This document shows positions 1 to 64,000 of a stretch of 64,000 nt of DNA, piece after piece; within the stretch, counting starts at the first letter, position 1; each line of letters starts with the position of its first letter. Source of the DNA: Jaapia argillacea MUCL 33604 (taxonomy: Eukaryota; Basidiomycota; Agaricomycetes; Jaapiales; Jaapiaceae); the NCBI GenBank assembly GCA_000697665.1, contig KL197729.1, forward strand, positions 390,121 through 454,120, written 5' to 3'. The notes beneath the pieces are model-generated. The model saw only the letters and a program-made list of their open reading frames with translations. It searched no databases and was not told where the DNA came from. The translations under genes were made by a program, and so were the position numbers.

Positions 1-1888
1 TTAGTTTCGTCGTATCGTGTCCTTAGATTTCCGAGTAGTCCGACTCGATTCCCGACGTTCCGTACACCCACGCAAGTACTCGCCGTAGCGCACCCTCCCC
101 TCTGGATTACTCCTCCACTATCGCTGTGTCGAGTTGAGTTTCCTTTTGTGTTCCGATTACTGGACACATCAATTCCGGACCTTACAAAGTCTGTCCTACG
201 CATTCCCGCATCCCGAAACACTGATCCCTCCCGTTCTTCGATTTCCATTGAAGACGAACAACTACCCCTCACTCGGACCTCACGCACCCCGAGTACCCCA
301 CATCGGAACCATTCTGGCTTCAGCACAATCACTTCGTCATTATAACTGTCGTCTCCTGCATGATCTGGACGATGCAAAAGTGGATCTGCTTTAGTCATTT
401 GTTTTCCTGGTTTATGCGTTAAAGCAAAGTCAAAGTTTTGTAACTTCGCTACCCATCGTGCTTGTCTGGGTACCAGTTTCTGTGGTTTCCTAAAATATTC
501 AAGATTCTTATGATCTGTATGGATCTCAAATTGCTGTTTTGCTCCCATGAGGAAGTGTCTCCACTCGTCAAGTGTGGTCATCAGGGCTAGCATTTCCCTG
601 TTGTAGATGTCATAATTTCGTTCTGCAGGTGAGAGGCTTCTTGATAAGAACGAAATTGTTTTCCACACTCCTTCTTGCTTCTGGCTCAGTTCTGCACCTA
701 GTGCAAACTGTGAAGCATCACATTCTACTCTGAACTGATCGTCATCATTCAGTATTCCCAGTATGGGTGCCGATGTGATGGTTTTCTTGATCATTTCAAA
801 TGCCTCCTGTTGTTCTGGACCCCAGGTCCATTCCGCCGTTCCTGTCAACTTGGTCATTGGTCCTGCAATTTTGGAAAAATCTTTGATGAACTTGCAATAG
901 AAGTTCGCAAATCTGAGGAATTGCTGTATATCCCTTTTGTTTCTAGGGATTGGCCACTCCGTGACCCCAGCAACTTTCAAAGGATCCATCTTTACAAAAT
1001 TGTGTCCAACTATATGTCCCAAGTATTCGACTTCTGTTTTCTCAAACTCGCATTTTTCTGGTTTGCAAGTTAAATGATTCTCTCGAAGAATCTGAAGTAC
1101 TTGGCGTGTGACTATACGCTGTTCCTCCAGGGTGTTTGAGAAAATGAGGATGTCGTCTAAATACACAACAACCTTGCCCTGCAAGATTAATTCTCTAAAC
1201 TTTGCATTCATGAACGTTTGGAACGTTGCTGGACTGTTTGTTAAGCCGAAAAACATAACCAATGGCTCAAACAGTCCACAGTTCGTCATGAACGCAGCCT
1301 TCTCTTCATCACCCTCTTTCATGCGAATATTATTATATCCCCACCGAATATCCAATTTGGTGAAGAATTTCGCTCCTTTCAGTCTATCCAACAGTTCCGA
1401 AATCAACAGAAGTGGATATTTGTTTTTCTTGGTTAGGTCATTTAACCGTCTATAATCTTGTACTGGATGGAGGTCTCCTTCTTTCTTTTTGACGAAGAAG
1501 AAAGGTGCTCCCCATGCTGATTTCGACGGTCTAATATGACCTGTAGCCAAATTATCTTCTAAGAATTTATCCAGCAACTCTTGTTCTTTAAGAGTCACTG
1601 CATAGGCTTTTCCTGCATACAGTACAGCTCCATCTACTAGTTCGATCGCATGGTCCCACGGTCGGTGATCTGGTAGATGTTTGAAGTCTGTGTTGGTGAA
1701 GACATCTATGAAGTCATGATAGAGGGATGGTACAATCTCCTCAAATGACTCCTTCTTCTTATGCAAATTTTTTTCTCTTGCTATGTCGATAGTGTTGGTA
1801 GCGCATAGCTGTACGTGTTCATCTTCTTTTGATCGTCTCCAATGATCTTCATCTATCATAAAGAGTGTATCACCTTCTTCGATATCAA
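1..1888 (-). mobile_element. pol: reverse transcriptase and RNase H part of the Ty3/gypsy fossil
   Basis: The minus strand encodes the YLDD-type polymerase motif followed by I-L-I-F-S near 1150-1170. Upstream (about 1200-1270) is the F-G-L-T-N-S-P-A-T-F-Q region typical of gypsy reverse transcriptase. Residues of RNase H (Y-D-R-E-L-L-type and the K-P-G-K-x-x-x-A-D end) lie between about 330 and 640. This region is a fossil of the element, not a host gene. Confidence 0.87.
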
Positions 1889-1889
1889 T

Positions 1890-2873
1890 TCAATTAAGGT
1901 GGATGCAAGTTTCAGGACAACGCAGGAATTCAACTTTTCGATTTGTCCAGTCGATTAATGGGTTATGATGTTCAACCCATTCATATCCAAGGAAGACATC
2001 AGCCTTTCCCAGTTGTGTGACCAGAAGCATCAAAACTTCTTTATAGTCACCGATGGTTACTGGAAGGCATACATATTCCAGGATATGTCCATGTTCATTG
2101 TTGGTTCCATCCGCATTAAACACCTCTATAGGTTCTTCAAACTTTGTTGTGGTCAAACCATGACGGTGTACAAAGTTTGTGTTGATGCATGAGCCGGTAC
2201 TCCCAGTATCAACTAATGCATTAACATCTATCGTTACTTCTGTCTGTGGATTTGTAATCGTGATTGGCAATTCCATTTGCTTCCCACGACGTAGTCCCTT
2301 TACTACTTTAAAGAGTTTCGGTCCCTCCGTAGTGATGCTACGAAGTTCATCTTTCTTTGTTTTTGTCGATACACTCGACTTTTCTGGTTCTTTTGACTTT
2401 TTCTCTGACTCGTCTGGTATTTCTTCAATTGAAACCATGTGTTTTTTATAAGGGGAATTAAGCACAGTCTTTGCGCTGCCGAGCCTCTTAGAAGAGGACT
2501 CCCCTTGCATTACAGTTTCAGTCGGTATATATAAAGTGCCATGAGAAATTGGTCGTCTAAACACTTCATCTTCTTCTGTCATCGAGCCAATTGTCCTGCC
2601 TAGGGAGCTTACGTTGTTAAGCTTCATTGAAGGCCGTAATTGACTTTTGTCCTCTTCCGGATATGAATCTATAATATTTTCAATATCTGGAAGGTCATCA
2701 ATTGTTAGAAGGGAATAGCGGTTCCCCCCAGTTGAGATGATAGTTTTACTCAGTTTCACGAGTTGTGATGCTTTTTCTTCTATTCTTTTTCTAGGAACTG
2801 CACTTGGTGTATTCAAGCCGTTCCAATCTGAAAACCCGCCTTTTTGAACCCGGCAGGATCTTTGATTGCCCAT
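1890..2873 (-). mobile_element. retropepsin-like protease domain of the Ty3/gypsy fossil
   Basis: The translated stretch carries an aspartic protease core: A-L-V-D-T-G-S-T-G-S-C-I-N in the middle, followed later by F-L-G-Y-E-W-V-E-H-H-N-P-x-I-D-W, the usual gypsy protease ending before reverse transcriptase. It overlaps the gag end at about 2813-2873, as is common for these elements. Confidence 0.85.
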
Positions 2874-3807
2874 TCATTGACTAGGGCGGCTAGCTGCGAT
2901 TTTGAGGCGTCAGTGCCCCATTCTACAGCTCGGACGGCGACTGTTCCAGAAGTCGTTCCCGTCATTCGATTCGGGGTATGCCAGGGGCTTCCACAGCTCC
3001 CCTTATCGCTCTGTTTTGCACCACATTTAAGGCACGCGCGGTTTAGGTCCATCGGTTGACCCATTCCGCCGTATATCTTTCCTGTGGCGTCTTTCCAATC
3101 TCCTCTTGTTTGCCCAGCAGTAGGAGCCTGCTGTTTCGTCGCAGAGGTCATTAGAGTGTCAGTGCTCTTTTTCCACGACGAAGTCTGTCCTTGAAGATGT
3201 TTGTTCTCCAAACGTCTACTCCACAGTGCGTCATGCACCAGGATCGCCTTTTTCCATGTGTTGTAGTCTGCGGGGAGAGGCGTAACCCTGTAGATCCTGT
3301 CGATGATACCGACATTGACGTTCTGCTCAAGTAACAACAACAGATGTGTGTTGTTCTTGTCATATTTCGCCCTGTTTCTTAGTATCTCGAACTTTTGAAA
3401 GAACTCTTCTGCTGAGTCCTTTCCTTGCACCAAATGTTCTAACTCGAGTTCTGCTTGGCGCTGCAGATTCGAGTCCTCAAATCTCCCTTGAGGATCTTGA
3501 CGATGTCAACCCAAGATTTTTGCCACTTGTTGTTAGTCTCGTCCCAATATTCATCCCAAAAGTTTTCGACCCATGTGTCAACATCTGGGCCCCTGATATG
3601 GGAAATCAGGATGTCGGTTTTTTCCGTTTCTGACAATGTTCCGTTCTTGGGATCGCAGAGGAAAAGCTGCATGCTTCTCCACCATCTCCCAAACTTTTGC
3701 TTGTCCCCAGTAAATATTTCTGGTCTCGCAGCGAGACCTTTACCAGGGTCAGGGTTGGCAACTGCTGCTGCTACTGCTGCTGCTGCTCCACCTGCTCCTC
3801 CAGCCAT
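2813..3807 (-). mobile_element. gag (capsid and zinc knuckle) of the Ty3/gypsy fossil
   Basis: An ATG at 3807 opens an alanine/glycine-rich N-terminus followed by F-x-G-D-K-x-K-F-x-x-W-W, typical of fungal gypsy gag. A CCHC-like cluster beginning C-L-K-C-G lies near 3010-3040. The GCT/GCA triplet run at about 3765-3800 encodes the alanine stretch. The region is split over more than one open stretch. Confidence 0.83.
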
Positions 3808-4696
3808 GGTAGGTATCAGTAGTGGTGGTGGCTGGGTCTGTCTTTGTCGTAAGTTTGGTGGGAGGAAGATGCTGAATGCCCTCGGATGTCGTGGTCTGTG
3901 GACGTAGTTTTCACCCTCTTCTTCGATTTCTTCTTCGTCGTCAGATGGAGTTCTTGGACGTGGTTCACATAAGCTTCAACTGACGTATTCTGGTGACGTT
4001 GTGAAGAACGGTTCGCAGGAGGAACAATCCCACTGATCACACTAGTTTCCTAGCGGCTGGTGACAAAGCCCAATGCGTATGAACGATTCTTGCAGCTAGT
4101 GTTCTGAAGTCGGGCAATCCCGCTGTCCAGATTCTATCACTAGTGCTCTCTTTCCTATTACTAGAGTAGTACGGGGGAATGCAGACAAACAGTCAAATTG
4201 ATCCCTGTAAGTCCGGCTGCCGTGATTAGGCAAAGCGTGAACGAACTCAATCCGGGATGAAACTACTGATGAGGTAATTCCAAAGCAAACCGACATCAAT
4301 GTCGAGAATGCCCAATTGCAAGACTATCCGCAGACACTCAAGTATGTTACTAACTAGCTGTGTGAGGAAGAGCAAATCGTTCTGCAGTCTACACGTTTCC
4401 GAGTCACTGAGAAGGGAAAACTTCAGATGGGGAAGAGGGGTGCTGAAAGCGGAATCCCGCTAACAACGTAAGATGGTATGAGAAAGGAATGTGTGTGAGA
4501 GGCGGCATCTTGGTCGCTGTCGATGTCGAGTTTCAACAAAAGATGGCGGCCAGGATAAAGGTAGGAATAGTTGAATGCATAAACCGTGTCGCCTAGACAG
4601 ATAACAAGGGGGAAGAGAGGCAGTGCCTGTCAAGTGAAAGGGTAGTGGTAGCTTTCAGTTAATGACAAGAAAGAAAAAGCCAACTGAAAGCTGGGG

Positions 4697-4965
4697 TGTT
4701 ATGCCCAGTTCCACCAGCTATATATACACAATCTATCTATGCACATGTAAGCGTCTATCACTAAGCGGGGCTGCTGCACCCGTGCTTCTACTGCGAGTCC
4801 TGAGTAACTATCCTGAGTTACAATCCTGAGTTAGGTCATTTGACGTACTCGGAGAAATCTAGAATGACTGCGGCGTTGTGCGCAGCAACTCAGAGAAATC
4901 TGGATTACTACGGAGTTCTGGAATGCCCTCCATGACATCAGGGGGATCTGGAGGTGTCTATCACA
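4697..4965 (-). repeat. candidate 5' LTR of the Ty3/gypsy fossil
   Basis: On the minus strand the stretch starts TGTGATAG and ends GCATAACA, giving TG..CA termini. A TATATATA run lies near its end. It sits upstream of the gag leader at the expected place for a 5' LTR. The boundaries are a guess because the partner LTR is outside the window. A tRNA primer-binding site next to it was not recognised. Confidence 0.4.
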
Positions 4966-5082
4966 TGACTTACCTGGCGCTTGTTATGTTCGACGATCTA
5001 GACTGAACCTTCTGGGTTGGGGTTGAATTGTGGGATCCTTCATGGAAACTGTGACACCACACCATATCATAGCGCGCAGAAT

Positions 5083-6250
5083 CTAATGCACGACAATCAC
5101 TCCCACATCCCCAAACAACCTCTTCTGCTTCTTCTCGCCCTCGCCCTGCTCGTTCCCCTTCCTCGGCTCAACATGCTCGATCTCCATCTTCCGTCGAGGT
5201 ATACCCTCCATCCCATTTCCCGCATCGACGTTCAAGTTACCTTCAAGGAATTTCATCGTAGAGTACCACTGATTTCAAGGAAAAGTTTCGCGGATTTCGA
5301 GCTGGAAGCGAGGAAGGGGAAGTCGGAGAATGATGTATGCTCGACGCGGACTGAAATGTCAAAGACAAACGTGTCAGAAATCGGCGCAACGTAGACGACG
5401 ACGGGAGGAACGTACTGAGAGCTATAATAGGTGCGTCACCCCAACCCTTAGCAATACCCTGTAACCTTGCGAAATGATCGCTCTAGAGCGTGAACCCCTC
5501 GGCGTTAAGAATTAGCATAGGCATGACTGCGGCGTTGATGGTATCAGACGACGGAGCGGTCGAAGATGATTGACGAGAGAAATATGGGGTAGGTCCAGGA
5601 GTCGGAAGGGGCTCGAGCCACAGATCATGCACGACTGCTTTCGTGATGGTATCTTGGCGTAGCCGTCCGTGGGAGGGGACGAGAGTAAGCTAAACTGTCA
5701 AAAGGAACACATGAGTTGGGATAAAAGAAGCGCAAGCAAGAGTGAACTAACGACTGCGGCACCTCCAAACGAAATGGCCCATCAGGGCGGCGTCCTCCTC
5801 ACCTCACCTCACTCACTCCACACCCGTTCCTCCATTGATCCTAATCGAAAACACCCTTACCCCCATACCAATATCCACCACCAATTTCCTTACCGTCTTT
5901 ATCCAGCACGAACAATTCGCGGCCGTCGCCGGTTTGTATGAACTGTTCGAAGGCGTTGGAGCCCAAATATGTCTCCTTTCTTAGGAACTGATCAAGGCGG
6001 AGGGCGAATGGGTTGGAGGGTTTGCCATTTGGCCCCCTGTTGACGGTATAGACTTCAGGTTCGTGCTCAAAAGCAGGGTAGGGGACGGCTGGGAACATAC
6101 GCGACGTCTTCGGGTTGGGTGTAAAACATCGCCTTCACTTTCCCGGTGTCGGTGTTCTTGGGCATAACCACGGGGAGGTACCATCTCGGTGTTCAAACGC
6201 GATAACTACGCGTCCCGAGTACGAATCGCTCCCTCCTTTCAAGGTTGCGT
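5083..6250 (-). pseudogene. PAF-acetylhydrolase-like lipase, copy 1 (5'-truncated)
   Basis: This is the C-terminal two thirds of the lipase family whose intact member is at 28574-30434. The stop codon is at 5083. The catalytic histidine context (V-E-H-T-S-F-S-D-F-P) is kept near 5330. The N-G-K-P-S-N-P-F-A-L-R-L-D block is at about 5990-6040 and F-E-H-R-D-G-T-S-P near 6190. Similarity stops at about 6250, so the first exons, including the G-L-G-G-S block, are missing. Small indels relative to copy 4 put parts in different frames. I infer a dead copy. The sequence from 6250 to 6460 matches none of the three module genes. Confidence 0.75.
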
Positions 6251-6460
6251 ATGGCTTGGGATGTTGGCGGGGAGGACCGAGTTACCTTCACCCAGCGACA
6301 TGCTAAGTGCCGAGGCTTTCGGAGGCGACGAAGGGTGTGAGGGGGTTGTTGGTCAGTTTGAGAGGTATCAGGAAAGCATCGAGCTGAAACGATGAGTGTT
6401 AACTGTGAGACATAGTGACATACACGAGGCAACGAAAGATGTTTTTGATTTTGTTTCAGT

Positions 6461-8100
6461 CTAATTCAGGACATGGTTACAGTTAGAGAGCGGGACAGCG
6501 CTGCCGACCTCGAGCGGTTCGGATACGGGATGGAAAGTGTTCATGCTGATCAAGTTCGGATAACGAAACGCCGTATGATCGATGCTCTTCCCGAGTCCCA
6601 ACATGATGATCAAGAGAGTAGGAGTTATTCCCTAGATAATGGAATCCACTAATCAGTTTGTTAACTGAGTGATTTTAGGGACGACCTACAGTGAGTTGGT
6701 TCACAATAGCTGCGGGAACGTTCTATCGTCAATATTCCGATCTGTCAGCACGTTGCGAAACTGGTGTGGCAAGTTCACATACTGAGAAATCATCGGGGTA
6801 AATATATATAAAAGCGACTCGAATGACGATCCACATCGTATACACCCCGCCGGACTCAACACTGCTGCACTATCAACTTGAGTAGGGTAGAGATAATACG
6901 AGAACCTACATCGCTTTCACGACCTGACGGTATTTCCGAGTAGCTCTCCTTCCGAGAGTTCTATGGAAACCCCGCGTGATCCACCAAATACGAGAAACTA
7001 GAAAGATATCATCATTGCAGAAGGACGATGGAACCGGAATGGGCTGGAGAGCATACCTATAAGAACAGTGGTTAGAACATTTGTCGTTATTATCAGCGCG
7101 CCTTGGATTGCGGAGAGGGTAGACTGTAGATCTGTTAAAATCATCCATTCCGGAGGCGGTGTTGTTTCGTCAAGTGGGGCGTGAAGGCGGATGTAATATA
7201 TTTTGGACATAACGGAGGTTTGAAAAAGGCCACAAACTGAAGAAATAGTGAGCCTAGTCTCGCATGTCAAGAAAACCAAGGAAAGGCACCGGTTGTACCA
7301 ACGAGGGTGGCGATGGGAATGACGATGACCCATATCCTCGATTTCCAGAGCACAAAGGTTCGATGAATCTACAATGGGGGGTTGAGATCAATGTCAGCTG
7401 TCATTAATCATCCGCTCACGAGGAGTCCGTCCGCCATAAGCCTGGATAATATTCCGCTGTGAGGGATATTTCAACGATGTGGACTTGACACGCACTGAGT
7501 CACCACATTTACTGTGTCAGCTATCATCCAAAGTATGGTTTGGATGTTAATCTGATTAACACGGCTCTCCGTTTCCCCATCGCACCCAAAACAGACGCCC
7601 CCCGTACAAACCGTATTTGCAACGATTTCGGGGGTAAACAACGCGGTGGCAAAATCTAGTAGCACATTGGCCGTGCAAAGCACAAACATGGTGGTGGCCA
7701 TTGCGAGCAAGTACTTGTTCGGGCGAGTGTAGACACAGATATAAGCACACCCGAGGAATAACGGAATGTATAAACCTGCATTGTGTCAGCTTGGTGGCTT
7801 CCTACGACAGGGATAAGCAAACCGAATAAGAGGGCTTCGGCCTAACACCAAAAGCCATCAGGGTTAGATGTTGAAGGGCAGAGTATCGGACATAACTTAC
7901 CCACATGGTCGTAAATGAGGCCTGCCAAATGTAGCAAAAGAGATGAGCTCAACGAGGATGATGGAAAGAAACTGTAGAGAACTGACATGATAACTCCTCT
8001 CGCCACACATGATGATAAAATTAGGACGCTTAGCAAAGGCGAAATCGGACAATGAGAGTATCCACGAAGAAGTGGCAGGACTTGGTGAATGGCGACCATA
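6461..8100 (-). CDS. seven-transmembrane-type protein of the R-I-W-W basidiomycete family, copy 1
   Basis: This is a multi-exon gene. Hydrophobic segments come in order: P-L-F-L-G-C-A-Y-I-C-V-Y near 7750, L-L-A-M-A-T-T-M-F-V-L-C near 7690, the loop T-G-G-V-C-F-G-C-D-G near 7590, later membrane segments around 7030-7330, and R-I-W-W-I-T-R-G near 6975 followed by R-K-Y-R-Q-V-V. The last exon encodes G-I-T-P-T-L-L-I-I and ends at a TAG at 6461. This layout matches a large fungal membrane protein family of unknown function; a receptor role is only a guess. The start codon is unsettled: an ATG at 8099 is the best candidate, but the first exon does not align codon by codon with copies 2 and 3. Confidence 0.65.
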
Positions 8101-8594
8101 TCGTCGAGTTTTTATCAATCCATGCAACAGGGATATCGATGGTACCTTGGTTCTTTGATGAGGAGTCTGTGCGGCGTAAACCCATCATCACACCGCCTTG
8201 TTACAGCTGGTTGCATCATGCTTCAATCAACTTGCCAACACAACAGAGCCTAGTAAACGATGATCAGCCCAAATTCGGTAACGGCACCAGAAACTGACAG
8301 CAGTTTATTGTGAGATGATAGATTCTAGTTTCCTATAAGACAAGTTCTTGATGGCCCACCAAGCCTTACCCTTGTAGGAAAGTCTTCTGAGCAGCGTTCC
8401 TGAACGCAACGGAGAGACGGTGGCCTCTTGATATGCAATGGGCTATACTTGTATCGTGTCTCAAAGGCCGCTGTCAGTGCCAACAGACTCGTGGTGATAG
8501 AAGCCGTAAGATCAGGTGATGTCAGTAACGACAGCTCGACAGCTCGACAGTTCGCCGAACCTCGATTTGGCTTGGCGGGAACGATACTTTCCAG

Positions 8595-8890
8595 TCCCGG
8601 CCGAGCATACGTCGTTCTCCGACTTCCCCCTCCTCGCTCCCGACTCCAAATCCCCGAAACTCTTACGATGAAACTCCTCGAAGGCAACTTGGACGTTGAT
8701 ACAGGAAAGGGTGTGGAGGGTATACCTCGACGGAAGATGGAAATCGAGCGTGTTGAACCGGGGGAGGGGAACGAGCGCGGAGAGGGCGAGAAGAAGGAGA
8801 AGAGGTTGGTTGGGGACGTGGGAGAGGCCATCGTGCATTAGAGTTATGTGCCTACGATAGGGTATGGTTCGTCTTGTATCTATCCCATGT
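8595..8890 (+). pseudogene. inverted 3' end of PAF-acetylhydrolase-like copy 2
   Basis: This is the last exon of the lipase family, but on the plus strand, opposite to the rest of its gene at 9070-9851. It starts after an acceptor (..TTCCAG) at 8594, reads through the histidine block A-E-H-T-S-F-S-D-F-P and ends at TAG 8841. The inverted piece continues into the 3' flank, because the tract after the stop matches the region beyond the stop of copy 4. The two parts cannot form one transcript, so the copy is dead. Confidence 0.8.
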
Positions 8891-9069
8891 TGCTGGCCAC
8901 CATTTTTTTTTGCTCCATAGCATCAGAATATTCGTACGTGTGATGCAGTTGCAAGACTCCTCTGACGCTACCAAAGCCCATGAGCTACTGTGGGCGATTT
9001 CGTCTTTCAGCAGCCTTTCGCCTCTGGTTCCTCTCGTCAGAACCGAAGCGTAAGAAATGGTGGAATCGT

Positions 9070-9851
9070 GTGCGGTGATGAAAAAACGTACTGAGAGTGA
9101 TGATGGGTGCGTCACCCCAACCCTTGGCGATACCCTGTAACCTTGCAAATTGAATGCTCCAGAGTGTGCACCCCCCGGAGTTGAGAATCAACAGAGGTAT
9201 GACTGCGCTATTGATGGTATCAGTCGACAGATTGGTCGAAGACGATTGACATAGAGAGTACGGGGTAGGTCCAGGAGACGGAAGAGGCTCGAGCCATGGA
9301 TCATGCACTACCGCTTTCGTGATAGGTATCCTGGCATAGCCGTCCGGAGCAGGAGACGAGAGTAAGCTCAACTGTTGAAAGCAATATATGAGAGTTGGAT
9401 AAAAGGAGCACAAGTAAGGGCGAACTAACAGTGGTGACACCTCCAAACGAATGGCCCGTCAGGGTGACGTCCTTCTCACACCTCACTTCACTCCCTCCAC
9501 ACCCATTCCTCCATTGATCCCATTTGAAGACTACCTTACCCTCCACGCCAACATTCGCCACCTCGCTTTTGGACTGTTGTCAAAGGGCCTGATCGATTGG
9601 GTCAACCGTGATCTTTTGGTAAATGGATAAAAGACGTACCGAACAAGCTAATCGAGCCCCTTCTTCGAGTCACTGTCAACAGCGGCAGAATAGTACGCGA
9701 TGAACGCGACTTCTTCCAAAGTACGCGTAGGCTCCGTATACGATTGACCAATAATATGAACCTGGCGCTACGAGTCGCCAATCGTCGAACAGATAGGACA
9801 AGACGTGACTCCGACCAGGAGTTGGCCTGATGGCGATGATGGATCCACCAT
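9070..9851 (-). pseudogene. PAF-acetylhydrolase-like lipase, copy 2 (body, with deletion and stops)
   Basis: The ATG at 9851 matches the start of copy 4 (M-V-D-P-S-S-P-S-G-Q). Two codons of exon 1 are now TAG: a Gln codon near 9769 and the Trp of L-D-W-L near 9632. After exon 1 the sequence jumps to the region just before the nucleophile, so the equivalent of exons 2-4 is deleted near 9570-9600. The nucleophile motif G-H-S-F-G-G and the H-D-P-W-L-E-P-L acid block are still readable at about 9290-9460. The 3' end is inverted upstream (8595-8890). Confidence 0.8.
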
Positions 9852-10070
9852 GGTGGACGAGCTCAGAGAGTTGTGGGGTTTGTGAGGTTTCGACTATAGA
9901 AAACGAGGGTTGCTGGTCAATTTGTTCGATTGTGATACGAGGGTAGTCCAATCGTCATTTGGCTCGGGGCGAGTTCCTTCACCGTATCATCTATCCCGTT
10001 GTCTTGAACAACTTTGCAAAGGTTCCAATTGTACTTAGTCGAAGATCGATGCCATGAAGGGTGAGCATTA

Positions 10071-10139
10071 CAACCGTTTCGGAAATTCTTGTCCGAAGAT
10101 GACGCGCGTCGCGTCGAAATTCTAAAAATCCAAAAAATG
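10071..10139 (+). repeat. left inverted-repeat arm of the 1.3-kb insertion
   Basis: It starts CAACCGTTTCGG and runs through GACGCGCGTCGCG to a T/A-rich inner end. Its reverse complement occurs at 11172-11240 with about three mismatches by eye. Confidence 0.8.
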
Positions 10140-11171
10140 CCAAAAAATCGAGAAAAGCGGCTGCTCCACGGAACCACACTCTATTGCTCACTTTCCAACC
10201 TGAGAATCTGCACGTCTCGTCTGGGAATCTAATTTTCTCTTGTCTGGTTCCGGAACATCGACTCGAACTTGTTTGGCACGCTTGCGCAATCTACTGCTTG
10301 CCACAGTGGTAAAATCTCAACAACACACAAATGAGGGTGCGGGTGCACGAATCTAGTGACTGTCGAGTGAAGAGAGAAGCAAAGAGATGTTCCTGGGTGT
10401 TGAATAGTGGGAGGGGTGGCATATCGGGCGTGACCAGGATTCGGGGACACGTAGGCTCGTCACTATGGGTTCGTTTTGTTGCATTTCCAACCCTCGTTGA
10501 ATCTCTTCAGAGACTACGGGAGGGAGTACAGTTACTCAGGGAGGTTGCTGGTGAGCGGAGACAAGGGCCGCGACATTTTGCCTCTGTGGTGTTGGGTGTT
10601 GCCGGTGTTGACACCCTCTGTCAGAGTTGATGAGGTTATGCCGTCGATAAATCCATCTCCCCTCAGTGCTGCTGCATGGGCTATGGCGGGTTGTGGAAAG
10701 TGGATAGATACGTAGATATTGATATAAAACTACGAGTTCATTGTATCCTCTGTGGATCACCCACAACCCGTACGCACCCTGCCTTGAAAAAATGGATAAC
10801 CCAAACTCCAGTATATCTCTTCGACGGTTACTCGTCGTCATCTCCTCGATCTAACAAACTGAGGTCGAGCCTCCAAGTGAGAGGGCACACCAACTTGAAT
10901 CGCGATAGCCGATGTTCCCAATCCCTCCTGTAGACTTCTCGCACAATGCCCTCCATGGCAGTAACAGATTCAAGACAGCTGCAGAGGGCATCGTGGTGTT
11001 GGGGAGTCTTGAAACCGTCGTTCTGGGGATTGAGAGGGGGGAATCGGAGAAGTGGCTAGAAGATTCGTTAAGGGCCACGATCGTCTCGGTTCGTCAGCAG
11101 AGAGAATACGTGATTTGTGGGTCGCATGCGAGTTCAGTGAGGTTCGTTCTCGAGCAGAACAATGACTTTCC

Positions 11172-11240
11172 CATTTTTTCGATTTTTAGAATTTCGACGC
11201 GACACGCGTCATCTTCGGACAAGAATTTCCGAAATGGTTG
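11172..11240 (-). repeat. right inverted-repeat arm of the 1.3-kb insertion
   Basis: Reverse complement of 10071-10139. The outer end is followed by TA at 11241-11242, matching the TA at 10069-10070. Confidence 0.8.
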
Positions 11241-11469
11241 TACAGCCGTTTGCAGAACTCAAGGCGTGGCGCGGAAATTCCAAATTTCGCTGGAATTTCG
11301 TTCATATCTTACGCAGCCTGTATCTCACTCAATACATACCCTTTCCTTCTGAAAATATGACCATTCGAATGGTGTTGTGAATCTGCAGGGCATGGTCGCA
11401 GTGAGCAAAGGTTGACGGAAGGAATTTGCCGCATGTTCTGAAATCATGTCCGGCTAGGCGCCCGGGCTG

Positions 11470-11645
11470 GCGCGTGTGGCCCACACACAATTACTCCCTA
11501 CAGAACTTCCAGAGTAAGTACTCTGGCTGCTCTTGGCTCTCTTGGACGAACGCACCTGGATCTCTGGGACGCTTCACTATGTAACACGGGACGTTAGCTC
11601 CTCAAGCAGCCCCCAATCGACTCGTATTACCCTCTCGTTTACCAG
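11470..11645 (+). promoter_or_regulatory. upstream block shared by all three SDR copies (copy 1)
   Basis: A block containing CTCTGGCTGCTCTTGGC, then GGATCTCTGGGA and CAATCGACTCGTATTAC, precedes the start codon. The same block precedes SDR2 and SDR3, so the duplicated unit includes the promoter and 5' leader. No TATA box was identified. Confidence 0.5.
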
Positions 11646-13068
11646 ATGTCAATTGGACCATTGTAGGATCTTCCCGACCTGAAAGGCAAGGTCATCATAG
11701 TGACAGGCGGCAAGTACGTCTACGACCTCGCAGTATTTCCCCTGTTGTTGATCCAGAATCTCATCTCGCAGTGCAGGGATCGGCTTTGCCACCGTCCAGC
11801 ATCTCGCGCGTCTCGGAGCCAAAGTTTACCTCGCAGCTCGCAACGAAGGCAGGGCGACAGCGGCTATATCTCGTCTTCAGGCTGAAGGGCTGGGTCCTGG
11901 GAATGGTGAGATTTTATAGCTGAAGTTGGACTTGAGTGATCCGAGGGTTGTGAAGCAGAGTGCGGAAGATTTCATGAAGAGCGAGAGTAGACTGGATGTT
12001 CTTGGTGAGTGTCCTCGACTTAAAACGTGTTCCTTGAGTGTTGATTGTACGTTTCCTCAGTGAACAACGCTGCTGTGTTAGTTACCTCCCTATCGATTCC
12101 TTTCTGCCTCATTTATTGTCCATTTCTCATAGAGGGCTCGTACCTCTTGTCAAGTCTCAAGATGGTATGTTCCGGTTCTGCATCTCGTCATCTCTCCCTT
12201 TTCACATCCTCCTTGGTCAGGTATTACAGAATCTATGATGGTCAAGTGAGCTGAGCAGATCCTCTCCAAGATCGAGGTAGTAATACATCAGCCACAGCCA
12301 TATCGGCCCTTTCGTCTTTACTCGAACACTCCTACCACTCCTCATCCAAACTGCCAGTCAACCAGGAGCAGATGTCAGGATCGTGAACGCACGTTCCTCT
12401 GTTCTTACGATGATCTAGGCTCCAACACTGACAATATTCACTTTAGTCGACTTCAGGTGGACATATCATGATCAAAGATGATATCCACTTCTTAACTCTC
12501 GATGATCTGAACAAGGATTTCGAAGATACTTTCTTCCCTCGCATGTCTCGATACGGTAAGTACCTACCGTCCACTGAGCTATCTTCACCAGTTGGATAAT
12601 GACCTCTAACTCCACATTGGCGTTCCCAGCCTACTCGAAGCTTGCCAACGTTCTCTTCACACGAGAGTTACAGAAACATGTGGACGCGGCGGGTGCACCC
12701 ATCATCGTAACATCCGTTCATCCAGGATTCGTTGGAAGCGGTATGTTGCAAACAATCCATCACTCATGTATACGTACCTCCTGCTTTATGCTCAACCGAT
12801 TCTCTTTAGAAACCCATATCAAGTTTTGGGAAAGTTACCACACGGGTCGGTTTCCTCGTCTCGTTTGTACGCCTCCCTTTGAAGGGGCATATAATTCCGT
12901 GTTTGCTGCGGTTTCCCCTGTAGTCCGATCAAAGCCAGCAGAGTTCAAGGGTGCGTACTTGATGCCAGTGGGAAAGATTCGAAGCCCAGTAAGCCCGCGC
13001 AGAGCGATAGGCTGGCCAAAGAGTTATGGGATACGACAGAAAGGGTGTTGAAGGATCTCGGAGTATGA
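11646..13068 (+). pseudogene. short-chain dehydrogenase/reductase, copy 1 (broken)
   Basis: It has the same nine-exon layout as SDR2 and SDR3. The nucleotide-binding T-G-G-N-A-G-I-G, N-N-A-A and Y-A-Y-S-K motifs are all still recognisable after splicing. Three lesions stand out against the other copies: codon 7 is TAG (AAG in the others), a Trp codon in L-W-L-K-L-D is TAG, and one base is lost near 12979, shifting the C-terminal frame. The intron before S-T-S-G-G-H starts GC instead of GT. Taken together this copy should not make the enzyme. A C-terminal open stretch (12599-13051) survives. Confidence 0.85.
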
Positions 13069-13402
13069 CCCTTTGATCGTCGATTTCATGTGTTTGGGCC
13101 TGAGTAATCTTGTGCATGTTACGGACAGTTAACCAACAATTCTGGGCTGGCTACTGGTGGGTATCATAGCCTGAAGGTTTGGGGATCGTCATACCCTTTT
13201 GATTACGATCAAAGAGCGGGGGGGTTGAATCACGCCAGCTTCAGCCTCGGGTAGTAGATCTCAGTAATTGCCATGGGAGACACTCCACTATACCCAAATC
13301 ATCCCCATCGCCTTCATACGTCGAGTCTGAAGTGTTATCTGAGACAGTAATATACAGCGGCATACTGGTGTGGGGATTTCGCAATCTAAAATCACAACAC
13401 CG

Positions 13403-15047
13403 TTACTGCACTGAGAGTGGGACAGGGCTTCCGACCTCCAGAGGTTCGGATACAGGGGTGACAACGCTGATCATGTTCGAGAAGGGGGGCGTCGTGTGGT
13501 CGCTGCTGTCCCCGAGTCCCAACATGACGATCAAGAGAGTAGGAGTTATTCCCTAGATATATTTGAACATGCCACTGATCAGTTCATTAACCGAGCGTTG
13601 TTAAGGACTCCCTACCGTGAGTTGGTTTACGATAGCTTCAGGGACGGTCTACGATGCAAATTCCCCTGTTTTAGTACGTTGCAAAACTAGGGTGTGGGTT
13701 CACATACGAAGAAATCATCGGGGAATATGTATAAAAGCGAGAGTCGGGCGACGATCGACATCGTATAAATCCCACCGGACTCAACACTGGTGACGACCGT
13801 CTTCAGTAAGGTATAAGTCGATCATGATATGAAAACCTACATCATCGTCAAAACCCGATGGTGTTTCCTCGTCGTCCTCCCTCCGAGAGCCCTACACAAA
13901 CCTCGAGTCATCCACCATATGCGAGAGGCTATGTGATATCATAGTTCTAGAAATTGATGATGGCACTGAAATGGACAGGAGAGCGTACTGATAAGGGCAG
14001 TAGTTAGAACGTTCGTGGTTGTTATTAGTGAGTTTTCGATTGAGAGGGCAGTGAGATCTAAAGCCAAGAAAGTCACCCATTTCGGGGGTGGTGTAGTTTC
14101 GCTGAGTGGTGCGTGTAGTCGGATGAAATATTCTTGGGAAAGGGCATAGGTATTTAAAAAGCCGCACACTAAAGGGATCGTGAGCATGTTCTAGCACCTG
14201 CAGGAAATGGAGGGTGCGCACCAACTGTACCCAGGAGGGTCGTAATAGGGATGATGATGACCCAGAAACGGGGTTTCCAGAGGATGAAGGTTCGATAAAT
14301 CTATTTCGGGATTAAGATCGAGTTCGGTGGCAAGCATTACTCAACCACTCACTAGGAGTCCATCTGCCATCAGTCTAAACAACCTCTCGACGTGAGAAGG
14401 CAGGCTGATCGACGCGGAGACCACACACGTACTGGTTCACTGTGACTCCTGTATCAACTATCATCCAAAGTAGGTCCCGCAGGTCAATTTGATTGACACG
14501 GCTCTCTGTGTCCCCATCGCACCCAAGGCAGACACCCCCAGTGCAAAAGGTATTTGCAACGATTTCGGGGGTATACAGCCCGGTGACAAAATCAAGTAGC
14601 ACTTGGATGGTGCAAACCACAAGCATGATGGTGGTCAATACGAGCAAGTACTTGTTCGGGCGAGTGTAGGTGCAGATATATGCGGATCCGAGGAATAACG
14701 GAACGTAGGCACCTTCGTTGTGTCAGCTTGGTGGTGTAAAATTCCTACCGCAAGGATAAACGAACCATATAAGAGGGCTTCAATCTACAATAAAATGCCG
14801 TCAATTTACATGCAGGGCAGGGTATTGGATGAATTGCTTACCCATATGGAAGTCAAAGAGGCCTATCGAACAGTGTACAGAAATAAGTAGACCTTAGCCT
14901 GAGGAGAGAAGAAAGAAACTGAGAAGAACTGACGCGATAACTCCTCTCGCCACACATGAGAACAACGAGACTCTTCAAGTTAGGGAAGGCGAATCAGAGA
15001 ATAAGAGTGTTCACAAGATGAAGGTAACGGAACTCGGTGAACGTCAT
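13403..15047 (-). CDS. seven-transmembrane-type protein of the R-I-W-W family, copy 2
   Basis: Blocks are as in copy 1 but better preserved: P-L-F-L-G-S-A-Y-I-C-T-Y (near 14690), a membrane segment with V-V-C-T-I-Q-V-L-L-D-F, the conserved loop T-G-G-V-C-L-G-C-D-G-D, an exon with A-D-G-L-L near 14360, the exon S-R-I-W-W-M-T-R-G near 13905, and the last exon G-I-T-P-T-L-L-I-V-M-L-G-L-G ending at TAA 13403. Introns interrupt the A-D-G-L-L/I-Y-R junction and follow the R-V-L-T-M-M block. An ATG at 15047 is a possible start, but the reading from it to the first membrane segment needs an intron I could not place. Function is unknown; it acts in a membrane. Confidence 0.65.
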
Positions 15048-15484
15048 GGCTAAGTTGAGTTCATATAAGTTTACCCAGCATCAGACTCTGACATGATATC
15101 AAGGTACCTTGGTTTTTCGATGAGGAGTTTGTGCGACGCGAGCCTGAGATCATCACACCGGCTTGTTAGTGACATATCTGACAGACCTTTGTCGGTCGTA
15201 AGGGAGGTGATCATGATAGAAGCTGTGCGATGGCGATTTTGGCTTGTCAGAAACTATGCGAGATCATGATCTACTCTTCTGAGCTCTTGTCAGAAAGACG
15301 AGTTTGCCATGATGCGGCCTTTGACCGCATCAAAGAAGTCATCGTCAATGCAACACATACGCAAACACAACGTACTTTGGTGCCACGGAGGAAAAGCAGG
15401 CTGGCCAGCAACGCATAGCATAGACCACCTGTACATATAACACATAGCACACAACAAGGACCACTATATCATAGGCGCATAACC

Positions 15485-17255
15485 CTAGTGCACGATAACC
15501 TCTCCCACATCCCCAACCAACCTCTTCTGCTTCTTCTCTCCCTCTCCCCGCTCGTTCCCCTTCCCCAGCTCAACACGCCCGATCTCCAACTTCCGTCGAG
15601 GTATACCCTCCATCCGAGTACAACTGATGTCAAGGAAGAGTTTCGCGGATTTCGAGTTGGGGAATGTCGGGGAACGATGTAGGCTCGGGCGGACTGGAAC
15701 GTCAGAAACTAGAGAGTTAGAAATCTGCGTAAACGTAGACGATGACTGTAGAAACGTACTGTGCGTTATGATGGATGCGTCACCCTAACCCTTAGCGATA
15801 CCCTGTAACCTTGCGAAATGATCGGTCCAAAGCGAGAATCAACGTAGGCACGACTGCACCGTTGATGATATCAGATGACGGAGTGGTCGAAGATAATGGA
15901 CGAGGAGGGTATGGGGTAGATCCAGAAGACGGAAGAGGCTCGAGCCACGGATCGTGCACGACTGCTTTCGTGACAGGTATCCTGGCATAGCTGCCCGGAG
16001 TAGGAGACAAGAGCAAGCTAAGTTACCAAAAAGAACCTGTTAGAGTTAGATAAAAGAAGCGCAACGAAGACCTGACTAACAACGGTGGCACCTCCAAACG
16101 AATGAGCCATCATGGTGACGCCTTCCTCGGACCTGACGTCACTCCTTCCACACCCATTCCTCCACTGATCCCAATCGAAGACGCCCTTACGCCCATACCA
16201 ACATTCACCACCGTTCTTCTTCCCCAGAGTCTCTCAACCATTACCGCCAATTTCCTTGCCGTCTTTATCAAGCACGAACAATTCACCACGATCGCCGGTT
16301 TATACGAATCGTTTGAAAGCGTCGTAGCCCAGATATATCTCCTTTCTTCGGAACTCGAGTTGGTCGAGGTGGAGGGTGAACGGGTTGGAGGGTTTGCCAT
16401 TTGGCCACTTGTTAACGGTAGATACTTCAATTTGGCGCCCAGAAAACAAGATGAGGATGGATGGGAACATACGTGACGTCTTCGGGTTGGGTGTAAAGCT
16501 TCGGCTTCACTTTCCCGGTGTCGTGGTTCTTGGGCATAACTGCGGGGGAGGTATCATCTCAGTGTTCAAACGCGATAACTATGCGTTCTGAAGATGCGAG
16601 GCGGGTACATAAGTTACTGTGGCGCACGAGGTTGGAGGGTGAGATGGGTATATGGTGGAATGGGTACAAAGGCACTGACCTGTAAGTTGTACGAGAACCA
16701 CCAAGGCGATGTGAAAAGAGAACCAAGGGAAACGGTTGGACTCCAATTGTCTCTGGCTCTCCGTCTCTGGCTCTCCTTGATTGAGCGATGGGCGAGGTTC
16801 TGCGTTGTGTGGGTTTAGCAGAGGTACATTCGGATAGATGGGAACCTGTGAAGCTCGCGGATGAGTGGGAGTTGGGCGAGGAGATAAAGCGACTGACCTT
16901 GATCGTCCAGCCATACAGATACAACAGAGGGTATAGCGAAGTCGAGATGAACCCTTTGGCACCCAAGAAGTGCTCATACCCCTTCAGGCTCTTGTCAACG
17001 TGTCTGTTGGATTGCGTCAACATCTTTTGATGAATGGCAGGCAAATGACGTACCGAACAAGCCAATCGAGCCCCTTCTTCGAGTTCTTGTCAGCAACAGC
17101 ATGATAGTACACGGTGAACGCGACTTCTTCCAAAGTAAGCGTAAGTAGGTTTCAAAGTTGCGATTGACCATCAACGTGAACCCGGCAATGCGAGTCGCCA
17201 ATCCTTGCGCCAATCGTCGAAGTTGGTCAAACACGTAGGGCAAATGTAGAGGCGA
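15485..17255 (-). pseudogene. PAF-acetylhydrolase-like lipase, copy 3 (degenerate)
   Basis: Most exons of the family can be aligned, including the F-S-H-I/G-L-type block near 16700, the G-H-S-F-G-G region near 16090 and the acid block H-D-P-W-L-E-P-L near 15940. The catalytic histidine codon is CCT (Pro) instead of CAT near 15690. The acceptor before the W-P-N-G-K-P block reads AA where copies 1 and 4 have AG. Short deletions lie near 15615 and 15830. No start codon matching copy 4 is found; homology fades near 17255. It is very probably inactive as a hydrolase. Confidence 0.72.
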
Positions 17256-17329
17256 GCAATATTCTGTGTATGGAAACCCGGGTTGAACTTTGCGGACACT
17301 TTGCGGATTGACATGAATATTGGCTCGAC

Positions 17330-17515
17330 GCCTGAGCTCGCGCGTGTGGCGCACAATCACATTTCTCTCTCCAGAACCTCTAGAGTACTCTGGCTGCTCT
17401 TGGCTCTCTTGGTCGGACACACCTGGATCTCTGGGACGCTTCACTATGTAACCCGGGACGTTAGCTCTTCAAGCAGCCCCCAATCGACTCGTATTACTCT
17501 CTCATTTACCAGATC
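17330..17515 (+). promoter_or_regulatory. upstream block shared by all three SDR copies (copy 2)
   Basis: Same block as 11470-11645: CTCTGGCTGCTCTTGGC, GGATCTCTGGGA and CAATCGACTCGTATTAC in the same order directly before the SDR2 start. Confidence 0.5.
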
Positions 17516-18955
17516 ATGATTTCAACCGGACCATTGAAGGACCTTCCCGACCTGAAAGGCAAGGTCATCATAGTGACGGGTGGGAAGTACGTCCACGACC
17601 TCGCAGTATTGCTACTGTTGTTGATCCAGAATCTCATCCCTCAGTGCAGGGATCGGCTTTGCCACCGTCCAGCATCTCGCACGTCTCGGAGCCAAAGTCT
17701 ACCTCGCAGCTCGCAACGAAGGCAGGGCAACAGCGGCTATATCTCGTCTTCAGGCTGAAGGGCTGGGTCCTGGGAATGGCGAGGTTTTATGGCTGAAGTT
17801 AGACTTGAGTGATCCGAGGGTTGCGAAGCAGAGTGCAGAAGATTTCATGAAGAGCGAGAGTAGATTGGATGTTCTCGGTGAGTCTCCTCGACTTAGAACG
17901 TTTCCCTTGAGTGTTGATTATATGTTTCCTCAGTGAACAACGCTGCTGTGTTAGTTACCTCCCTGGTCATTCCTTTCTGCCTCATTTATTGTCCGTTTCT
18001 CATAGAGGGCTCGTACCTCTTGTCAAGTCTCAAGATGGTATGTTCCGATTCTTCATCTCGTTATCTCTTCCTTTTCACATCGTCCTTGGTCAGGTATTAC
18101 AGAATCTATGATGGTCAAGTGAGCTGAGTGGATCCTTTCCAAGATCGAGGTAGTAATACGTCAGCCACAGCCATATCGGCCCATTCATCTTCACTCAAAC
18201 ACTCCTCCCACTCCTCATCCAAACTGCCAGTCAACCAGGAGCAGATGTCAGGATTGTGAACGTATGTCCCTAAGTTTGCTTTTCTTCCCATGATTTAGGT
18301 TTTAACGCTGGCAACAACGTTCACTTCTAGTTGACTTCAGGCGGGCATGTCATGATCAAAGGTGATACCCACTTCTTAACCCTCGATGACATGAACAAGG
18401 ACTTCGAAGATACTTTTTTCCCTCGCATGTCTCGATACGGTGAATACTTACCTTCCACCGAGCTATCTTCAACCAGCTGGATAGCAAGCCTCTAACTCGA
18501 CGTTGGCGTTCCCAGCATACTCGAAGCTTGCCAACGTTCTCTTCACAAGAGAATTACAGAAACATGTGGACGCAGCAGGTGCGCCCATCATCGTAACATC
18601 CGTTCATCCAGGATTCGTCGGAAGCGGTACGTTGCAAACTATCCACCACTCCTGTATACGTACCTCCTGCTTTATACTTAACCAATTCTCTTTAGAAACC
18701 CATGTTAACTTTTGGAAAAGTTACCACATGGGCTGGTTTCCTCGTCTTGTTTGTACACCGCCCTCCGAAGGGGCATATAATTCCGTGTTTGCTGCGGTTT
18801 CCCCCGTAGTCCGATCAAAGCCAGCAGAGTTCAGGGGCGCATACTTGATGCCGGTGGGTAAGATTTCGAAGCCCAGTAAGCTTGCGCAGAGCGACGAGCT
18901 GGCCAAAGAGTTATGGGATACGACCGAAAGGGTGTTGAAGGATCTAGGAGTCTGA
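17516..18955 (+). CDS. short-chain dehydrogenase/reductase, copy 2 (intact)
   Basis: An NAD(P)-dependent oxidoreductase of the retinol-dehydrogenase/WW-domain-oxidoreductase-like SDR type; the substrate is unknown. Exons are 17516-17586, 17645-17877, 17934-17949, 18006-18037, 18094-18118, 18171-18261, 18331-18439, 18516-18626 and 18696-18955, giving 315 aa with all phases closing. Visible are the cofactor motif T-G-G-N-A-G-I-G (residues 21-28), N-N-A-A (103-106), N-H-I-G-P-F, the catalytic Ser159 (T-S-G-G-H) and Y192-x-x-x-K196, then V-H-P-G-F. The length is normal for the family. An alternative acceptor at 18164/18165 would add two residues. Of the three copies this is the only one with a full catalytic triad and no break. 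Confidence 0.9.
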
Positions 18956-19666
18956 GTGGTTGATCCTCGATTTCATGTCCCGCCAAGGGGACCGAATTGT
19001 AGTGTACGTTATGGACAGAATCAACCAAGAATTCTCAAATTCAAATCTACTGTTTGGAGCTCACTGTAAACCTGACTGGTTGCCATTTTGCCGTGCACAT
19101 GAGGGCGAGTCATCGTTGGAGCACTACAATATACACAAGAACTCGTGTGTGGATAAATAGTCGATCAAGTGAGGAGATGGGTCAGATTCGTCAGTACAAG
19201 TATGAGGGGGTCTTCGCCAAAACGAACTTGAAGAATACATAGTCAAATACCCAGGAGAATACAAGGCGCCCAGAGAGTACTTGGCTGAGGTTACATCAAG
19301 TGTCTCGGTCAAAACTTGAATAGCCTTATCGAGATCTGCAGCTTGATGAAACCAATGATATTGCAGGAGTAAGACGTCTGTGAAGACAGCTGCTGCTACA
19401 GGTCGATCGGTCTATTTCGTAGGGAGTTCAAAGGCAGCACTCTCCAGTTTGGCATACGCGTTCTTTAGATCGGAGCTTTGATAGATTATGAGAATGAGAC
19501 ATCTAAGTTATATATCCTTCCAGGACGGTCATAAGTAATGGATGCGGGATGAAAACACAAGTAGAACGACGTTCGAAGGGGGTGAAGAAGGGGAGGAACA
19601 CCTCCTTCAAGGCACTGGATGAAATTACAGAATAAACGTATGTCGTTGAGTCTGAAATCCGATAGC
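18956..19666. other. gap of about 0.7 kb without a supported gene
   Basis: Only short chance reading frames are present. The stretch does not match the 7TM or lipase genes that follow SDR copies elsewhere, so the module is interrupted here. Confidence 0.6.
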
Positions 19667-21810
19667 TCAGGACTGATAGCAACTGGAGTAACGGTCAAGA
19701 ACGAGTTGTTGTTTGTTTTTCTGCGATAGCGGGAAGTCTCTAAATGAATGACGGAGCCTCATATGATAAATTGCCCATACCTTTAGGTCAAGGTGAACTG
19801 AGTTATAGTGTCGCGTCATATCTCGTCGTTGTCCAAAGCTTTTGGGGCAGTCTGGGGCCTTACAACGAAACGGCTTCTCTCCGTTATGAGCACGTATATG
19901 ATCTAAACGGAATTGGGTTGAGTCATTTGATGGTGAGAGTGTCAGACGGCGCACTCACACTCCAAATTGGCCTTCCTCGTGAATGTCCCTGGACAAAGCT
20001 CGCAGGACCACTTTGGAGCGAATCTCCTCCTCTTGTTTGATGCACCGCGAACAGCATCGGACGCCACAGAGGAAGTTGCTTGAGGTGATCGAGGCCTCTT
20101 CCCGTTTCGGCCCTCACACTGTGTGGCGGCCATTTCCCGACCGGATCCTGGCTCTTGCTTCTCCTGTCTAAAGTCGACAAGCCCTTCATAATAATCACCT
20201 TCGCCTTCTTGAGTCGTTTGTCCGCAAGATTGATGAGATGGAGAAGCTGCGGGGAACTCGTCCCCATCAAAAACGGAGCCTGGGGTTCCCGACATCGGAC
20301 TTAAAGCAGTTCCATACGAAAAATCACTGGGTGTATCCGCCGTGTACACCGGCGATGCCGGAGGAGGGAAGAGGCCCCCATCACGGTAATCCGTCCAGAT
20401 GGAATCGAGGGGTCTCAAACCGTCGTTGGCTTCGACAGATGTTGGAGCCTCGGCGTTGCTGGAAGGGCTGAATGCGGAAAGCGGTACGTGAGCAGACTCG
20501 TTCGTGAAGGGATATCGGGTGCCATTTGATGTCGAACAGGTGGAAAGACCTTCCAAGGAGCGAATAGGCCGAAGTGTGCGATGCTGAGCGTCGTTGCTGC
20601 CGGAGCCTTCATCCATCTGTCCGGATGAAAAGCCGCTACCACCACAACGTCTCTGCTTGACATCTGATGCCGAGAGACGACGAGCAACCAAGGCTCGCTT
20701 TACTGGAAATTCGAGCCGTGGCGAAGAGGAGCTCGTCGAATCACTCCAAACGTCTTGGGAACGTGGTTGCCACAAGTCGCTGTTGGGATAGTGTGGGTCT
20801 GTGAAGTAGTCTGGCTGGTAGGTTCGCCCGTCCAAGGAGGTTTCGTTATCTAGTTTAAATTTGTCAGTTAAGAGGATAGCGAATGGAACAGGGGAGGAGC
20901 GCACTTTCTGGGAGGCTACCAGTGAGCCGATAGTTTTCTGCATCCATCCCAGCAGAAACATTCGTCGAAATTGTGAGCCTCCTGAGGTCGGTATGCTGGG
21001 TGCATCCGGTTTCTCCCCCGCGGTGATCAAGTGAAGGGTCGCGAAGATAGGCGGACGATGGATACGAGGGTGGCATCAAGGGATGACCCACATTCACGCT
21101 AGTCTCTCGAGTAAGGGATGGGGCAAAGGGATTGTGGTCGTACATCAGAGAGCTGATGTCGGCAACGACAGGCGGATTAAACGCCGTCAAGCTCGAATAC
21201 ACGGCAGAGTACTGGGCCACCGCATGCTGAGAAGCGGACGGAGCGGTAGCGTTGCGGGGAGGTATAAGGCTGTGCCCAATTGAAACCTCGCCGGGGAATA
21301 CGATTAAAGGAACCAGGTATTTGTTGTCCAGCTGATCTGCAAAAAGCCGAGGCGGTCGGAAAGCATTGGTAGCAAAGTATGTGGGAGGAGCCAGGGTCGT
21401 AAAGGAATCATTGGGAGCAGTGGCGTTGGCGGAAGCGGGTTCCGGAAGCTCGGGTATTGAAACTCGTTCACTCGTCACTCTACTATCCATCGACCAAGCA
21501 AAAGCACCATTTGGACTGTCTCCCCATCCCCAGGATGCTCCGAGAAGTTGGGCATCCGCCACTGGCTGCAGCAAAGGAAAAAACTGATCATATTTAATGC
21601 GGTTGATTTCGTGTGGCGATGGCTCGTAATAGGCGTCAGCGAGGGCGTCGCCACGCCTGGTTGGCGGTGGAGTGCTGCTAATCACTCGGAGAGTGATACC
21701 ACTGTGGGTGGCCCTGTTAGCTTTCAAAATGTGAAATAAGGAATGTGATCCACGCACTCTTGTACTTCTCCGCCTTGGTTGCTACATCCTCTGAGTTGAT
21801 CCCAATCCAT
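19667..21810 (-). CDS. C2H2 zinc-finger transcription factor, 629 aa
   Basis: A predicted nuclear DNA-binding regulator with two C-terminal fingers. Exons, 5' to 3' on the minus strand, are 21758-21810, 20905-21674, 19959-20849, 19781-19902 and 19667-19720; all phases close. The N-terminal 540 residues are low-complexity and rich in Ser/Pro. A basic stretch (N-K-R-R-R) precedes finger 1, C-E-L-C..F-T-R-K-A-N-L-E-Y-H-I-R-A-H, with normal C2H2 spacing. Finger 2 is F-R-C-K-A-P-D-C..H-Y-N-S-V-H with a C-x4-C spacing. A phase-1 intron splits finger 1 after N-L-E, exactly as in the C2H2 genes from 31.6 kb onward. It lies inside the SDR/7TM/lipase region, so it may be the local regulator, but this is inference. 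Confidence 0.85.
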
Positions 21811-22509
21811 ATTCGTAGAGTAAGTGTCAAACGGAAATGCGATCAAACGAAATGATGGATGTGGTGGATGGATGTAGCTTTGGAGCGGTAGCACTAACAG
21901 AGCAAGATGCCGAGAGCAGCTGCGGCAAGGTAGGTTCCACTGCAAAGATGGGCGAATGAGTCGGCCGGTCAAGGACTTTGGTCTCCGGTCATGGAGGTAC
22001 TTCCAAGACCTCATGACCTAGGATGAGATCATTCTGGGCGCAGGCACTTCCCCTGGCGTCATGCTCGGTGAGTGGAGGTTGATTGGGTCGTGGGAAGGTG
22101 GAAGATGACAGGGAGGTGTCGATGAGTCGGGAGGGGGAACGGCGGTAAGGGTAAAAAGGTGTGCACAGCCAGGATATGCGAGAGGACAAGAGTTTTGGCT
22201 GCTAAACGACCTCAATGAGGCTGAGGAAGGACCAGACTCTTCCCATTCGACGACACAGGCTGTGCATATCTGGTTTTCCAGAAATCCCATCATGAAATTC
22301 GAATGGAACGATCGTAGATGCGGAACAAAGGGGATGTGGGTATGGCATGGATGGAACGGACGATATGGATGGCACAACAATGAGGTGGTTTCAGCGAGGA
22401 GTTGGTCAATGGGAGGTGGGAAAGGGGTCGTCTGGTTGGCCTGGATTGGTTATCAGCGTTGTCATCGGAGGGATATAGAGTTGTGTCACTGTTCAATGAT
22501 GTAAAGGCG
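21811..22509. other. upstream region of the zinc-finger gene, no supported gene
   Basis: The minus strand is rich in C and T, as often seen in fungal 5' leaders and promoters. An open stretch on the minus strand (22018-22380) is low-complexity and shows no family signature. Confidence 0.5.
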
Positions 22510-23920
22510 TCATTGATACAAAGAAAGAAGACTCTCCCACACTAAAATAAGACCTGGACATCATTGTCCGTCAGTAAATTTTCCAAGGAAGGAACACACA
22601 TACTAAAAAACGGGGTTCGACATTGCACGAGATCCCCTGTCATACATACCTTTAACACGATGGGCAACGAAATAGTGAACATTGAACAATCTCCAGTCCG
22701 CGCCGGGACCTGAAACGTAATCGATTCCACAAGGCTCCCTCGGAGTTAGAGGGACCCAGATGTAACAGGTTGAACGTGGGTCATCCCCAATTAGAACACA
22801 GACAGTATTGTGCTTTTCTTCGACGCGTTTCCCGTTGAAACCAAAGTGACCCGAAATGAGAGCAAAGACGAAGATCCACGCGCATATTTGGGTTAGGGTT
22901 GTCGTGTCAATGGATTCCGACGCTGGCCTCGAGAGTCGGGGTCAAATATGGCGCACCGAAGAAGCAAATTTCCTTGAGAGCGTAGAGTGGTCGAGGTCGA
23001 GGATCGTGAGGGCTGGCAAGGGGTAATCGAGGACAGTAATGTTTGCGTAGAGACCGTGTCGCAGGCTTCCTCGAGAAGCGACAGATAGAGAAAGAAATTG
23101 CATGGCAATCCCTTCATCGGTGCGACACACGATCCGGCAACACCAGCAGAGGATATGATGAGCACTGAAGAGGCGAATTTAAGTAATTCGATGGAGTTGT
23201 CGTCAACTTGTACTTCTGAGAAAAGAGTCAACGTGGTTGACAAATAGTGCGAGGATACATTGGGCGAGTGTTAGGTCGCCGCTGCAAGGGCTGCATTCCT
23301 GGCCTTGACGATAAGCACAGCAGGTAGAACTGGAATTGCGAGTGAGTGAAGCTACACTGATAATTGACCGGTACACTTACTAGTTCCTACACCCGGACAA
23401 CGGTTCGGCTGCACGTATACTTGAGCTTGAGCAGAGTCAGAGCTGGGGGAAACCTACCTGGAGTCACCTCATATAAACGTAGTTACATGACGTTCACATT
23501 GCAATGCTGAGATAGCGATGAAGCAGGGAGAACCACAGTCACTAGGAGCGGTACGACGTACAATGCGAGAGGAAAAAAGTTTAAGATCTCGTGGGGCAGA
23601 CCTGCATAGTTGGCCGCATGCTGATGAAAGACAGAGGTAAGACAGATTCGACGCGCAGCCCTCTTTTCAAAGCTGTACTGATATTGACTCACCATGATTC
23701 CCACCCGCAGGGTAGGATCTCGTGCCCATTCTAGGTAATGTAAGTAACGTGGCACTCTAAGTTGTCCTTCTCCAATGAAAGTCAGCGGTGGTGTGACTCA
23801 CGGTGTTAGCTCCTTCCGTCCTCTCTGCTTGAGCGGCGATATCGGGGTATTTCTTGCGCAAGCTACGGATATTTCCACGTGGATGGATATTGGACATATG
23901 TCTGTTACACGTCGAGGGAA
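22510..23920 (-). CDS. unidentified spliced gene
   Basis: I do not recognise the product. The best supported part is the 3' end: an exon of about 22650-22927 encoding a hydrophobic segment (I-C-A-W-I-F-V-F-A-L-I) and then a hydrophilic domain with C-Y-I-W-V-P-L-T-P and F-V-A-H-R-V-K, joined by a GTATGT..CAG intron to a final exon 22510-22553 that ends in TGA. Further upstream, a possible exon around 23483-23620 encodes a hydrophobic end, and the tract P-R-Y-L-H-Y-L-E-W-A-R-D sits between good splice sites near 23720. I could not join all parts in one frame, so two genes or a decaying gene are possible. The 5' end is not defined. Confidence 0.4.
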
Positions 23921-24629
23921 ACGACTCGGGGAAAGTTGACTTGTTGAAGCCGGTTTAAAATTTCAACAAAATCATCTAATATGTTCAAGATATCAGAAGA
24001 CGATCGTTCAACATAGTGAATGAATCATACCCTTCTGACGATAGGATAAAACCCGGTCAACCATTCCCGCAATATGGAGTCGAGGAACAAAGGGTTGGCA
24101 AGAATATGGGCGTGATTGTTCTGAGAAGCAGTCTTCCCTCGTGGAAAAAGGAGCCTTGTGTACTTTGAAGAACACGTCAGCCCTGCGGAGAGGCTGATAC
24201 CTATATATCGGGCAACGGGAGTGACTACGAATGCATATGGCGATGTGTTCACAAATGACGGCTAAGTTGCCATCTGTCACGTGACTCTGTCGTGGATCAG
24301 AAACGGGTCATACGCATCGTTTTGGGACCGCCGAACCTTTGAGCACTGTCTGAGTTCCACTTTCACTTGAAGGCTTCACATCGGACGGACGTCCGAGTCC
24401 ATCCTTCAAACTCAGTCCTCGCTCATATAAGTACCGTGGCCTCTGCTCGTCTTGTCGCAAAGGCAACCCACCGTTTGTAAGAAATTCACCTCGCGTTGAA
24501 GGACCAAGATACAACCCAGCCTACCTTCTACGGAAACTTTACAACGCCAGTTAAGCCAGAGGCCTCGAACAAGTCCTCGAATGGATTGTCACTACCCTAA
24601 ACCTGGTTGAACCTTGCTGATTGACCTCG
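23921..24629. other. gap of about 0.7 kb without a supported gene
   Basis: Only short reading frames without recognisable domains. It separates the unidentified gene from the SDR3 upstream block. Confidence 0.5.
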
Positions 24630-24805
24630 ACGCGCTGGCACGTGTGGACGCACATTCCTCCCTCCAGAACTTCCAGAGTACTCTGGCTGCTCTTGGCTCT
24701 CTTGGTCAGATGCACCTGGATCTCTGGGACACTTCGCTATGTAAACCAGGACATTAGCTCCACAAGCAGCCCCCAATCGACTCGTATTACTCTCTTGTTT
24801 TCCAG
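24630..24805 (+). promoter_or_regulatory. upstream block shared by all three SDR copies (copy 3)
   Basis: Third occurrence of the block described at 11470-11645, in the same order and at the same distance from the start codon. Confidence 0.5.
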
Positions 24806-26234
24806 ATGCCAACAATTGGACCATTGAAGGATCTTCCCGACCTGAAAGGCAAGGTCATCATAGTGACGGGTGGCAAGTACGTCCACCACCTCACAGTATT
24901 TCTACTGTTGTTGATCCAGAATCTCATCCTCAGTACCGGGATTGGCTTTGCCACGGTCCAGCATCTCGCACGTCTCGGAGCCAAAGTTTATCTCGCCGCT
25001 CGCAACGAAGGCAGGGCTACAGCGGCTACATCTCGTCTTCAGGCTGAAGGGCTGGGTCCCGGGAATGGCGAGGTTTTGTGGCTGAAGTTAGACTTGAGTG
25101 ATCCGAGGGTTGCGAAGCAGGGTGCAGAAGACTTCATGAAGAGTGAGGGTAGGTTGGATGTTCTCGGTGTGTCTTCTCGACTTAGAACGTGTCCCTTGAG
25201 TGTTGATCATATGTTTCCTCAGTGAACAACGCTGCTGTGTTAGTTACCTCCCTATCGACACCTTTCTGCCGTATTTATTATCCATCTCTCGCAGAGCGAT
25301 TGTACCTCTTGCCAAGTCTCAAGATGGTACGTTCTGATTTCACATCTCGTCGCCTCTCTCTTTTCACGTCGTCCTTATTCAGGTATAACAGACTCTATGA
25401 TGGTCAAGTGAGCTGAGCGGACCCTCTCCAAGATGAAGGTAGTAATACGTTGCGACACAGTCATATCGGTCCATTCGTCTTCACTCAAACTCTCCTTCCA
25501 CTCCTCATCCAAACTGCCAGTCAACCAGGAGCAGATGTCAGGATTGTGAACGTACGTCCCTCGTATTTTCTGTTCTTACGACGATCTAGGCTCCAAGGCT
25601 GACAATATTCACTTTTAGTTGACTGCAGCCGGACATCTCATGATAAAAGGCGATATCCACTTCTTGACTCTCGATGACCTGAACAAGGATTTTGAAGATA
25701 CTTTCTTCCCTCGCATGTCTCGATACGGTAAGTATCTACCTTTCGCCAAGCCATCTTCACCAGTTGGGTTGGATGATAACCTCTAACTCGACGTCGGCGT
25801 TCCCAGCATACTCGAAACTTGCCAACGTTCTCTTCACAAGAGAATTACAGAAACGTGTGGACGCAACGGGTGCGCCCATCATCGTAACATCCGTTCATCC
25901 AGGATTCATCGGAACTGGTACGTTGCATACTATCCATCATCCATGTATATATATACTCAACCAATTCTATTTAGAATCCCATATTAACATTTGGAAAAGT
26001 TTCCACATGGGTTGGTTTCCTAATCTCCTTGGTACACCTCCATCCGAAGGAGCATATAATTCCGTGTTTGCTGCGGTTTCCCCTGTAGTCCGATCAAAGC
26101 CAGCAGAGTTCAGGGGTGCATACTTGATGCCGGTGGGTAAGATTTCGAATCCCAGTAAGCTTGCGCAGAGCGATGAGCTGGCCAAAGAGTTATGGGATAC
26201 GACAGAAAGGGTGTTGAAGCATCTCGGAGTATGA
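24806..26234 (+). CDS. short-chain dehydrogenase/reductase, copy 3 (open, catalytic Ser replaced)
   Basis: Exons are 24806-24876, 24934-25166, 25223-25238, 25295-25326, 25383-25407, 25461-25551, 25619-25727, 25807-25917 and 25975-26234, giving 315 aa with no stop. The cofactor motif is T-G-G-N-T-G-I-G and Y-A-Y-S-K is kept. Where SDR1 and SDR2 read T-S-G-G-H, this copy reads T-A-A-G-H (codon 159 GCA instead of TCA), so the serine that normally polarises the substrate is alanine. The fold and cofactor binding should survive, but classic SDR turnover should not. This copy also shows which acceptor is used before N-H-I-G-P-F, because the upstream alternative AG has been lost. Confidence 0.87.
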
Positions 26235-26671
26235 CCGTTTGACCATCGATTTCATGTGTGTGGACCTAAGTAAGCTTGTGTACGTTACGAACAGTTAACC
26301 GACAATTCTGGGCTGGCTACTGGTGGGTATGGTGGCCTGAAGCTTTTGGGATTGTCATACCTTTTTGATTACGATCGAAGGGCAGAGAGTTTGGGTCCAA
26401 TTCGAACTAGCCTTTACGGTCGAATCACGCCAGCTTTAGCCTGGGGTACTCGACCTCAATGACTGCCATGGGAGACACTTCGCCATACCCAAATTGTCCC
26501 CATTGCCTTCATATGTCGACTCGGAAGTGTTATAACTTATTTGAGACTGTAATGTACAGTGGCGTACTGGTGGGGGGATTTCGCAATCTAAATCGCAACA
26601 CTGTTACTGCCCTGAGAGTGGGATAGGGCTTCCAACCTCCAGAGGTTCGGATAGAGGAGGGGCAACGTTGG

Positions 26672-28242
26672 TCAGGTTCGAGAAGAGGGGCGTCGTATGT
26701 CGATACTGTCACTGAGTCCCAACATGACGATCAAGAGAGTAGGAGTTATTCCCTAGATAAATTTGAACATGCCACTGATCAGTTCATGGACCGAGTGTTG
26801 TTAAGGACTCCCTACTGTGAGTTGGTTTACGATAGCGTCAGGGATGAACTATGATAAATATCTTCCTCTGTAACTGTTAGTACATTGCGAAACTAGGGTG
26901 TGAGTTTACATACATCATCGGGGAGTACATACATAAATGCGAGTCGGGTGATGATCGACATCGTATAAATCCCACCGGACTCAACACTGGTGATGATCAT
27001 CGTCAGTGAGGGATAAGTCGACAATGGTATGAGAACCTACATCATCGTCAAAACCCGATAGTATTTCCTAGTCGCCCTCCCTCCGAGAGCCCTAGACAAA
27101 CCGACCGTAATCCACCAGATGCGATAGGCTTTATTGTAGTTCTATTATTGACAATAGCACTAAAACCGATGAGAGAGCGTACCGATAAGGGCAGTGGTTA
27201 GAACATTCGTGGTTGTTATTAGTGCACTTTCGATTGAGAGGGCTGTGAGATCTAAAGCCTCGAGAGTCACCCATTTCGGAGGTGGTGTAGTTTCACTGAG
27301 CGGCGCGTGTAGTCGGATTAAATATGTTTGGGAAGTGGCATAAGTATGCAAAAGGCCGCACACTAAAGGGATCGTGAGTGTGTTCTCGAACGTGCAAGAA
27401 ATGGAGGATGCACACCAACTGTACCCAGGAGAGTGGTAGTAGGGATGACGATGACCCAGAAACGGGGTTTCCAGAGGACGAAGGCTCGATAAATCTACTT
27501 TGGGGTTCAGATCCAGCTCGGTGGCAAGCATCACCCAACCACTCACTAGGAGTCCGTCTGCCATCAGTCTAAGCGACCTCTCGACGTGAGAAGGCAGGCT
27601 GATCGACGCAGCGACCAAACACGCACTGATTCACTATGCCTCCTGCATCAACTATCATCCAAAGTATGTCTTGGAGTTCAATTTGATTGACACGGCTCTC
27701 TGTGTCCCCATCACACCCAAGACAGACGCCCCCAGTGCAAAACGTATTTGCAACGATTTCTGGGGTATATAATAAGGTGGCAAAATCGAGGAGCGCTTGG
27801 ATGGTGCAGACCACAAACACGGAGGCGGCCAATGTAAGCAAGTACTTGTTTGGGCGAGTGTAGGCGCAGATATACGCGGATCCGAGGAATAACGGAAGGT
27901 AGGAACCTTCATTGTGTTAGCTTGGTAGTTGCAAGTTCCTGCAACAAGGATAAACCAACCATATAGGAGGCCTTCAATCTACAATCAAATGCCGTCAATT
28001 TACATAGAGGACAAGGTATTGGATGTTGCTTACCCATAGGCAAGTCAAAATGGCCTATCGAACAGTATGTAGAAATAAGCAGGGCTTGATGAGGATAGAA
28101 GACAAGAAACCGGAAAGAACTGACACGATAATTCCTCTCACCACACATGATGAGAACAACGAGACTCTCAGCGAAGGCAAAGTCCCAGTCGGAGAATAAG
28201 AGTATTCACAAGATGAAGGTAGCGGGACTTGGTGAATGTCAT
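26672..28242 (-). CDS. seven-transmembrane-type protein of the R-I-W-W family, copy 3
   Basis: It closely matches copy 2: P-L-F-L-G-S-A-Y-I-C-A-Y near 27885, T-G-G-V-C-L-G-C-D-G-D near 27720, A-D-G-L-L joined by a short intron (GTGAGT..GTAG) to I-Y-R-A-F-V-L-W near 27490, further membrane segments to about 27180, and Y-R-I-W-W-I-T near 27110. The last exon starts G-I-T-P-T-L-L-I-V-M-L-G-L but lacks one base relative to copy 2 near 26695. The C-terminal tail is therefore in another frame and stops at 26672, about 30 codons early. The core is intact, so it may still work. The proposed ATG at 28242 is uncertain for the same reason as in copy 2. Confidence 0.62.
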
Positions 28243-28573
28243 GGTGAAGTCGAGTTCATTGTTAGAGACGATACGACAGTATGATGTTCTCGTCAGGGTT
28301 TTGCCGGAAAGCCAAGTTTGCCAACTTGCCACGGGCGTTGACGGCATCAAAGAAGTCATCACACACGAGACGAAGGAGGGAAAATGGATGGCAGGGGCTT
28401 CGACAGCATCGAAGAAGTCGCCGTCAATGCAACACACACATACACACATAACGTATTTTGGCGCTACGGAGGAAGAGCAGGTTAGCCAGCAAGATGGTAT
28501 CATAGCCACTATGGACCGCCTGTATCACACATAGCACACAATACGGACCATACCCTATCATAGGCGCAGAACC

Positions 28574-30434
28574 CTAATGGACGATAACCTCCCCCACATC
28601 CCCAACCAACCTCTTCTGCTTCTTCTCGCCCTCTCCCCGCTCGTTCCCCTTCCCCGGTTCAACATGCTCAACCTCCATCTTCCGTCGAGGTATACCCTCC
28701 ATCCCTTTCCCCGTATCAACGTCCAAGTGACCTTCAAAGAATTTCATCGTAAGAGTACCACTGATGTCAAGCAAGAGTTTCGCGGATTTGGAGTTGGGAG
28801 CGAGGAGGGGAAAGTCGGAGAACGATGTATGCTCGGCGCGGACTAGAATGTCAGAAACCAAAGAGTTAGAAATCTGCACAAACGTAGACGATGAGGGGAG
28901 AAACGTACTGAGCGTTATGATGGGCGCATCGCCCCAACCCTTGGCGATAGCCTGTAACCTTGCGAAATGATCGGTCCAGAGTGTGAACCCCTCGGAGTTG
29001 AGAATCAACATAGGAATGACCGCGTCGTTGATGGTCTCGGATGATCGATTGGTCGAAGATGAAAGACGAGGAGAATACGGGGTAGGGCCAGGAGACGGAA
29101 GAGGCTCGAGCCATGGATCATGCACGACTGCTTTCGAGATAGGTATCCTGGCATAGCCGTCTGGAGCAGGAGACGATAGTAAGCTAAGCTGCCAGAAGGA
29201 ACGTATGAGAGTTGGATAAAAGAAGTGCAAGTAGGAACAAACGAACAACGGTGGCACCTCCAAACGAATGTCCTGTGAGGGTGACATCTTCCTCGCACCT
29301 CACCTCAGTCCCTCCACACCCGTTCCTCCATTCGTTCCAATCGAAAACACCCTTACCCCCATACCAACAACATTCACCGCCCTTCTTCTTCGCCGGAGTC
29401 TCGTGGTCATCACCACCCATTTCCTTGCCATCTTTGTCCAGCACAAACAATTCACCACGATCTCCAGTTTGTATGAATTTTTTGAAAGCATTGTAGCCCA
29501 AATATATCTCCTTTCTTCGGAACTCGAGTTGATCGAGGCGGAGGGCGAATGGGTTGGAGGGTTTGCCATTTGGCCACCTGTTGATGGTAGAGACTTCGGT
29601 TTGGCGCTCGAAGAGTAAGATGGGGATGGATGGGAACATACGTGACATCTTCTGGCTGGGTATAAAGTTTCGCCTTGACTTTCCCTGTATCGGGATTTTT
29701 GGGCATAACTGCGGGGGAGGTACCATCTCGGTGCTCGAAGGCGATGACTACGCGTCCCGAAGATGCCACGCGAGTACATAGGTTACTGCGACGCACGAGG
29801 TTGGACGATGAGATGGGTATAAAGTGGAAGGAATAGAGAGGTACCGACCTGTACGTCGTACGAGAACCGCCCAGACCATGTGAAAAGATAACCAAGGGCC
29901 ACGGTTTGGCTCCGTTTGTTTCTGGCTCTCCTTGGTTGAGTGATGTACGAAGTTCTGCGTTGTTCGGGTTCAGCAGAGGCGCATTCGGATAGATAGGAAC
30001 CTATGAAGCTCGCAGATGAGTGGGAGTGTGAGAGAGGAGATAACGCGACTCACCTTGATCGTCCGACCATACAGATACAACAGAGGGTATAAAGAAGCCG
30101 AGATGAAGCCCTTGACACCCAAGAAGTGCTCATACCCCTTCAGAGTCTTGTCAACGGGTCTAATCGATTGCGTCAACATCGTTGGGTAAATAGGCAGGCA
30201 AAACGCGTACCGAACAAGCCAATCGAGCCCCTTCTTCGAGTTGTTGTCAACAACAGCAGGATAGTACACGGTGAACGCGACTTCTTCCAAGGTAAGCGTG
30301 GGCTCCAATTGCGATTGACCATCAACATGAACCTGGCGCTGCGAGTCGCCGATCGTCGACGTTGGTCGAACAGGTAAGACAAATGTCGTGGCTCCGACTG
30401 GGTATTGGCCTGATGGAGATGATAGATTCACCAT
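28574..30434 (-). CDS. PAF-acetylhydrolase-like lipase, copy 4 (intact, 501 aa)
   Basis: An alpha/beta hydrolase of the platelet-activating-factor acetylhydrolase (isoform II) family, expected to cleave short or oxidised acyl chains from phospholipids. Exons, 5' to 3' on the minus strand, are 30211-30434, 30054-30159, 29849-30000, 29642-29785, 29247-29577, 28909-29188 and 28574-28842; all phases close. Seen in order are F-S-H-G-L-G-G-S-R (oxyanion region), F-E-H-R-D-G-T-S-P, the nucleophile motif G-H-S-F-G-G (Ser313), H-D-P-W-L-E-P-L (Asp343) and A-E-H-T-S-F (His417), matching the Ser/Asp/His triad of the family. The first intron is 51 bp and in frame, but copy 3 has 50 bp there, which supports it as a true intron. 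No clear signal peptide. It is the only intact lipase of four. Confidence 0.9.
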
Positions 30435-31647
30435 GTGTGGACGAGTTCAGTGAGTTGTGGGTTTTGTGAGGTTTTGATTGTCGAGAACAAGGGATACTGG
30501 CGGTACATTTTGTTCATACGCAGTTTGGGCGATAGACAGGTCGTTGCCAGACGTCACTTCACTGCTGCACCACATCATCTATCCCAGTCATCTTGAACAA
30601 ATTCCCAAAGGCTCCAATTGTCGTCGAGGATCGATGCCATGCGAAGGGTGAGTATTGGGCGAACAAGGGTTGATGGAAGGAATTTGCAAATTGCCCTGCA
30701 TGTTCATCCGATCTGCCATCATACAGAACTGCAGGACGTCAAACACCACTTGAACGCCCGGCGTACGACTTTGAATAGCTCTGAAACAACACTGCAATCT
30801 TGTTGTCATGCTATCCAATGGCTGCGAACAAGCTTGCCAGCTTCTCGAAGACTACTTCGGCAGGGTCAGATTCTGAGCATGGGGCTGGACAAAGGTGGCA
30901 TGGCTTCCTCCGCTTTCCTTGGCGCACCTAGGGTTGCATTGCAGTCACGGTGGCCCATGCTGCCCAATGTGAAGGACTCGGAGAGGCGAGGCCCCGGCGT
31001 CGACCAGCAGTGTTTAAGCAACTTCGATCATTCCGTTGATCTTGCGGACCTTTCTCAGCCATTCGCCTTTTCTCGCCACCCTGCGCTGGTCTGACAGCTG
31101 CGTTTCCATTGGGTATAATCACAACATACCTACTCGAATTCAATGTGCCCCACACCCGAGGCGCTGAGCCTGAAGGGCATCCGACGCCGAAGTCCGTGCT
31201 GGGTGCGCTTTCAGGGTTGGGCGGGCACTCTTCTTTGCTCTGTGTGTGAGTCTTTCGCTCCTGGAAAACCACCTGTTATCAACTGATAGTAGATTTATGG
31301 ACGAGCTCGGCGCCTGAATCACTTCACATTCCTAACTCGAAGGTCCACCAGCCCGTGTTGCGATGATCAAGCTTTCCACGCCAGCGGTCGCTCGGTTTTC
31401 TGCCATTCCCTTCATAGCCTCACAGCTATTCCACTACAAAGTGCCCTGAATATACCTCTACGACCGAGTTTGTTTCCTTGCTTTGTTCTGTCTGTGCACC
31501 CATGGATCAAATTCGTTCATCAATCTCGTCTCGAGCCATGGATTTTATACCTCTCTATGACAGTGCATTGCTCAGTATCTGCCTCCTTATAACGATATCG
31601 TATCGTGGTTGAGTAGTACCACCGCTACCCCGCTCATAGCCTTTGAC
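30435..31647. other. 1.2-kb gap, no supported gene
   Basis: The first 250 bases are the upstream region of the lipase and align with the flanks of the 1.3-kb insertion at 10.07 kb. A 158-codon open stretch on the plus strand (30618-31094) lacks an ATG start and any domain signature, so I do not call it. The rest should hold the promoter of the zinc-finger gene at 31648. Confidence 0.5.
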
Positions 31648-32619
31648 ATGTCATCACCTAACTCTCCCCGTTTCACCATGCCCGACTACGGCCAGAGTTC
31701 CTCGTCCAACCACCATCGTGTCCAACCCATGTCCCCCGGCATGCTTCCCCCGCCTCCAACCTTTCCGGGTTCTTATGTTGCTCCCTATCCATATACCGTC
31801 GTTGATCTACAACCGCAAAGTTCGAACCACCATCATCACCGAGACCCCTTCCCTCCCCCTGTCGCACCTTTCCACAACCCTCCGAACCATGCGCCTTTTG
31901 GCTCGCCTGGTTTCCATTCAAGCCCCCGTATACTCAGTGGACCTCCTCGAGGTATCTACCTCCCTCCCTCCCCAAGGCCTATGCATCCCCAGTGGCAAGC
32001 TCCCAATCAAGAATGGAGCCCTGACCATTCGATGCACGCCTCTCCTCGTCAAGGGGATTTAAACACGCCATTCGCATCGACATCATCACCCCATCCGCCA
32101 ACTCAATTCCAACAATTCGCCCTCCCACAACATCCACCCCCTCACAACCGTCACCCTCCGCATCAGTTCTCCCCACATCCATACCCTCCAGATGACGATT
32201 TCCACTCTATCGACGGGCGCAGTTCTCACCCATACCCTTCAAGCCCGTTCATCGATAACAGATACATGTCTCCTCCCATGTCGTACAATCCCAACGCCCC
32301 TTCATCCTCCCAGGCTCCTCGACCTGTCGGCTCCGAAGCTGGAGTCAGAGCGAGCCATGACCGGAGGAAGGAAAAAGGTCCCTACACGCATATCTGCGCG
32401 ATGTGTGGGAGGGATTTTACGAGGAAGCAGAATCTTGAAGGTTAGTACCCCAATTGTTCCTGAATCTGAACATCAATATGATATCTGATGTTATACCTCA
32501 TTCTAGTTCATATTCGCGCCCATAACGACGACCGACCGGAGGTGTGCTCTCTTCAATGCGGTCGTGCTTTTAGGACCAAGAGTGATCGTAGGCGTCATGA
32601 GAAGAGATCCAAACATTAG
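31648..32619 (+). CDS. C2H2 zinc-finger protein, 301 aa
   Basis: Two exons, 31648-32440 and 32507-32619. The N-terminal 240 residues are rich in Pro, His and Ser, without a folded domain. A basic patch (D-R-R-K-E-K) leads into finger 1, C-A-M-C-G-R-D-F-T-R-K-Q-N-L-E-V-H-I-R-A-H, with canonical spacing. Finger 2 (V-C-S-L-Q-C..H-E-K-R-S-K-H) has C-x3-C and H-x5-H, both wider than normal. The phase-1 intron splits finger 1 directly after N-L-E. A predicted nuclear regulator. It is divergent from the A and B families of the array and lies next to the GH127 gene, pointing tail to tail with it. Confidence 0.88.
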
Positions 32620-33048
32620 GTACGTATAAGACTTTTCGTCCCCCCGCTCTCTCATTTTTCTCTATGTTGATGATTATTCGAACTCTTTTGAATTCAGAAG
32701 TACTGTCGGCTCACAATCAACTCTGGCGAATCGTAGATTCATTCGTGTATTTTTACTACCACGCCATCATGAGGACGTTCATCACTAGTTCAATGCTTAC
32801 TGTATTCCGCCATTATGTATTAGTTTCTCTTCACTGCCTTATCTGCGAGCCACCCGTTCTGAGTTTGAGACAGGCCTCGCTCGACGAGCCTTGAAAGCGG
32901 TCAATCATCATCCAATTCTACCGTACATTTCTAAGCCTTCATCACGATCCACTAACACTACCGACACTGATTGGGGGAGGTCGGTTGAGCAGTGACGAGT
33001 CTATGCAAAGTAAATTTCGCGAGGCAGGATCCGTAGCTTACACCCGGC

Positions 33049-35634
33049 TCAAGCCAACGGCAGCCACACCCTCATGGTGCTCAAACCCCGGTTTGCCCAG
33101 AGCAATATCGGAATGAGAGTCAACTCCACCTTTCGTCTATCCTCCTCACCACACTCCAACCACACTGTCGTCCTCAATTTGACATATTCAACCCCCCAAC
33201 GCTTGAAAGATTCCTTATCTACCACTTCTTCCCATGGCGAACCTTCATCCACCCTGATCGCGCGTAAATCAGGTATGTGAGGATTGTCGATTGACTCTGC
33301 GCAGTAGATGAAGGGACCACGGGCCAGAGAGATGTGGCGGAAGTTGGCCAGGTCAAGCGGATGTGGATGGATGGTCCTGGGTTGGTACTCGAACTGAACG
33401 GAGACAGTGACTCGCGATGCGGAGACGTCGCAAAATGACGAACAGGTGAGAACTTGAGTGTATTCACTCTGTTCCTGCATAACCGGTGTGTCATCTATAG
33501 CGATCTAAGGAGAAAAAGCTGATTTTGAGTGAAAACACGGGAAGCTGCATATATGGACTCACGTCAAAGCGACGAACACCTTCAGGTTTCCTCAAGACGA
33601 CTTTCAACTTCCCAACCTCTCCAGGAGCCCCTTCGATGAGTAGAGATGTGCCACCGAACCAAGGCCCTTTGCTCTTCTGTGTAATCCGCAAGACTGACCC
33701 ACATGACAGGGTGATTGTGGCGCTCGACGATAGGTACATGTTCACATATAATGTGTCTCCATCGGGGGAGAAAGTATAGATGTACTTCTCCAACGATGTG
33801 AGTAACCTAGCAACCTAGTCGTCGATGAGCAATTCATTAAGAGGAGCGATAGAATCGAGACCCTCACATTGGGCGGACAACAAGCCACCTCAAACCATTC
33901 GCTCCTTTTCAATCCTTCTTCCACGACCGCAAGGGGGTTATCATAGAACCAACTTCTCCCGTCCAAACCCATACCGACCAAAACTCCGTTATACAGCGCC
34001 CTCTCCAGTACTTGAGCGTATTTTGATTCCAGGGGTTCCAGAAGGAGCATTTGATGCGCGAAGAAAACCAGGCCTATCGACGCGCACGTTTCAAGGTATC
34101 CTAAGGCACAGTAATCGGTGAACTCGACAGTACCTTTTCACACATCGATCAGAAACTTACCACTCTCGTTGGGTAGGTAGTAGTCTGGTCCGAACCCTTC
34201 CCATTCACCGATTGCTCCCAGACCACCCTACGAACAGACCGCTCACATCGTATCTTTAGCAGACACTCATAACGACGCACGGTGATGTACATCTTCCTTT
34301 CCATGACAGAGGTCCACAGCCGCTTTGCCGCGATATGCAAGCTCTCGTCTTTCGACAATCTCGCTAAATGAGCGACTGCAGTCAGCCAGTACCTACTCAA
34401 TGAGTCAGATATCCGTTTCCACAGACAGAGACAATGAGGAAGGACACACATCGCTCTGACGGAATGTCCTTGGATGCCGTCTTCTTGGATTGCTACTTCG
34501 CGTACAGGAAGGTCAGCCTGGAAGTACTCGAACCGACGTCCTCCCTTCCTCATCGGGCCAACGAAGGGATCTTCATTACGACGTTTGGCTTCGATATCGT
34601 AGTAGTGATCACCGTGTGGATGCACTTGACCTCGCTCTTCGATGAAGAAAGTCGCTAGGTCTAACAACATCTCGTTGCCGTCAGTCTCCTCATATGCTCT
34701 GAGAAGAGCAAGTTCAAGGCACTGATGGCCTGGGTATCTGGAGCGGAACATAGGTCAGGGAAGGCGAAGGCGAGGGTAAGAGGAGGATCGAAGGGATTAC
34801 CCAGGATTTTGGCCTTCGTCAGGGCCAAATACCGATCCGATATGAGAAACGTATCTTAGGACAGGAGTTAGAAGGTGCGTGGATTGAGCTGTGCCCAGAA
34901 CTCAGTTTTGACGAAATTAGGGAGGCGAAGAAGACTCACTGTAGGAGTGGTGGGCAAGTGCAGCTTCAAGCAAATGACCAGCGCAGTACATTTCATGAGA
35001 CCATCTAGAAATATTACGAAAAGCGGTGAAGCATGAGCGCAATTCGGAAACAGAAATTCTGTCAGAAAGGAGTGAAATTTTTCAGAACCTACGCGATGTT
35101 CGTCCAGCATCTACCAGGCTCCACGACCTACGCAGCATGAATAACGGACCAATCCAAAAGGTCTGAAGGCGACGTACAGTGTAGTAACTGTTAATGTATC
35201 CATCTTCTTGCTGTGCTCCCCGAATCATATCGACGGCTTCTTCAACAAGACTTGCTAAAAATGGGTCAGGTTGGACCCGCAACGAGTGACAGGCGGCCTC
35301 AAGCCACTTGGCCATATCTGAATCCCTTGATGCAATGGCAAATCAGTGACTGCTTCGACTGCAAGACAATCCACAAACCAAAAGCGGTGGCTAAAACACA
35401 ACCCATAAGAGAAAATCAGCATTTCAGAATGTCACAACATGAGGATGGCAATCACGGTTTGTTGGGGTCGCCAGGCTTCCATTGCAGCTTCAAGCAATCC
35501 CACCGACCTGTTCTCTTCAACTGATCATAGATAAACGGAAGAGCTCCCACTCTGACAGCCTCCAGCCGTCCTGTCCAAAATGAACAAGTGATGTCAACTT
35601 TGCTCAAAGGAGTCGGATGAGGACAATCCGTCAT
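33049..35634 (-). CDS. GH127 beta-L-arabinofuranosidase (DUF1680 family)
   Basis: A multi-exon gene whose translated pieces follow the family from end to end. It starts with H-P-T-P-L-S-K-V-D-I-T and F-W-x-x-R-L-E, then S-D-M-A-K-W-L-E-A-A, D-G-Y-I-N-S-Y-Y, H-E-M-Y-C-A-G-H-L-L-E-A-A, Y-P-G-H, a V-R-E..H-S-V-R-A-M block and G-A-I-G-E-W-E-G-F-G. E-T-C-A-S near 34100 and A-C-C-P-P-N near 33870 carry the Glu and three Cys that hold the catalytic zinc in known GH127 enzymes. The C-terminus is L-T-L-I-P-x-L-L-W-A-N-R-G. The expected role is removal of L-arabinose from plant cell-wall glycans. The ATG at 35634 fits the family start. No obvious signal peptide, so it may be intracellular. Exon borders were not all fixed. 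Confidence 0.88.
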
Positions 35635-36662
35635 CTGCGTGCGCTAGGGAGGAGATGGCTCCTGGATGATAGGATGGAGGGGTCAATCAGCATACATGGG
35701 AATAGAGTCGTCTGAACATGCCTCGTGGTCTTAGAAGACTCAAATCCGGGCCGTGGTCAAATTATACTGGTGCAGATGCTCGTAAAATCGCGAAATCGCG
35801 ACGTATAAGACAGCAGGACTGGCAGTTTTCGGCGTAGTGGAAGAACCTGAAACAAACGTCAAGACCGAGGGGCATTCGTCGCCCTACTCATACCCAGCGA
35901 TGTATTTGATTGACCCGGAACTGCTCGACTGGGAAGTATATGAAGTCCCAAGAAAACTTTAAATCTCCAACGAAGGCAATGGGTTCTTGTGTATCAGCAA
36001 ATCATAAGTACAATCTATTAGCGATGTTACAAGGGAGATGAACAAAGGTGTCGCGGACTTACTCGGCCACGAACTCGGACCCGGCCCGACCGGAACCCAG
36101 CGCTGTTGCCCCCGTTCCACGAGTCTTCTCGACGAACGAACATGTCCCGCTGCTGAGCTCACCATCGTGCTCGTTGCCTTGCCGTGGACTCTGCTCTTTC
36201 GCTGCTAGGGGCTAACCATTAATTGTCGCAATGACCCTGTACAGTGGCGTCGAGTCTGCCACGTAAACGACCTCTTCCCATACTTACTTTGGATCTCTTG
36301 CAATTGGGCTGTGCGTCTCTTTGATCTCCTGAGCATGCAAGCTCCGCGTATTCTGAGGATAGAAATCCGCCCGGGATTGTGGCACCACCAGTCTTATCTT
36401 TGACGTCCTCTGGAATCTTGAAACACTTCCGCTGCACTGATCTGTTCTGACAACCGTATCTGCCTCGTTTTCGGCCGTTGCAGCCTCGAGGAGCTGGCGC
36501 AATCTACTTGGCTCTTTTTGTGTGATATCTCTAAAATTCTGAAACATGGACGAGGCGGAGTCAATCCATGACGATCTCAGCTGACCTCCAATGCTCCTTC
36601 CCAGAAGTTCGATGTAAACTTTCCCGGTCCCGAATATTCCACAGAAATCGAGCTCAGAAAAC

Positions 36663-36670
36663 CTAATATA
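36663..36670 (+). promoter_or_regulatory. CCTAATAT element upstream of A1
   Basis: CCTAATAT 58 bp before the TATA-like box. The same octamer lies 60 bp before the TATA box of A3 and 59 bp before that of A4. A factor-binding site is inferred. Confidence 0.4.
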
Positions 36671-36719
36671 CCAGAACCTGGCGAGCTGCGCAACCGTCTA
36701 TACCGTGCTCGGGACGAGG

Positions 36720-36727
36720 CATATAAC
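36720..36727 (+). promoter_or_regulatory. TATA-like box of A1
   Basis: CATATAAC about 160 bp before the start codon, at the position where A2-A5 have TATA boxes. Confidence 0.5.
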
Positions 36728-36883
36728 GTTGGCGGAACGATGCTCGCAGCGGGCCAGCATCACCCCTTTTAATCCTGTCTTTTCTGTGTGCCATTTCTCC
36801 TTCGTACTTATTCAATTATCCATTTCACTCTCTTGAAGAATCATCCTTTGTTGATTCGTTGATTCACTCGTTTTTAATTCGAT

Positions 36884-37743
36884 ATGTCCCAATTCTTCAA
36901 CCCCACAGAAACGGTAAGTTCATGCGTTTTATGACTCAGGCGCACAAACTGATGAGGTTGCATTTCAGTTTGGGATGTATGTCCCATCCATGGCATCGGG
37001 ACCCTTCAGTACTGAAGAAGACAGCTCGTTTAGTCAGTTCGATGCTGATTCCTCCTTCGCATTCATCGACAACGGCGCCATCGAACTCGAGGCTTTCGAC
37101 GTGTATACCGCCCAGACTATGATGAACGAGCCCCTTCATGGCGCCCCACAAGATCATATCACTTTCGACACCGCCATGGCCGGACACGCGAACTATGCCA
37201 CATACAGCCCTCAAAACCCCGACTTTGGTCGGGCTTTCGCCAACATGGCCGATGCTAGCCATGTTGCGCAATTCGTTCCTCGTGTCCCGGCCACCGGCGC
37301 TCATACCTCTCCTGATCAGATGACCATCAACACCAACCTCTCTCCCTCCTTCCTCCCTTTCAACAACGTCAGCCCGAGCATCGGAACTCCATCTTCCTCC
37401 GCCTCTTTCCCAACCCAATATCAAGATGTCAAAGTGTCGAAGGCGAATTTGAATGCAAGTAGAGCCCGACGTATACATCCAGACAGATCAGGAGGCTTCG
37501 TCTGTGAAATTTGCTCCCGTGATTTTACCCGGAAAAGTAATTTGGAGAGTACGTCGCCTCTTCCCCAATGGTGATATCCATACGTGATTCAGTGTGCTGA
37601 GAAACTTCCTTGCCCGATTTATAGCCCATAAACTCTCCCATTTGGGCAAGAAACCGTTCCGCTGCACTGAGTGCGAGCGTCCATTCCGTACTAAAAGTGT
37701 TCTTACTCGTCACGAGCGGAAGGTGCATCGTGCCCGCGTATGA
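36884..37743 (+). CDS. C2H2 zinc-finger protein, family A copy 1 (A1), 242 aa
   Basis: Exons are 36884-36913, 36969-37548 and 37625-37743. Exon 1 encodes only ten residues (M-S-Q-F-F-N-P-T-E-T), a layout kept in A2-A4. The middle is acidic and Asn/Ser/Pro-rich, with the family motifs M-M-N-E-P-L and V-S-P-S-I-G-T-P-S-S. A basic A-R-R patch precedes finger 1, C-E-I-C..F-T-R-K-S-N-L-E-T-H-K-L-S-H, and finger 2, F-R-C-T-E-C..H-E-R-K-V-H. Both fingers have normal ligands. The intron in finger 1 is phase 1. It is likely a sequence-specific nuclear regulator; the targets are unknown. Confidence 0.9.
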
Positions 37744-38561
37744 GAAGGTCGTCTCGCCTATTTTTCCTCGTTTTGTTGGTACTACTGATCCCGGGTCGTG
37801 AATACTTAATCTACCACACCGATTGGCCGGCCCACCTTCTATGCTCCGAGCCGCTCCTCGTCCGATCTTCCATCACTTCTCTAATTAGGGATCCGGATCC
37901 GCTACCTCTTCCTGACCATCTTTTGTGGTTGTTCTATCTGAGATAGTACAAGATATCATACGTGATGATCATAATCGAAGACCCGTCAGTTCGGTCAGCC
38001 ATGGCTGGAAAGAGAACGGGGATAAAGCGGAACCCTAACCCTTTTGGACAAATGTGATCGACAATCGTGCCAGCCACAAACCATGGCTTGTGGTCGGCGC
38101 TCATCACGAAAAAAGGGTTATACTATGACACACATCGTGCACGAGACTGGCAACCGTGATCCGAGACGAGAGCATGGTTCTTGTTTCCAGGCGATCGCGA
38201 CTACTGCTACCCCAAAGTTCTACAATCGTCCTGACTCCTGACTGTGGCTGAGAACCGGTGAGTTTCATCTGCCGTCTCACGACACCAATTTTGAAATTGA
38301 CAATCCGGGTCAATCTTTATTCCTACAGTCTTTCCTTCCACAGACCTTCTTCCCGAGCTCTCAGCTACGCAATCTACCCAGAACTTCACAGCCCAACCGA
38401 TAGCTCGGCTTGTTCTCACTCTCACACAAGTTGACACCGCCATGACGTACCCAACACGTTGCTCTGAAGCCTAATCTACGGCGCCCTGCCATGGCGCCAT
38501 CGCAGTGACTCTTTTCTCTCACACTCTCCCCGCACTCTCGGCGCAATCATCACCTGCGACC

Positions 38562-39835
38562 ATGGACGTCATTCCCCACTTCAGCGATACCCTCAACGAT
38601 GCTGAACACGCAAGGGGACTTCAACAATATCAATTTGGGGGAGGTAGGTGACGAGTAGGTGCTCATTTAGAGTGTCTGTTTCGGAGCTGATGTGAATTTC
38701 GTAGGGAGAATTCAGCCGTTTTTGCGTCTCCCTCTCGGCCTTCCACCCCGGTTCCACTGTACTCCAACCCCCAAAATCCTTTCACGACGAAATTTCGACT
38801 CCTTCATCCACTCACTTCTGACGGATCAGGATCTGGGACGGACCTCGTCCCCATTGCTGCCGAAGCTTCTACACGCCGACAATCATTTTCGCCTATGACG
38901 GAAAACTAGCAACATCGCCCATACTTTTCAATATACTCATAGAGGAAGGTGTCTACCATCCCATAGACGCAACGATAACTGGCGATACGCTATCATCCAC
39001 GATATCCCCGACAGTGCCCAAAACCTACCTCTCTCTCATCGTCTCGCTGTCGAATAGCTATTCCAGACCGAGTCCCTTCTCTCCCAGATTCCCTTGCGAC
39101 GGCCGGGGAACCGTGCCTGGAAACTCCTAGCTCGAACTTCCCGCCATCTAATGTCTACTTCGCAGGGTGATTCGTAACCGCGGACCACACCTTAGTCGTC
39201 TACTGTCCAGCTCTATCCACCATCATATCCTTCGACTCCTGAGAATCAACTCTCCCAGCACCGTCGAACCGGATCCTATGGTCGCAGTGTCAGTAATCGG
39301 GTACTATTCATGGTCGGAGACGGAGCTCTGGGCAGCTTGAACTCCCAGTAAATCTGATCCTTTCTCGAAGCACCTCCGAGGTTGACCTCGCTCGCCAATC
39401 CCAATCATGGTCTCCCCATGCCCCAGCCATATGGACACGATCATCGTGAACATCGACGGCGAGGACTTGTCTTCCACGCTCGTAGGGGCAGAAGTCCTTC
39501 TAGCAGAGACAGAGGAGGGAGCCGGAGCAGGGACGCAAACCAAGGAAGTCATAGATCTGCAAGAGGGTTTTCCCCTACCGTCAGAGACTCATCGTCATCG
39601 CGTTCCAATACAAAGTTATCTCCAGAGGCTCCGTTCGTGTACTCTCCATAGTCCCACTCCCTCCTTCGAATGAAGTCCGCCACCCCACTGGGACGATCAT
39701 GTCGATCCGCCTCCATCGTTGTCGCATTCACTCTCTATCTCAGCATCATCTTATTCTCATTGCCGAGCACGCTTTCTCTTGGATGTGCGTTTCTTCCTGA
39801 TGTATCGTGGCGAATTACCAGTCAACGTCACATTC
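38562..39835 (+). pseudogene. zinc-finger family B copy 1 (B1), degenerate and without fingers
   Basis: The ATG at 38562 aligns with the start of B2-B4 (H-F-S-D-T-L-N-D-A versus F-F-S-A-P-L-G-D-A). Downstream, DNA similarity to B2-B4 continues through the Ser/Pro-rich middle, including an H-R-R-G-L block near 39450, but in all three frames, so several frameshifts have accumulated. Similarity ends near 39835 before the C2H2 exons and passes directly into the flank of a GH127 remnant. The whole DNA-binding end has been deleted. Confidence 0.8.
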
Positions 39836-39879
39836 CACGATGCCGTCGATACTGAGGAGAGGTCGGTCGAGCGGTGAAC

Positions 39880-40110
39880 GAGTATATGGGGCAGTGCATT
39901 TGATAGGCAGGATCGGTAGGACGACCCAGCTCAAGCCAACAGCAGCGACACGCTTATGTTACCCAACCTACGGTTTGGCCAGAGGATTATTGGAATGAGA
40001 TTCAACTCCACCTTTCATTTACCCTCATTTCGACTCTGCTCAAAGGAGTCGGGTGGCGACAATCCGTCGCCTCTGTGTGTGCTATGGGATACACGGGGCC
40101 TGGATGAGCG
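39880..40110 (-). pseudogene. GH127 remnant in unit 2 (ends joined, middle deleted)
   Basis: On the minus strand, the first codons of GH127 (D-C-R-H-P-T-P-L-S-R-V, matching D-C-P-H-P-T-P-L-S-K-V at 35630) run straight into its last codons (the V-E-L-N-L-I-P-I-I-L-W-P-N-R region, matching 33049-33150). About 2.4 kb of the middle is missing. The gene's upstream region follows to about 40290. Confidence 0.8.
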
Positions 40111-40367
40111 ACTAGTGTCATGCCTCGTACTCTTAGGGAACCAAAACCCGGGATGTTGTTCACCGATGGCGATGTAAATGATTGTAAAACGATCATCGCA
40201 CGACGGATAACAAATAAAACAAGAAAATCGATGACCATTGACCGGAATGACCTTCGTCGCCCTGTTACTTACCTGTGCTCATACCGAGTGACCCGTATAA
40301 TAGACACGGAAGTGCTTCACTCCATCTGGGGCGTTGAGAACCCTTCGCACCTCGGGCGGGGCGGCGG

Positions 40368-41850
40368 CATCAGCAAAACTACATCCTACTTATGTGGACT
40401 TGGTGGTCTTGAGCAAGTCATGCAAGACCCACAAGTCTCAAGTAGTTTGGACTTGTACATGTAGGTCCACTTTCTTGGCAAGTAGTGAAGTTCTTGTACA
40501 AGTCCTGCAAGTTCATGCCATAAGTTCAAGTTGTCCATGCAAAGACGTCGCACAGTACCCTCAATGGCCTCTGAAGTTGTCACAAGTCACCAATCTGGAC
40601 TTCAATTCCCGTGAATTTGACATTATTATATCCATTATAACTACGGATACATTCAATTGTACTTCTCGCTATCAACCATAGTACATCCATGCCCACCCGA
40701 CTAAACACCACGGATATCTCGTTCCAAACGCCTTCCGAACCATACTAGTATGACACAATAGGATATGGGAGGGGCAGTTCTCGGGTGGTGGCCAACGAGA
40801 TACCAGGCAAGCTCAGGCGACGGAAGGTCACCAGTCTCAGGAAAGAGCCTGTGGAAAGGGTAGATGGGTAACAGATGGCAGCCCGAAACTGATCCGAAGA
40901 GGTGGAGACTGGGTGACAGGAGAGGCAGGAGTAACAACTAGAACATGGACTATTCGAGAATCTTCAGGTTCAAATACAAAGTCTTGTAGCATGACAATAC
41001 CAGGGGCAGAACCCTGCCATTGTGGATGTCTTCGGAAGGTGGAGAAGTTTTGATGAGAGAAGTTTTGAACGTAGCGAGACAAGGTTTCCAGTTCCGGTAT
41101 CTGGTGTCCGAGATTACCGGAGAGGCCAGGATGATTCTGTGAGAGTCGACAATGTTCTTCGGGCTCGAAGTCCATTGATATGTAGGGCAAGGGTGCATGG
41201 CTTTCGGACTCTTGCTGACACGTACTCCGCATGAAAAAGAAGTGGACACCTGTAGTACTGCGAGATGCTCCCAGGTCGACAAGCACTGGAGGAGGCTGGA
41301 GAGTAGGGTGGGCCGAACGGAGGAGGTAAGGCATTGTCTGACTGACATACAGGTTGATATAGCATGATATACGACCTATGCGGCGAGATCAAGAATAAGT
41401 ATTTGAGGATGGCCGAGCTACAGTGTTGAATGTTGAAGGGTCTGAGAATGGATATGATATTGGTGGCCAGAATCCCGTCGCGTCCTGACCACAGAGAGGT
41501 GTTAGCGCCGAGAGTATGTTGAGTTGATTGCTGCACGTTCCAGAGATAGACGGTGAGAGTTGGCATGAAGAGATGACGACGACAACGAGGGTTGCACGTT
41601 GAGAGGAGGCCGCGCGTACGGTTGGAAGGATGTTCAACATCACGTGTTCGAGTTAGGGCAGGGGCTGGTGGACTTGAAACTGTTCCCAATGGAGACGTTC
41701 ACACGACAAACTTGGGGATTCAAAGAAACTTGGGGATTGCAGGCTTGGTATTGTTCAGCAAACTTGCAGCGACCCGCGATGACTTGGCCCAAGTTCACAA
41801 GTGTCGCAAGCTGTGCAAGTCGCCGAAGTGATTTGTAGTTTTGCTGATGC
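40368..41850. mobile_element. 1.5-kb terminal-inverted-repeat insertion, possibly with a captured gene piece
   Basis: Units 3 and 4 are continuous where unit 2 is interrupted between about 40330 and 41940. CGGCATCAGCAAAACTAC at 40368-40385 recurs in inverted form at about 41832-41850. Just inside both ends lie many short CAAGT/ACTTG repeats (about 40400-40540 and 41700-41830), the kind of subterminal repeats used as transposase sites. The interior minus strand has broken open stretches of about 165-190 codons at 40837-41689 with no family I can name. No transposase and no clear target-site duplication were found. Confidence 0.6.
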
Positions 41851-42612
41851 CGGAGGAATAGCGGAGATTGGGCATCAACCGAACAAATTGAGGGTGTGCG
41901 CTCTGGACGACAGGGATAAGGACATGCTGGACCACGAGGGCTCATAGGTCCTTGGTGGACCATGGCGGAAACCTTGATTATTTATACGGACTATTACTTA
42001 ATGCTCTGAGGACCGCCTCTACTGAGCAATGCTGACTGAAGACGGCGAACATGCTATTCGTTGAACTCGCCAAGGCCATCATCGCTCTCACTACCTCACC
42101 GTGGGCTCTACTCTGTCTGCTAGGGGCTACTCATCAATTCTGGCAAATCCCCTTGTGGGTATATGCCACGTAAACGACCTTTTCCGATCCTGGCTGTGCA
42201 TCTCGTCGATGTTCTGAGCATGCGTCCTCCGTGTATGCTGAGGACGTTGGGATTCGGTGCTATCGGCACTTATCTTTACCATTCAAGCCGACGATCTTGA
42301 AACAACATCTTCTGCTCTGCTCTGCTCTGGCGACCATATCTACCTCGGTGTCAGTCGTTGCAGATTCGAGGATCTGGCACTGTTCGTTTGGCAGCTTCTG
42401 GTATGGCCTCTCGGATCGTGAAAGATGGATAAGACGGAGTCAGCCTGGCTATCTCAGGTGACGGTAATGTCTGGTCGGAGAAGCCCGATGTGAAGCTCTG
42501 CGGCACCGTATCATAATCCTCTGAAGATTCCATGCGAACTCCTGCTCTGAAAATCGAAGATTCCAAAGCTTGGATGAGCTGCGGAGCTGTCTGTACAGTG
42601 CTCGGAGCAAGG

Positions 42613-42620
42613 TATATAAA
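42613..42620 (+). promoter_or_regulatory. TATA box of A2
   Basis: TATATAAA 169 bp before the start codon. The upstream CCTAATAT element of A1, A3 and A4 is not present here. Confidence 0.6.
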
Positions 42621-42781
42621 TCTTCGTTGAACGATCCTTGTTGCCCATCCCTTCGTTCCCTTCCTCCTCCATCTTTATTCCATCACTTATTCATTTATTC
42701 CACTCATCCCCTTGAAGAGCCATTCATTCGCTCGCTCTTTCATCCTTTTACACATACATTCTTTTTTCTTCTCGTTTCCAC

Positions 42782-43617
42782 ATGTCTCAATATATCAATC
42801 CCGCGGAAGTGGTAAGCTAATGTCTTCGTGACTCACACACACAAGTTGATGAGCATATCTCTCAGTTTTCGATGGGTGACCCATCCATGATGTTAGGAAC
42901 GCTCAGTGCTGAAGACAACTCGGATAACAACATCGTTGCGCCCACGGCCTACACATTCCCCGACAGCAGCACCCTCGACTTCAATCCTTTCGATGGTTAC
43001 ACTGTCCCCACTGCGATGAACCAGCCCCTTCAGGGCTTGTCGCATGATTATGTCATGTCCGACACTTCCATGCTCCCCGAGCACGCGAACTACACCTCGC
43101 ACGGCTCTCAAAATTACGACCCCGGTTGGGTCAACATCAATACGGTCGACTCCCTCCACTCGGCACCATTCATTCGTCACCTCCCGGCTACCAACGTTCA
43201 CACCCCCCGTCGCCAGATGACCATCAACACCAACGTCTTTCCCGACATCCCCACTTTCGATGAGTTCAGCCCGAGTGTCGGAACTCCATCTTCGTCTGCC
43301 GCTTCTCCCACCACGTATTACCCAGTCAAAATGACGCCTGCAGGCTTGAGTGCCACTAGAGCACGACGTGCAGATCAGGAGAAGCCAGGAAAATTCATTT
43401 GTGGAATTTGCGGTGGGGATTTTACCCGGAGATCAAATCTGGATGGTACGCCATCGCTTTAATGATGTTTCCAACTGCAGGTCTTGACCAATTCTTAGCC
43501 CATACCCGCTCTCATTTGGGCGTGAGACCTTACAGTTGCACTGAGTGTAACGGTAAGTTCGGTACCAGGAGCGTTCTTAACCGCCACAAGCGAGCCCTGC
43601 ATCCTGATCGCGCATGA
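42782..43617 (+). CDS. C2H2 zinc-finger protein, family A copy 2 (A2), 242 aa
   Basis: Exons are 42782-42811, 42866-43445 and 43499-43617, the same lengths as in A1 (30, 580 and 119 nt). It has the family motifs M-N-Q-P-L-Q-G-L and F-S-P-S-V-G-T-P-S-S. Finger 1 is C-G-I-C..F-T-R-R-S-N-L-D-A-H-T-R-S-H; finger 2 is Y-S-C-T-E-C..H-K-R-A-L-H; both are complete. The finger-1 intron is phase 1 with a GTACGC donor. A3 is its closest relative by eye. Confidence 0.9.
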
Positions 43618-44506
43618 AAAGTTGGTCTTGCTTATCGATATCTTTTCTGGTCTTCTCGATGCTGATGCGGAACAGCAAACACCTTTTTCACCACACCATC
43701 GACTGGCAGGTGTCCGTCTCGACGTACTCAACCATCTTTTCACTCTTTTCTCGGCGATCTGGATATCTGCCCTCTTCATCGTTAGCCTGGCTTGTTCTTC
43801 CTAGTATAGTATTTGTTATCCTCTGCGTTAATTTAACGGGAGGTGTCCCTCGTCCCTTTATCGGTTAGCCCAGCCAAGACGGCAATAGGGCATTAAAACC
43901 CTAACCTTGTTTTGGACAGATGTGCAAACAAGGGCAAATACTTGCCGTGATGAGGGGATACACACTCCCTTCATTCCTGATCATGATGGACTTTCAGAAT
44001 CCATCGTCCGGGCCGTTGTGCACCCTTTGGATCGATCATCAAATGCCTTGCATCTCGCTCCCAATACAATGGCGATTGTGGGCGACAGTGGACACACTGC
44101 ATGGCAATAGTGATCGGACGCCACATCTCGCTCTTGTTTTTGGTAGTTCACGCCGACTCGTGTTGCCCTAAAGTCTTCAGCAAACCCCAGTCTCTGATCA
44201 TTCCACGTGTGTGAACTGTCCAGGTGATTCTACAGCCTCACGAAGTCCCTGAGCTCAGTACTTCCATTCATAGAACTCCTCCCCGACCCAGAGCTTTCCT
44301 CCCCATAATCCAGCCCAGGTCCTTCACAGCCAGACCCACGTCGCTGCTCAGTTCTCAATTCTCACGCTTTACGTTAGTGAAGTGACGTAGTAACCCAGCG
44401 CATTGCGCTGAACTGCAAGCCTATTTATCCCTGCAGTGCCATCCCACTCACTCCTTGTCTTCTTTCACAACCTCTTCGACTCACGGAGCAACCATCACCT
44501 ACTACT

Positions 44507-46347
44507 ATGGAATTTCCACCCCTCCTCATTTCTCCCCCTGGCGATGCTGGGATAGCAGGTCACTTCAATAATCTCAATTTGGAGGCAATAGACGACGAGT
44601 AAGCGCTCTCGGGCATTGTATGTTTCAAAGCTCATTCCAAATTCGTAGGAAGCTCTCAGTCTCATTGATACCTCCTACTCCACCTTCCACCACCTCTCCG
44701 CTGCAATCCAACCCAGGAAACTCCGACGACTCGGAATTATTCAATCTTTACATCCAGTTTCCCGACGAAGACAACAATCGCTTTCGACTAGGTCAGGGTC
44801 TTGGAGCAGAGTTGGTCCCCATTACTACCGAAGCCTCTACAAGCCCGACTATACTCTTCGCACAAGATGGTCCAGCATCACCCATGCCTTTCAATATACC
44901 CATAGACGAAGGCCTCCAGTCTCCCATAGAGGTCCCGGTAGCTGACTCATTCTCTACGATAACCCCAACGATACCGAAATTCTACCTCTCTCAATCCCTC
45001 ACTGTCCGACCATCGGAAGTATTTGGAGTTTATAGAGAACGACTGCGAGTGGTAACTTCACACCAGGACTTTCCACTCTCCGACTCTCTCGCGACTGTCG
45101 GCGAATTGTACCTCGGGACGCCGAGCTCGGACTTCCCATCATCGAATCCGAGTCCGTCAACTTCTGATAGCGATCCACCCCCGTGGATCGCACATCAGTC
45201 CGTTCCTGCGCAGCACGCTCTACCCACTCATCCCCCAACCCCCGACCTCCAACCTCCCCAGCATCGTCGTACTGTATCCACAGGAGATATTCACAGTGCT
45301 TGTGATCGCCGGGCAACTATTCATGTTCGGAGCAAGAGTTCTGAGCAGCTTGAACTCCCAGTAAATCTGCTTCTCCCTTCAAACCCCTCCGAGGTTGACC
45401 TCGGTTGCCATTCCATAAATCATGACCTCCTCACACCCCAGCCATATGAACGCGATCACCTCTCGAACGGTTTGGAAGGACTTGGCGTCGACGCTCGTAG
45501 GAGCAGAAGCCGTAGTACCTCCACAGAAGGCCGAGGTGGGAGCCGGAGCAGGGATGCCAGTCTGGGAGGGCACGGTTGCATTCCAAGACGAGCTTCTCCT
45601 TACAGACGTCGAGGCTCGTTGTCATCGAGTTCCAACAACCAGTTGTCCCCCGAGGCCCACTTCGTCTACCCTCGCAGCTCCACTTCCTCCTTCGACGACG
45701 GAAGTCCGCAACCACACTGGGATGACCATGCGGGTCCACCTCCATCGCCCTCACCCTCGCCCTCCATCTCAGCATCGTCGTATTCACCATCGCCAAGTTT
45801 ACTTTCTCTTGGAGATACATTCCTTCCTGACGATCGCGGCGAGGGATCAAGCCATCAGGACAACCCCGGACCACACTCGACGTCTATCTCGGCTTCTATT
45901 CAAGCTGAGGGGCAAGATGGTGGTGTTGAATTAGATGGAGAGGATGTTAGGAAGTGCAGGACGACTCGGGCGGCGAGGAGGGCGAGCGATGGCAGGCGAA
46001 AGGACGAGTACAAATTTTTTTGCAAGTTTTGTAAGGAAGGTTTTACGAGGAAGGAAAGCTTGAAGAGTGAGTAACGAAGCATATTGTTGTTTTCGCTGGG
46101 ATATCATTTGCGTCGAGTTCTGTCTCATGTTACTTTGATGACTGACCTTTACTTCGAACAGGTCACTATCGCTCACGCGAAGGGATCAAGGGGTTTCTTT
46201 GTAACCTTTGCCGGAAACCCTTCTCAAGCAAGAGTGACTGTAACCGCCATGTGAAGCATGTACACCGGTGAGCCTTAACCACAGCTTCTACGTGGTGGTT
46301 AGCAGCGGCTGACACTTTGTAGGGATGTCAACTCTGGGCCCGACTAG
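44507..46347 (+). CDS. zinc-finger protein, family B copy 2 (B2), 546 aa
   Basis: Exons are 44507-44598, 44649-46066, 46162-46267 and 46323-46347; the total is 547 codons and the phases close. Most of the protein is disordered, rich in Ser, Pro and Arg, with S-R-S-R-S and P-S-P-S-P-S runs, then the basic patch R-A-A-R-R-A-S-D-G-R-R-K. Finger 1 reads C-K-F-C..F-T-R-K-E-S-L-K-S-H-Y-R-S-R: the last ligand, normally His, is Arg. Finger 2 (C-N-L-C..H-V-K-H-V-H) is canonical. The last exon adds only eight residues ending N-S-G-P-D. A likely nuclear regulator with one certain zinc site. Confidence 0.88.
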
Positions 46348-46479
46348 GGTGTCGTATTCGACTCTACCTCATTGTTGACCAACGCACTGGTACCCGTCCT
46401 TCTGTCCCTCGAATGGTCGTGTTTCATGTCATCCGAACCTCAACCGCTCACTAGATCATCAACTTATCCATGGAGTCTG

Positions 46480-46890
46480 GAGGACAGCATCGTTTCTTGG
46501 ACGGAACTGGATTGCTCGGTCAGAGTTGACGTGTAGTGTGGGAGTGTGGCGAAGAGGGTAGACGAAAGGTGGAGTTGACCCTCATTCCAATACTCCCCTG
46601 AGCAAACCGGGGTTGTGCGGCATGCGGGTGTGGCTGCTGTTGGCTTGAGCCTGGTTCCAGTTCTACCGATCCTGCCTTGTCGAATTAACGGCTTTATGGA
46701 CTCAGTCACCGCTCAGCCAATCTCTCCTCAGTATCAACGCCACGTCGACGGAAATTTAACGTAGAAGTCAACGATGATGGATGGTGGTCCCCTTTCAAGG
46801 TTCATCGAGGACAACCCAAGAACCAAGGTCTCGAAGGGGTCGGATGGACGACAATCCATCGCCTCTGTTTGTGCTATGGGGGGAGACTAT
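46480..46890. pseudogene. GH127 remnant in unit 3, with its 3' piece inverted
   Basis: The last GH127 codons (V-E-L-T-L-I-P-I-L) are read on the plus strand at about 46565-46660. The first-codon region near 46850-46880 keeps the original minus orientation. The interval of about 46500-46830 is the reverse complement of the matching interval in unit 4 (about 51850-52090). As in units 2 and 4, the middle of the enzyme gene is missing. Confidence 0.75.
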
Positions 46891-47812
46891 CCTGGACGAT
46901 GGTGTGGAGGGGTCAGTCAACATAGACGGGAATAAAGTCGTTTGAACGTTGCTCGTGGTCTTAGAAGACCCGAACCCGGGCCGTTTCCAAATGATGCTGG
47001 CGCAGATGCTTGCAACATGGCGAAATGGTGTATGCGATGTCGCGGAAAAACATGAAATCAAAGTCAAGACAGGAGCGGCATTCGTCGCCCTACTACTTAT
47101 CTGTAAGTGAGACCCAGTGACCCATCATATTGAGCCCCGGAAGTGGACTGAGACATACAGAGTCCCAAGAGCTGATGGTCCGTAGGTCCTCCGTGGACTG
47201 TTGCGGGACCTTCCTTGAATCAACTGCAGCGACGGAGTGGCGCAAAGCACTGCATGCTAACTGTCGACGACGAACTTGTTATGTTGATGAACTCGTTGGG
47301 GCCATCATCGCGCTCATTGACCTGCCGTGGACTTTGCTCTGTCGCTGCTTGGGGCTACCCATCAATTCGCGCACAGACCCTGTGCATTGACGTCGAGTCT
47401 GCCACGTAAACGACCGTTCCGACCCCTGGGCTGTGCTAGCTGTGCATCTCCTTCCTCCCGTGGCACCCTCTGTGTGTGCTGAGGATGGAAATTTGCGTGA
47501 CTTCGTCGGGACTCAGTGCTGTCACCCTATCTCGGCCGTCCTAGCCGATAATCTTGAAACAACTTCTTCTGCTCTGTGCGTTCTGGCAACCGTATCTTCC
47601 TCGCTGTCAGTTATCGCAGCCTCGAGGAGTTGGCACTGTTTACTTGGCATCTTCTGGTATGATATCTCTCAAACCGTGAAACACGGATAAGAGGGAGTGA
47701 GTCTGGCGATCCCAGGTGACTTCTAACGCTCTGTGCGGGATCAGCCCAATGTGAAGTTTTGCGGTACCGTTATTACTCTCATTCCCCTGCAAGACGTTAT
47801 TTTCTCAGAAAA

Positions 47813-47820
47813 CCTAATAT
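47813..47820 (+). promoter_or_regulatory. CCTAATAT element upstream of A3
   Basis: CCTAATAT 60 bp before the TATA box; the same element and spacing as before A1 and A4. Confidence 0.4.
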
Positions 47821-47872
47821 ATCGAACCTTGGGGAGCTGCGCAGCCCGTCCGTACGGCGCACGGGATGGGGG

Positions 47873-47880
47873 CATATAAA
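47873..47880 (+). promoter_or_regulatory. TATA box of A3
   Basis: CATATAAA 149 bp before the A3 start codon. Confidence 0.55.
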
Positions 47881-48021
47881 CGATTGTTACAGCCTATACG
47901 TTTCTGCGTGCGCTTCCTCCTCCATTATTATTTGTTCATTTATTCATTCGTTCGACTTGCTCTCCGAAAGAGCCACTCATTCTTACATTCATTCTGACAT
48001 TTATTCATTTTTAATTTCCAC

Positions 48022-48861
48022 ATGTCGGGATACTTCAACCCCACGCAACCTGTAAGTTCATGTTCTTCGTGACTCAGACACACGTGTTAATGGACTTGCC
48101 CATTAGTTTGGGATGGGCGCCCCATCCATGGGGCCGGGAACCTTCAGCGCTGGAGAAGAAAACTCAGACTACCAGATCGATGCGCCCTCCACCTTCGCGT
48201 TCACCGACAACAGCGCATTTGGCCTCGATACTTTCAATGGTTACACTGGCCTGACTGCGATGAACCAGCCACTTCAGGGCTTGCCCTACGATCATGCAAT
48301 GTACGACACTTCCATGGTCCCGGGCCACGCGAATTATACCACATACAACCCTCAAAGTCCCCACTCCGGTTGGGCCAACACCAATATGGTCGATGCTCAT
48401 CACTCAGCACCATTCGTTTATCATCTCCCGGCCACCAATGTTCACGCCTCTAATCCCCAGATGACCATCAACACCAACATCCCTCCCTACTTTCCCCCTT
48501 TCAACGACTTCAGCCCGAGCGTCGGAACTCCATCTTCGTACACCTCTTCTCCCACCCCAGTTCAATCCGTCAGGGTGTCGCCTGCAGGTTTGAGGGCCAG
48601 TAGAGCACGACGTGCGGATCGGGAGAGGCCAGGAGCTTTCATTTGTGAAATTTGCTTCCAGGATTTTACTCGGAGATGTAATCTGGATGGTACGCCACCT
48701 CTTCAACGATGATTCCAACCGCAGGTCTTGACCGGTTTTTAGCCCACACCCGCTCTCATTTGGGTCTGAAACCTTACGCCTGTACCGAGTGTACCCGTCA
48801 ATTCGGTACCAAAAGTGTTCTCAACCGCCACAAGCGAGCCCTGCACCCTGACCTTGCATGA
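48022..48861 (+). CDS. C2H2 zinc-finger protein, family A copy 3 (A3), 243 aa
   Basis: Exons are 48022-48051, 48107-48689 and 48743-48861. The middle carries M-N-Q-P-L-Q-G-L-P-Y-D-H and F-S-P-S-V-G-T-P-S-S. Finger 1 is C-E-I-C-F-Q-D-F-T-R-R-C-N-L-D-A-H-T-R-S-H; finger 2 is Y-A-C-T-E-C..H-K-R-A-L-H. All zinc ligands are present. Exon layout and intron phases equal A1 and A2. Confidence 0.9.
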
Positions 48862-49849
48862 AAAGTATGTCTCGCTTATCGATATCTTTCCTCGTCTCCT
48901 CGAGATTGATGCCGAATAGCGAACACTTTTTTATCCCACCAATTGGCTGGCCGGTGTCCTGTTTCAACCTCACTCCACTTAACCTTCTTTCTTCTCGTCT
49001 CTCCTCAGCGATCTGGAATCCCGGATATCTGGCCCCTTTGCGATTGCTTGGACTTGTCTTCCTAGTAGAGCGCATGGGTAACCAAGGCGATAATATAATG
49101 GAGGGCCTTCTCTCCTTCCTTTGTTTGGTTAGCTCAGCTGGTGGGAATGGCCGCAAGACGGTGATGGGACCTTAAATCCTATAACCTTGTTTCGGACATA
49201 TATGCCATCAGCAGTTCGCTAACAAGGGCAATCTCTTGCCGAGTCTCTCGTCGTCGCGCATTATGTATGGAAGAAAAGTGATAAGTACATATTCCGTTCA
49301 TTCTCCGCGGAGAACTGATTGGACTTGATGTAATTACAGAATCCATCGGTCCGGGCTGTTGTATACTATTCCGAATTCATCAACACGCCTTGCCACATCG
49401 CGAAGTTCCAAAACAATGAAGATTGTGGGTGTTTATGGACACGCACCATACATGGTGTTAGTACGGTGATCCGACGCCATATCTCGCTCTTGTTTTTTTG
49501 GGATATCATGCCATTTGTGCTGCCCTAAAATTCCACAGCCAATCCCAGTCGCCGATCGTTCCGCGTGTGAGCACTGCAGGTGGGCGAGCCTGCGCTGCCT
49601 CACGAAGCCCGTGAGCTCAGTACTTATTTCCATCCACAGCACTTCTCCCCGAGCTCTCCACAAAATCGAGCCCGGGTCTTCACAGCCTGTCCCTTATCGC
49701 TGCTCTGTTGTCAGTCTTGACGTTACTTGAGTGACGCACCCAGCGCATTGCTCTGAAGGCTTATTTATCCCACTGGCAGCGCCATCGCAGTGACTCTTTT
49801 CTTCCCTCACAACCACTTCGACCTCGCGGAGCAACCATTGGCCACTACT

Positions 49850-51656
49850 ATGAGTCTTCCACCTTTCTTCAGTGCTCCCCTCGGCGATGCTGGGATCGCA
49901 GTGGCCTTCAATAATCTCAATTTGGAAGAGGCAATGGATGTCCAGTAAGTGCCCCGTTGCGGGGTCTGTTTCGAAGCTCACTTCAAGTTCGTAGAGATAT
50001 TTCAATCTCCGTGATAGCTCCCTCTCGGTCTTCCAGCCCCACTCCACCCCACTCCAACCCGGAATCCTTTTACGATGAATTGATGAACTCCTTCATCAAC
50101 TTTCCCTCAGATCAGGATCTTGGGGTAGAAGTCGTCGCCATCACTACCGAAGTCCCGACAGCCCCGACCATCCTTTTCGCGGAAGACAGTCCACGACCAA
50201 CACGATCCATGTCCTTCAACATACCCATAGAGATCCCGGTAACTGACTCGACGTCATTCTCTACGATACCCCCAACAATACCGAAACCGTACCACTCTCG
50301 TCCCCTCACTTTCCAACCATCTGAAATATTTCAAGACTATCGAGAACTACCTCGAGTAGTCACTTCACACCAGGGCTTTTCACCCTCGGACTCCCTTGCG
50401 GAATGGGCTCTGGGAGCTCCTAGTTCGGACTTCCCATCGTCGAATCCGAGTCCGTCAACTTCTGAGGGGGACCCACCCCCGTGGATCGCACTTCAGTCCG
50501 CCCCTACACAGCACGCTTTACCCTCATTTCCTTCAACTCTCGACCATCAACTCCCCCGGCATCGTCGTACCGTATCCGATGGAGGTCTGCACAGCGCCAG
50601 TGCTCGGGCACTTATCCACGGTAGGAGCCAGAGCTCTGGGCAGCTTGAGACCCCAGTGAATATGATCCCTCCTCGAAGCCGGCCTCAAGACCTTGCTCGC
50701 CATTCCATGAATCATGATCTCCTCACGCCCCAGCCATATGGACACGATTATCGCGAACGTCGACCGGAAGGACTCGTCACCGATGCTCGCAGGGGCAGAA
50801 GCATTACTTCTATCAGAGGCAGAGGTGTGAGCCGGAGTAGGGACGCAAGCCGAGGAGGGCATAGATCTGCAAGACGACCTTCTCCCTACGGACACAGAGA
50901 CTCATCGTCATCGTGTTCCAATACACAGTTATCTCCAGAGGCTCCCTTCATTTACCCTCATTGTCCCACTCCCTCCTTCGAAGGAAGTCCGCAATCTCAC
51001 TGCCAGTGGGACGGTTATGCAGACCCGCCTCCATCACCATCGCCTTCGCCTTCGCCCTCTATCCCAGCATCTTATTCTCCATTGCCAAGTGTGCTTTCTC
51101 TGGAACAAGCGTACCTTCCCGATGATCGTGGCGAGGGGTCAAGCCATCAAGGCAATTTCCGATCATACCCGACGTCTATCTCGGCTTCTAGTCAAGATGG
51201 AGGGCAAGATGCTGATGTTGAGTCAGATGGAGAGGACTTTGGGCCATGCAAGACGACTCGGGCAGCGAGGAGGGCGAGTGAAGCCAGACGAAGGGGCGAC
51301 CACCACTTTATCTGCAAATATTGTAAGGAAGGTTTTACGAGGAAAGAAAGCTTGGAAAGTGAGTGCCGAACAATATAATCATCATCATTTTCTCCACGAT
51401 ATTACTTCCATCAAGCTCTATCCCTCGTCACTCTGAGTAGCTAACCTTGTCCTTCCTTTTGATAGGTCACTATCGCTCACGCAAAGGTATCAAGGAATTC
51501 CTTTGCAACCTTTGCCAGAGAGCTTTCACGAATGGGAGGGATCGTAACCGTCATGAGAAGAGCGTACACAAGTGAGCCTTATAATAAATACAGCTTCTCC
51601 ATGGTGCTTAGCGGTAGCTGACACTTTGTAGGGATATCAACTCTGGGCCCGACTAG
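49850..51656 (+). CDS. zinc-finger protein, family B copy 3 (B3), 529 aa
   Basis: Exons are 49850-49944, 49995-51358, 51466-51571 and 51632-51656; the phases close. The N-terminal exon (F-F-S-A-P-L-G-D-A-G-I-A, then F-N-N-L-N-L-E) is shared with B2 and B4. The middle is Ser/Pro/Arg-rich, with H-R-S-A-R-R-P-S-P and S-P-S-P-S-P-S-P. The basic patch R-A-A-R-R-A-S-E-A-R-R-R precedes finger 1, C-K-Y-C..E-S-L-E-S-H-Y-R-S-R, where Arg again replaces the last His. Finger 2, C-N-L-C..H-E-K-S-V-H, is normal. The end is D-I-N-S-G-P-D. Confidence 0.88.
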
Positions 51657-51899
51657 GGTGTCGTATTCGAGTCCACCTCATTATTGATCAACGCACTGGT
51701 ACCCGTCTTTCTGTCCCTCGAATGGTCGTGTTTCATGTCATCCGAACCTCAACTGTTCACCAGGTCATCGACATGTCCATGGAGTTTGGAGCCATCATTT
51801 CTTGGATGGAACTGCACTACTCGATGCCTTGATTCTTCGGTTGTCCTTGGTGAACCTTGAAAGGGGACCACCATCCATCATCGTTGGCTTCTACGTTAT

Positions 51900-52440
51900 G
51901 TTTCCGTCGATGTGCCGTTGATACTGAGGAGATGTTGGGCGAGCGGCGACTGAGTCTGTAAAGCTGTGAATTTGATAAGGCAGGATCGGTGGGACTTGAA
52001 CCCGGCTCAAACCAACAGCAGCCACACCCTCACGACGCTCAACCCAGGTTTGCTCAGAAGAATATTGGAATGAGAGTCAACTCCACCTTCCGTCTGCCTC
52101 CCCGCCATACCCCACGTCAACTCTCCTCAAAGGGGTCTGATGGACGACCAATCCATCGCCTCTGTTTGTGCTATGGGGGTGTGACTGTCCTGGATGATGG
52201 TGTGGAGGCGCCCGTCAGCATAGACAAGAATCAAGTCGTTTGAACGTTCCTCGTGGTCTTAGAAGACCCAAAACCTGGCCGTTGACAAATGACACTAGTG
52301 CAGTTGCTTGCAAAATGGGAAAATCGGAACGTATCTGACAGGATCAGCTTCGATGTTGTGGAAAAACATGAAATAAAAGTCGAGACAGGAGCGGCATTCG
52401 TCACCCTACTACTTATCTGTAAGTCAGACCCATCTTACTG
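51900..52440 (-). pseudogene. GH127 remnant in unit 4 plus its upstream region
   Basis: On the minus strand, the last GH127 codons (about 52050-52100) directly adjoin its first codons (about 52120-52160), with the middle absent as in unit 2. The sequence continues to about 52440 into the GH127 upstream region, including GTGGTCTTAGAAGACCC. The orientation is the same as the intact gene. Confidence 0.78.
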
Positions 52441-53195
52441 AGCCCCGGAAGTGGACTGAGACGTATACAGAGTCCCAAGCAAACTTCGAATCTCAAACGA
52501 AGGTCAGGATTGTTACTAGCCAGTATCAGCAAATTACATCTGCGACTTCAGAGTTGAGGGTCCATAGGTCCTCCGTGGACTGTTTTGCAGGACCTTCCCT
52601 TAGTCAGCGGCGGAGTGGCGCAGAGCACTGCATGCTAACTGTCGACGACGAACTTGTTATGTTGATGAGCTCGTCGGGGCCGTCATCGCGCTCATTGACC
52701 CGCCGTGGACTTTGCTCTGTCGCTGCTTGGGGCTACCCATTAATTCTCGCAAAGACCCTGGCACTGTAGCGTCGAGTCTGCCACGTAAAAGTCCGTTCTG
52801 ACTCCTGGGCTGTGCTGGCTGTGCATCTCCCTAGTCTCCCGAGCTTGCACCTTCTATGTACGCTGACGATGGAATTCTGCATCACTTCGTTGGGACTCTG
52901 TGTTATCGCCGCTTTCTTCGCCGTCCAAGCCGATAATCTTGAAACAACTTCTTCTGCTCTGTATTTTCCGGCAACTATCCCTCTCTCACTGTCAGCCGTT
53001 GCGGCCTCGAGGTGTTGGCACTGTTTAATTGGCGTCCTCTGGCATGACGTCTCTGAAATCGTGAAATATGGATAAGACGGAGTGAGTCTCGCGATCTCGG
53101 GTGCCCTCTCATGCTCTCTGTCGGAGACACCCGATGTGAGGTTCTGCGGTACCGTATTATCACACTCCTTCCTCCGAAGACTCGAGCTCAGAAAA

Positions 53196-53203
53196 CCTAA
53201 TAT
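53196..53203 (+). promoter_or_regulatory. CCTAATAT element upstream of A4
   Basis: CCTAATAT 59 bp before the TATA box, the same spacing as in A1 and A3. Confidence 0.4.
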
Positions 53204-53254
53204 CTCGAAGCTTGGATGAGCTGCGCAGCCGTATGTACAGTGCTCGGGACGGGG

Positions 53255-53260
53255 TATATA
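53255..53260 (+). promoter_or_regulatory. TATA box of A4
   Basis: TATATA 177 bp before the A4 start codon. Confidence 0.55.
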
Positions 53261-53431
53261 GACCCTCCCTGAACGATTTATCACAGCCCATTCCTTCTTC
53301 TTTCCGTTCTCCCTTCCCTTCATACTTATTCATTCACTTATTCATTCGTTCCACTCATCCTCTCATAGAGCCATTCATTTGCTTACTCTTTCGTTCTTTT
53401 ATACATACATACTTTTTATTATTATCCCGAC

Positions 53432-54297
53432 ATGTCCCGGCGCATCAACCCCACGGAAATGGTAAGTTGATGTTTCTTCACTACTCAGATACACAAGTTG
53501 ATGAGGACACCTTTCAGCTCGGGATGAATGACCCATCAATGGCATTGGAAACCCACAGTGCTGAGGAAGACAACTGGTATAACTGGCAGATGGAGACAGC
53601 CCCCACCTTCACGGACACGAACATGGACACCTCCTGGCCCGAAGCTTTACATGAGGACACTTTCTCGACTGTGATGAACCAGCCCCTCCATGCGCCGTAT
53701 GATTATGGCCATGGCGTATTCGACAGCTCCATGACCTCCAGACACGCGAGTTATACCCCATACTATCCCCAAAATCCTGACCCCAGTTGGGGTTACGCCA
53801 ATTCGGTCGATGGTCGTCACTCGGCGCCATTCGTTGATCATGTCCCGACCACCGGCGTTCACACCACTTCTCGCCAGATGACCATCGACACTAACGTCTC
53901 TCGCTCCTTCGCCCTCAACGATATAAGCCCAAGTGTCGGAACTCCATCCTCTTACACCCCTTCCCCCTCCCACTATCAACCGGTCAGAATGTCGCAAGCG
54001 ACAAAGAGCGCAAGTAAAGCGCAACGTGCAAATCCAGAGAACCGAGGAAACTTCATATGCGAAATTTACTTTGATGACTTTACTCGGAAATGTAATCTGA
54101 ACGGTACGCCACCTCTCCCATGATGTTTCTCTCCGCAGGTAATCCATCGTGCTGAGACGTTGCTTTCCCCATTTTTAGCCCACATCCGCTCTCATTTGGG
54201 TCAGAAACCCTTTCGCTGCGCTCAGTGTCACCGCGGATTCGGTACCAAAAGCGTCCTTACTTGTCATGAGCGAACCCTGCATCCTAACCGTGGATAA
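53432..54297 (+). CDS. zinc-finger protein, family A copy 4 (A4), 244 aa, finger 1 altered
   Basis: Exons are 53432-53461, 53518-54103 and 54179-54297; the phases close and there is no stop. Family motifs M-N-Q-P-L and I-S-P-S-V-G-T-P-S-S are present. Finger 1 reads C-E-I-Y-F-D-D-F-T-R-K-C-N-L-N-A-H-I-R-S-H: the second zinc-binding Cys is Tyr (TAC). Finger 2, F-R-C-A-Q-C..H-E-R-T-L-H, is complete. The protein can be made, but its DNA binding must differ from A1-A3. It may be a young pseudogene or an altered regulator. Confidence 0.85.
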
Positions 54298-55254
54298 AAA
54301 GTTCGTCTGGCTTATCTTTCCTCGTTCCTGGGTGCTGATGCTGATGCCGAATAGTGAACTCTTTGTTTACCTCACCAATTGGTTGGCCATTCTCCTGTTG
54401 ATCTTACTCCAGCATTCGTTCTTTTCTCTACTCCGAGGGCGATCTGGATACGCGACCCCTTTATTGTATGTCGACATGTCCTTCCTAGTATAGTGCACGT
54501 CTCCCGTTTGATAATCACAAGTGAAAGTTGACCTTTCCTCCTTTGTTTCGTCAGCCAAGTGGCGGAGCTAAGACGGCCTTAATCGATTGATCCCTAAACT
54601 TGTTTCAGACAGATGCGATCAGCCCTTTTGAGTCAATAATGGCAATCACTTGTTTTAGTAGGATACGTATTCCGTTCATTCTCTGTGAAGAACCACTGAT
54701 CATGATGGACTTGATGTAAATACAGAATCCATCGGTTCGGTTGTTGTCATCCCGAACTTACTGTATCATCAAAAACGTCGCGAAACTCTCAAACAATGGC
54801 GATTGTGGGTGTTAATGGACACATATCATGCATGGAGGTAGTTACGCTGATCCGGTCGCGCGCCACTCTTATTTTTGGGAGATTATGCCAACTCCTTGTC
54901 CTGGAATTCTGCAGCTGCAGCCAATCCCAGCGTCCGATCGTTCCGGGTGAGAACCAGTCAGGCGGTGAGTCTGCGCTGCCTCTCGAAGCCCTTGAACTCG
55001 ATAATGGAAATCGATTTTCAGAGCTTCCATCCGCAGAACTTCCCCCAGAGCTCTCCTCCACACAATCCAGCCCAGACCTTTCACAGCCCGGCCGATAGCT
55101 CTGCTTAATTCTCGTACCTCGATGCCACTGCAGCTGCGCACCCCAGCGCATTTCTCGGAAGGCTTATTTAGCCTTACAGTGCCTTCGCAGGGGCTGGCAA
55201 TTTTACTTTTCTGACAACCTCTTCGACCTCGCGGCGCAACTGTTTCCTACCACT

Positions 55255-57083
55255 ATGGACTTGCAATCATTCTTCAGTGCTCCCCTCGGCGATGTTGGGA
55301 CAGCAGGGGACTTCAACAATGTCAATTTGGGAGCAATGGATGATGAGTAAGTGCTACGTTGCGGGGTCTGTTTCGAAGCTTATTTCAAGTTCGTAGGGAT
55401 TTTTCGTTCTTGTTCATACCTCCCACCCCCATTCCGCAGTACTCCAACCCAGGAATCTTTGATGACGAAACTCTCGACTCCCTCATCCATTGGCCCGAAG
55501 AAGAGGATAACAACCGCCTTCCGTTGGATCAGAGTCGTGGGGCAGAGTTCGTCCCCATCACCGCCGAAGCCTCTAAAGCCCCGTCCATCCTTCTCGTCCA
55601 AGGCGGGACACGACCAACGTCATCCATGCCCGTCAACATACCCATCGAGGGAGGTCTCTACCCCCCCATAGACGTCCCGATAACTGAAGCTGATACGCTA
55701 TTATCCACGATACCCCCAACAATACCGAAACCCTATCCCTCTCATCCTACCACTCTCCAGCCATCCGAAATAATTGACCCTTGTCGAGAACAACTTCGAG
55801 TGGCTATTCCACGCCATGAGCCTTCTCTCCCAGATTCCCTCGCGATTTCCGGGGGCCCATACCTGGGAACTCCTGGCTCGGGCTTTCCATCATCGAATCC
55901 GAGTTCCTCAACTTCCGAGGGTGGTTCATCACTGTGGAACGCACTCCAGTCCGTTCCTACACCCCACGCTCTACACACATCTCCTTCAACCTCCGACCAT
56001 CAACTCCCCCGGCATCGTCGTACCATATCCAATGGAGGTATGCACAGTGCCAGTGCTCGGGCACCTATTCATGGTCGGAGCCAGAGCTCTGGGCAGCTTG
56101 AAACCCCAGTAAAGCCGATTCTCCCTCGAAGCCCCTCCGAGGCTGACCTCGGTCGCCATTCCATAAATCCTGACTTCCTCATGCCCCAGCTTTTTGGAGC
56201 CGATCATCGCGAACATCGACCGGGAGAACTTGTCATCGGTGCTCGCAGGGGCAGAAGCTCTACTTCTAGCAGAGGTAGAGGTGGGAGCCTGAGCAGGGAC
56301 GCAAGTCGGGGAAAGTATAGATCTGCAAGACGACCTTCTCCCTACGGACAAAGAGGCTCATCCTCATCGTGTTCCAATACACAGTTGTCTCCAGAGGCTC
56401 CTTCCATGTACCCTCATAGTCCCACCTCCTCCTTCGAAGGAAGTCCACAATCTCACTGGGATGATTATGCAGATCCACCTCCATCGCCATCGCCTTCGCC
56501 GTCTATCCCAACATCATCTTATTCCCCATCGCCAAGCGTACTTTGTCTAGAACAAGCGTGCCATCTAGATGATCGTGGCGAGGGGTCAAGCAATCAAGGC
56601 AATTTCAAATCACACTCGATCCCTATGTCGGCTTCAAGTCAAGATGGAGGGCAAGATACGAATGTTGAATCTGACGGAGGTGACTTTGGGCCATGCAAGA
56701 CGACTCGGGCAGCGAGGAGAGCGAGTGAAGCCAGAAGACGGGGCGACCACCACTTTATTTGCAAGTATTGTAAGGAAGGTTTTACGAGGAAAGAAAGCTT
56801 GGAAAGTGAGTGCCGAAACAATTCGTCATTTTCTCCGGAATATTATTTGCATCGAGCTCTCTCCCTCGTTAATCTGATTAGCTAACCTTGTCCCTCCTGA
56901 TAATAGGTCACTATCGCTCGCGCAAAGGTATCAAGGAATTCCTTTGCAACCTTTGCCGGAAAGCTTTCGCGACTGGGAGCGATCGTAATCGTCATAAGAA
57001 GAGCGTACACAAGTGAGCCTTCAATACAGCTTCTGCACGGCTTTCCGCAGTCGCTGACACCTCGTAGGGATATCAATCCTTGA
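55255..57083 (+). CDS. zinc-finger protein, family B copy 4 (B4), 540 aa
   Basis: Exons are 55255-55346, 55397-56805, 56907-57012 and 57068-57083; the phases close. It has the same domain order as B2 and B3: disordered Ser/Pro/Arg-rich body, the basic patch R-A-A-R-R-A-S-E-A-R-R-R, finger 1 C-K-Y-C..E-S-L-E-S-H-Y-R-S-R with Arg for the last His, then a normal finger 2 C-N-L-C..H-K-K-S-V-H. The tail is shorter (D-I-N-P). B3 and B4 are the closest pair in family B by eye. Confidence 0.88.
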
Positions 57084-58918
57084 CCAGAAGTTCCAGAGCT
57101 TGAAGAAGGCTATGAAGTCTGCCCTATGATTGATCGAGATTCAACACCCTTGTTGGTTGTTCTCTCTGTCGCGCGTCATGTTTCATGTCATCCGAATTTT
57201 CACTAGGTCGTCGAAGTATCCGCGGAGCAAAAACCAGTGCACCTCTTCTTGGATGGCAGTGTTCGGACCGATCTGTTTTCTGGGGTTGTTGAGGTTGCGT
57301 TCTTGGATTCGGATGGTCGGGAAATATCTGATCGGAGGAATCGTTATGGACCGTCTACTGGGGAACAAGACCCGCTTTCTCGCTTGCTTTTGCCGACTGC
57401 AGTATTGGTGTAACGCTGCTATAGCATTGCTTTACCACATCGTCGGCCTTGCTACTTATTCAACAGGTGCAAATTCCTGTAAATTCGCTAGTCCCTGAAA
57501 AATTGTGGTCTTCCTGCCAATTTGATGTGTGCTTCCACTCTCACTTTGATGATACTGTAACCCCAAATTTGAATCGCAGGGGGCTTGTAATTGAACAAAG
57601 TTTGGCGATCATTGCAGGGACTCGCGCGAGTCGGCATGTGCCGGACAGGCGGCCACGTTACGCCACGTTGTGCATGCCACGTTTACGCCACGAGCACGGC
57701 CCCTGAGATCGTCAAACAAACATGTTCCATTCTCCGTCATTCCATGGAACTTCTGAAGTGCTCTGAACTTATCTCCACCAATGTAATTCATCCTCGCGCT
57801 CTCCCTCGATTTCAGTCCTTTCCGCGCTACCGTCGACGCCCTGGTTTGCTTTTCAATTCGGCCTCTGATTCGGAACTCACACTGAGTAATTATTACCGAT
57901 TTTTTTGGGGGGGATGACAACGAGAGAGGGGAAATGGTCCTGGCATTAATCTGCACCAAACTGTCTCATATTTGGTACCATCGTCTCCTCGATCGTAATT
58001 TCGAAAGTCGTCAAGTTACCACTCTGGGGCTGTGTGTCATTCACTCCAGCCTGGTCCGTCCCGTCGAGTCTCCAAGTATGACGTTAAGTTGGGAACTCTA
58101 CCTCTCCCAACTCGTCCGAGTCACGGCTGGCAGGGATGAGACGTAAGATTGTTACAAAGGTACCGTCGATCCGATGAAATGAACTCCTCAGCTTCGCTGG
58201 CCTGATTGATACTGTGTTTCAGGCTAACGGATCCTCAAGGCCCTCATATTTTGCTTAATCGTAGCCACCGACATCAGGTTTCGGAGGAACCCGCAGATGT
58301 CAGTCACGTTGTTGCAACCGCTGTGCTATCCTGAGCATTTGGTAAACTTCTTCTTGAAGATGCAATCTCTGTGGAGGTACTCGTGCTGACGGAGAGCAAG
58401 CCGTGTCAGATAGCCGAGGCGTTTCTGGGACTGCATCATTACGCGAAGGGAACATTCACGTCGCAAGCAGGGACTTGGGAAAGAGGTGGCGTAATCATCC
58501 CGAAATGAACCCCTTCTTTCCCAGATCGTCTTTGCGACTCCTTAATCATTTCTATGCTTTTTTAACATTTCCACCGCAACTACTATGTGTCTGGGTGCGC
58601 TCGCTTGATCTAGTTCGGAATCAATATCAGTCTGGAGGATGATCCCGCGAACCTAATACAGGTCCACGTTGCACAATACGACTTTACGTCTCCTCCGTCT
58701 CCGCGAGGCAAAACTTGGTGGTATGGGATATATAAGAGCAGTATTGGACAGTAAACACCAGAGGGCACTGCGCTTTCTCGTTGCCATCGGTTGTAAAAAT
58801 TTCTTGCCTTTTGATTTCTTGACTCGTTTTTAATCATTCATTCTTCTCCACCCCCACCCTATAATCTTCGCATCTTCGCCTGTTTTCTTGCCGTTGCCCC
58901 CTTTCATTACCGCTATTC
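57084..58918. other. 1.8-kb gap between B4 and A5 with no supported gene
   Basis: No GH127 remnant was recognised here, unlike the earlier units. Short reading frames have no domain signature. A T7/G7 homopolymer junction lies near 57900-57915. The last 300 bases hold the A5 promoter. Confidence 0.5.
58729..58736 (+). promoter_or_regulatory. TATA box of A5
   Basis: TATATAAG 190 bp before the A5 start. A CCTAATA-type element (58652-58658) lies 77 bp upstream, farther than in A1, A3 and A4. Confidence 0.55.
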
Positions 58919-59720
58919 ATGTCTCAAAACCAAAAACCGTTCGCCCACGTCTTCTGAATTTCCAAACATCTCAACTGATTGGTCGATTTGACAGGGATTG
59001 GATGGAGAACATTTCGATGCCTCCAGAGGATGCCTCCCTTGAATACATGTACCTGATTGACTCATTCTATGGCGTCCCAGCCTTGCCGTTCACGGTCTAC
59101 CCTCCGGATTCAGGTCGATACCCAACCGGCGCACGCCACTCCTCCGCTCCCTCAGAGGTCATATCCAGTCTGACTACGTCCCTGCCATACCGCACTCATT
59201 TCTCTAACCCATATACGAACTCCCAACCCACACACCTTTCGCCGGCCGACCCATCGCTTCAGACCTACGCTTCTCAAATCGCCCCCGAGGATTTGGGACT
59301 GCCGGCACGTCGTGCCGTCGCCAATGGTGGTGCTTATGGCATATACAGCCACCCTGATCCTCCTTCCAACATAATCAGCAACCCTTTCGCCCCGCCCTGT
59401 GCATCATCTCCCTCCGTTCGCCGTCTCAATGTCGCTTCAAGTGCGATGGTGGAGGCAAGCAAAGCGAGGCGAAAGGGCCCAAATAAATTGGGCAGTTTTC
59501 ACTGCCCATCTTGTGACCAAGATTTCACAAGGGGGAGCAATCTGACAGGTGTGCTTCCCCCCTTGCGCTGTCGTCTTATTTGTGCTGAGACGGTCATTCT
59601 CTGGGTTTCTCAGCCCATTTACGTGTCCATCGCAACGAACGACCGTTTTGTTGTAACGTGTGCGGCTGTACATTCACAACGCGGAGCGTTCTCAACCGCC
59701 ACATCAAGAAATTACACTGA
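58919..59720 (+). CDS. C2H2 zinc-finger protein, family A copy 5 (A5), 226 aa, divergent
   Basis: Exons are 58919-58938, 58995-59548 and 59614-59720; the phases close. The first exon is again tiny (M-S-Q-N-Q-K). The middle has diverged strongly from A1-A4. The basic patch K-A-R-R-K precedes finger 1, C-P-S-C-D-Q-D-F-T-R-G-S-N-L-T-A-H-L-R-V-H, and finger 2, F-C-C-N-V-C..S-V-L-N-R-H-I-K-K-L-H; all ligands are present. The intron positions equal A1-A4, so A5 belongs to the family but split off earlier. Confidence 0.85.
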
Positions 59721-60867
59721 CGCAGGCTCGCACAATGAGTACGATCCTTCATCGCTTTACTCCGTCGTTGGTGATGATTGATTGCCGACGTCGCAGATCG
59801 TAAACCATCTTTCTTCCTATCTATCTGCTTGTTGTGCTTGACAACCCAACGAACTTTGTTCTCTATTCCTGGTCACTCTCGTGGGCCAGTTACCCCAATA
59901 ATTGTGATAGCTCTGGTGGTGATCATCAGCCGATTGAGAATCCGTTTCGCAGAGTGTTACACAACTTCTTTTTGACTTCTTTGATTATCCAATTCCCCGA
60001 ACATAATCCTCTGGTAGATGAAACCTTGCCGGAAGGTCCTCGCTCTTTGTACATGCCCACGCAGCGGCACTTTTAATGTTGTAGTATCCTGTTTGGCCAA
60101 AACCTTAACCTTGTATTCAGTATTTCCTATTCGGCACAACGCTCGCAGGGCCTTATCGCGACCTGGAACAACCGTCTTTGTTCATCAACGACCTTAGAGG
60201 GTGGACGATCGCTGGGTTCCGTCCATCACATTATAGTTGGGTGCCTCTGATTTATAGCAACAACGTCGCTGGCGAAGACGGCACAAGCACCGGGCATCAG
60301 CATCTTTCCGGAGGTGACGCTAAAAACTTTGCTACACACGGCGGAAACCATTGTCTTACTCTATTCCGGCTCTGGGTAGGCACACGTTGCTTTGCCAGAT
60401 CTTTGCTGCGATGGCAACCACTGATGCCAGGTTCCCGCTCCTTACCTCTCATCTTCCCACTACTTGTTCTCCGGCTGTCAACGACTCAAGCCCTTGTCTT
60501 TGGAACAATGAGCGAAACTATGCATCTCCTGTCATCTTTGTAGAGAAGTGATCTCCCCGCGATGCTTGTCCGATTCAGAGTCCGAGAAGATGTCTGGCGC
60601 TGGCTGGACGTGATTTCCATTCAGTTCAAATAGTGCTCAAATCGCAATTCCCTTGGGCCTCCATCCACCATCCTTTGCGATTTCGTACTTTTTCCGCAGC
60701 ACCCTTCGACAGAGTCTCTTTCACCGCCCTTACTGAGCACGGCTGGCTGTGCTTCTCTCGTGACCCTTTCCAGCACAATCCTCTGCACCTTGGTTATAGC
60801 CTTTGTCCCACTGCCACCGCCTCTCAATTCCAAACCCCTGCTTTCTACGACAACAAGAACCGCCTTC
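59721..60867. other. 1.1-kb gap between A5 and B5 with no supported gene
   Basis: Several open stretches of up to 120 codons exist, but none has a domain signature, and B5's upstream region must lie here. It has no clear similarity to the regions between A and B in the other units. Confidence 0.5.
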
Positions 60868-62755
60868 ATGAGTACTGCACCAGAGGTTGTCCATGTTTCC
60901 GATGGTGCAGTCCAATCGAAGGGGGTGGTGGGGGCGGTGGAACAGTAAGCCATTACCTGCTATGACTATCGTTTACTAAGGCGGTGATTGCAGCCCGTGG
61001 GACAGAGAGCTCTGTGAACTTCTCCTTTTCAACCGCCATACCCTCGAGCCGGAGACCTTTAGCCCTGCTGCTGCCACACGCCAACGACTTTCTCCAGCAT
61101 CCGTAACGACCTATGCCACAACTACGGAACCTAACTGCTCTACCGAAGGGAACCAGCCCGGCCCCAACATGCCTGGGTATGATGATGTTGCACCAGAAAT
61201 CGATGTCGTCGGCGTTCCCGAAAGCCCGATTGTTGCAGAAGGTGGAGGCCAACTTCGCCAAGCCCTTCACCTCACCATTCCAACCACTACATCTCACTTC
61301 CCCGATCCATCTTCATATATCCATTCCACGGAAGAGATGGATAGGATCTATAGCGCTGCTACTACCGGTACGCCATCTTTTGAACAATTGACGTCAGGAT
61401 GCACGTCTGAGTCTTTCCGATATCCAGACTTCCAGCGACCTCTCTCTTCTCTTTCCGGTCCTTTGCGTGAAGGCTCGATGGCATCAGAGACATTGCAAGG
61501 CATTGCTGCTTCAAACTCAAGAAAGAGCAATAACTCGTTACCTTGGACAGCTCATCCAGGCTCCGCTGATCCTTCTGGTCTTGGTCCGCCTCGTCCAATC
61601 CCCGTCCGCCGCCGAAGCAAGTCCGATGCAGGTCCCCAGACAAGTCAAAGTCGACGAGAAAACGATGCTTTCTCACAACCAGAATCCGACCTGTTGGCGC
61701 CTTCGCTACATCGTCGTGGTCGCTCCGAAGTTTCGAGCATCACCTCTGGGATGTTAGATGGGAGCTGCTATCTCCAAGTTCCTCCTCAAAACCATCACTA
61801 TTCACCGTTCTCTGATGCTTCGAGGGGTCGGGGTCAAACTAGAGCTTCTAGCACGACAACGAGTGGGGGCCCAAGCCGTTCTACAAGCAGTCGAATGCCT
61901 TCAAGGGACCCATCTCCCTATCCACCCCATGGCACATTTCTTCGCGGTATTCCGCCTCTGGGCACAGGGAGTCAGACATCATTCGGAGATCGGTCTTCTC
62001 TTTACCGCAGCACATCCTCATCATCGCTTGGTAGTTCATTCCATGGCAGTCCATTACCCGATAGCCCACACACCAATCCCGGTAGTCCATCCGTCCCTGG
62101 CAGTCCATACCTCCCTGGTAGTCCGTATCATGGCGGCGACTACGGCTTCCCACCTCCGTCTCCATCGCCTTCGCTCAACTCTCGTTATTCGCCGTCGCCA
62201 ATGCTTCCGTTTTGTGGGGACGAATTTCCAATCAGTGACCATGTCGAAGGCTCGAGTCAAGGACCAAGCTATTCGTCCGGTCTGGGAAGGACACATCCCG
62301 ACGACAGTCTGTGCAGCCAGGATGAGAGCGCTGTTCCCCTTCATGGGCTTCCACTTCCGCCGTGCGCCAGATCCCAGGCTTTAATCGATGCGGCTGAGAG
62401 GAGGCGCAAGAAGGAACACATATGTTCCTGCGATTTCTGTGGGCAGGGGTTCACTAGGAAGGAAGGTCTCTACAGTAAGCATCATATATCATCCTTTACA
62501 TTCGTTCAGATTCAATCTTGGATCTATCTTGCTTGGTGAGCAACTTTCTTACCTCCTTTCCTACTAGACCACTTGAATACAGAGAAGAAGCATCCCTGCA
62601 AGAAATGCGGGAAACTCTTTGGTAGGCAGAGCGACTGCAGTCGTCACATGAAAAACAACAGTTGGTGAGTGATGACTAGACAGACATTTGCCGGAGATTG
62701 TGTTACTCACGCAAGTTGTGGATGCTTCAGTGGCAAGATATTCACACCGCCTTAA
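60868..62755 (+). CDS. zinc-finger protein, family B copy 5 (B5), 559 aa, divergent
   Basis: Exons are 60868-60944, 60994-62474, 62568-62664 and 62731-62755; 560 codons and the phases close. The body is Ser/Pro-rich, with repeated P-G-S-P and P-S-P-S-P tracts and S-R-G-R-G-Q-T-R-A-S. The basic patch E-R-R-R-K-K leads to finger 1, C-D-F-C..F-T-R-K-E-G-L-Y-N-H, with the next His seven residues later (H-L-N-T-E-K-K-H). Finger 2 is C-K-K-C..S-D-C-S-R-H and then Cys in place of a second His (M-K-N-N-S-C). Both fingers thus have unusual ligand spacing. The exon layout equals B2-B4. Confidence 0.83.
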
Positions 62756-64000
62756 TGAGTCATCCAGTTCACTCTGCCCTTCCACCGCATTCGTTGTTCT
62801 CTGACGCATTCTTCATCACAATACCATTTGAATGTGCTAGAATGTCCTTCGAGGATTCAAGATCGTGTTGTATGCTGATTCCTCGATAAACCTTTGAAAT
62901 CTGTAGAACGCTTTCTTGTTTTCCTGCTCTCTTGAATCCTTTGTTGCATATCGATGTATTCCGCCTATGCGCGACGTGTTTCCATTTGTTGTCGAAGGTT
63001 TTATTGATACCCACCGCCCTAGATTATACCATCCCTTCTCGCCCTCTCATTTCCCTTTGCACATCCGAGTTGATACGTTTCACCTAGGTCCAAATATTTT
63101 CACCTGCTGTGCGCGTGGAATCTGAGATCTTGGCATGCCCACCGCACTGTATTGCACAACGGTTTCGCTCTGCAATACACTGCATATTACTAGAAGGACG
63201 TATACTGTACGTGTGTCGATTTTGGAAGTGTGCCTAGGAGTCCTGTGCCACGCGGCAGCTCTATGTTCTTCATTAGCTTGACCCCCCCATTTCTCGCATC
63301 CCCCTGATCCCAGCACTACTGGCTTGCCATTTAATTCAACTTGTTTACCTTCGTTAACCCCTCGCCGGTAGCGCTAACACTCCATTTGAAGCTGAGGCGA
63401 TGGTCATCGGTCAACAAGCGACCGGGGACAACCTCAACATGCAGTGGCGTATGAGCAGATCCCTCTCTCGCTGGTTAGTGCCTATCTCGCCACTTGGCAA
63501 GATCGGAGGTCTTATGTGTCGATCTATAGAGGACAGAAACCACACGACGACCCACCATGCATGCAAACGCATGCGTTCATCGTATCTTCAACAGCCGAAT
63601 AGTCCTTGAGGGTTTCCTCGCCGACTTGTTCAATGAGCGCTTATTCGACTCCAATGACAGCGACCTCCTTGAACTACCAATCTGATCCTCGGATCCTGAG
63701 ATTTGTCTTGGCATCCGAGTCCTTCTCGCGTGAGATGGAGTGCCATCGGCCAGTGGCAATTGTTCGTTCAACGTATTCCATTCGTTGAAAGGGTTCAAGA
63801 TGGTCGGTAAGTGCTACTTGAGCTGTTGCCGCAGTTGGCTTGTAATCTAACGAACACAACACAGCCATAGAACCCTAGACATGCAGTAAGAAAGGAGAAC
63901 CATCGTGCCGAGATCGTCTAAGCCAAACGGGTGGGGGCTGCGCAAATCATGGCATATAATGAGATCTAATCTTCCTGAAAGCTCCCAAGGTGTTGATTCG
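62756..64000. other. right end of the window, no firmly supported gene
   Basis: Most is low-information sequence. Near 63557-63685 a 42-codon open stretch from an ATG (F-L-A-D-L-F-N-E-R-L-F-D-S-N-D) has coding-like composition. A GTAAGT..ACAG intron-like piece lies near 63808-63863. These may be exons of a gene that continues past the window, but I cannot join them. Confidence 0.3.

Follow-up and report, generated by a model that had tools for sequence, protein, structure and literature searches.

Introduction

Among zinc-finger regulators, large clusters built in tandem are known mainly from vertebrates. Among the fungi, proteins of the Msn2/Seb1 type have a long body with two fingers at its C-terminal end, and the mating loci of mushrooms hold paired homeodomain genes, two partner types being repeated as linked pairs. 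Passages of the published accounts attribute mammalian KRAB zinc-finger clusters to tandem segmental duplication and describe pseudogenes and degenerate fingers in them (PMC3126818, PMC2865497). KRAB gene duplicates, according to the same source, frequently show positive selection at the contact residues, where changes are avoided between orthologs (PMC3126818), and excerpts of a further account treat zinc-finger expansion in metazoans (PMC5588721). For the Agaricomycotina, sections of one study describe tandem and dispersed duplicates of C2H2 genes, with Ka/Ks < 1 in all clusters (PMC12295980).

In the present study, we analyzed 64,000 nucleotides of Jaapia argillacea MUCL 33604 (the window), in which two gene types, A and B, alternate. 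Like the Msn2-type proteins, the A and B proteins have two C-terminal fingers behind a long body. With the Agaricomycotina genes they share that they are C2H2 genes of mushroom-type fungi, tandemly duplicated and with a ratio below 1, whereas those sections describe no alternating two-type unit, paired sub-arrays or three-ligand finger (PMC12295980); this was the nearest account among the open papers searched, in which no title or abstract opening described an alternating paired array of this kind. The locus resembles the KRAB clusters, as depicted in the passages cited, in tandem segmental duplication, pseudogenes and degenerate fingers, but its proteins have two fingers each instead of many, none of the 11 scanned A and B proteins gave a Pfam match to a KRAB domain, the contacts are overall conserved and two types alternate.

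Results

Searching the fungus's own genome, we found at least seven alternating A-B pairs lying head to tail. They form two sub-arrays, alpha (pairs 1-4, units of about 5.3 kb) and beta (pairs 5-7, units of about 8 kb), and a repeat spacing of 5.2-5.9 kb was found. An earlier note had claimed ten zinc-finger loci between 36884 and 62755, of which nine are gene-like but the tenth, B1, is a relic without finger exons (Table 1). Its strictly alternating order on the + strand was borne out by the gene models, and its end points hold, being the start of the first exon of A1 and the end of the last exon of B5. The array does not stop at pair 5, as had been supposed, since A6, B6, A7 and B7 come next on this contig, beyond the end of the window (C21 457035-469104). 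If seven A and seven B were ordered at random, they would alternate strictly with a probability of 2 in 3432; improbable as that is, it is explained by duplication of pairs without selection.

Table 1. Positions of the A and B genes, the relic and the two sub-arrays in the window.
Feature	Position	Strand	Details
A1 gene	36884..37743	+	exons 36884-36913, 36969-37548, 37625-37743; 242 aa; both C-terminal C2H2 fingers canonical
B1 relic	38562..39813	+	B-body pieces spread over three frames, several of them with stops; finger exons absent
A2 gene	42782..43617	+	exons 42782-42811, 42866-43445, 43499-43617; 242 aa
B2 gene	44507..46347	+	exons 44507-44598, 44649-46066, 46162-46267, 46323-46347; 546 aa; R at fourth-ligand place of finger 1
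A3 gene	48022..48861	+	exons 48022-48051, 48107-48689, 48743-48861; 243 aa
B3 gene	49850..51656	+	exons 49850-49944, 49995-51358, 51466-51571, 51632-51656; 529 aa; R at fourth-ligand place of finger 1
A4 gene	53432..54297	+	exons 53432-53461, 53518-54103, 54179-54297; 244 aa; Y replaces second cysteine of finger 1
B4 gene	55255..57083	+	exons 55255-55346, 55397-56805, 56907-57012, 57068-57083; 540 aa; R at fourth-ligand place of finger 1
A5 gene, first of beta	58919..59720	+	exons 58919-58938, 58995-59548, 59614-59720; 226 aa
B5 gene	60868..62755	+	exons 60868-60944, 60994-62474, 62568-62664, 62731-62755; 559 aa; E at fourth-ligand place of finger 1
Alpha sub-array, units 2-4	42029..57076	+	collinear repeats, each with A, A-B spacer, B and B-A spacer
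Beta sub-array, part of first unit in window	57473..64000	+	units 6 and 7 beyond the window

With GT-AG introns in frame, gene models were obtained for seven A and six B copies, B7 with its internal stop among them, and open spliced frames are retained in 7/7 A and 5/7 B copies. The A layout given before (30, about 580 and 119 nt) fits A1-A4 (30, 580-586 and 119 nt) but not A5 (20, 554 and 107 nt). For B, the long exon, the exon of 106 nt and the tiny last one were rightly seen, but a first exon had been missed, so that B2-B4 have four (92-95, 1364-1418, 106 and 16-25 nt); B5 is similar in layout, not identical (77, 1481, 97 and 25 nt).

Three copies are decayed: B1 is a relic, B7, next to an open A7, has a single internal stop, and A4 has lost a cysteine. 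The B2-B4 proteins gave fragmentary matches to B1 that reach no further than residue 425 (of 546, B2), and tblastn with these proteins (E <= 0.01) gave no finger match between A1 and A2. An intron artefact was rejected as the source of the B7 stop: the surrounding GT-AG stretch, counted by hand, has 44 bases, a length that would throw the sequence out of frame, and B7 was therefore called interrupted. The stop may be an assembly error. Past A7 lie further B copies, B8 and B9, with no A among the matches listed between A7 and C21 501509. The finger letters of B8 were read by eye, without a clean gene model; B9 appears truncated, as no finger-1 motif is listed there and a reading by eye agrees.

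Judged by their sequences, the A and B types belong to one split-finger C2H2 family of this genome. In both, finger 1 is split by an intron, which follows the first base of the second codon beyond a conserved N-L. The half-finger was found at 26 places in 20 sources; at 19 of these a second finger was obtained as well, in every case with the intron at the split-finger site, and the remaining seven gave no second finger by that pattern. A4 lies outside the half-finger pattern, yet has its intron at the same site. The pattern C-x2-C-x12-H-x3-5-H/C is present in both fingers of A1-A3 and A5-A7 and in finger 2 of A1-A7 and B2-B8, and fails for finger 1 in A4 and B2-B8. The fourth zinc ligand of finger 1 is missing in all seven B copies read (B2-B8), whereas its histidine is kept in 7/7 A copies and 7/7 other split fingers compared. 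In finger 2 of B5 the terminal ligand is a cysteine, the codon of which is split by the last intron. The three-ligand finger of B is nonetheless conserved: across the alpha/beta split, conservation was 97/153 for finger 1 vs 69/153 for finger 2, a bias that is not B-specific (120/204 vs 102/204 in A). Seven of the 11 proteins scanned exceeded the PF00096 (zf-C2H2) cut-off of 25.2 bits (A1, A2, A3, A5, A6, B4 with 26.3 and B6 with 33.2), and A4 (18.1), B2 (20.1), B3 (22.5) and B5 (20.9) fell below it; A7, B7 and B8 were outside the scan. The two fingers of the fungal C2H2 regulator Adr1 (PDB 2adr) were matched by A3 (E 1e-10) and B4 (E 7e-9), although B differs in having no fourth ligand in finger 1. 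Among solved structures the best matches are to general multi-finger proteins, and orthology to Adr1 therefore does not follow.

Off the contig, matches in the same genome were weak among the best candidates scored (best E 1e-6 for A3, 0.002 for B4) and mostly covered the C-terminal part; two A3 matches extend into the body, on C10 from residue 56 (E 0.034) and on C27 from residue 88 (E 0.056). One scan of viral contigs with the B2-B4 alignment gave no relatives. A shared upstream element for A and B was also sought and rejected: across the 13 upstream stretches of 500 bases, there is no 6-mer, 7-mer or 8-mer that occurs in every one. In raw counts, one 7-mer (together with its complement) occurs in 6/6 B upstreams and four 6-mers in 7/7 A upstreams.

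The pair proposed earlier as the unit of duplication was confirmed, as the units are collinear with their non-coding spacers. Units 2 and 3 align over 4730 columns and units 3 and 4 over 4700, spacers included, and the alignment of units 5 and 7 spans about 7.4 kb, with two main blocks. Because the collinearity extends through intergenic DNA, whole pairs were duplicated. Trees built separately for A and B share the separation of copies 5-7 from the rest (100% of 200 bootstrap replicates in both), with no well-supported conflict inside the sub-arrays; A5 joins A7 (69) and A2 joins A3 (86) in the A tree, and B5 joins B7 (51) in the B tree, where B2-B4 were not separated (51). A5/B5, singled out before as most divergent, is indeed set apart, but as the first of a three-unit sub-array and not as an odd end pair. 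Likewise, the closeness asserted for A2-B4 holds for A2-A3 (63% identical) but not for A3-A4 (53%), no closer than A1-A3 (57%).

The stepwise addition of pairs, against which the trees alone give no evidence, is weakened by synonymous divergence, in which the A and B halves differ in 4/6 unit pairs. With bootstrap intervals, it was 0.62 (0.47-0.85) for A3-A4 vs 0.33 (0.26-0.41) for B3-B4, 0.20 (0.13-0.29) for A5-A6 vs 0.62 (0.49-0.75) for B5-B6, 0.21 (0.14-0.29) for A6-A7 vs 0.62 (0.51-0.75) for B6-B7, and 0.19 (0.12-0.27) for A5-A7 vs 0.36 (0.30-0.45) for B5-B7, and without clear difference for units 2-3 and 2-4. Simple stepwise addition within the sub-arrays is disfavoured by these unequal halves, and they suggest that any such order has been blurred, probably by exchange or conversion. 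The A and B genes also gave different three-sequence pattern counts (p 3e-9 in alpha, 7e-5 in beta), a difference that unequal rates can mimic, and quartet counts in alpha including unit 1 did not separate the A and B histories (p 0.16).

The dN/dS was below 1 in every pair with estimable dS, at 0.38-0.65 in 15 within-group pairs (synonymous divergence 0.19-0.65), and in the six unit pairs for which both families were bootstrapped the intervals stayed below 1, with 0.98 as highest bound. Contact positions differed in 37/168 comparisons vs 224/420 at other finger positions in A1-A7, and in 41/120 vs 149/300 in B2-B7; within A5-A7 only, the two vary equally (4/24, 10/60). Diversified DNA-contact residues of the KRAB type were thus not seen in A1-A7 or B2-B7. 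None of the 62 matches to the STE3 receptor (PF02076) and none of the three to Homeobox_KN (PF05920) lies on contig C21, so that a mating-type link gained no support from these two models.

Discussion

We regard the locus, with fair but not full assurance, as a birth-and-death cluster in a basidiomycete fungus, made up of C2H2 nuclear regulators of two paralogous, two-finger types. Unequal crossing-over in a region prone to duplication would have added whole units, and later exchange or gene conversion would have homogenised some halves and not others. Both types are predicted to act as regulators in the nucleus. In each, the long body is probably disordered, a basic patch likely serves nuclear import, and two fingers stand at the C terminus; disorder and import are predicted from composition and the basic patch. 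The A proteins are predicted to bind DNA through two canonical fingers and, since their contact residues are nearly the same, probably bind similar sites, so that the copies would differ in expression, dose or activation region. As finger 1 of B has long been non-canonical and its finger 2 is CCHH or CCHC, B is probably a weaker DNA binder or else makes protein contact through finger 1, and it may compete or cooperate with A-type proteins.

It is unlikely that the array is a neutral local amplification of little function of its own, in which most copies of a duplication-prone region are redundant and drifting. The neighbouring stretch at 5-30 kb is tandemly repeated too, and the relic, the interrupted copy, the copy with a damaged finger and the dN/dS values agree with drift; however, all A and five of the seven B copies are open at the synonymous divergence observed, these open copies keep the finger pattern (finger 1 of A4 apart), and the dN/dS intervals lie below 1. 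Arms race or recognition, raised in the earlier note, would have the copies diversify toward changing targets (transposons, non-self) as in KRAB clusters. Local expansion, decay and turnover, and the retroelement and DUF6589 sequences nearby, would suit this reading. It gained no support from our results and seems highly improbable, as dN/dS is below 1 wherever estimable, contact residues are overall more conserved than their surroundings, long finger arrays are lacking and the contig has neither an STE3 nor a Homeobox_KN match. Diversification at the contacts as its route was rejected for the same conservation. A role apart from mating type, or selection outside the fingers, may still apply.

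By analogy with the homeodomain pairs, A and B might instead be obligate partners of a two-component regulator, the pair being held together by selection. The seven alternating pairs, the two separately expanded sub-arrays that are each still paired, and a B finger 1 non-canonical in all seven copies read yet conserved, as fits a protein-contact surface, would agree with this. Alternating order alone is no proof of partnership, because pair duplication yields the order and the halves can then diverge separately. Moreover, this locus differs from the homeodomain pairs in its zinc fingers and its head-to-tail order, and in the halves of several units differing in age (3-4, 5-6, 6-7 and 5-7, not clearly 2-3 and 2-4), so that A and B of one unit do not share one age. 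Single losses (A1 with a relic B1, the stop in B7, a damaged A4 beside an open B4), B8 and B9 with no listed A match, and the absence of a common upstream word also count against obligate partnership, which we consider rather unlikely. We give still less credence to a two-component module in which A would provide specific DNA binding, the three-ligand finger of B would be repurposed for protein contact, and conversion would reshuffle the cassette halves into new combinations.

What marks this cluster is that it is fungal, that its unit comprises two genes, and that in an entire lineage of its copies a three-ligand finger is conserved. Its 14 positions form a natural series in which paired regulators can be followed after duplication through retention, exchange, partner loss and zinc-ligand loss. 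On its left, the zinc-finger array is adjoined by a second tandem array, of other genes, and retroelement and DUF6589 sequences lie close to it.

Results

The window (C21:390121-454120, C21 being our handle for the contig) belongs to a genome of 43.7 Mb, which was searched with A3 and B4 as queries, only the best candidates being scored. Beyond B5, the head-to-tail alternation of the two C2H2 zinc-finger gene types, A and B, continues on the + strand through A6, B6, A7 and B7. The locus order is A1 (B1) A2 B2 A3 B3 A4 B4 A5 B5 A6 B6 A7 (B7), then B-only loci; among the best candidates of the A3 search, no match lay between A7 and C21 501509. B1 is a relic without fingers, B7 carries a single internal TAG (C21 467751-467753) and A4 has lost one cysteine of finger 1, the first of the two C-terminal fingers. 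Just before B9, C21 477071-480020 (locus L053) repeats DNA downstream of B7 (74% over 3.0 kb) and is the trace of one more unit, that is, an A-B pair with its spacers.

Table. Array loci right of the window and related split-finger places
Feature	Location	Strand	Remark
A6	C21 457035-457856	+	own-genome search and gene model
B6	C21 459024-460851	+	own-genome search and gene model
A7	C21 465197-466025	+	own-genome search and gene model
B7	C21 467201-469104	+	own-genome search and gene model
B8	near C21 472519-473807		B-like locus without A; no clean gene model
B9	about C21 480960-481864		shortened B-like locus, right of B8
Other split-finger subfamily, four genes	C21 501680, 508755, 516520, 523098 (loci L051, L052)	+	6.6-7.8 kb apart
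Half-finger place	window 19793-21075	-	GT at same site; outside alternating array
Half-finger place	window 31561-32445	+	GT at same site; outside alternating array

The gene models were built by copy-to-copy comparison and not from transcripts. Exons measure 30, 580-586 and 119 nt in A1-A4 and 92-95, 1364-1418, 106 and 16-25 nt in B2-B4, with GT-AG introns and open frames; they measure 20, 554-578 and 107 nt in A5-A7 and 77-80, 1427-1493, 97-100 and 10-25 nt in B5-B7. The A layout of the earlier note (30, about 580 and 119 nt) thus holds for A1-A4, but its B layout had overlooked the first exon (92-95 nt in B2-B4). Both proteins finish with two C2H2 fingers, and an intron splits finger 1 at the identical site. 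A half-finger scan of 20 sources gave 26 half-finger places, 19 with a second finger, and all 19 have an intron at that site; they include four genes rightward on C21, one on contig C10 and two on contig C27. Since this site is common to A, B and the other split fingers, A and B are taken, from sequence, as old paralogs within one split-finger family. Their bodies (176-190 residues in A, 471-509 in B) contain 59-69% disorder-promoting residues by a crude residue set, and a basic patch precedes finger 1. At the two half-finger places outside the array, the scan's pattern gave no second finger, and a separate listing gives one at 19793-19864; the minus-strand place has a relative at C21 554695.

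With spacers included, the alignment ran to 4730 columns for units 2 and 3 (72% identity) and to 4700 columns for units 3 and 4 (74%); the match of units 5 and 7 spanned about 7.4 kb and fell into two main blocks (about 80%). The A and B trees of coding sequences each set copies 5-7 apart in 100% of 200 bootstrap replicates. These alignments and the shared split bear out the earlier proposal that the pair was the unit of duplication. The divergence ascribed to A5/B5 is seen in the same split, but this pair opens a second sub-array (beta, pairs 5-7; alpha, pairs 1-4) rather than standing alone. DNA comparison of the sub-arrays reported no match at E 1e-6, and their proteins are 28-33% identical. 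One repeated element, perhaps mobile, lies in opposite orientations at window 46538-46834, 51821-52098, 39841-40037 and 33042-33160, at comparable spots in the 2-3 and 3-4 spacers, downstream of B1 and to the left of the array. The long beta spacer from B6 to A7 holds a DUF6589 frame (locus L049 8609-9706; PF20231, 114 bits).

Discussion

The unequal synonymous divergence of A and B is the strongest evidence against a simple ladder of additions (bootstrap intervals in brackets): A3-A4 0.62 (0.47-0.85) vs B3-B4 0.33 (0.26-0.41), A5-A6 0.20 (0.13-0.29) vs B5-B6 0.62 (0.49-0.75), A6-A7 0.21 (0.14-0.29) vs B6-B7 0.62 (0.51-0.75) and A5-A7 0.19 (0.12-0.27) vs B5-B7 0.36 (0.30-0.45). No clear difference was seen for pairs 2-3 (0.45 vs 0.59) and 2-4 (0.65 vs 0.57). 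The simple stepwise addition of pairs claimed earlier is therefore disfavoured within sub-arrays, though the A and B trees by themselves do not show this, none of their conflicts there being well supported (A2+A3 86, A5+A7 69, B5+B7 51; B2-B4 unresolved). In 300-column windows of alpha, units 2+3 were closest across the A gene and in 2/3 spacer windows (one tie), units 3+4 furthest upstream and across 5/7 B windows (two ties), and units 2+4 in one window at the A start. In beta, units 6+7 were closest directly upstream of A (90-95%), the three units hardly differed within the A gene (85-89%) and units 5+7 were closest in the B gene (79-94%), the order shifting again downstream. In their three-sequence pattern counts, the A genes departed from the B genes both in alpha (p 3e-9) and in beta (p 7e-5), and five segments of beta differed from one another (p 2e-15); alpha quartet counts showed no A vs B difference (p 0.16). 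Gene conversion or unequal exchange among units would be the simplest reading of these mixed histories.

An arms race or self-recognition role, as formerly suggested, is not supported by the selection data. dN/dS was 0.38-0.65 across 15 within-group pairs, with upper bounds up to 0.98 in bootstrapped pairs. At the contact positions, which we take to be -1, 2, 3 and 6, A1-A7 differ in 37/168 comparisons vs 224/420 at other finger positions, and B2-B7 in 41/120 vs 149/300; in A5-A7 alone both classes are equally variable (4/24, 10/60). A KRAB study (PMC3126818) reports that gene duplicates have often undergone positive selection at contact residues and that contact-residue changes are avoided between orthologs; unlike those duplicates, the array varies less at contacts than at other finger positions overall. 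STE3 receptor exons gave 62 matches, on other contigs than C21, and Homeobox_KN genes 3 matches in the genome, likewise none on C21; mating-type recognition has no support in the present data. Together with the short introns, these receptor and homeobox matches would fit a basidiomycete.

At the fourth-ligand place of finger 1, B has R, E or L in all seven copies read (B2-B8, B8 by eye), and histidine stands there in 7/7 A copies and 7/7 other compared split fingers; the B5 linker has one histidine further on. Between alpha and beta, finger 1 is more alike than finger 2 in B (97/153 vs 69/153 places) and in A (120/204 vs 102/204), so the three-ligand finger does not appear to be decaying, yet its conservation is not peculiar to B. 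In B5-B8 the final residue of finger 2 is cysteine instead of histidine, and in the B5-B7 models the last intron splits this codon, so that the end of the finger is encoded by the tiny last exon.

Judged from sequence features, the best explanation is probably two kinds of nuclear regulators, locally amplified and turning over, with A predicted to bind DNA through two canonical fingers and B to act as a modulator or to bind more weakly. A and B could be partners, but the unequal ages of the halves of a unit and the single losses of partners weaken this reading. Neutral amplification of the region we regard as unlikely. Left of the array (window 5056-30656) lies a second tandem array of other genes, with segments repeated two to three times at 71-89% DNA identity, so the region is prone to duplication regardless of gene content. 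One of the two frames scanned there for PAF-acetylhydrolase matched over the cut-off, and two of three had short-chain dehydrogenase matches below it.

On the right, FAD-binding and kinase frames precede the split-finger genes at C21 501-523 kb, all four of which share the contact residues RSND and RSDR with one C10 gene. On the minus strand, window 1890-2873 matches a retroelement-type aspartyl protease (RVP_2, 32 bits), with gag-like frames seen by eye onward to 3975, and window 34149-34754 holds a frame with a GH127 beta-L-arabinofuranosidase match.
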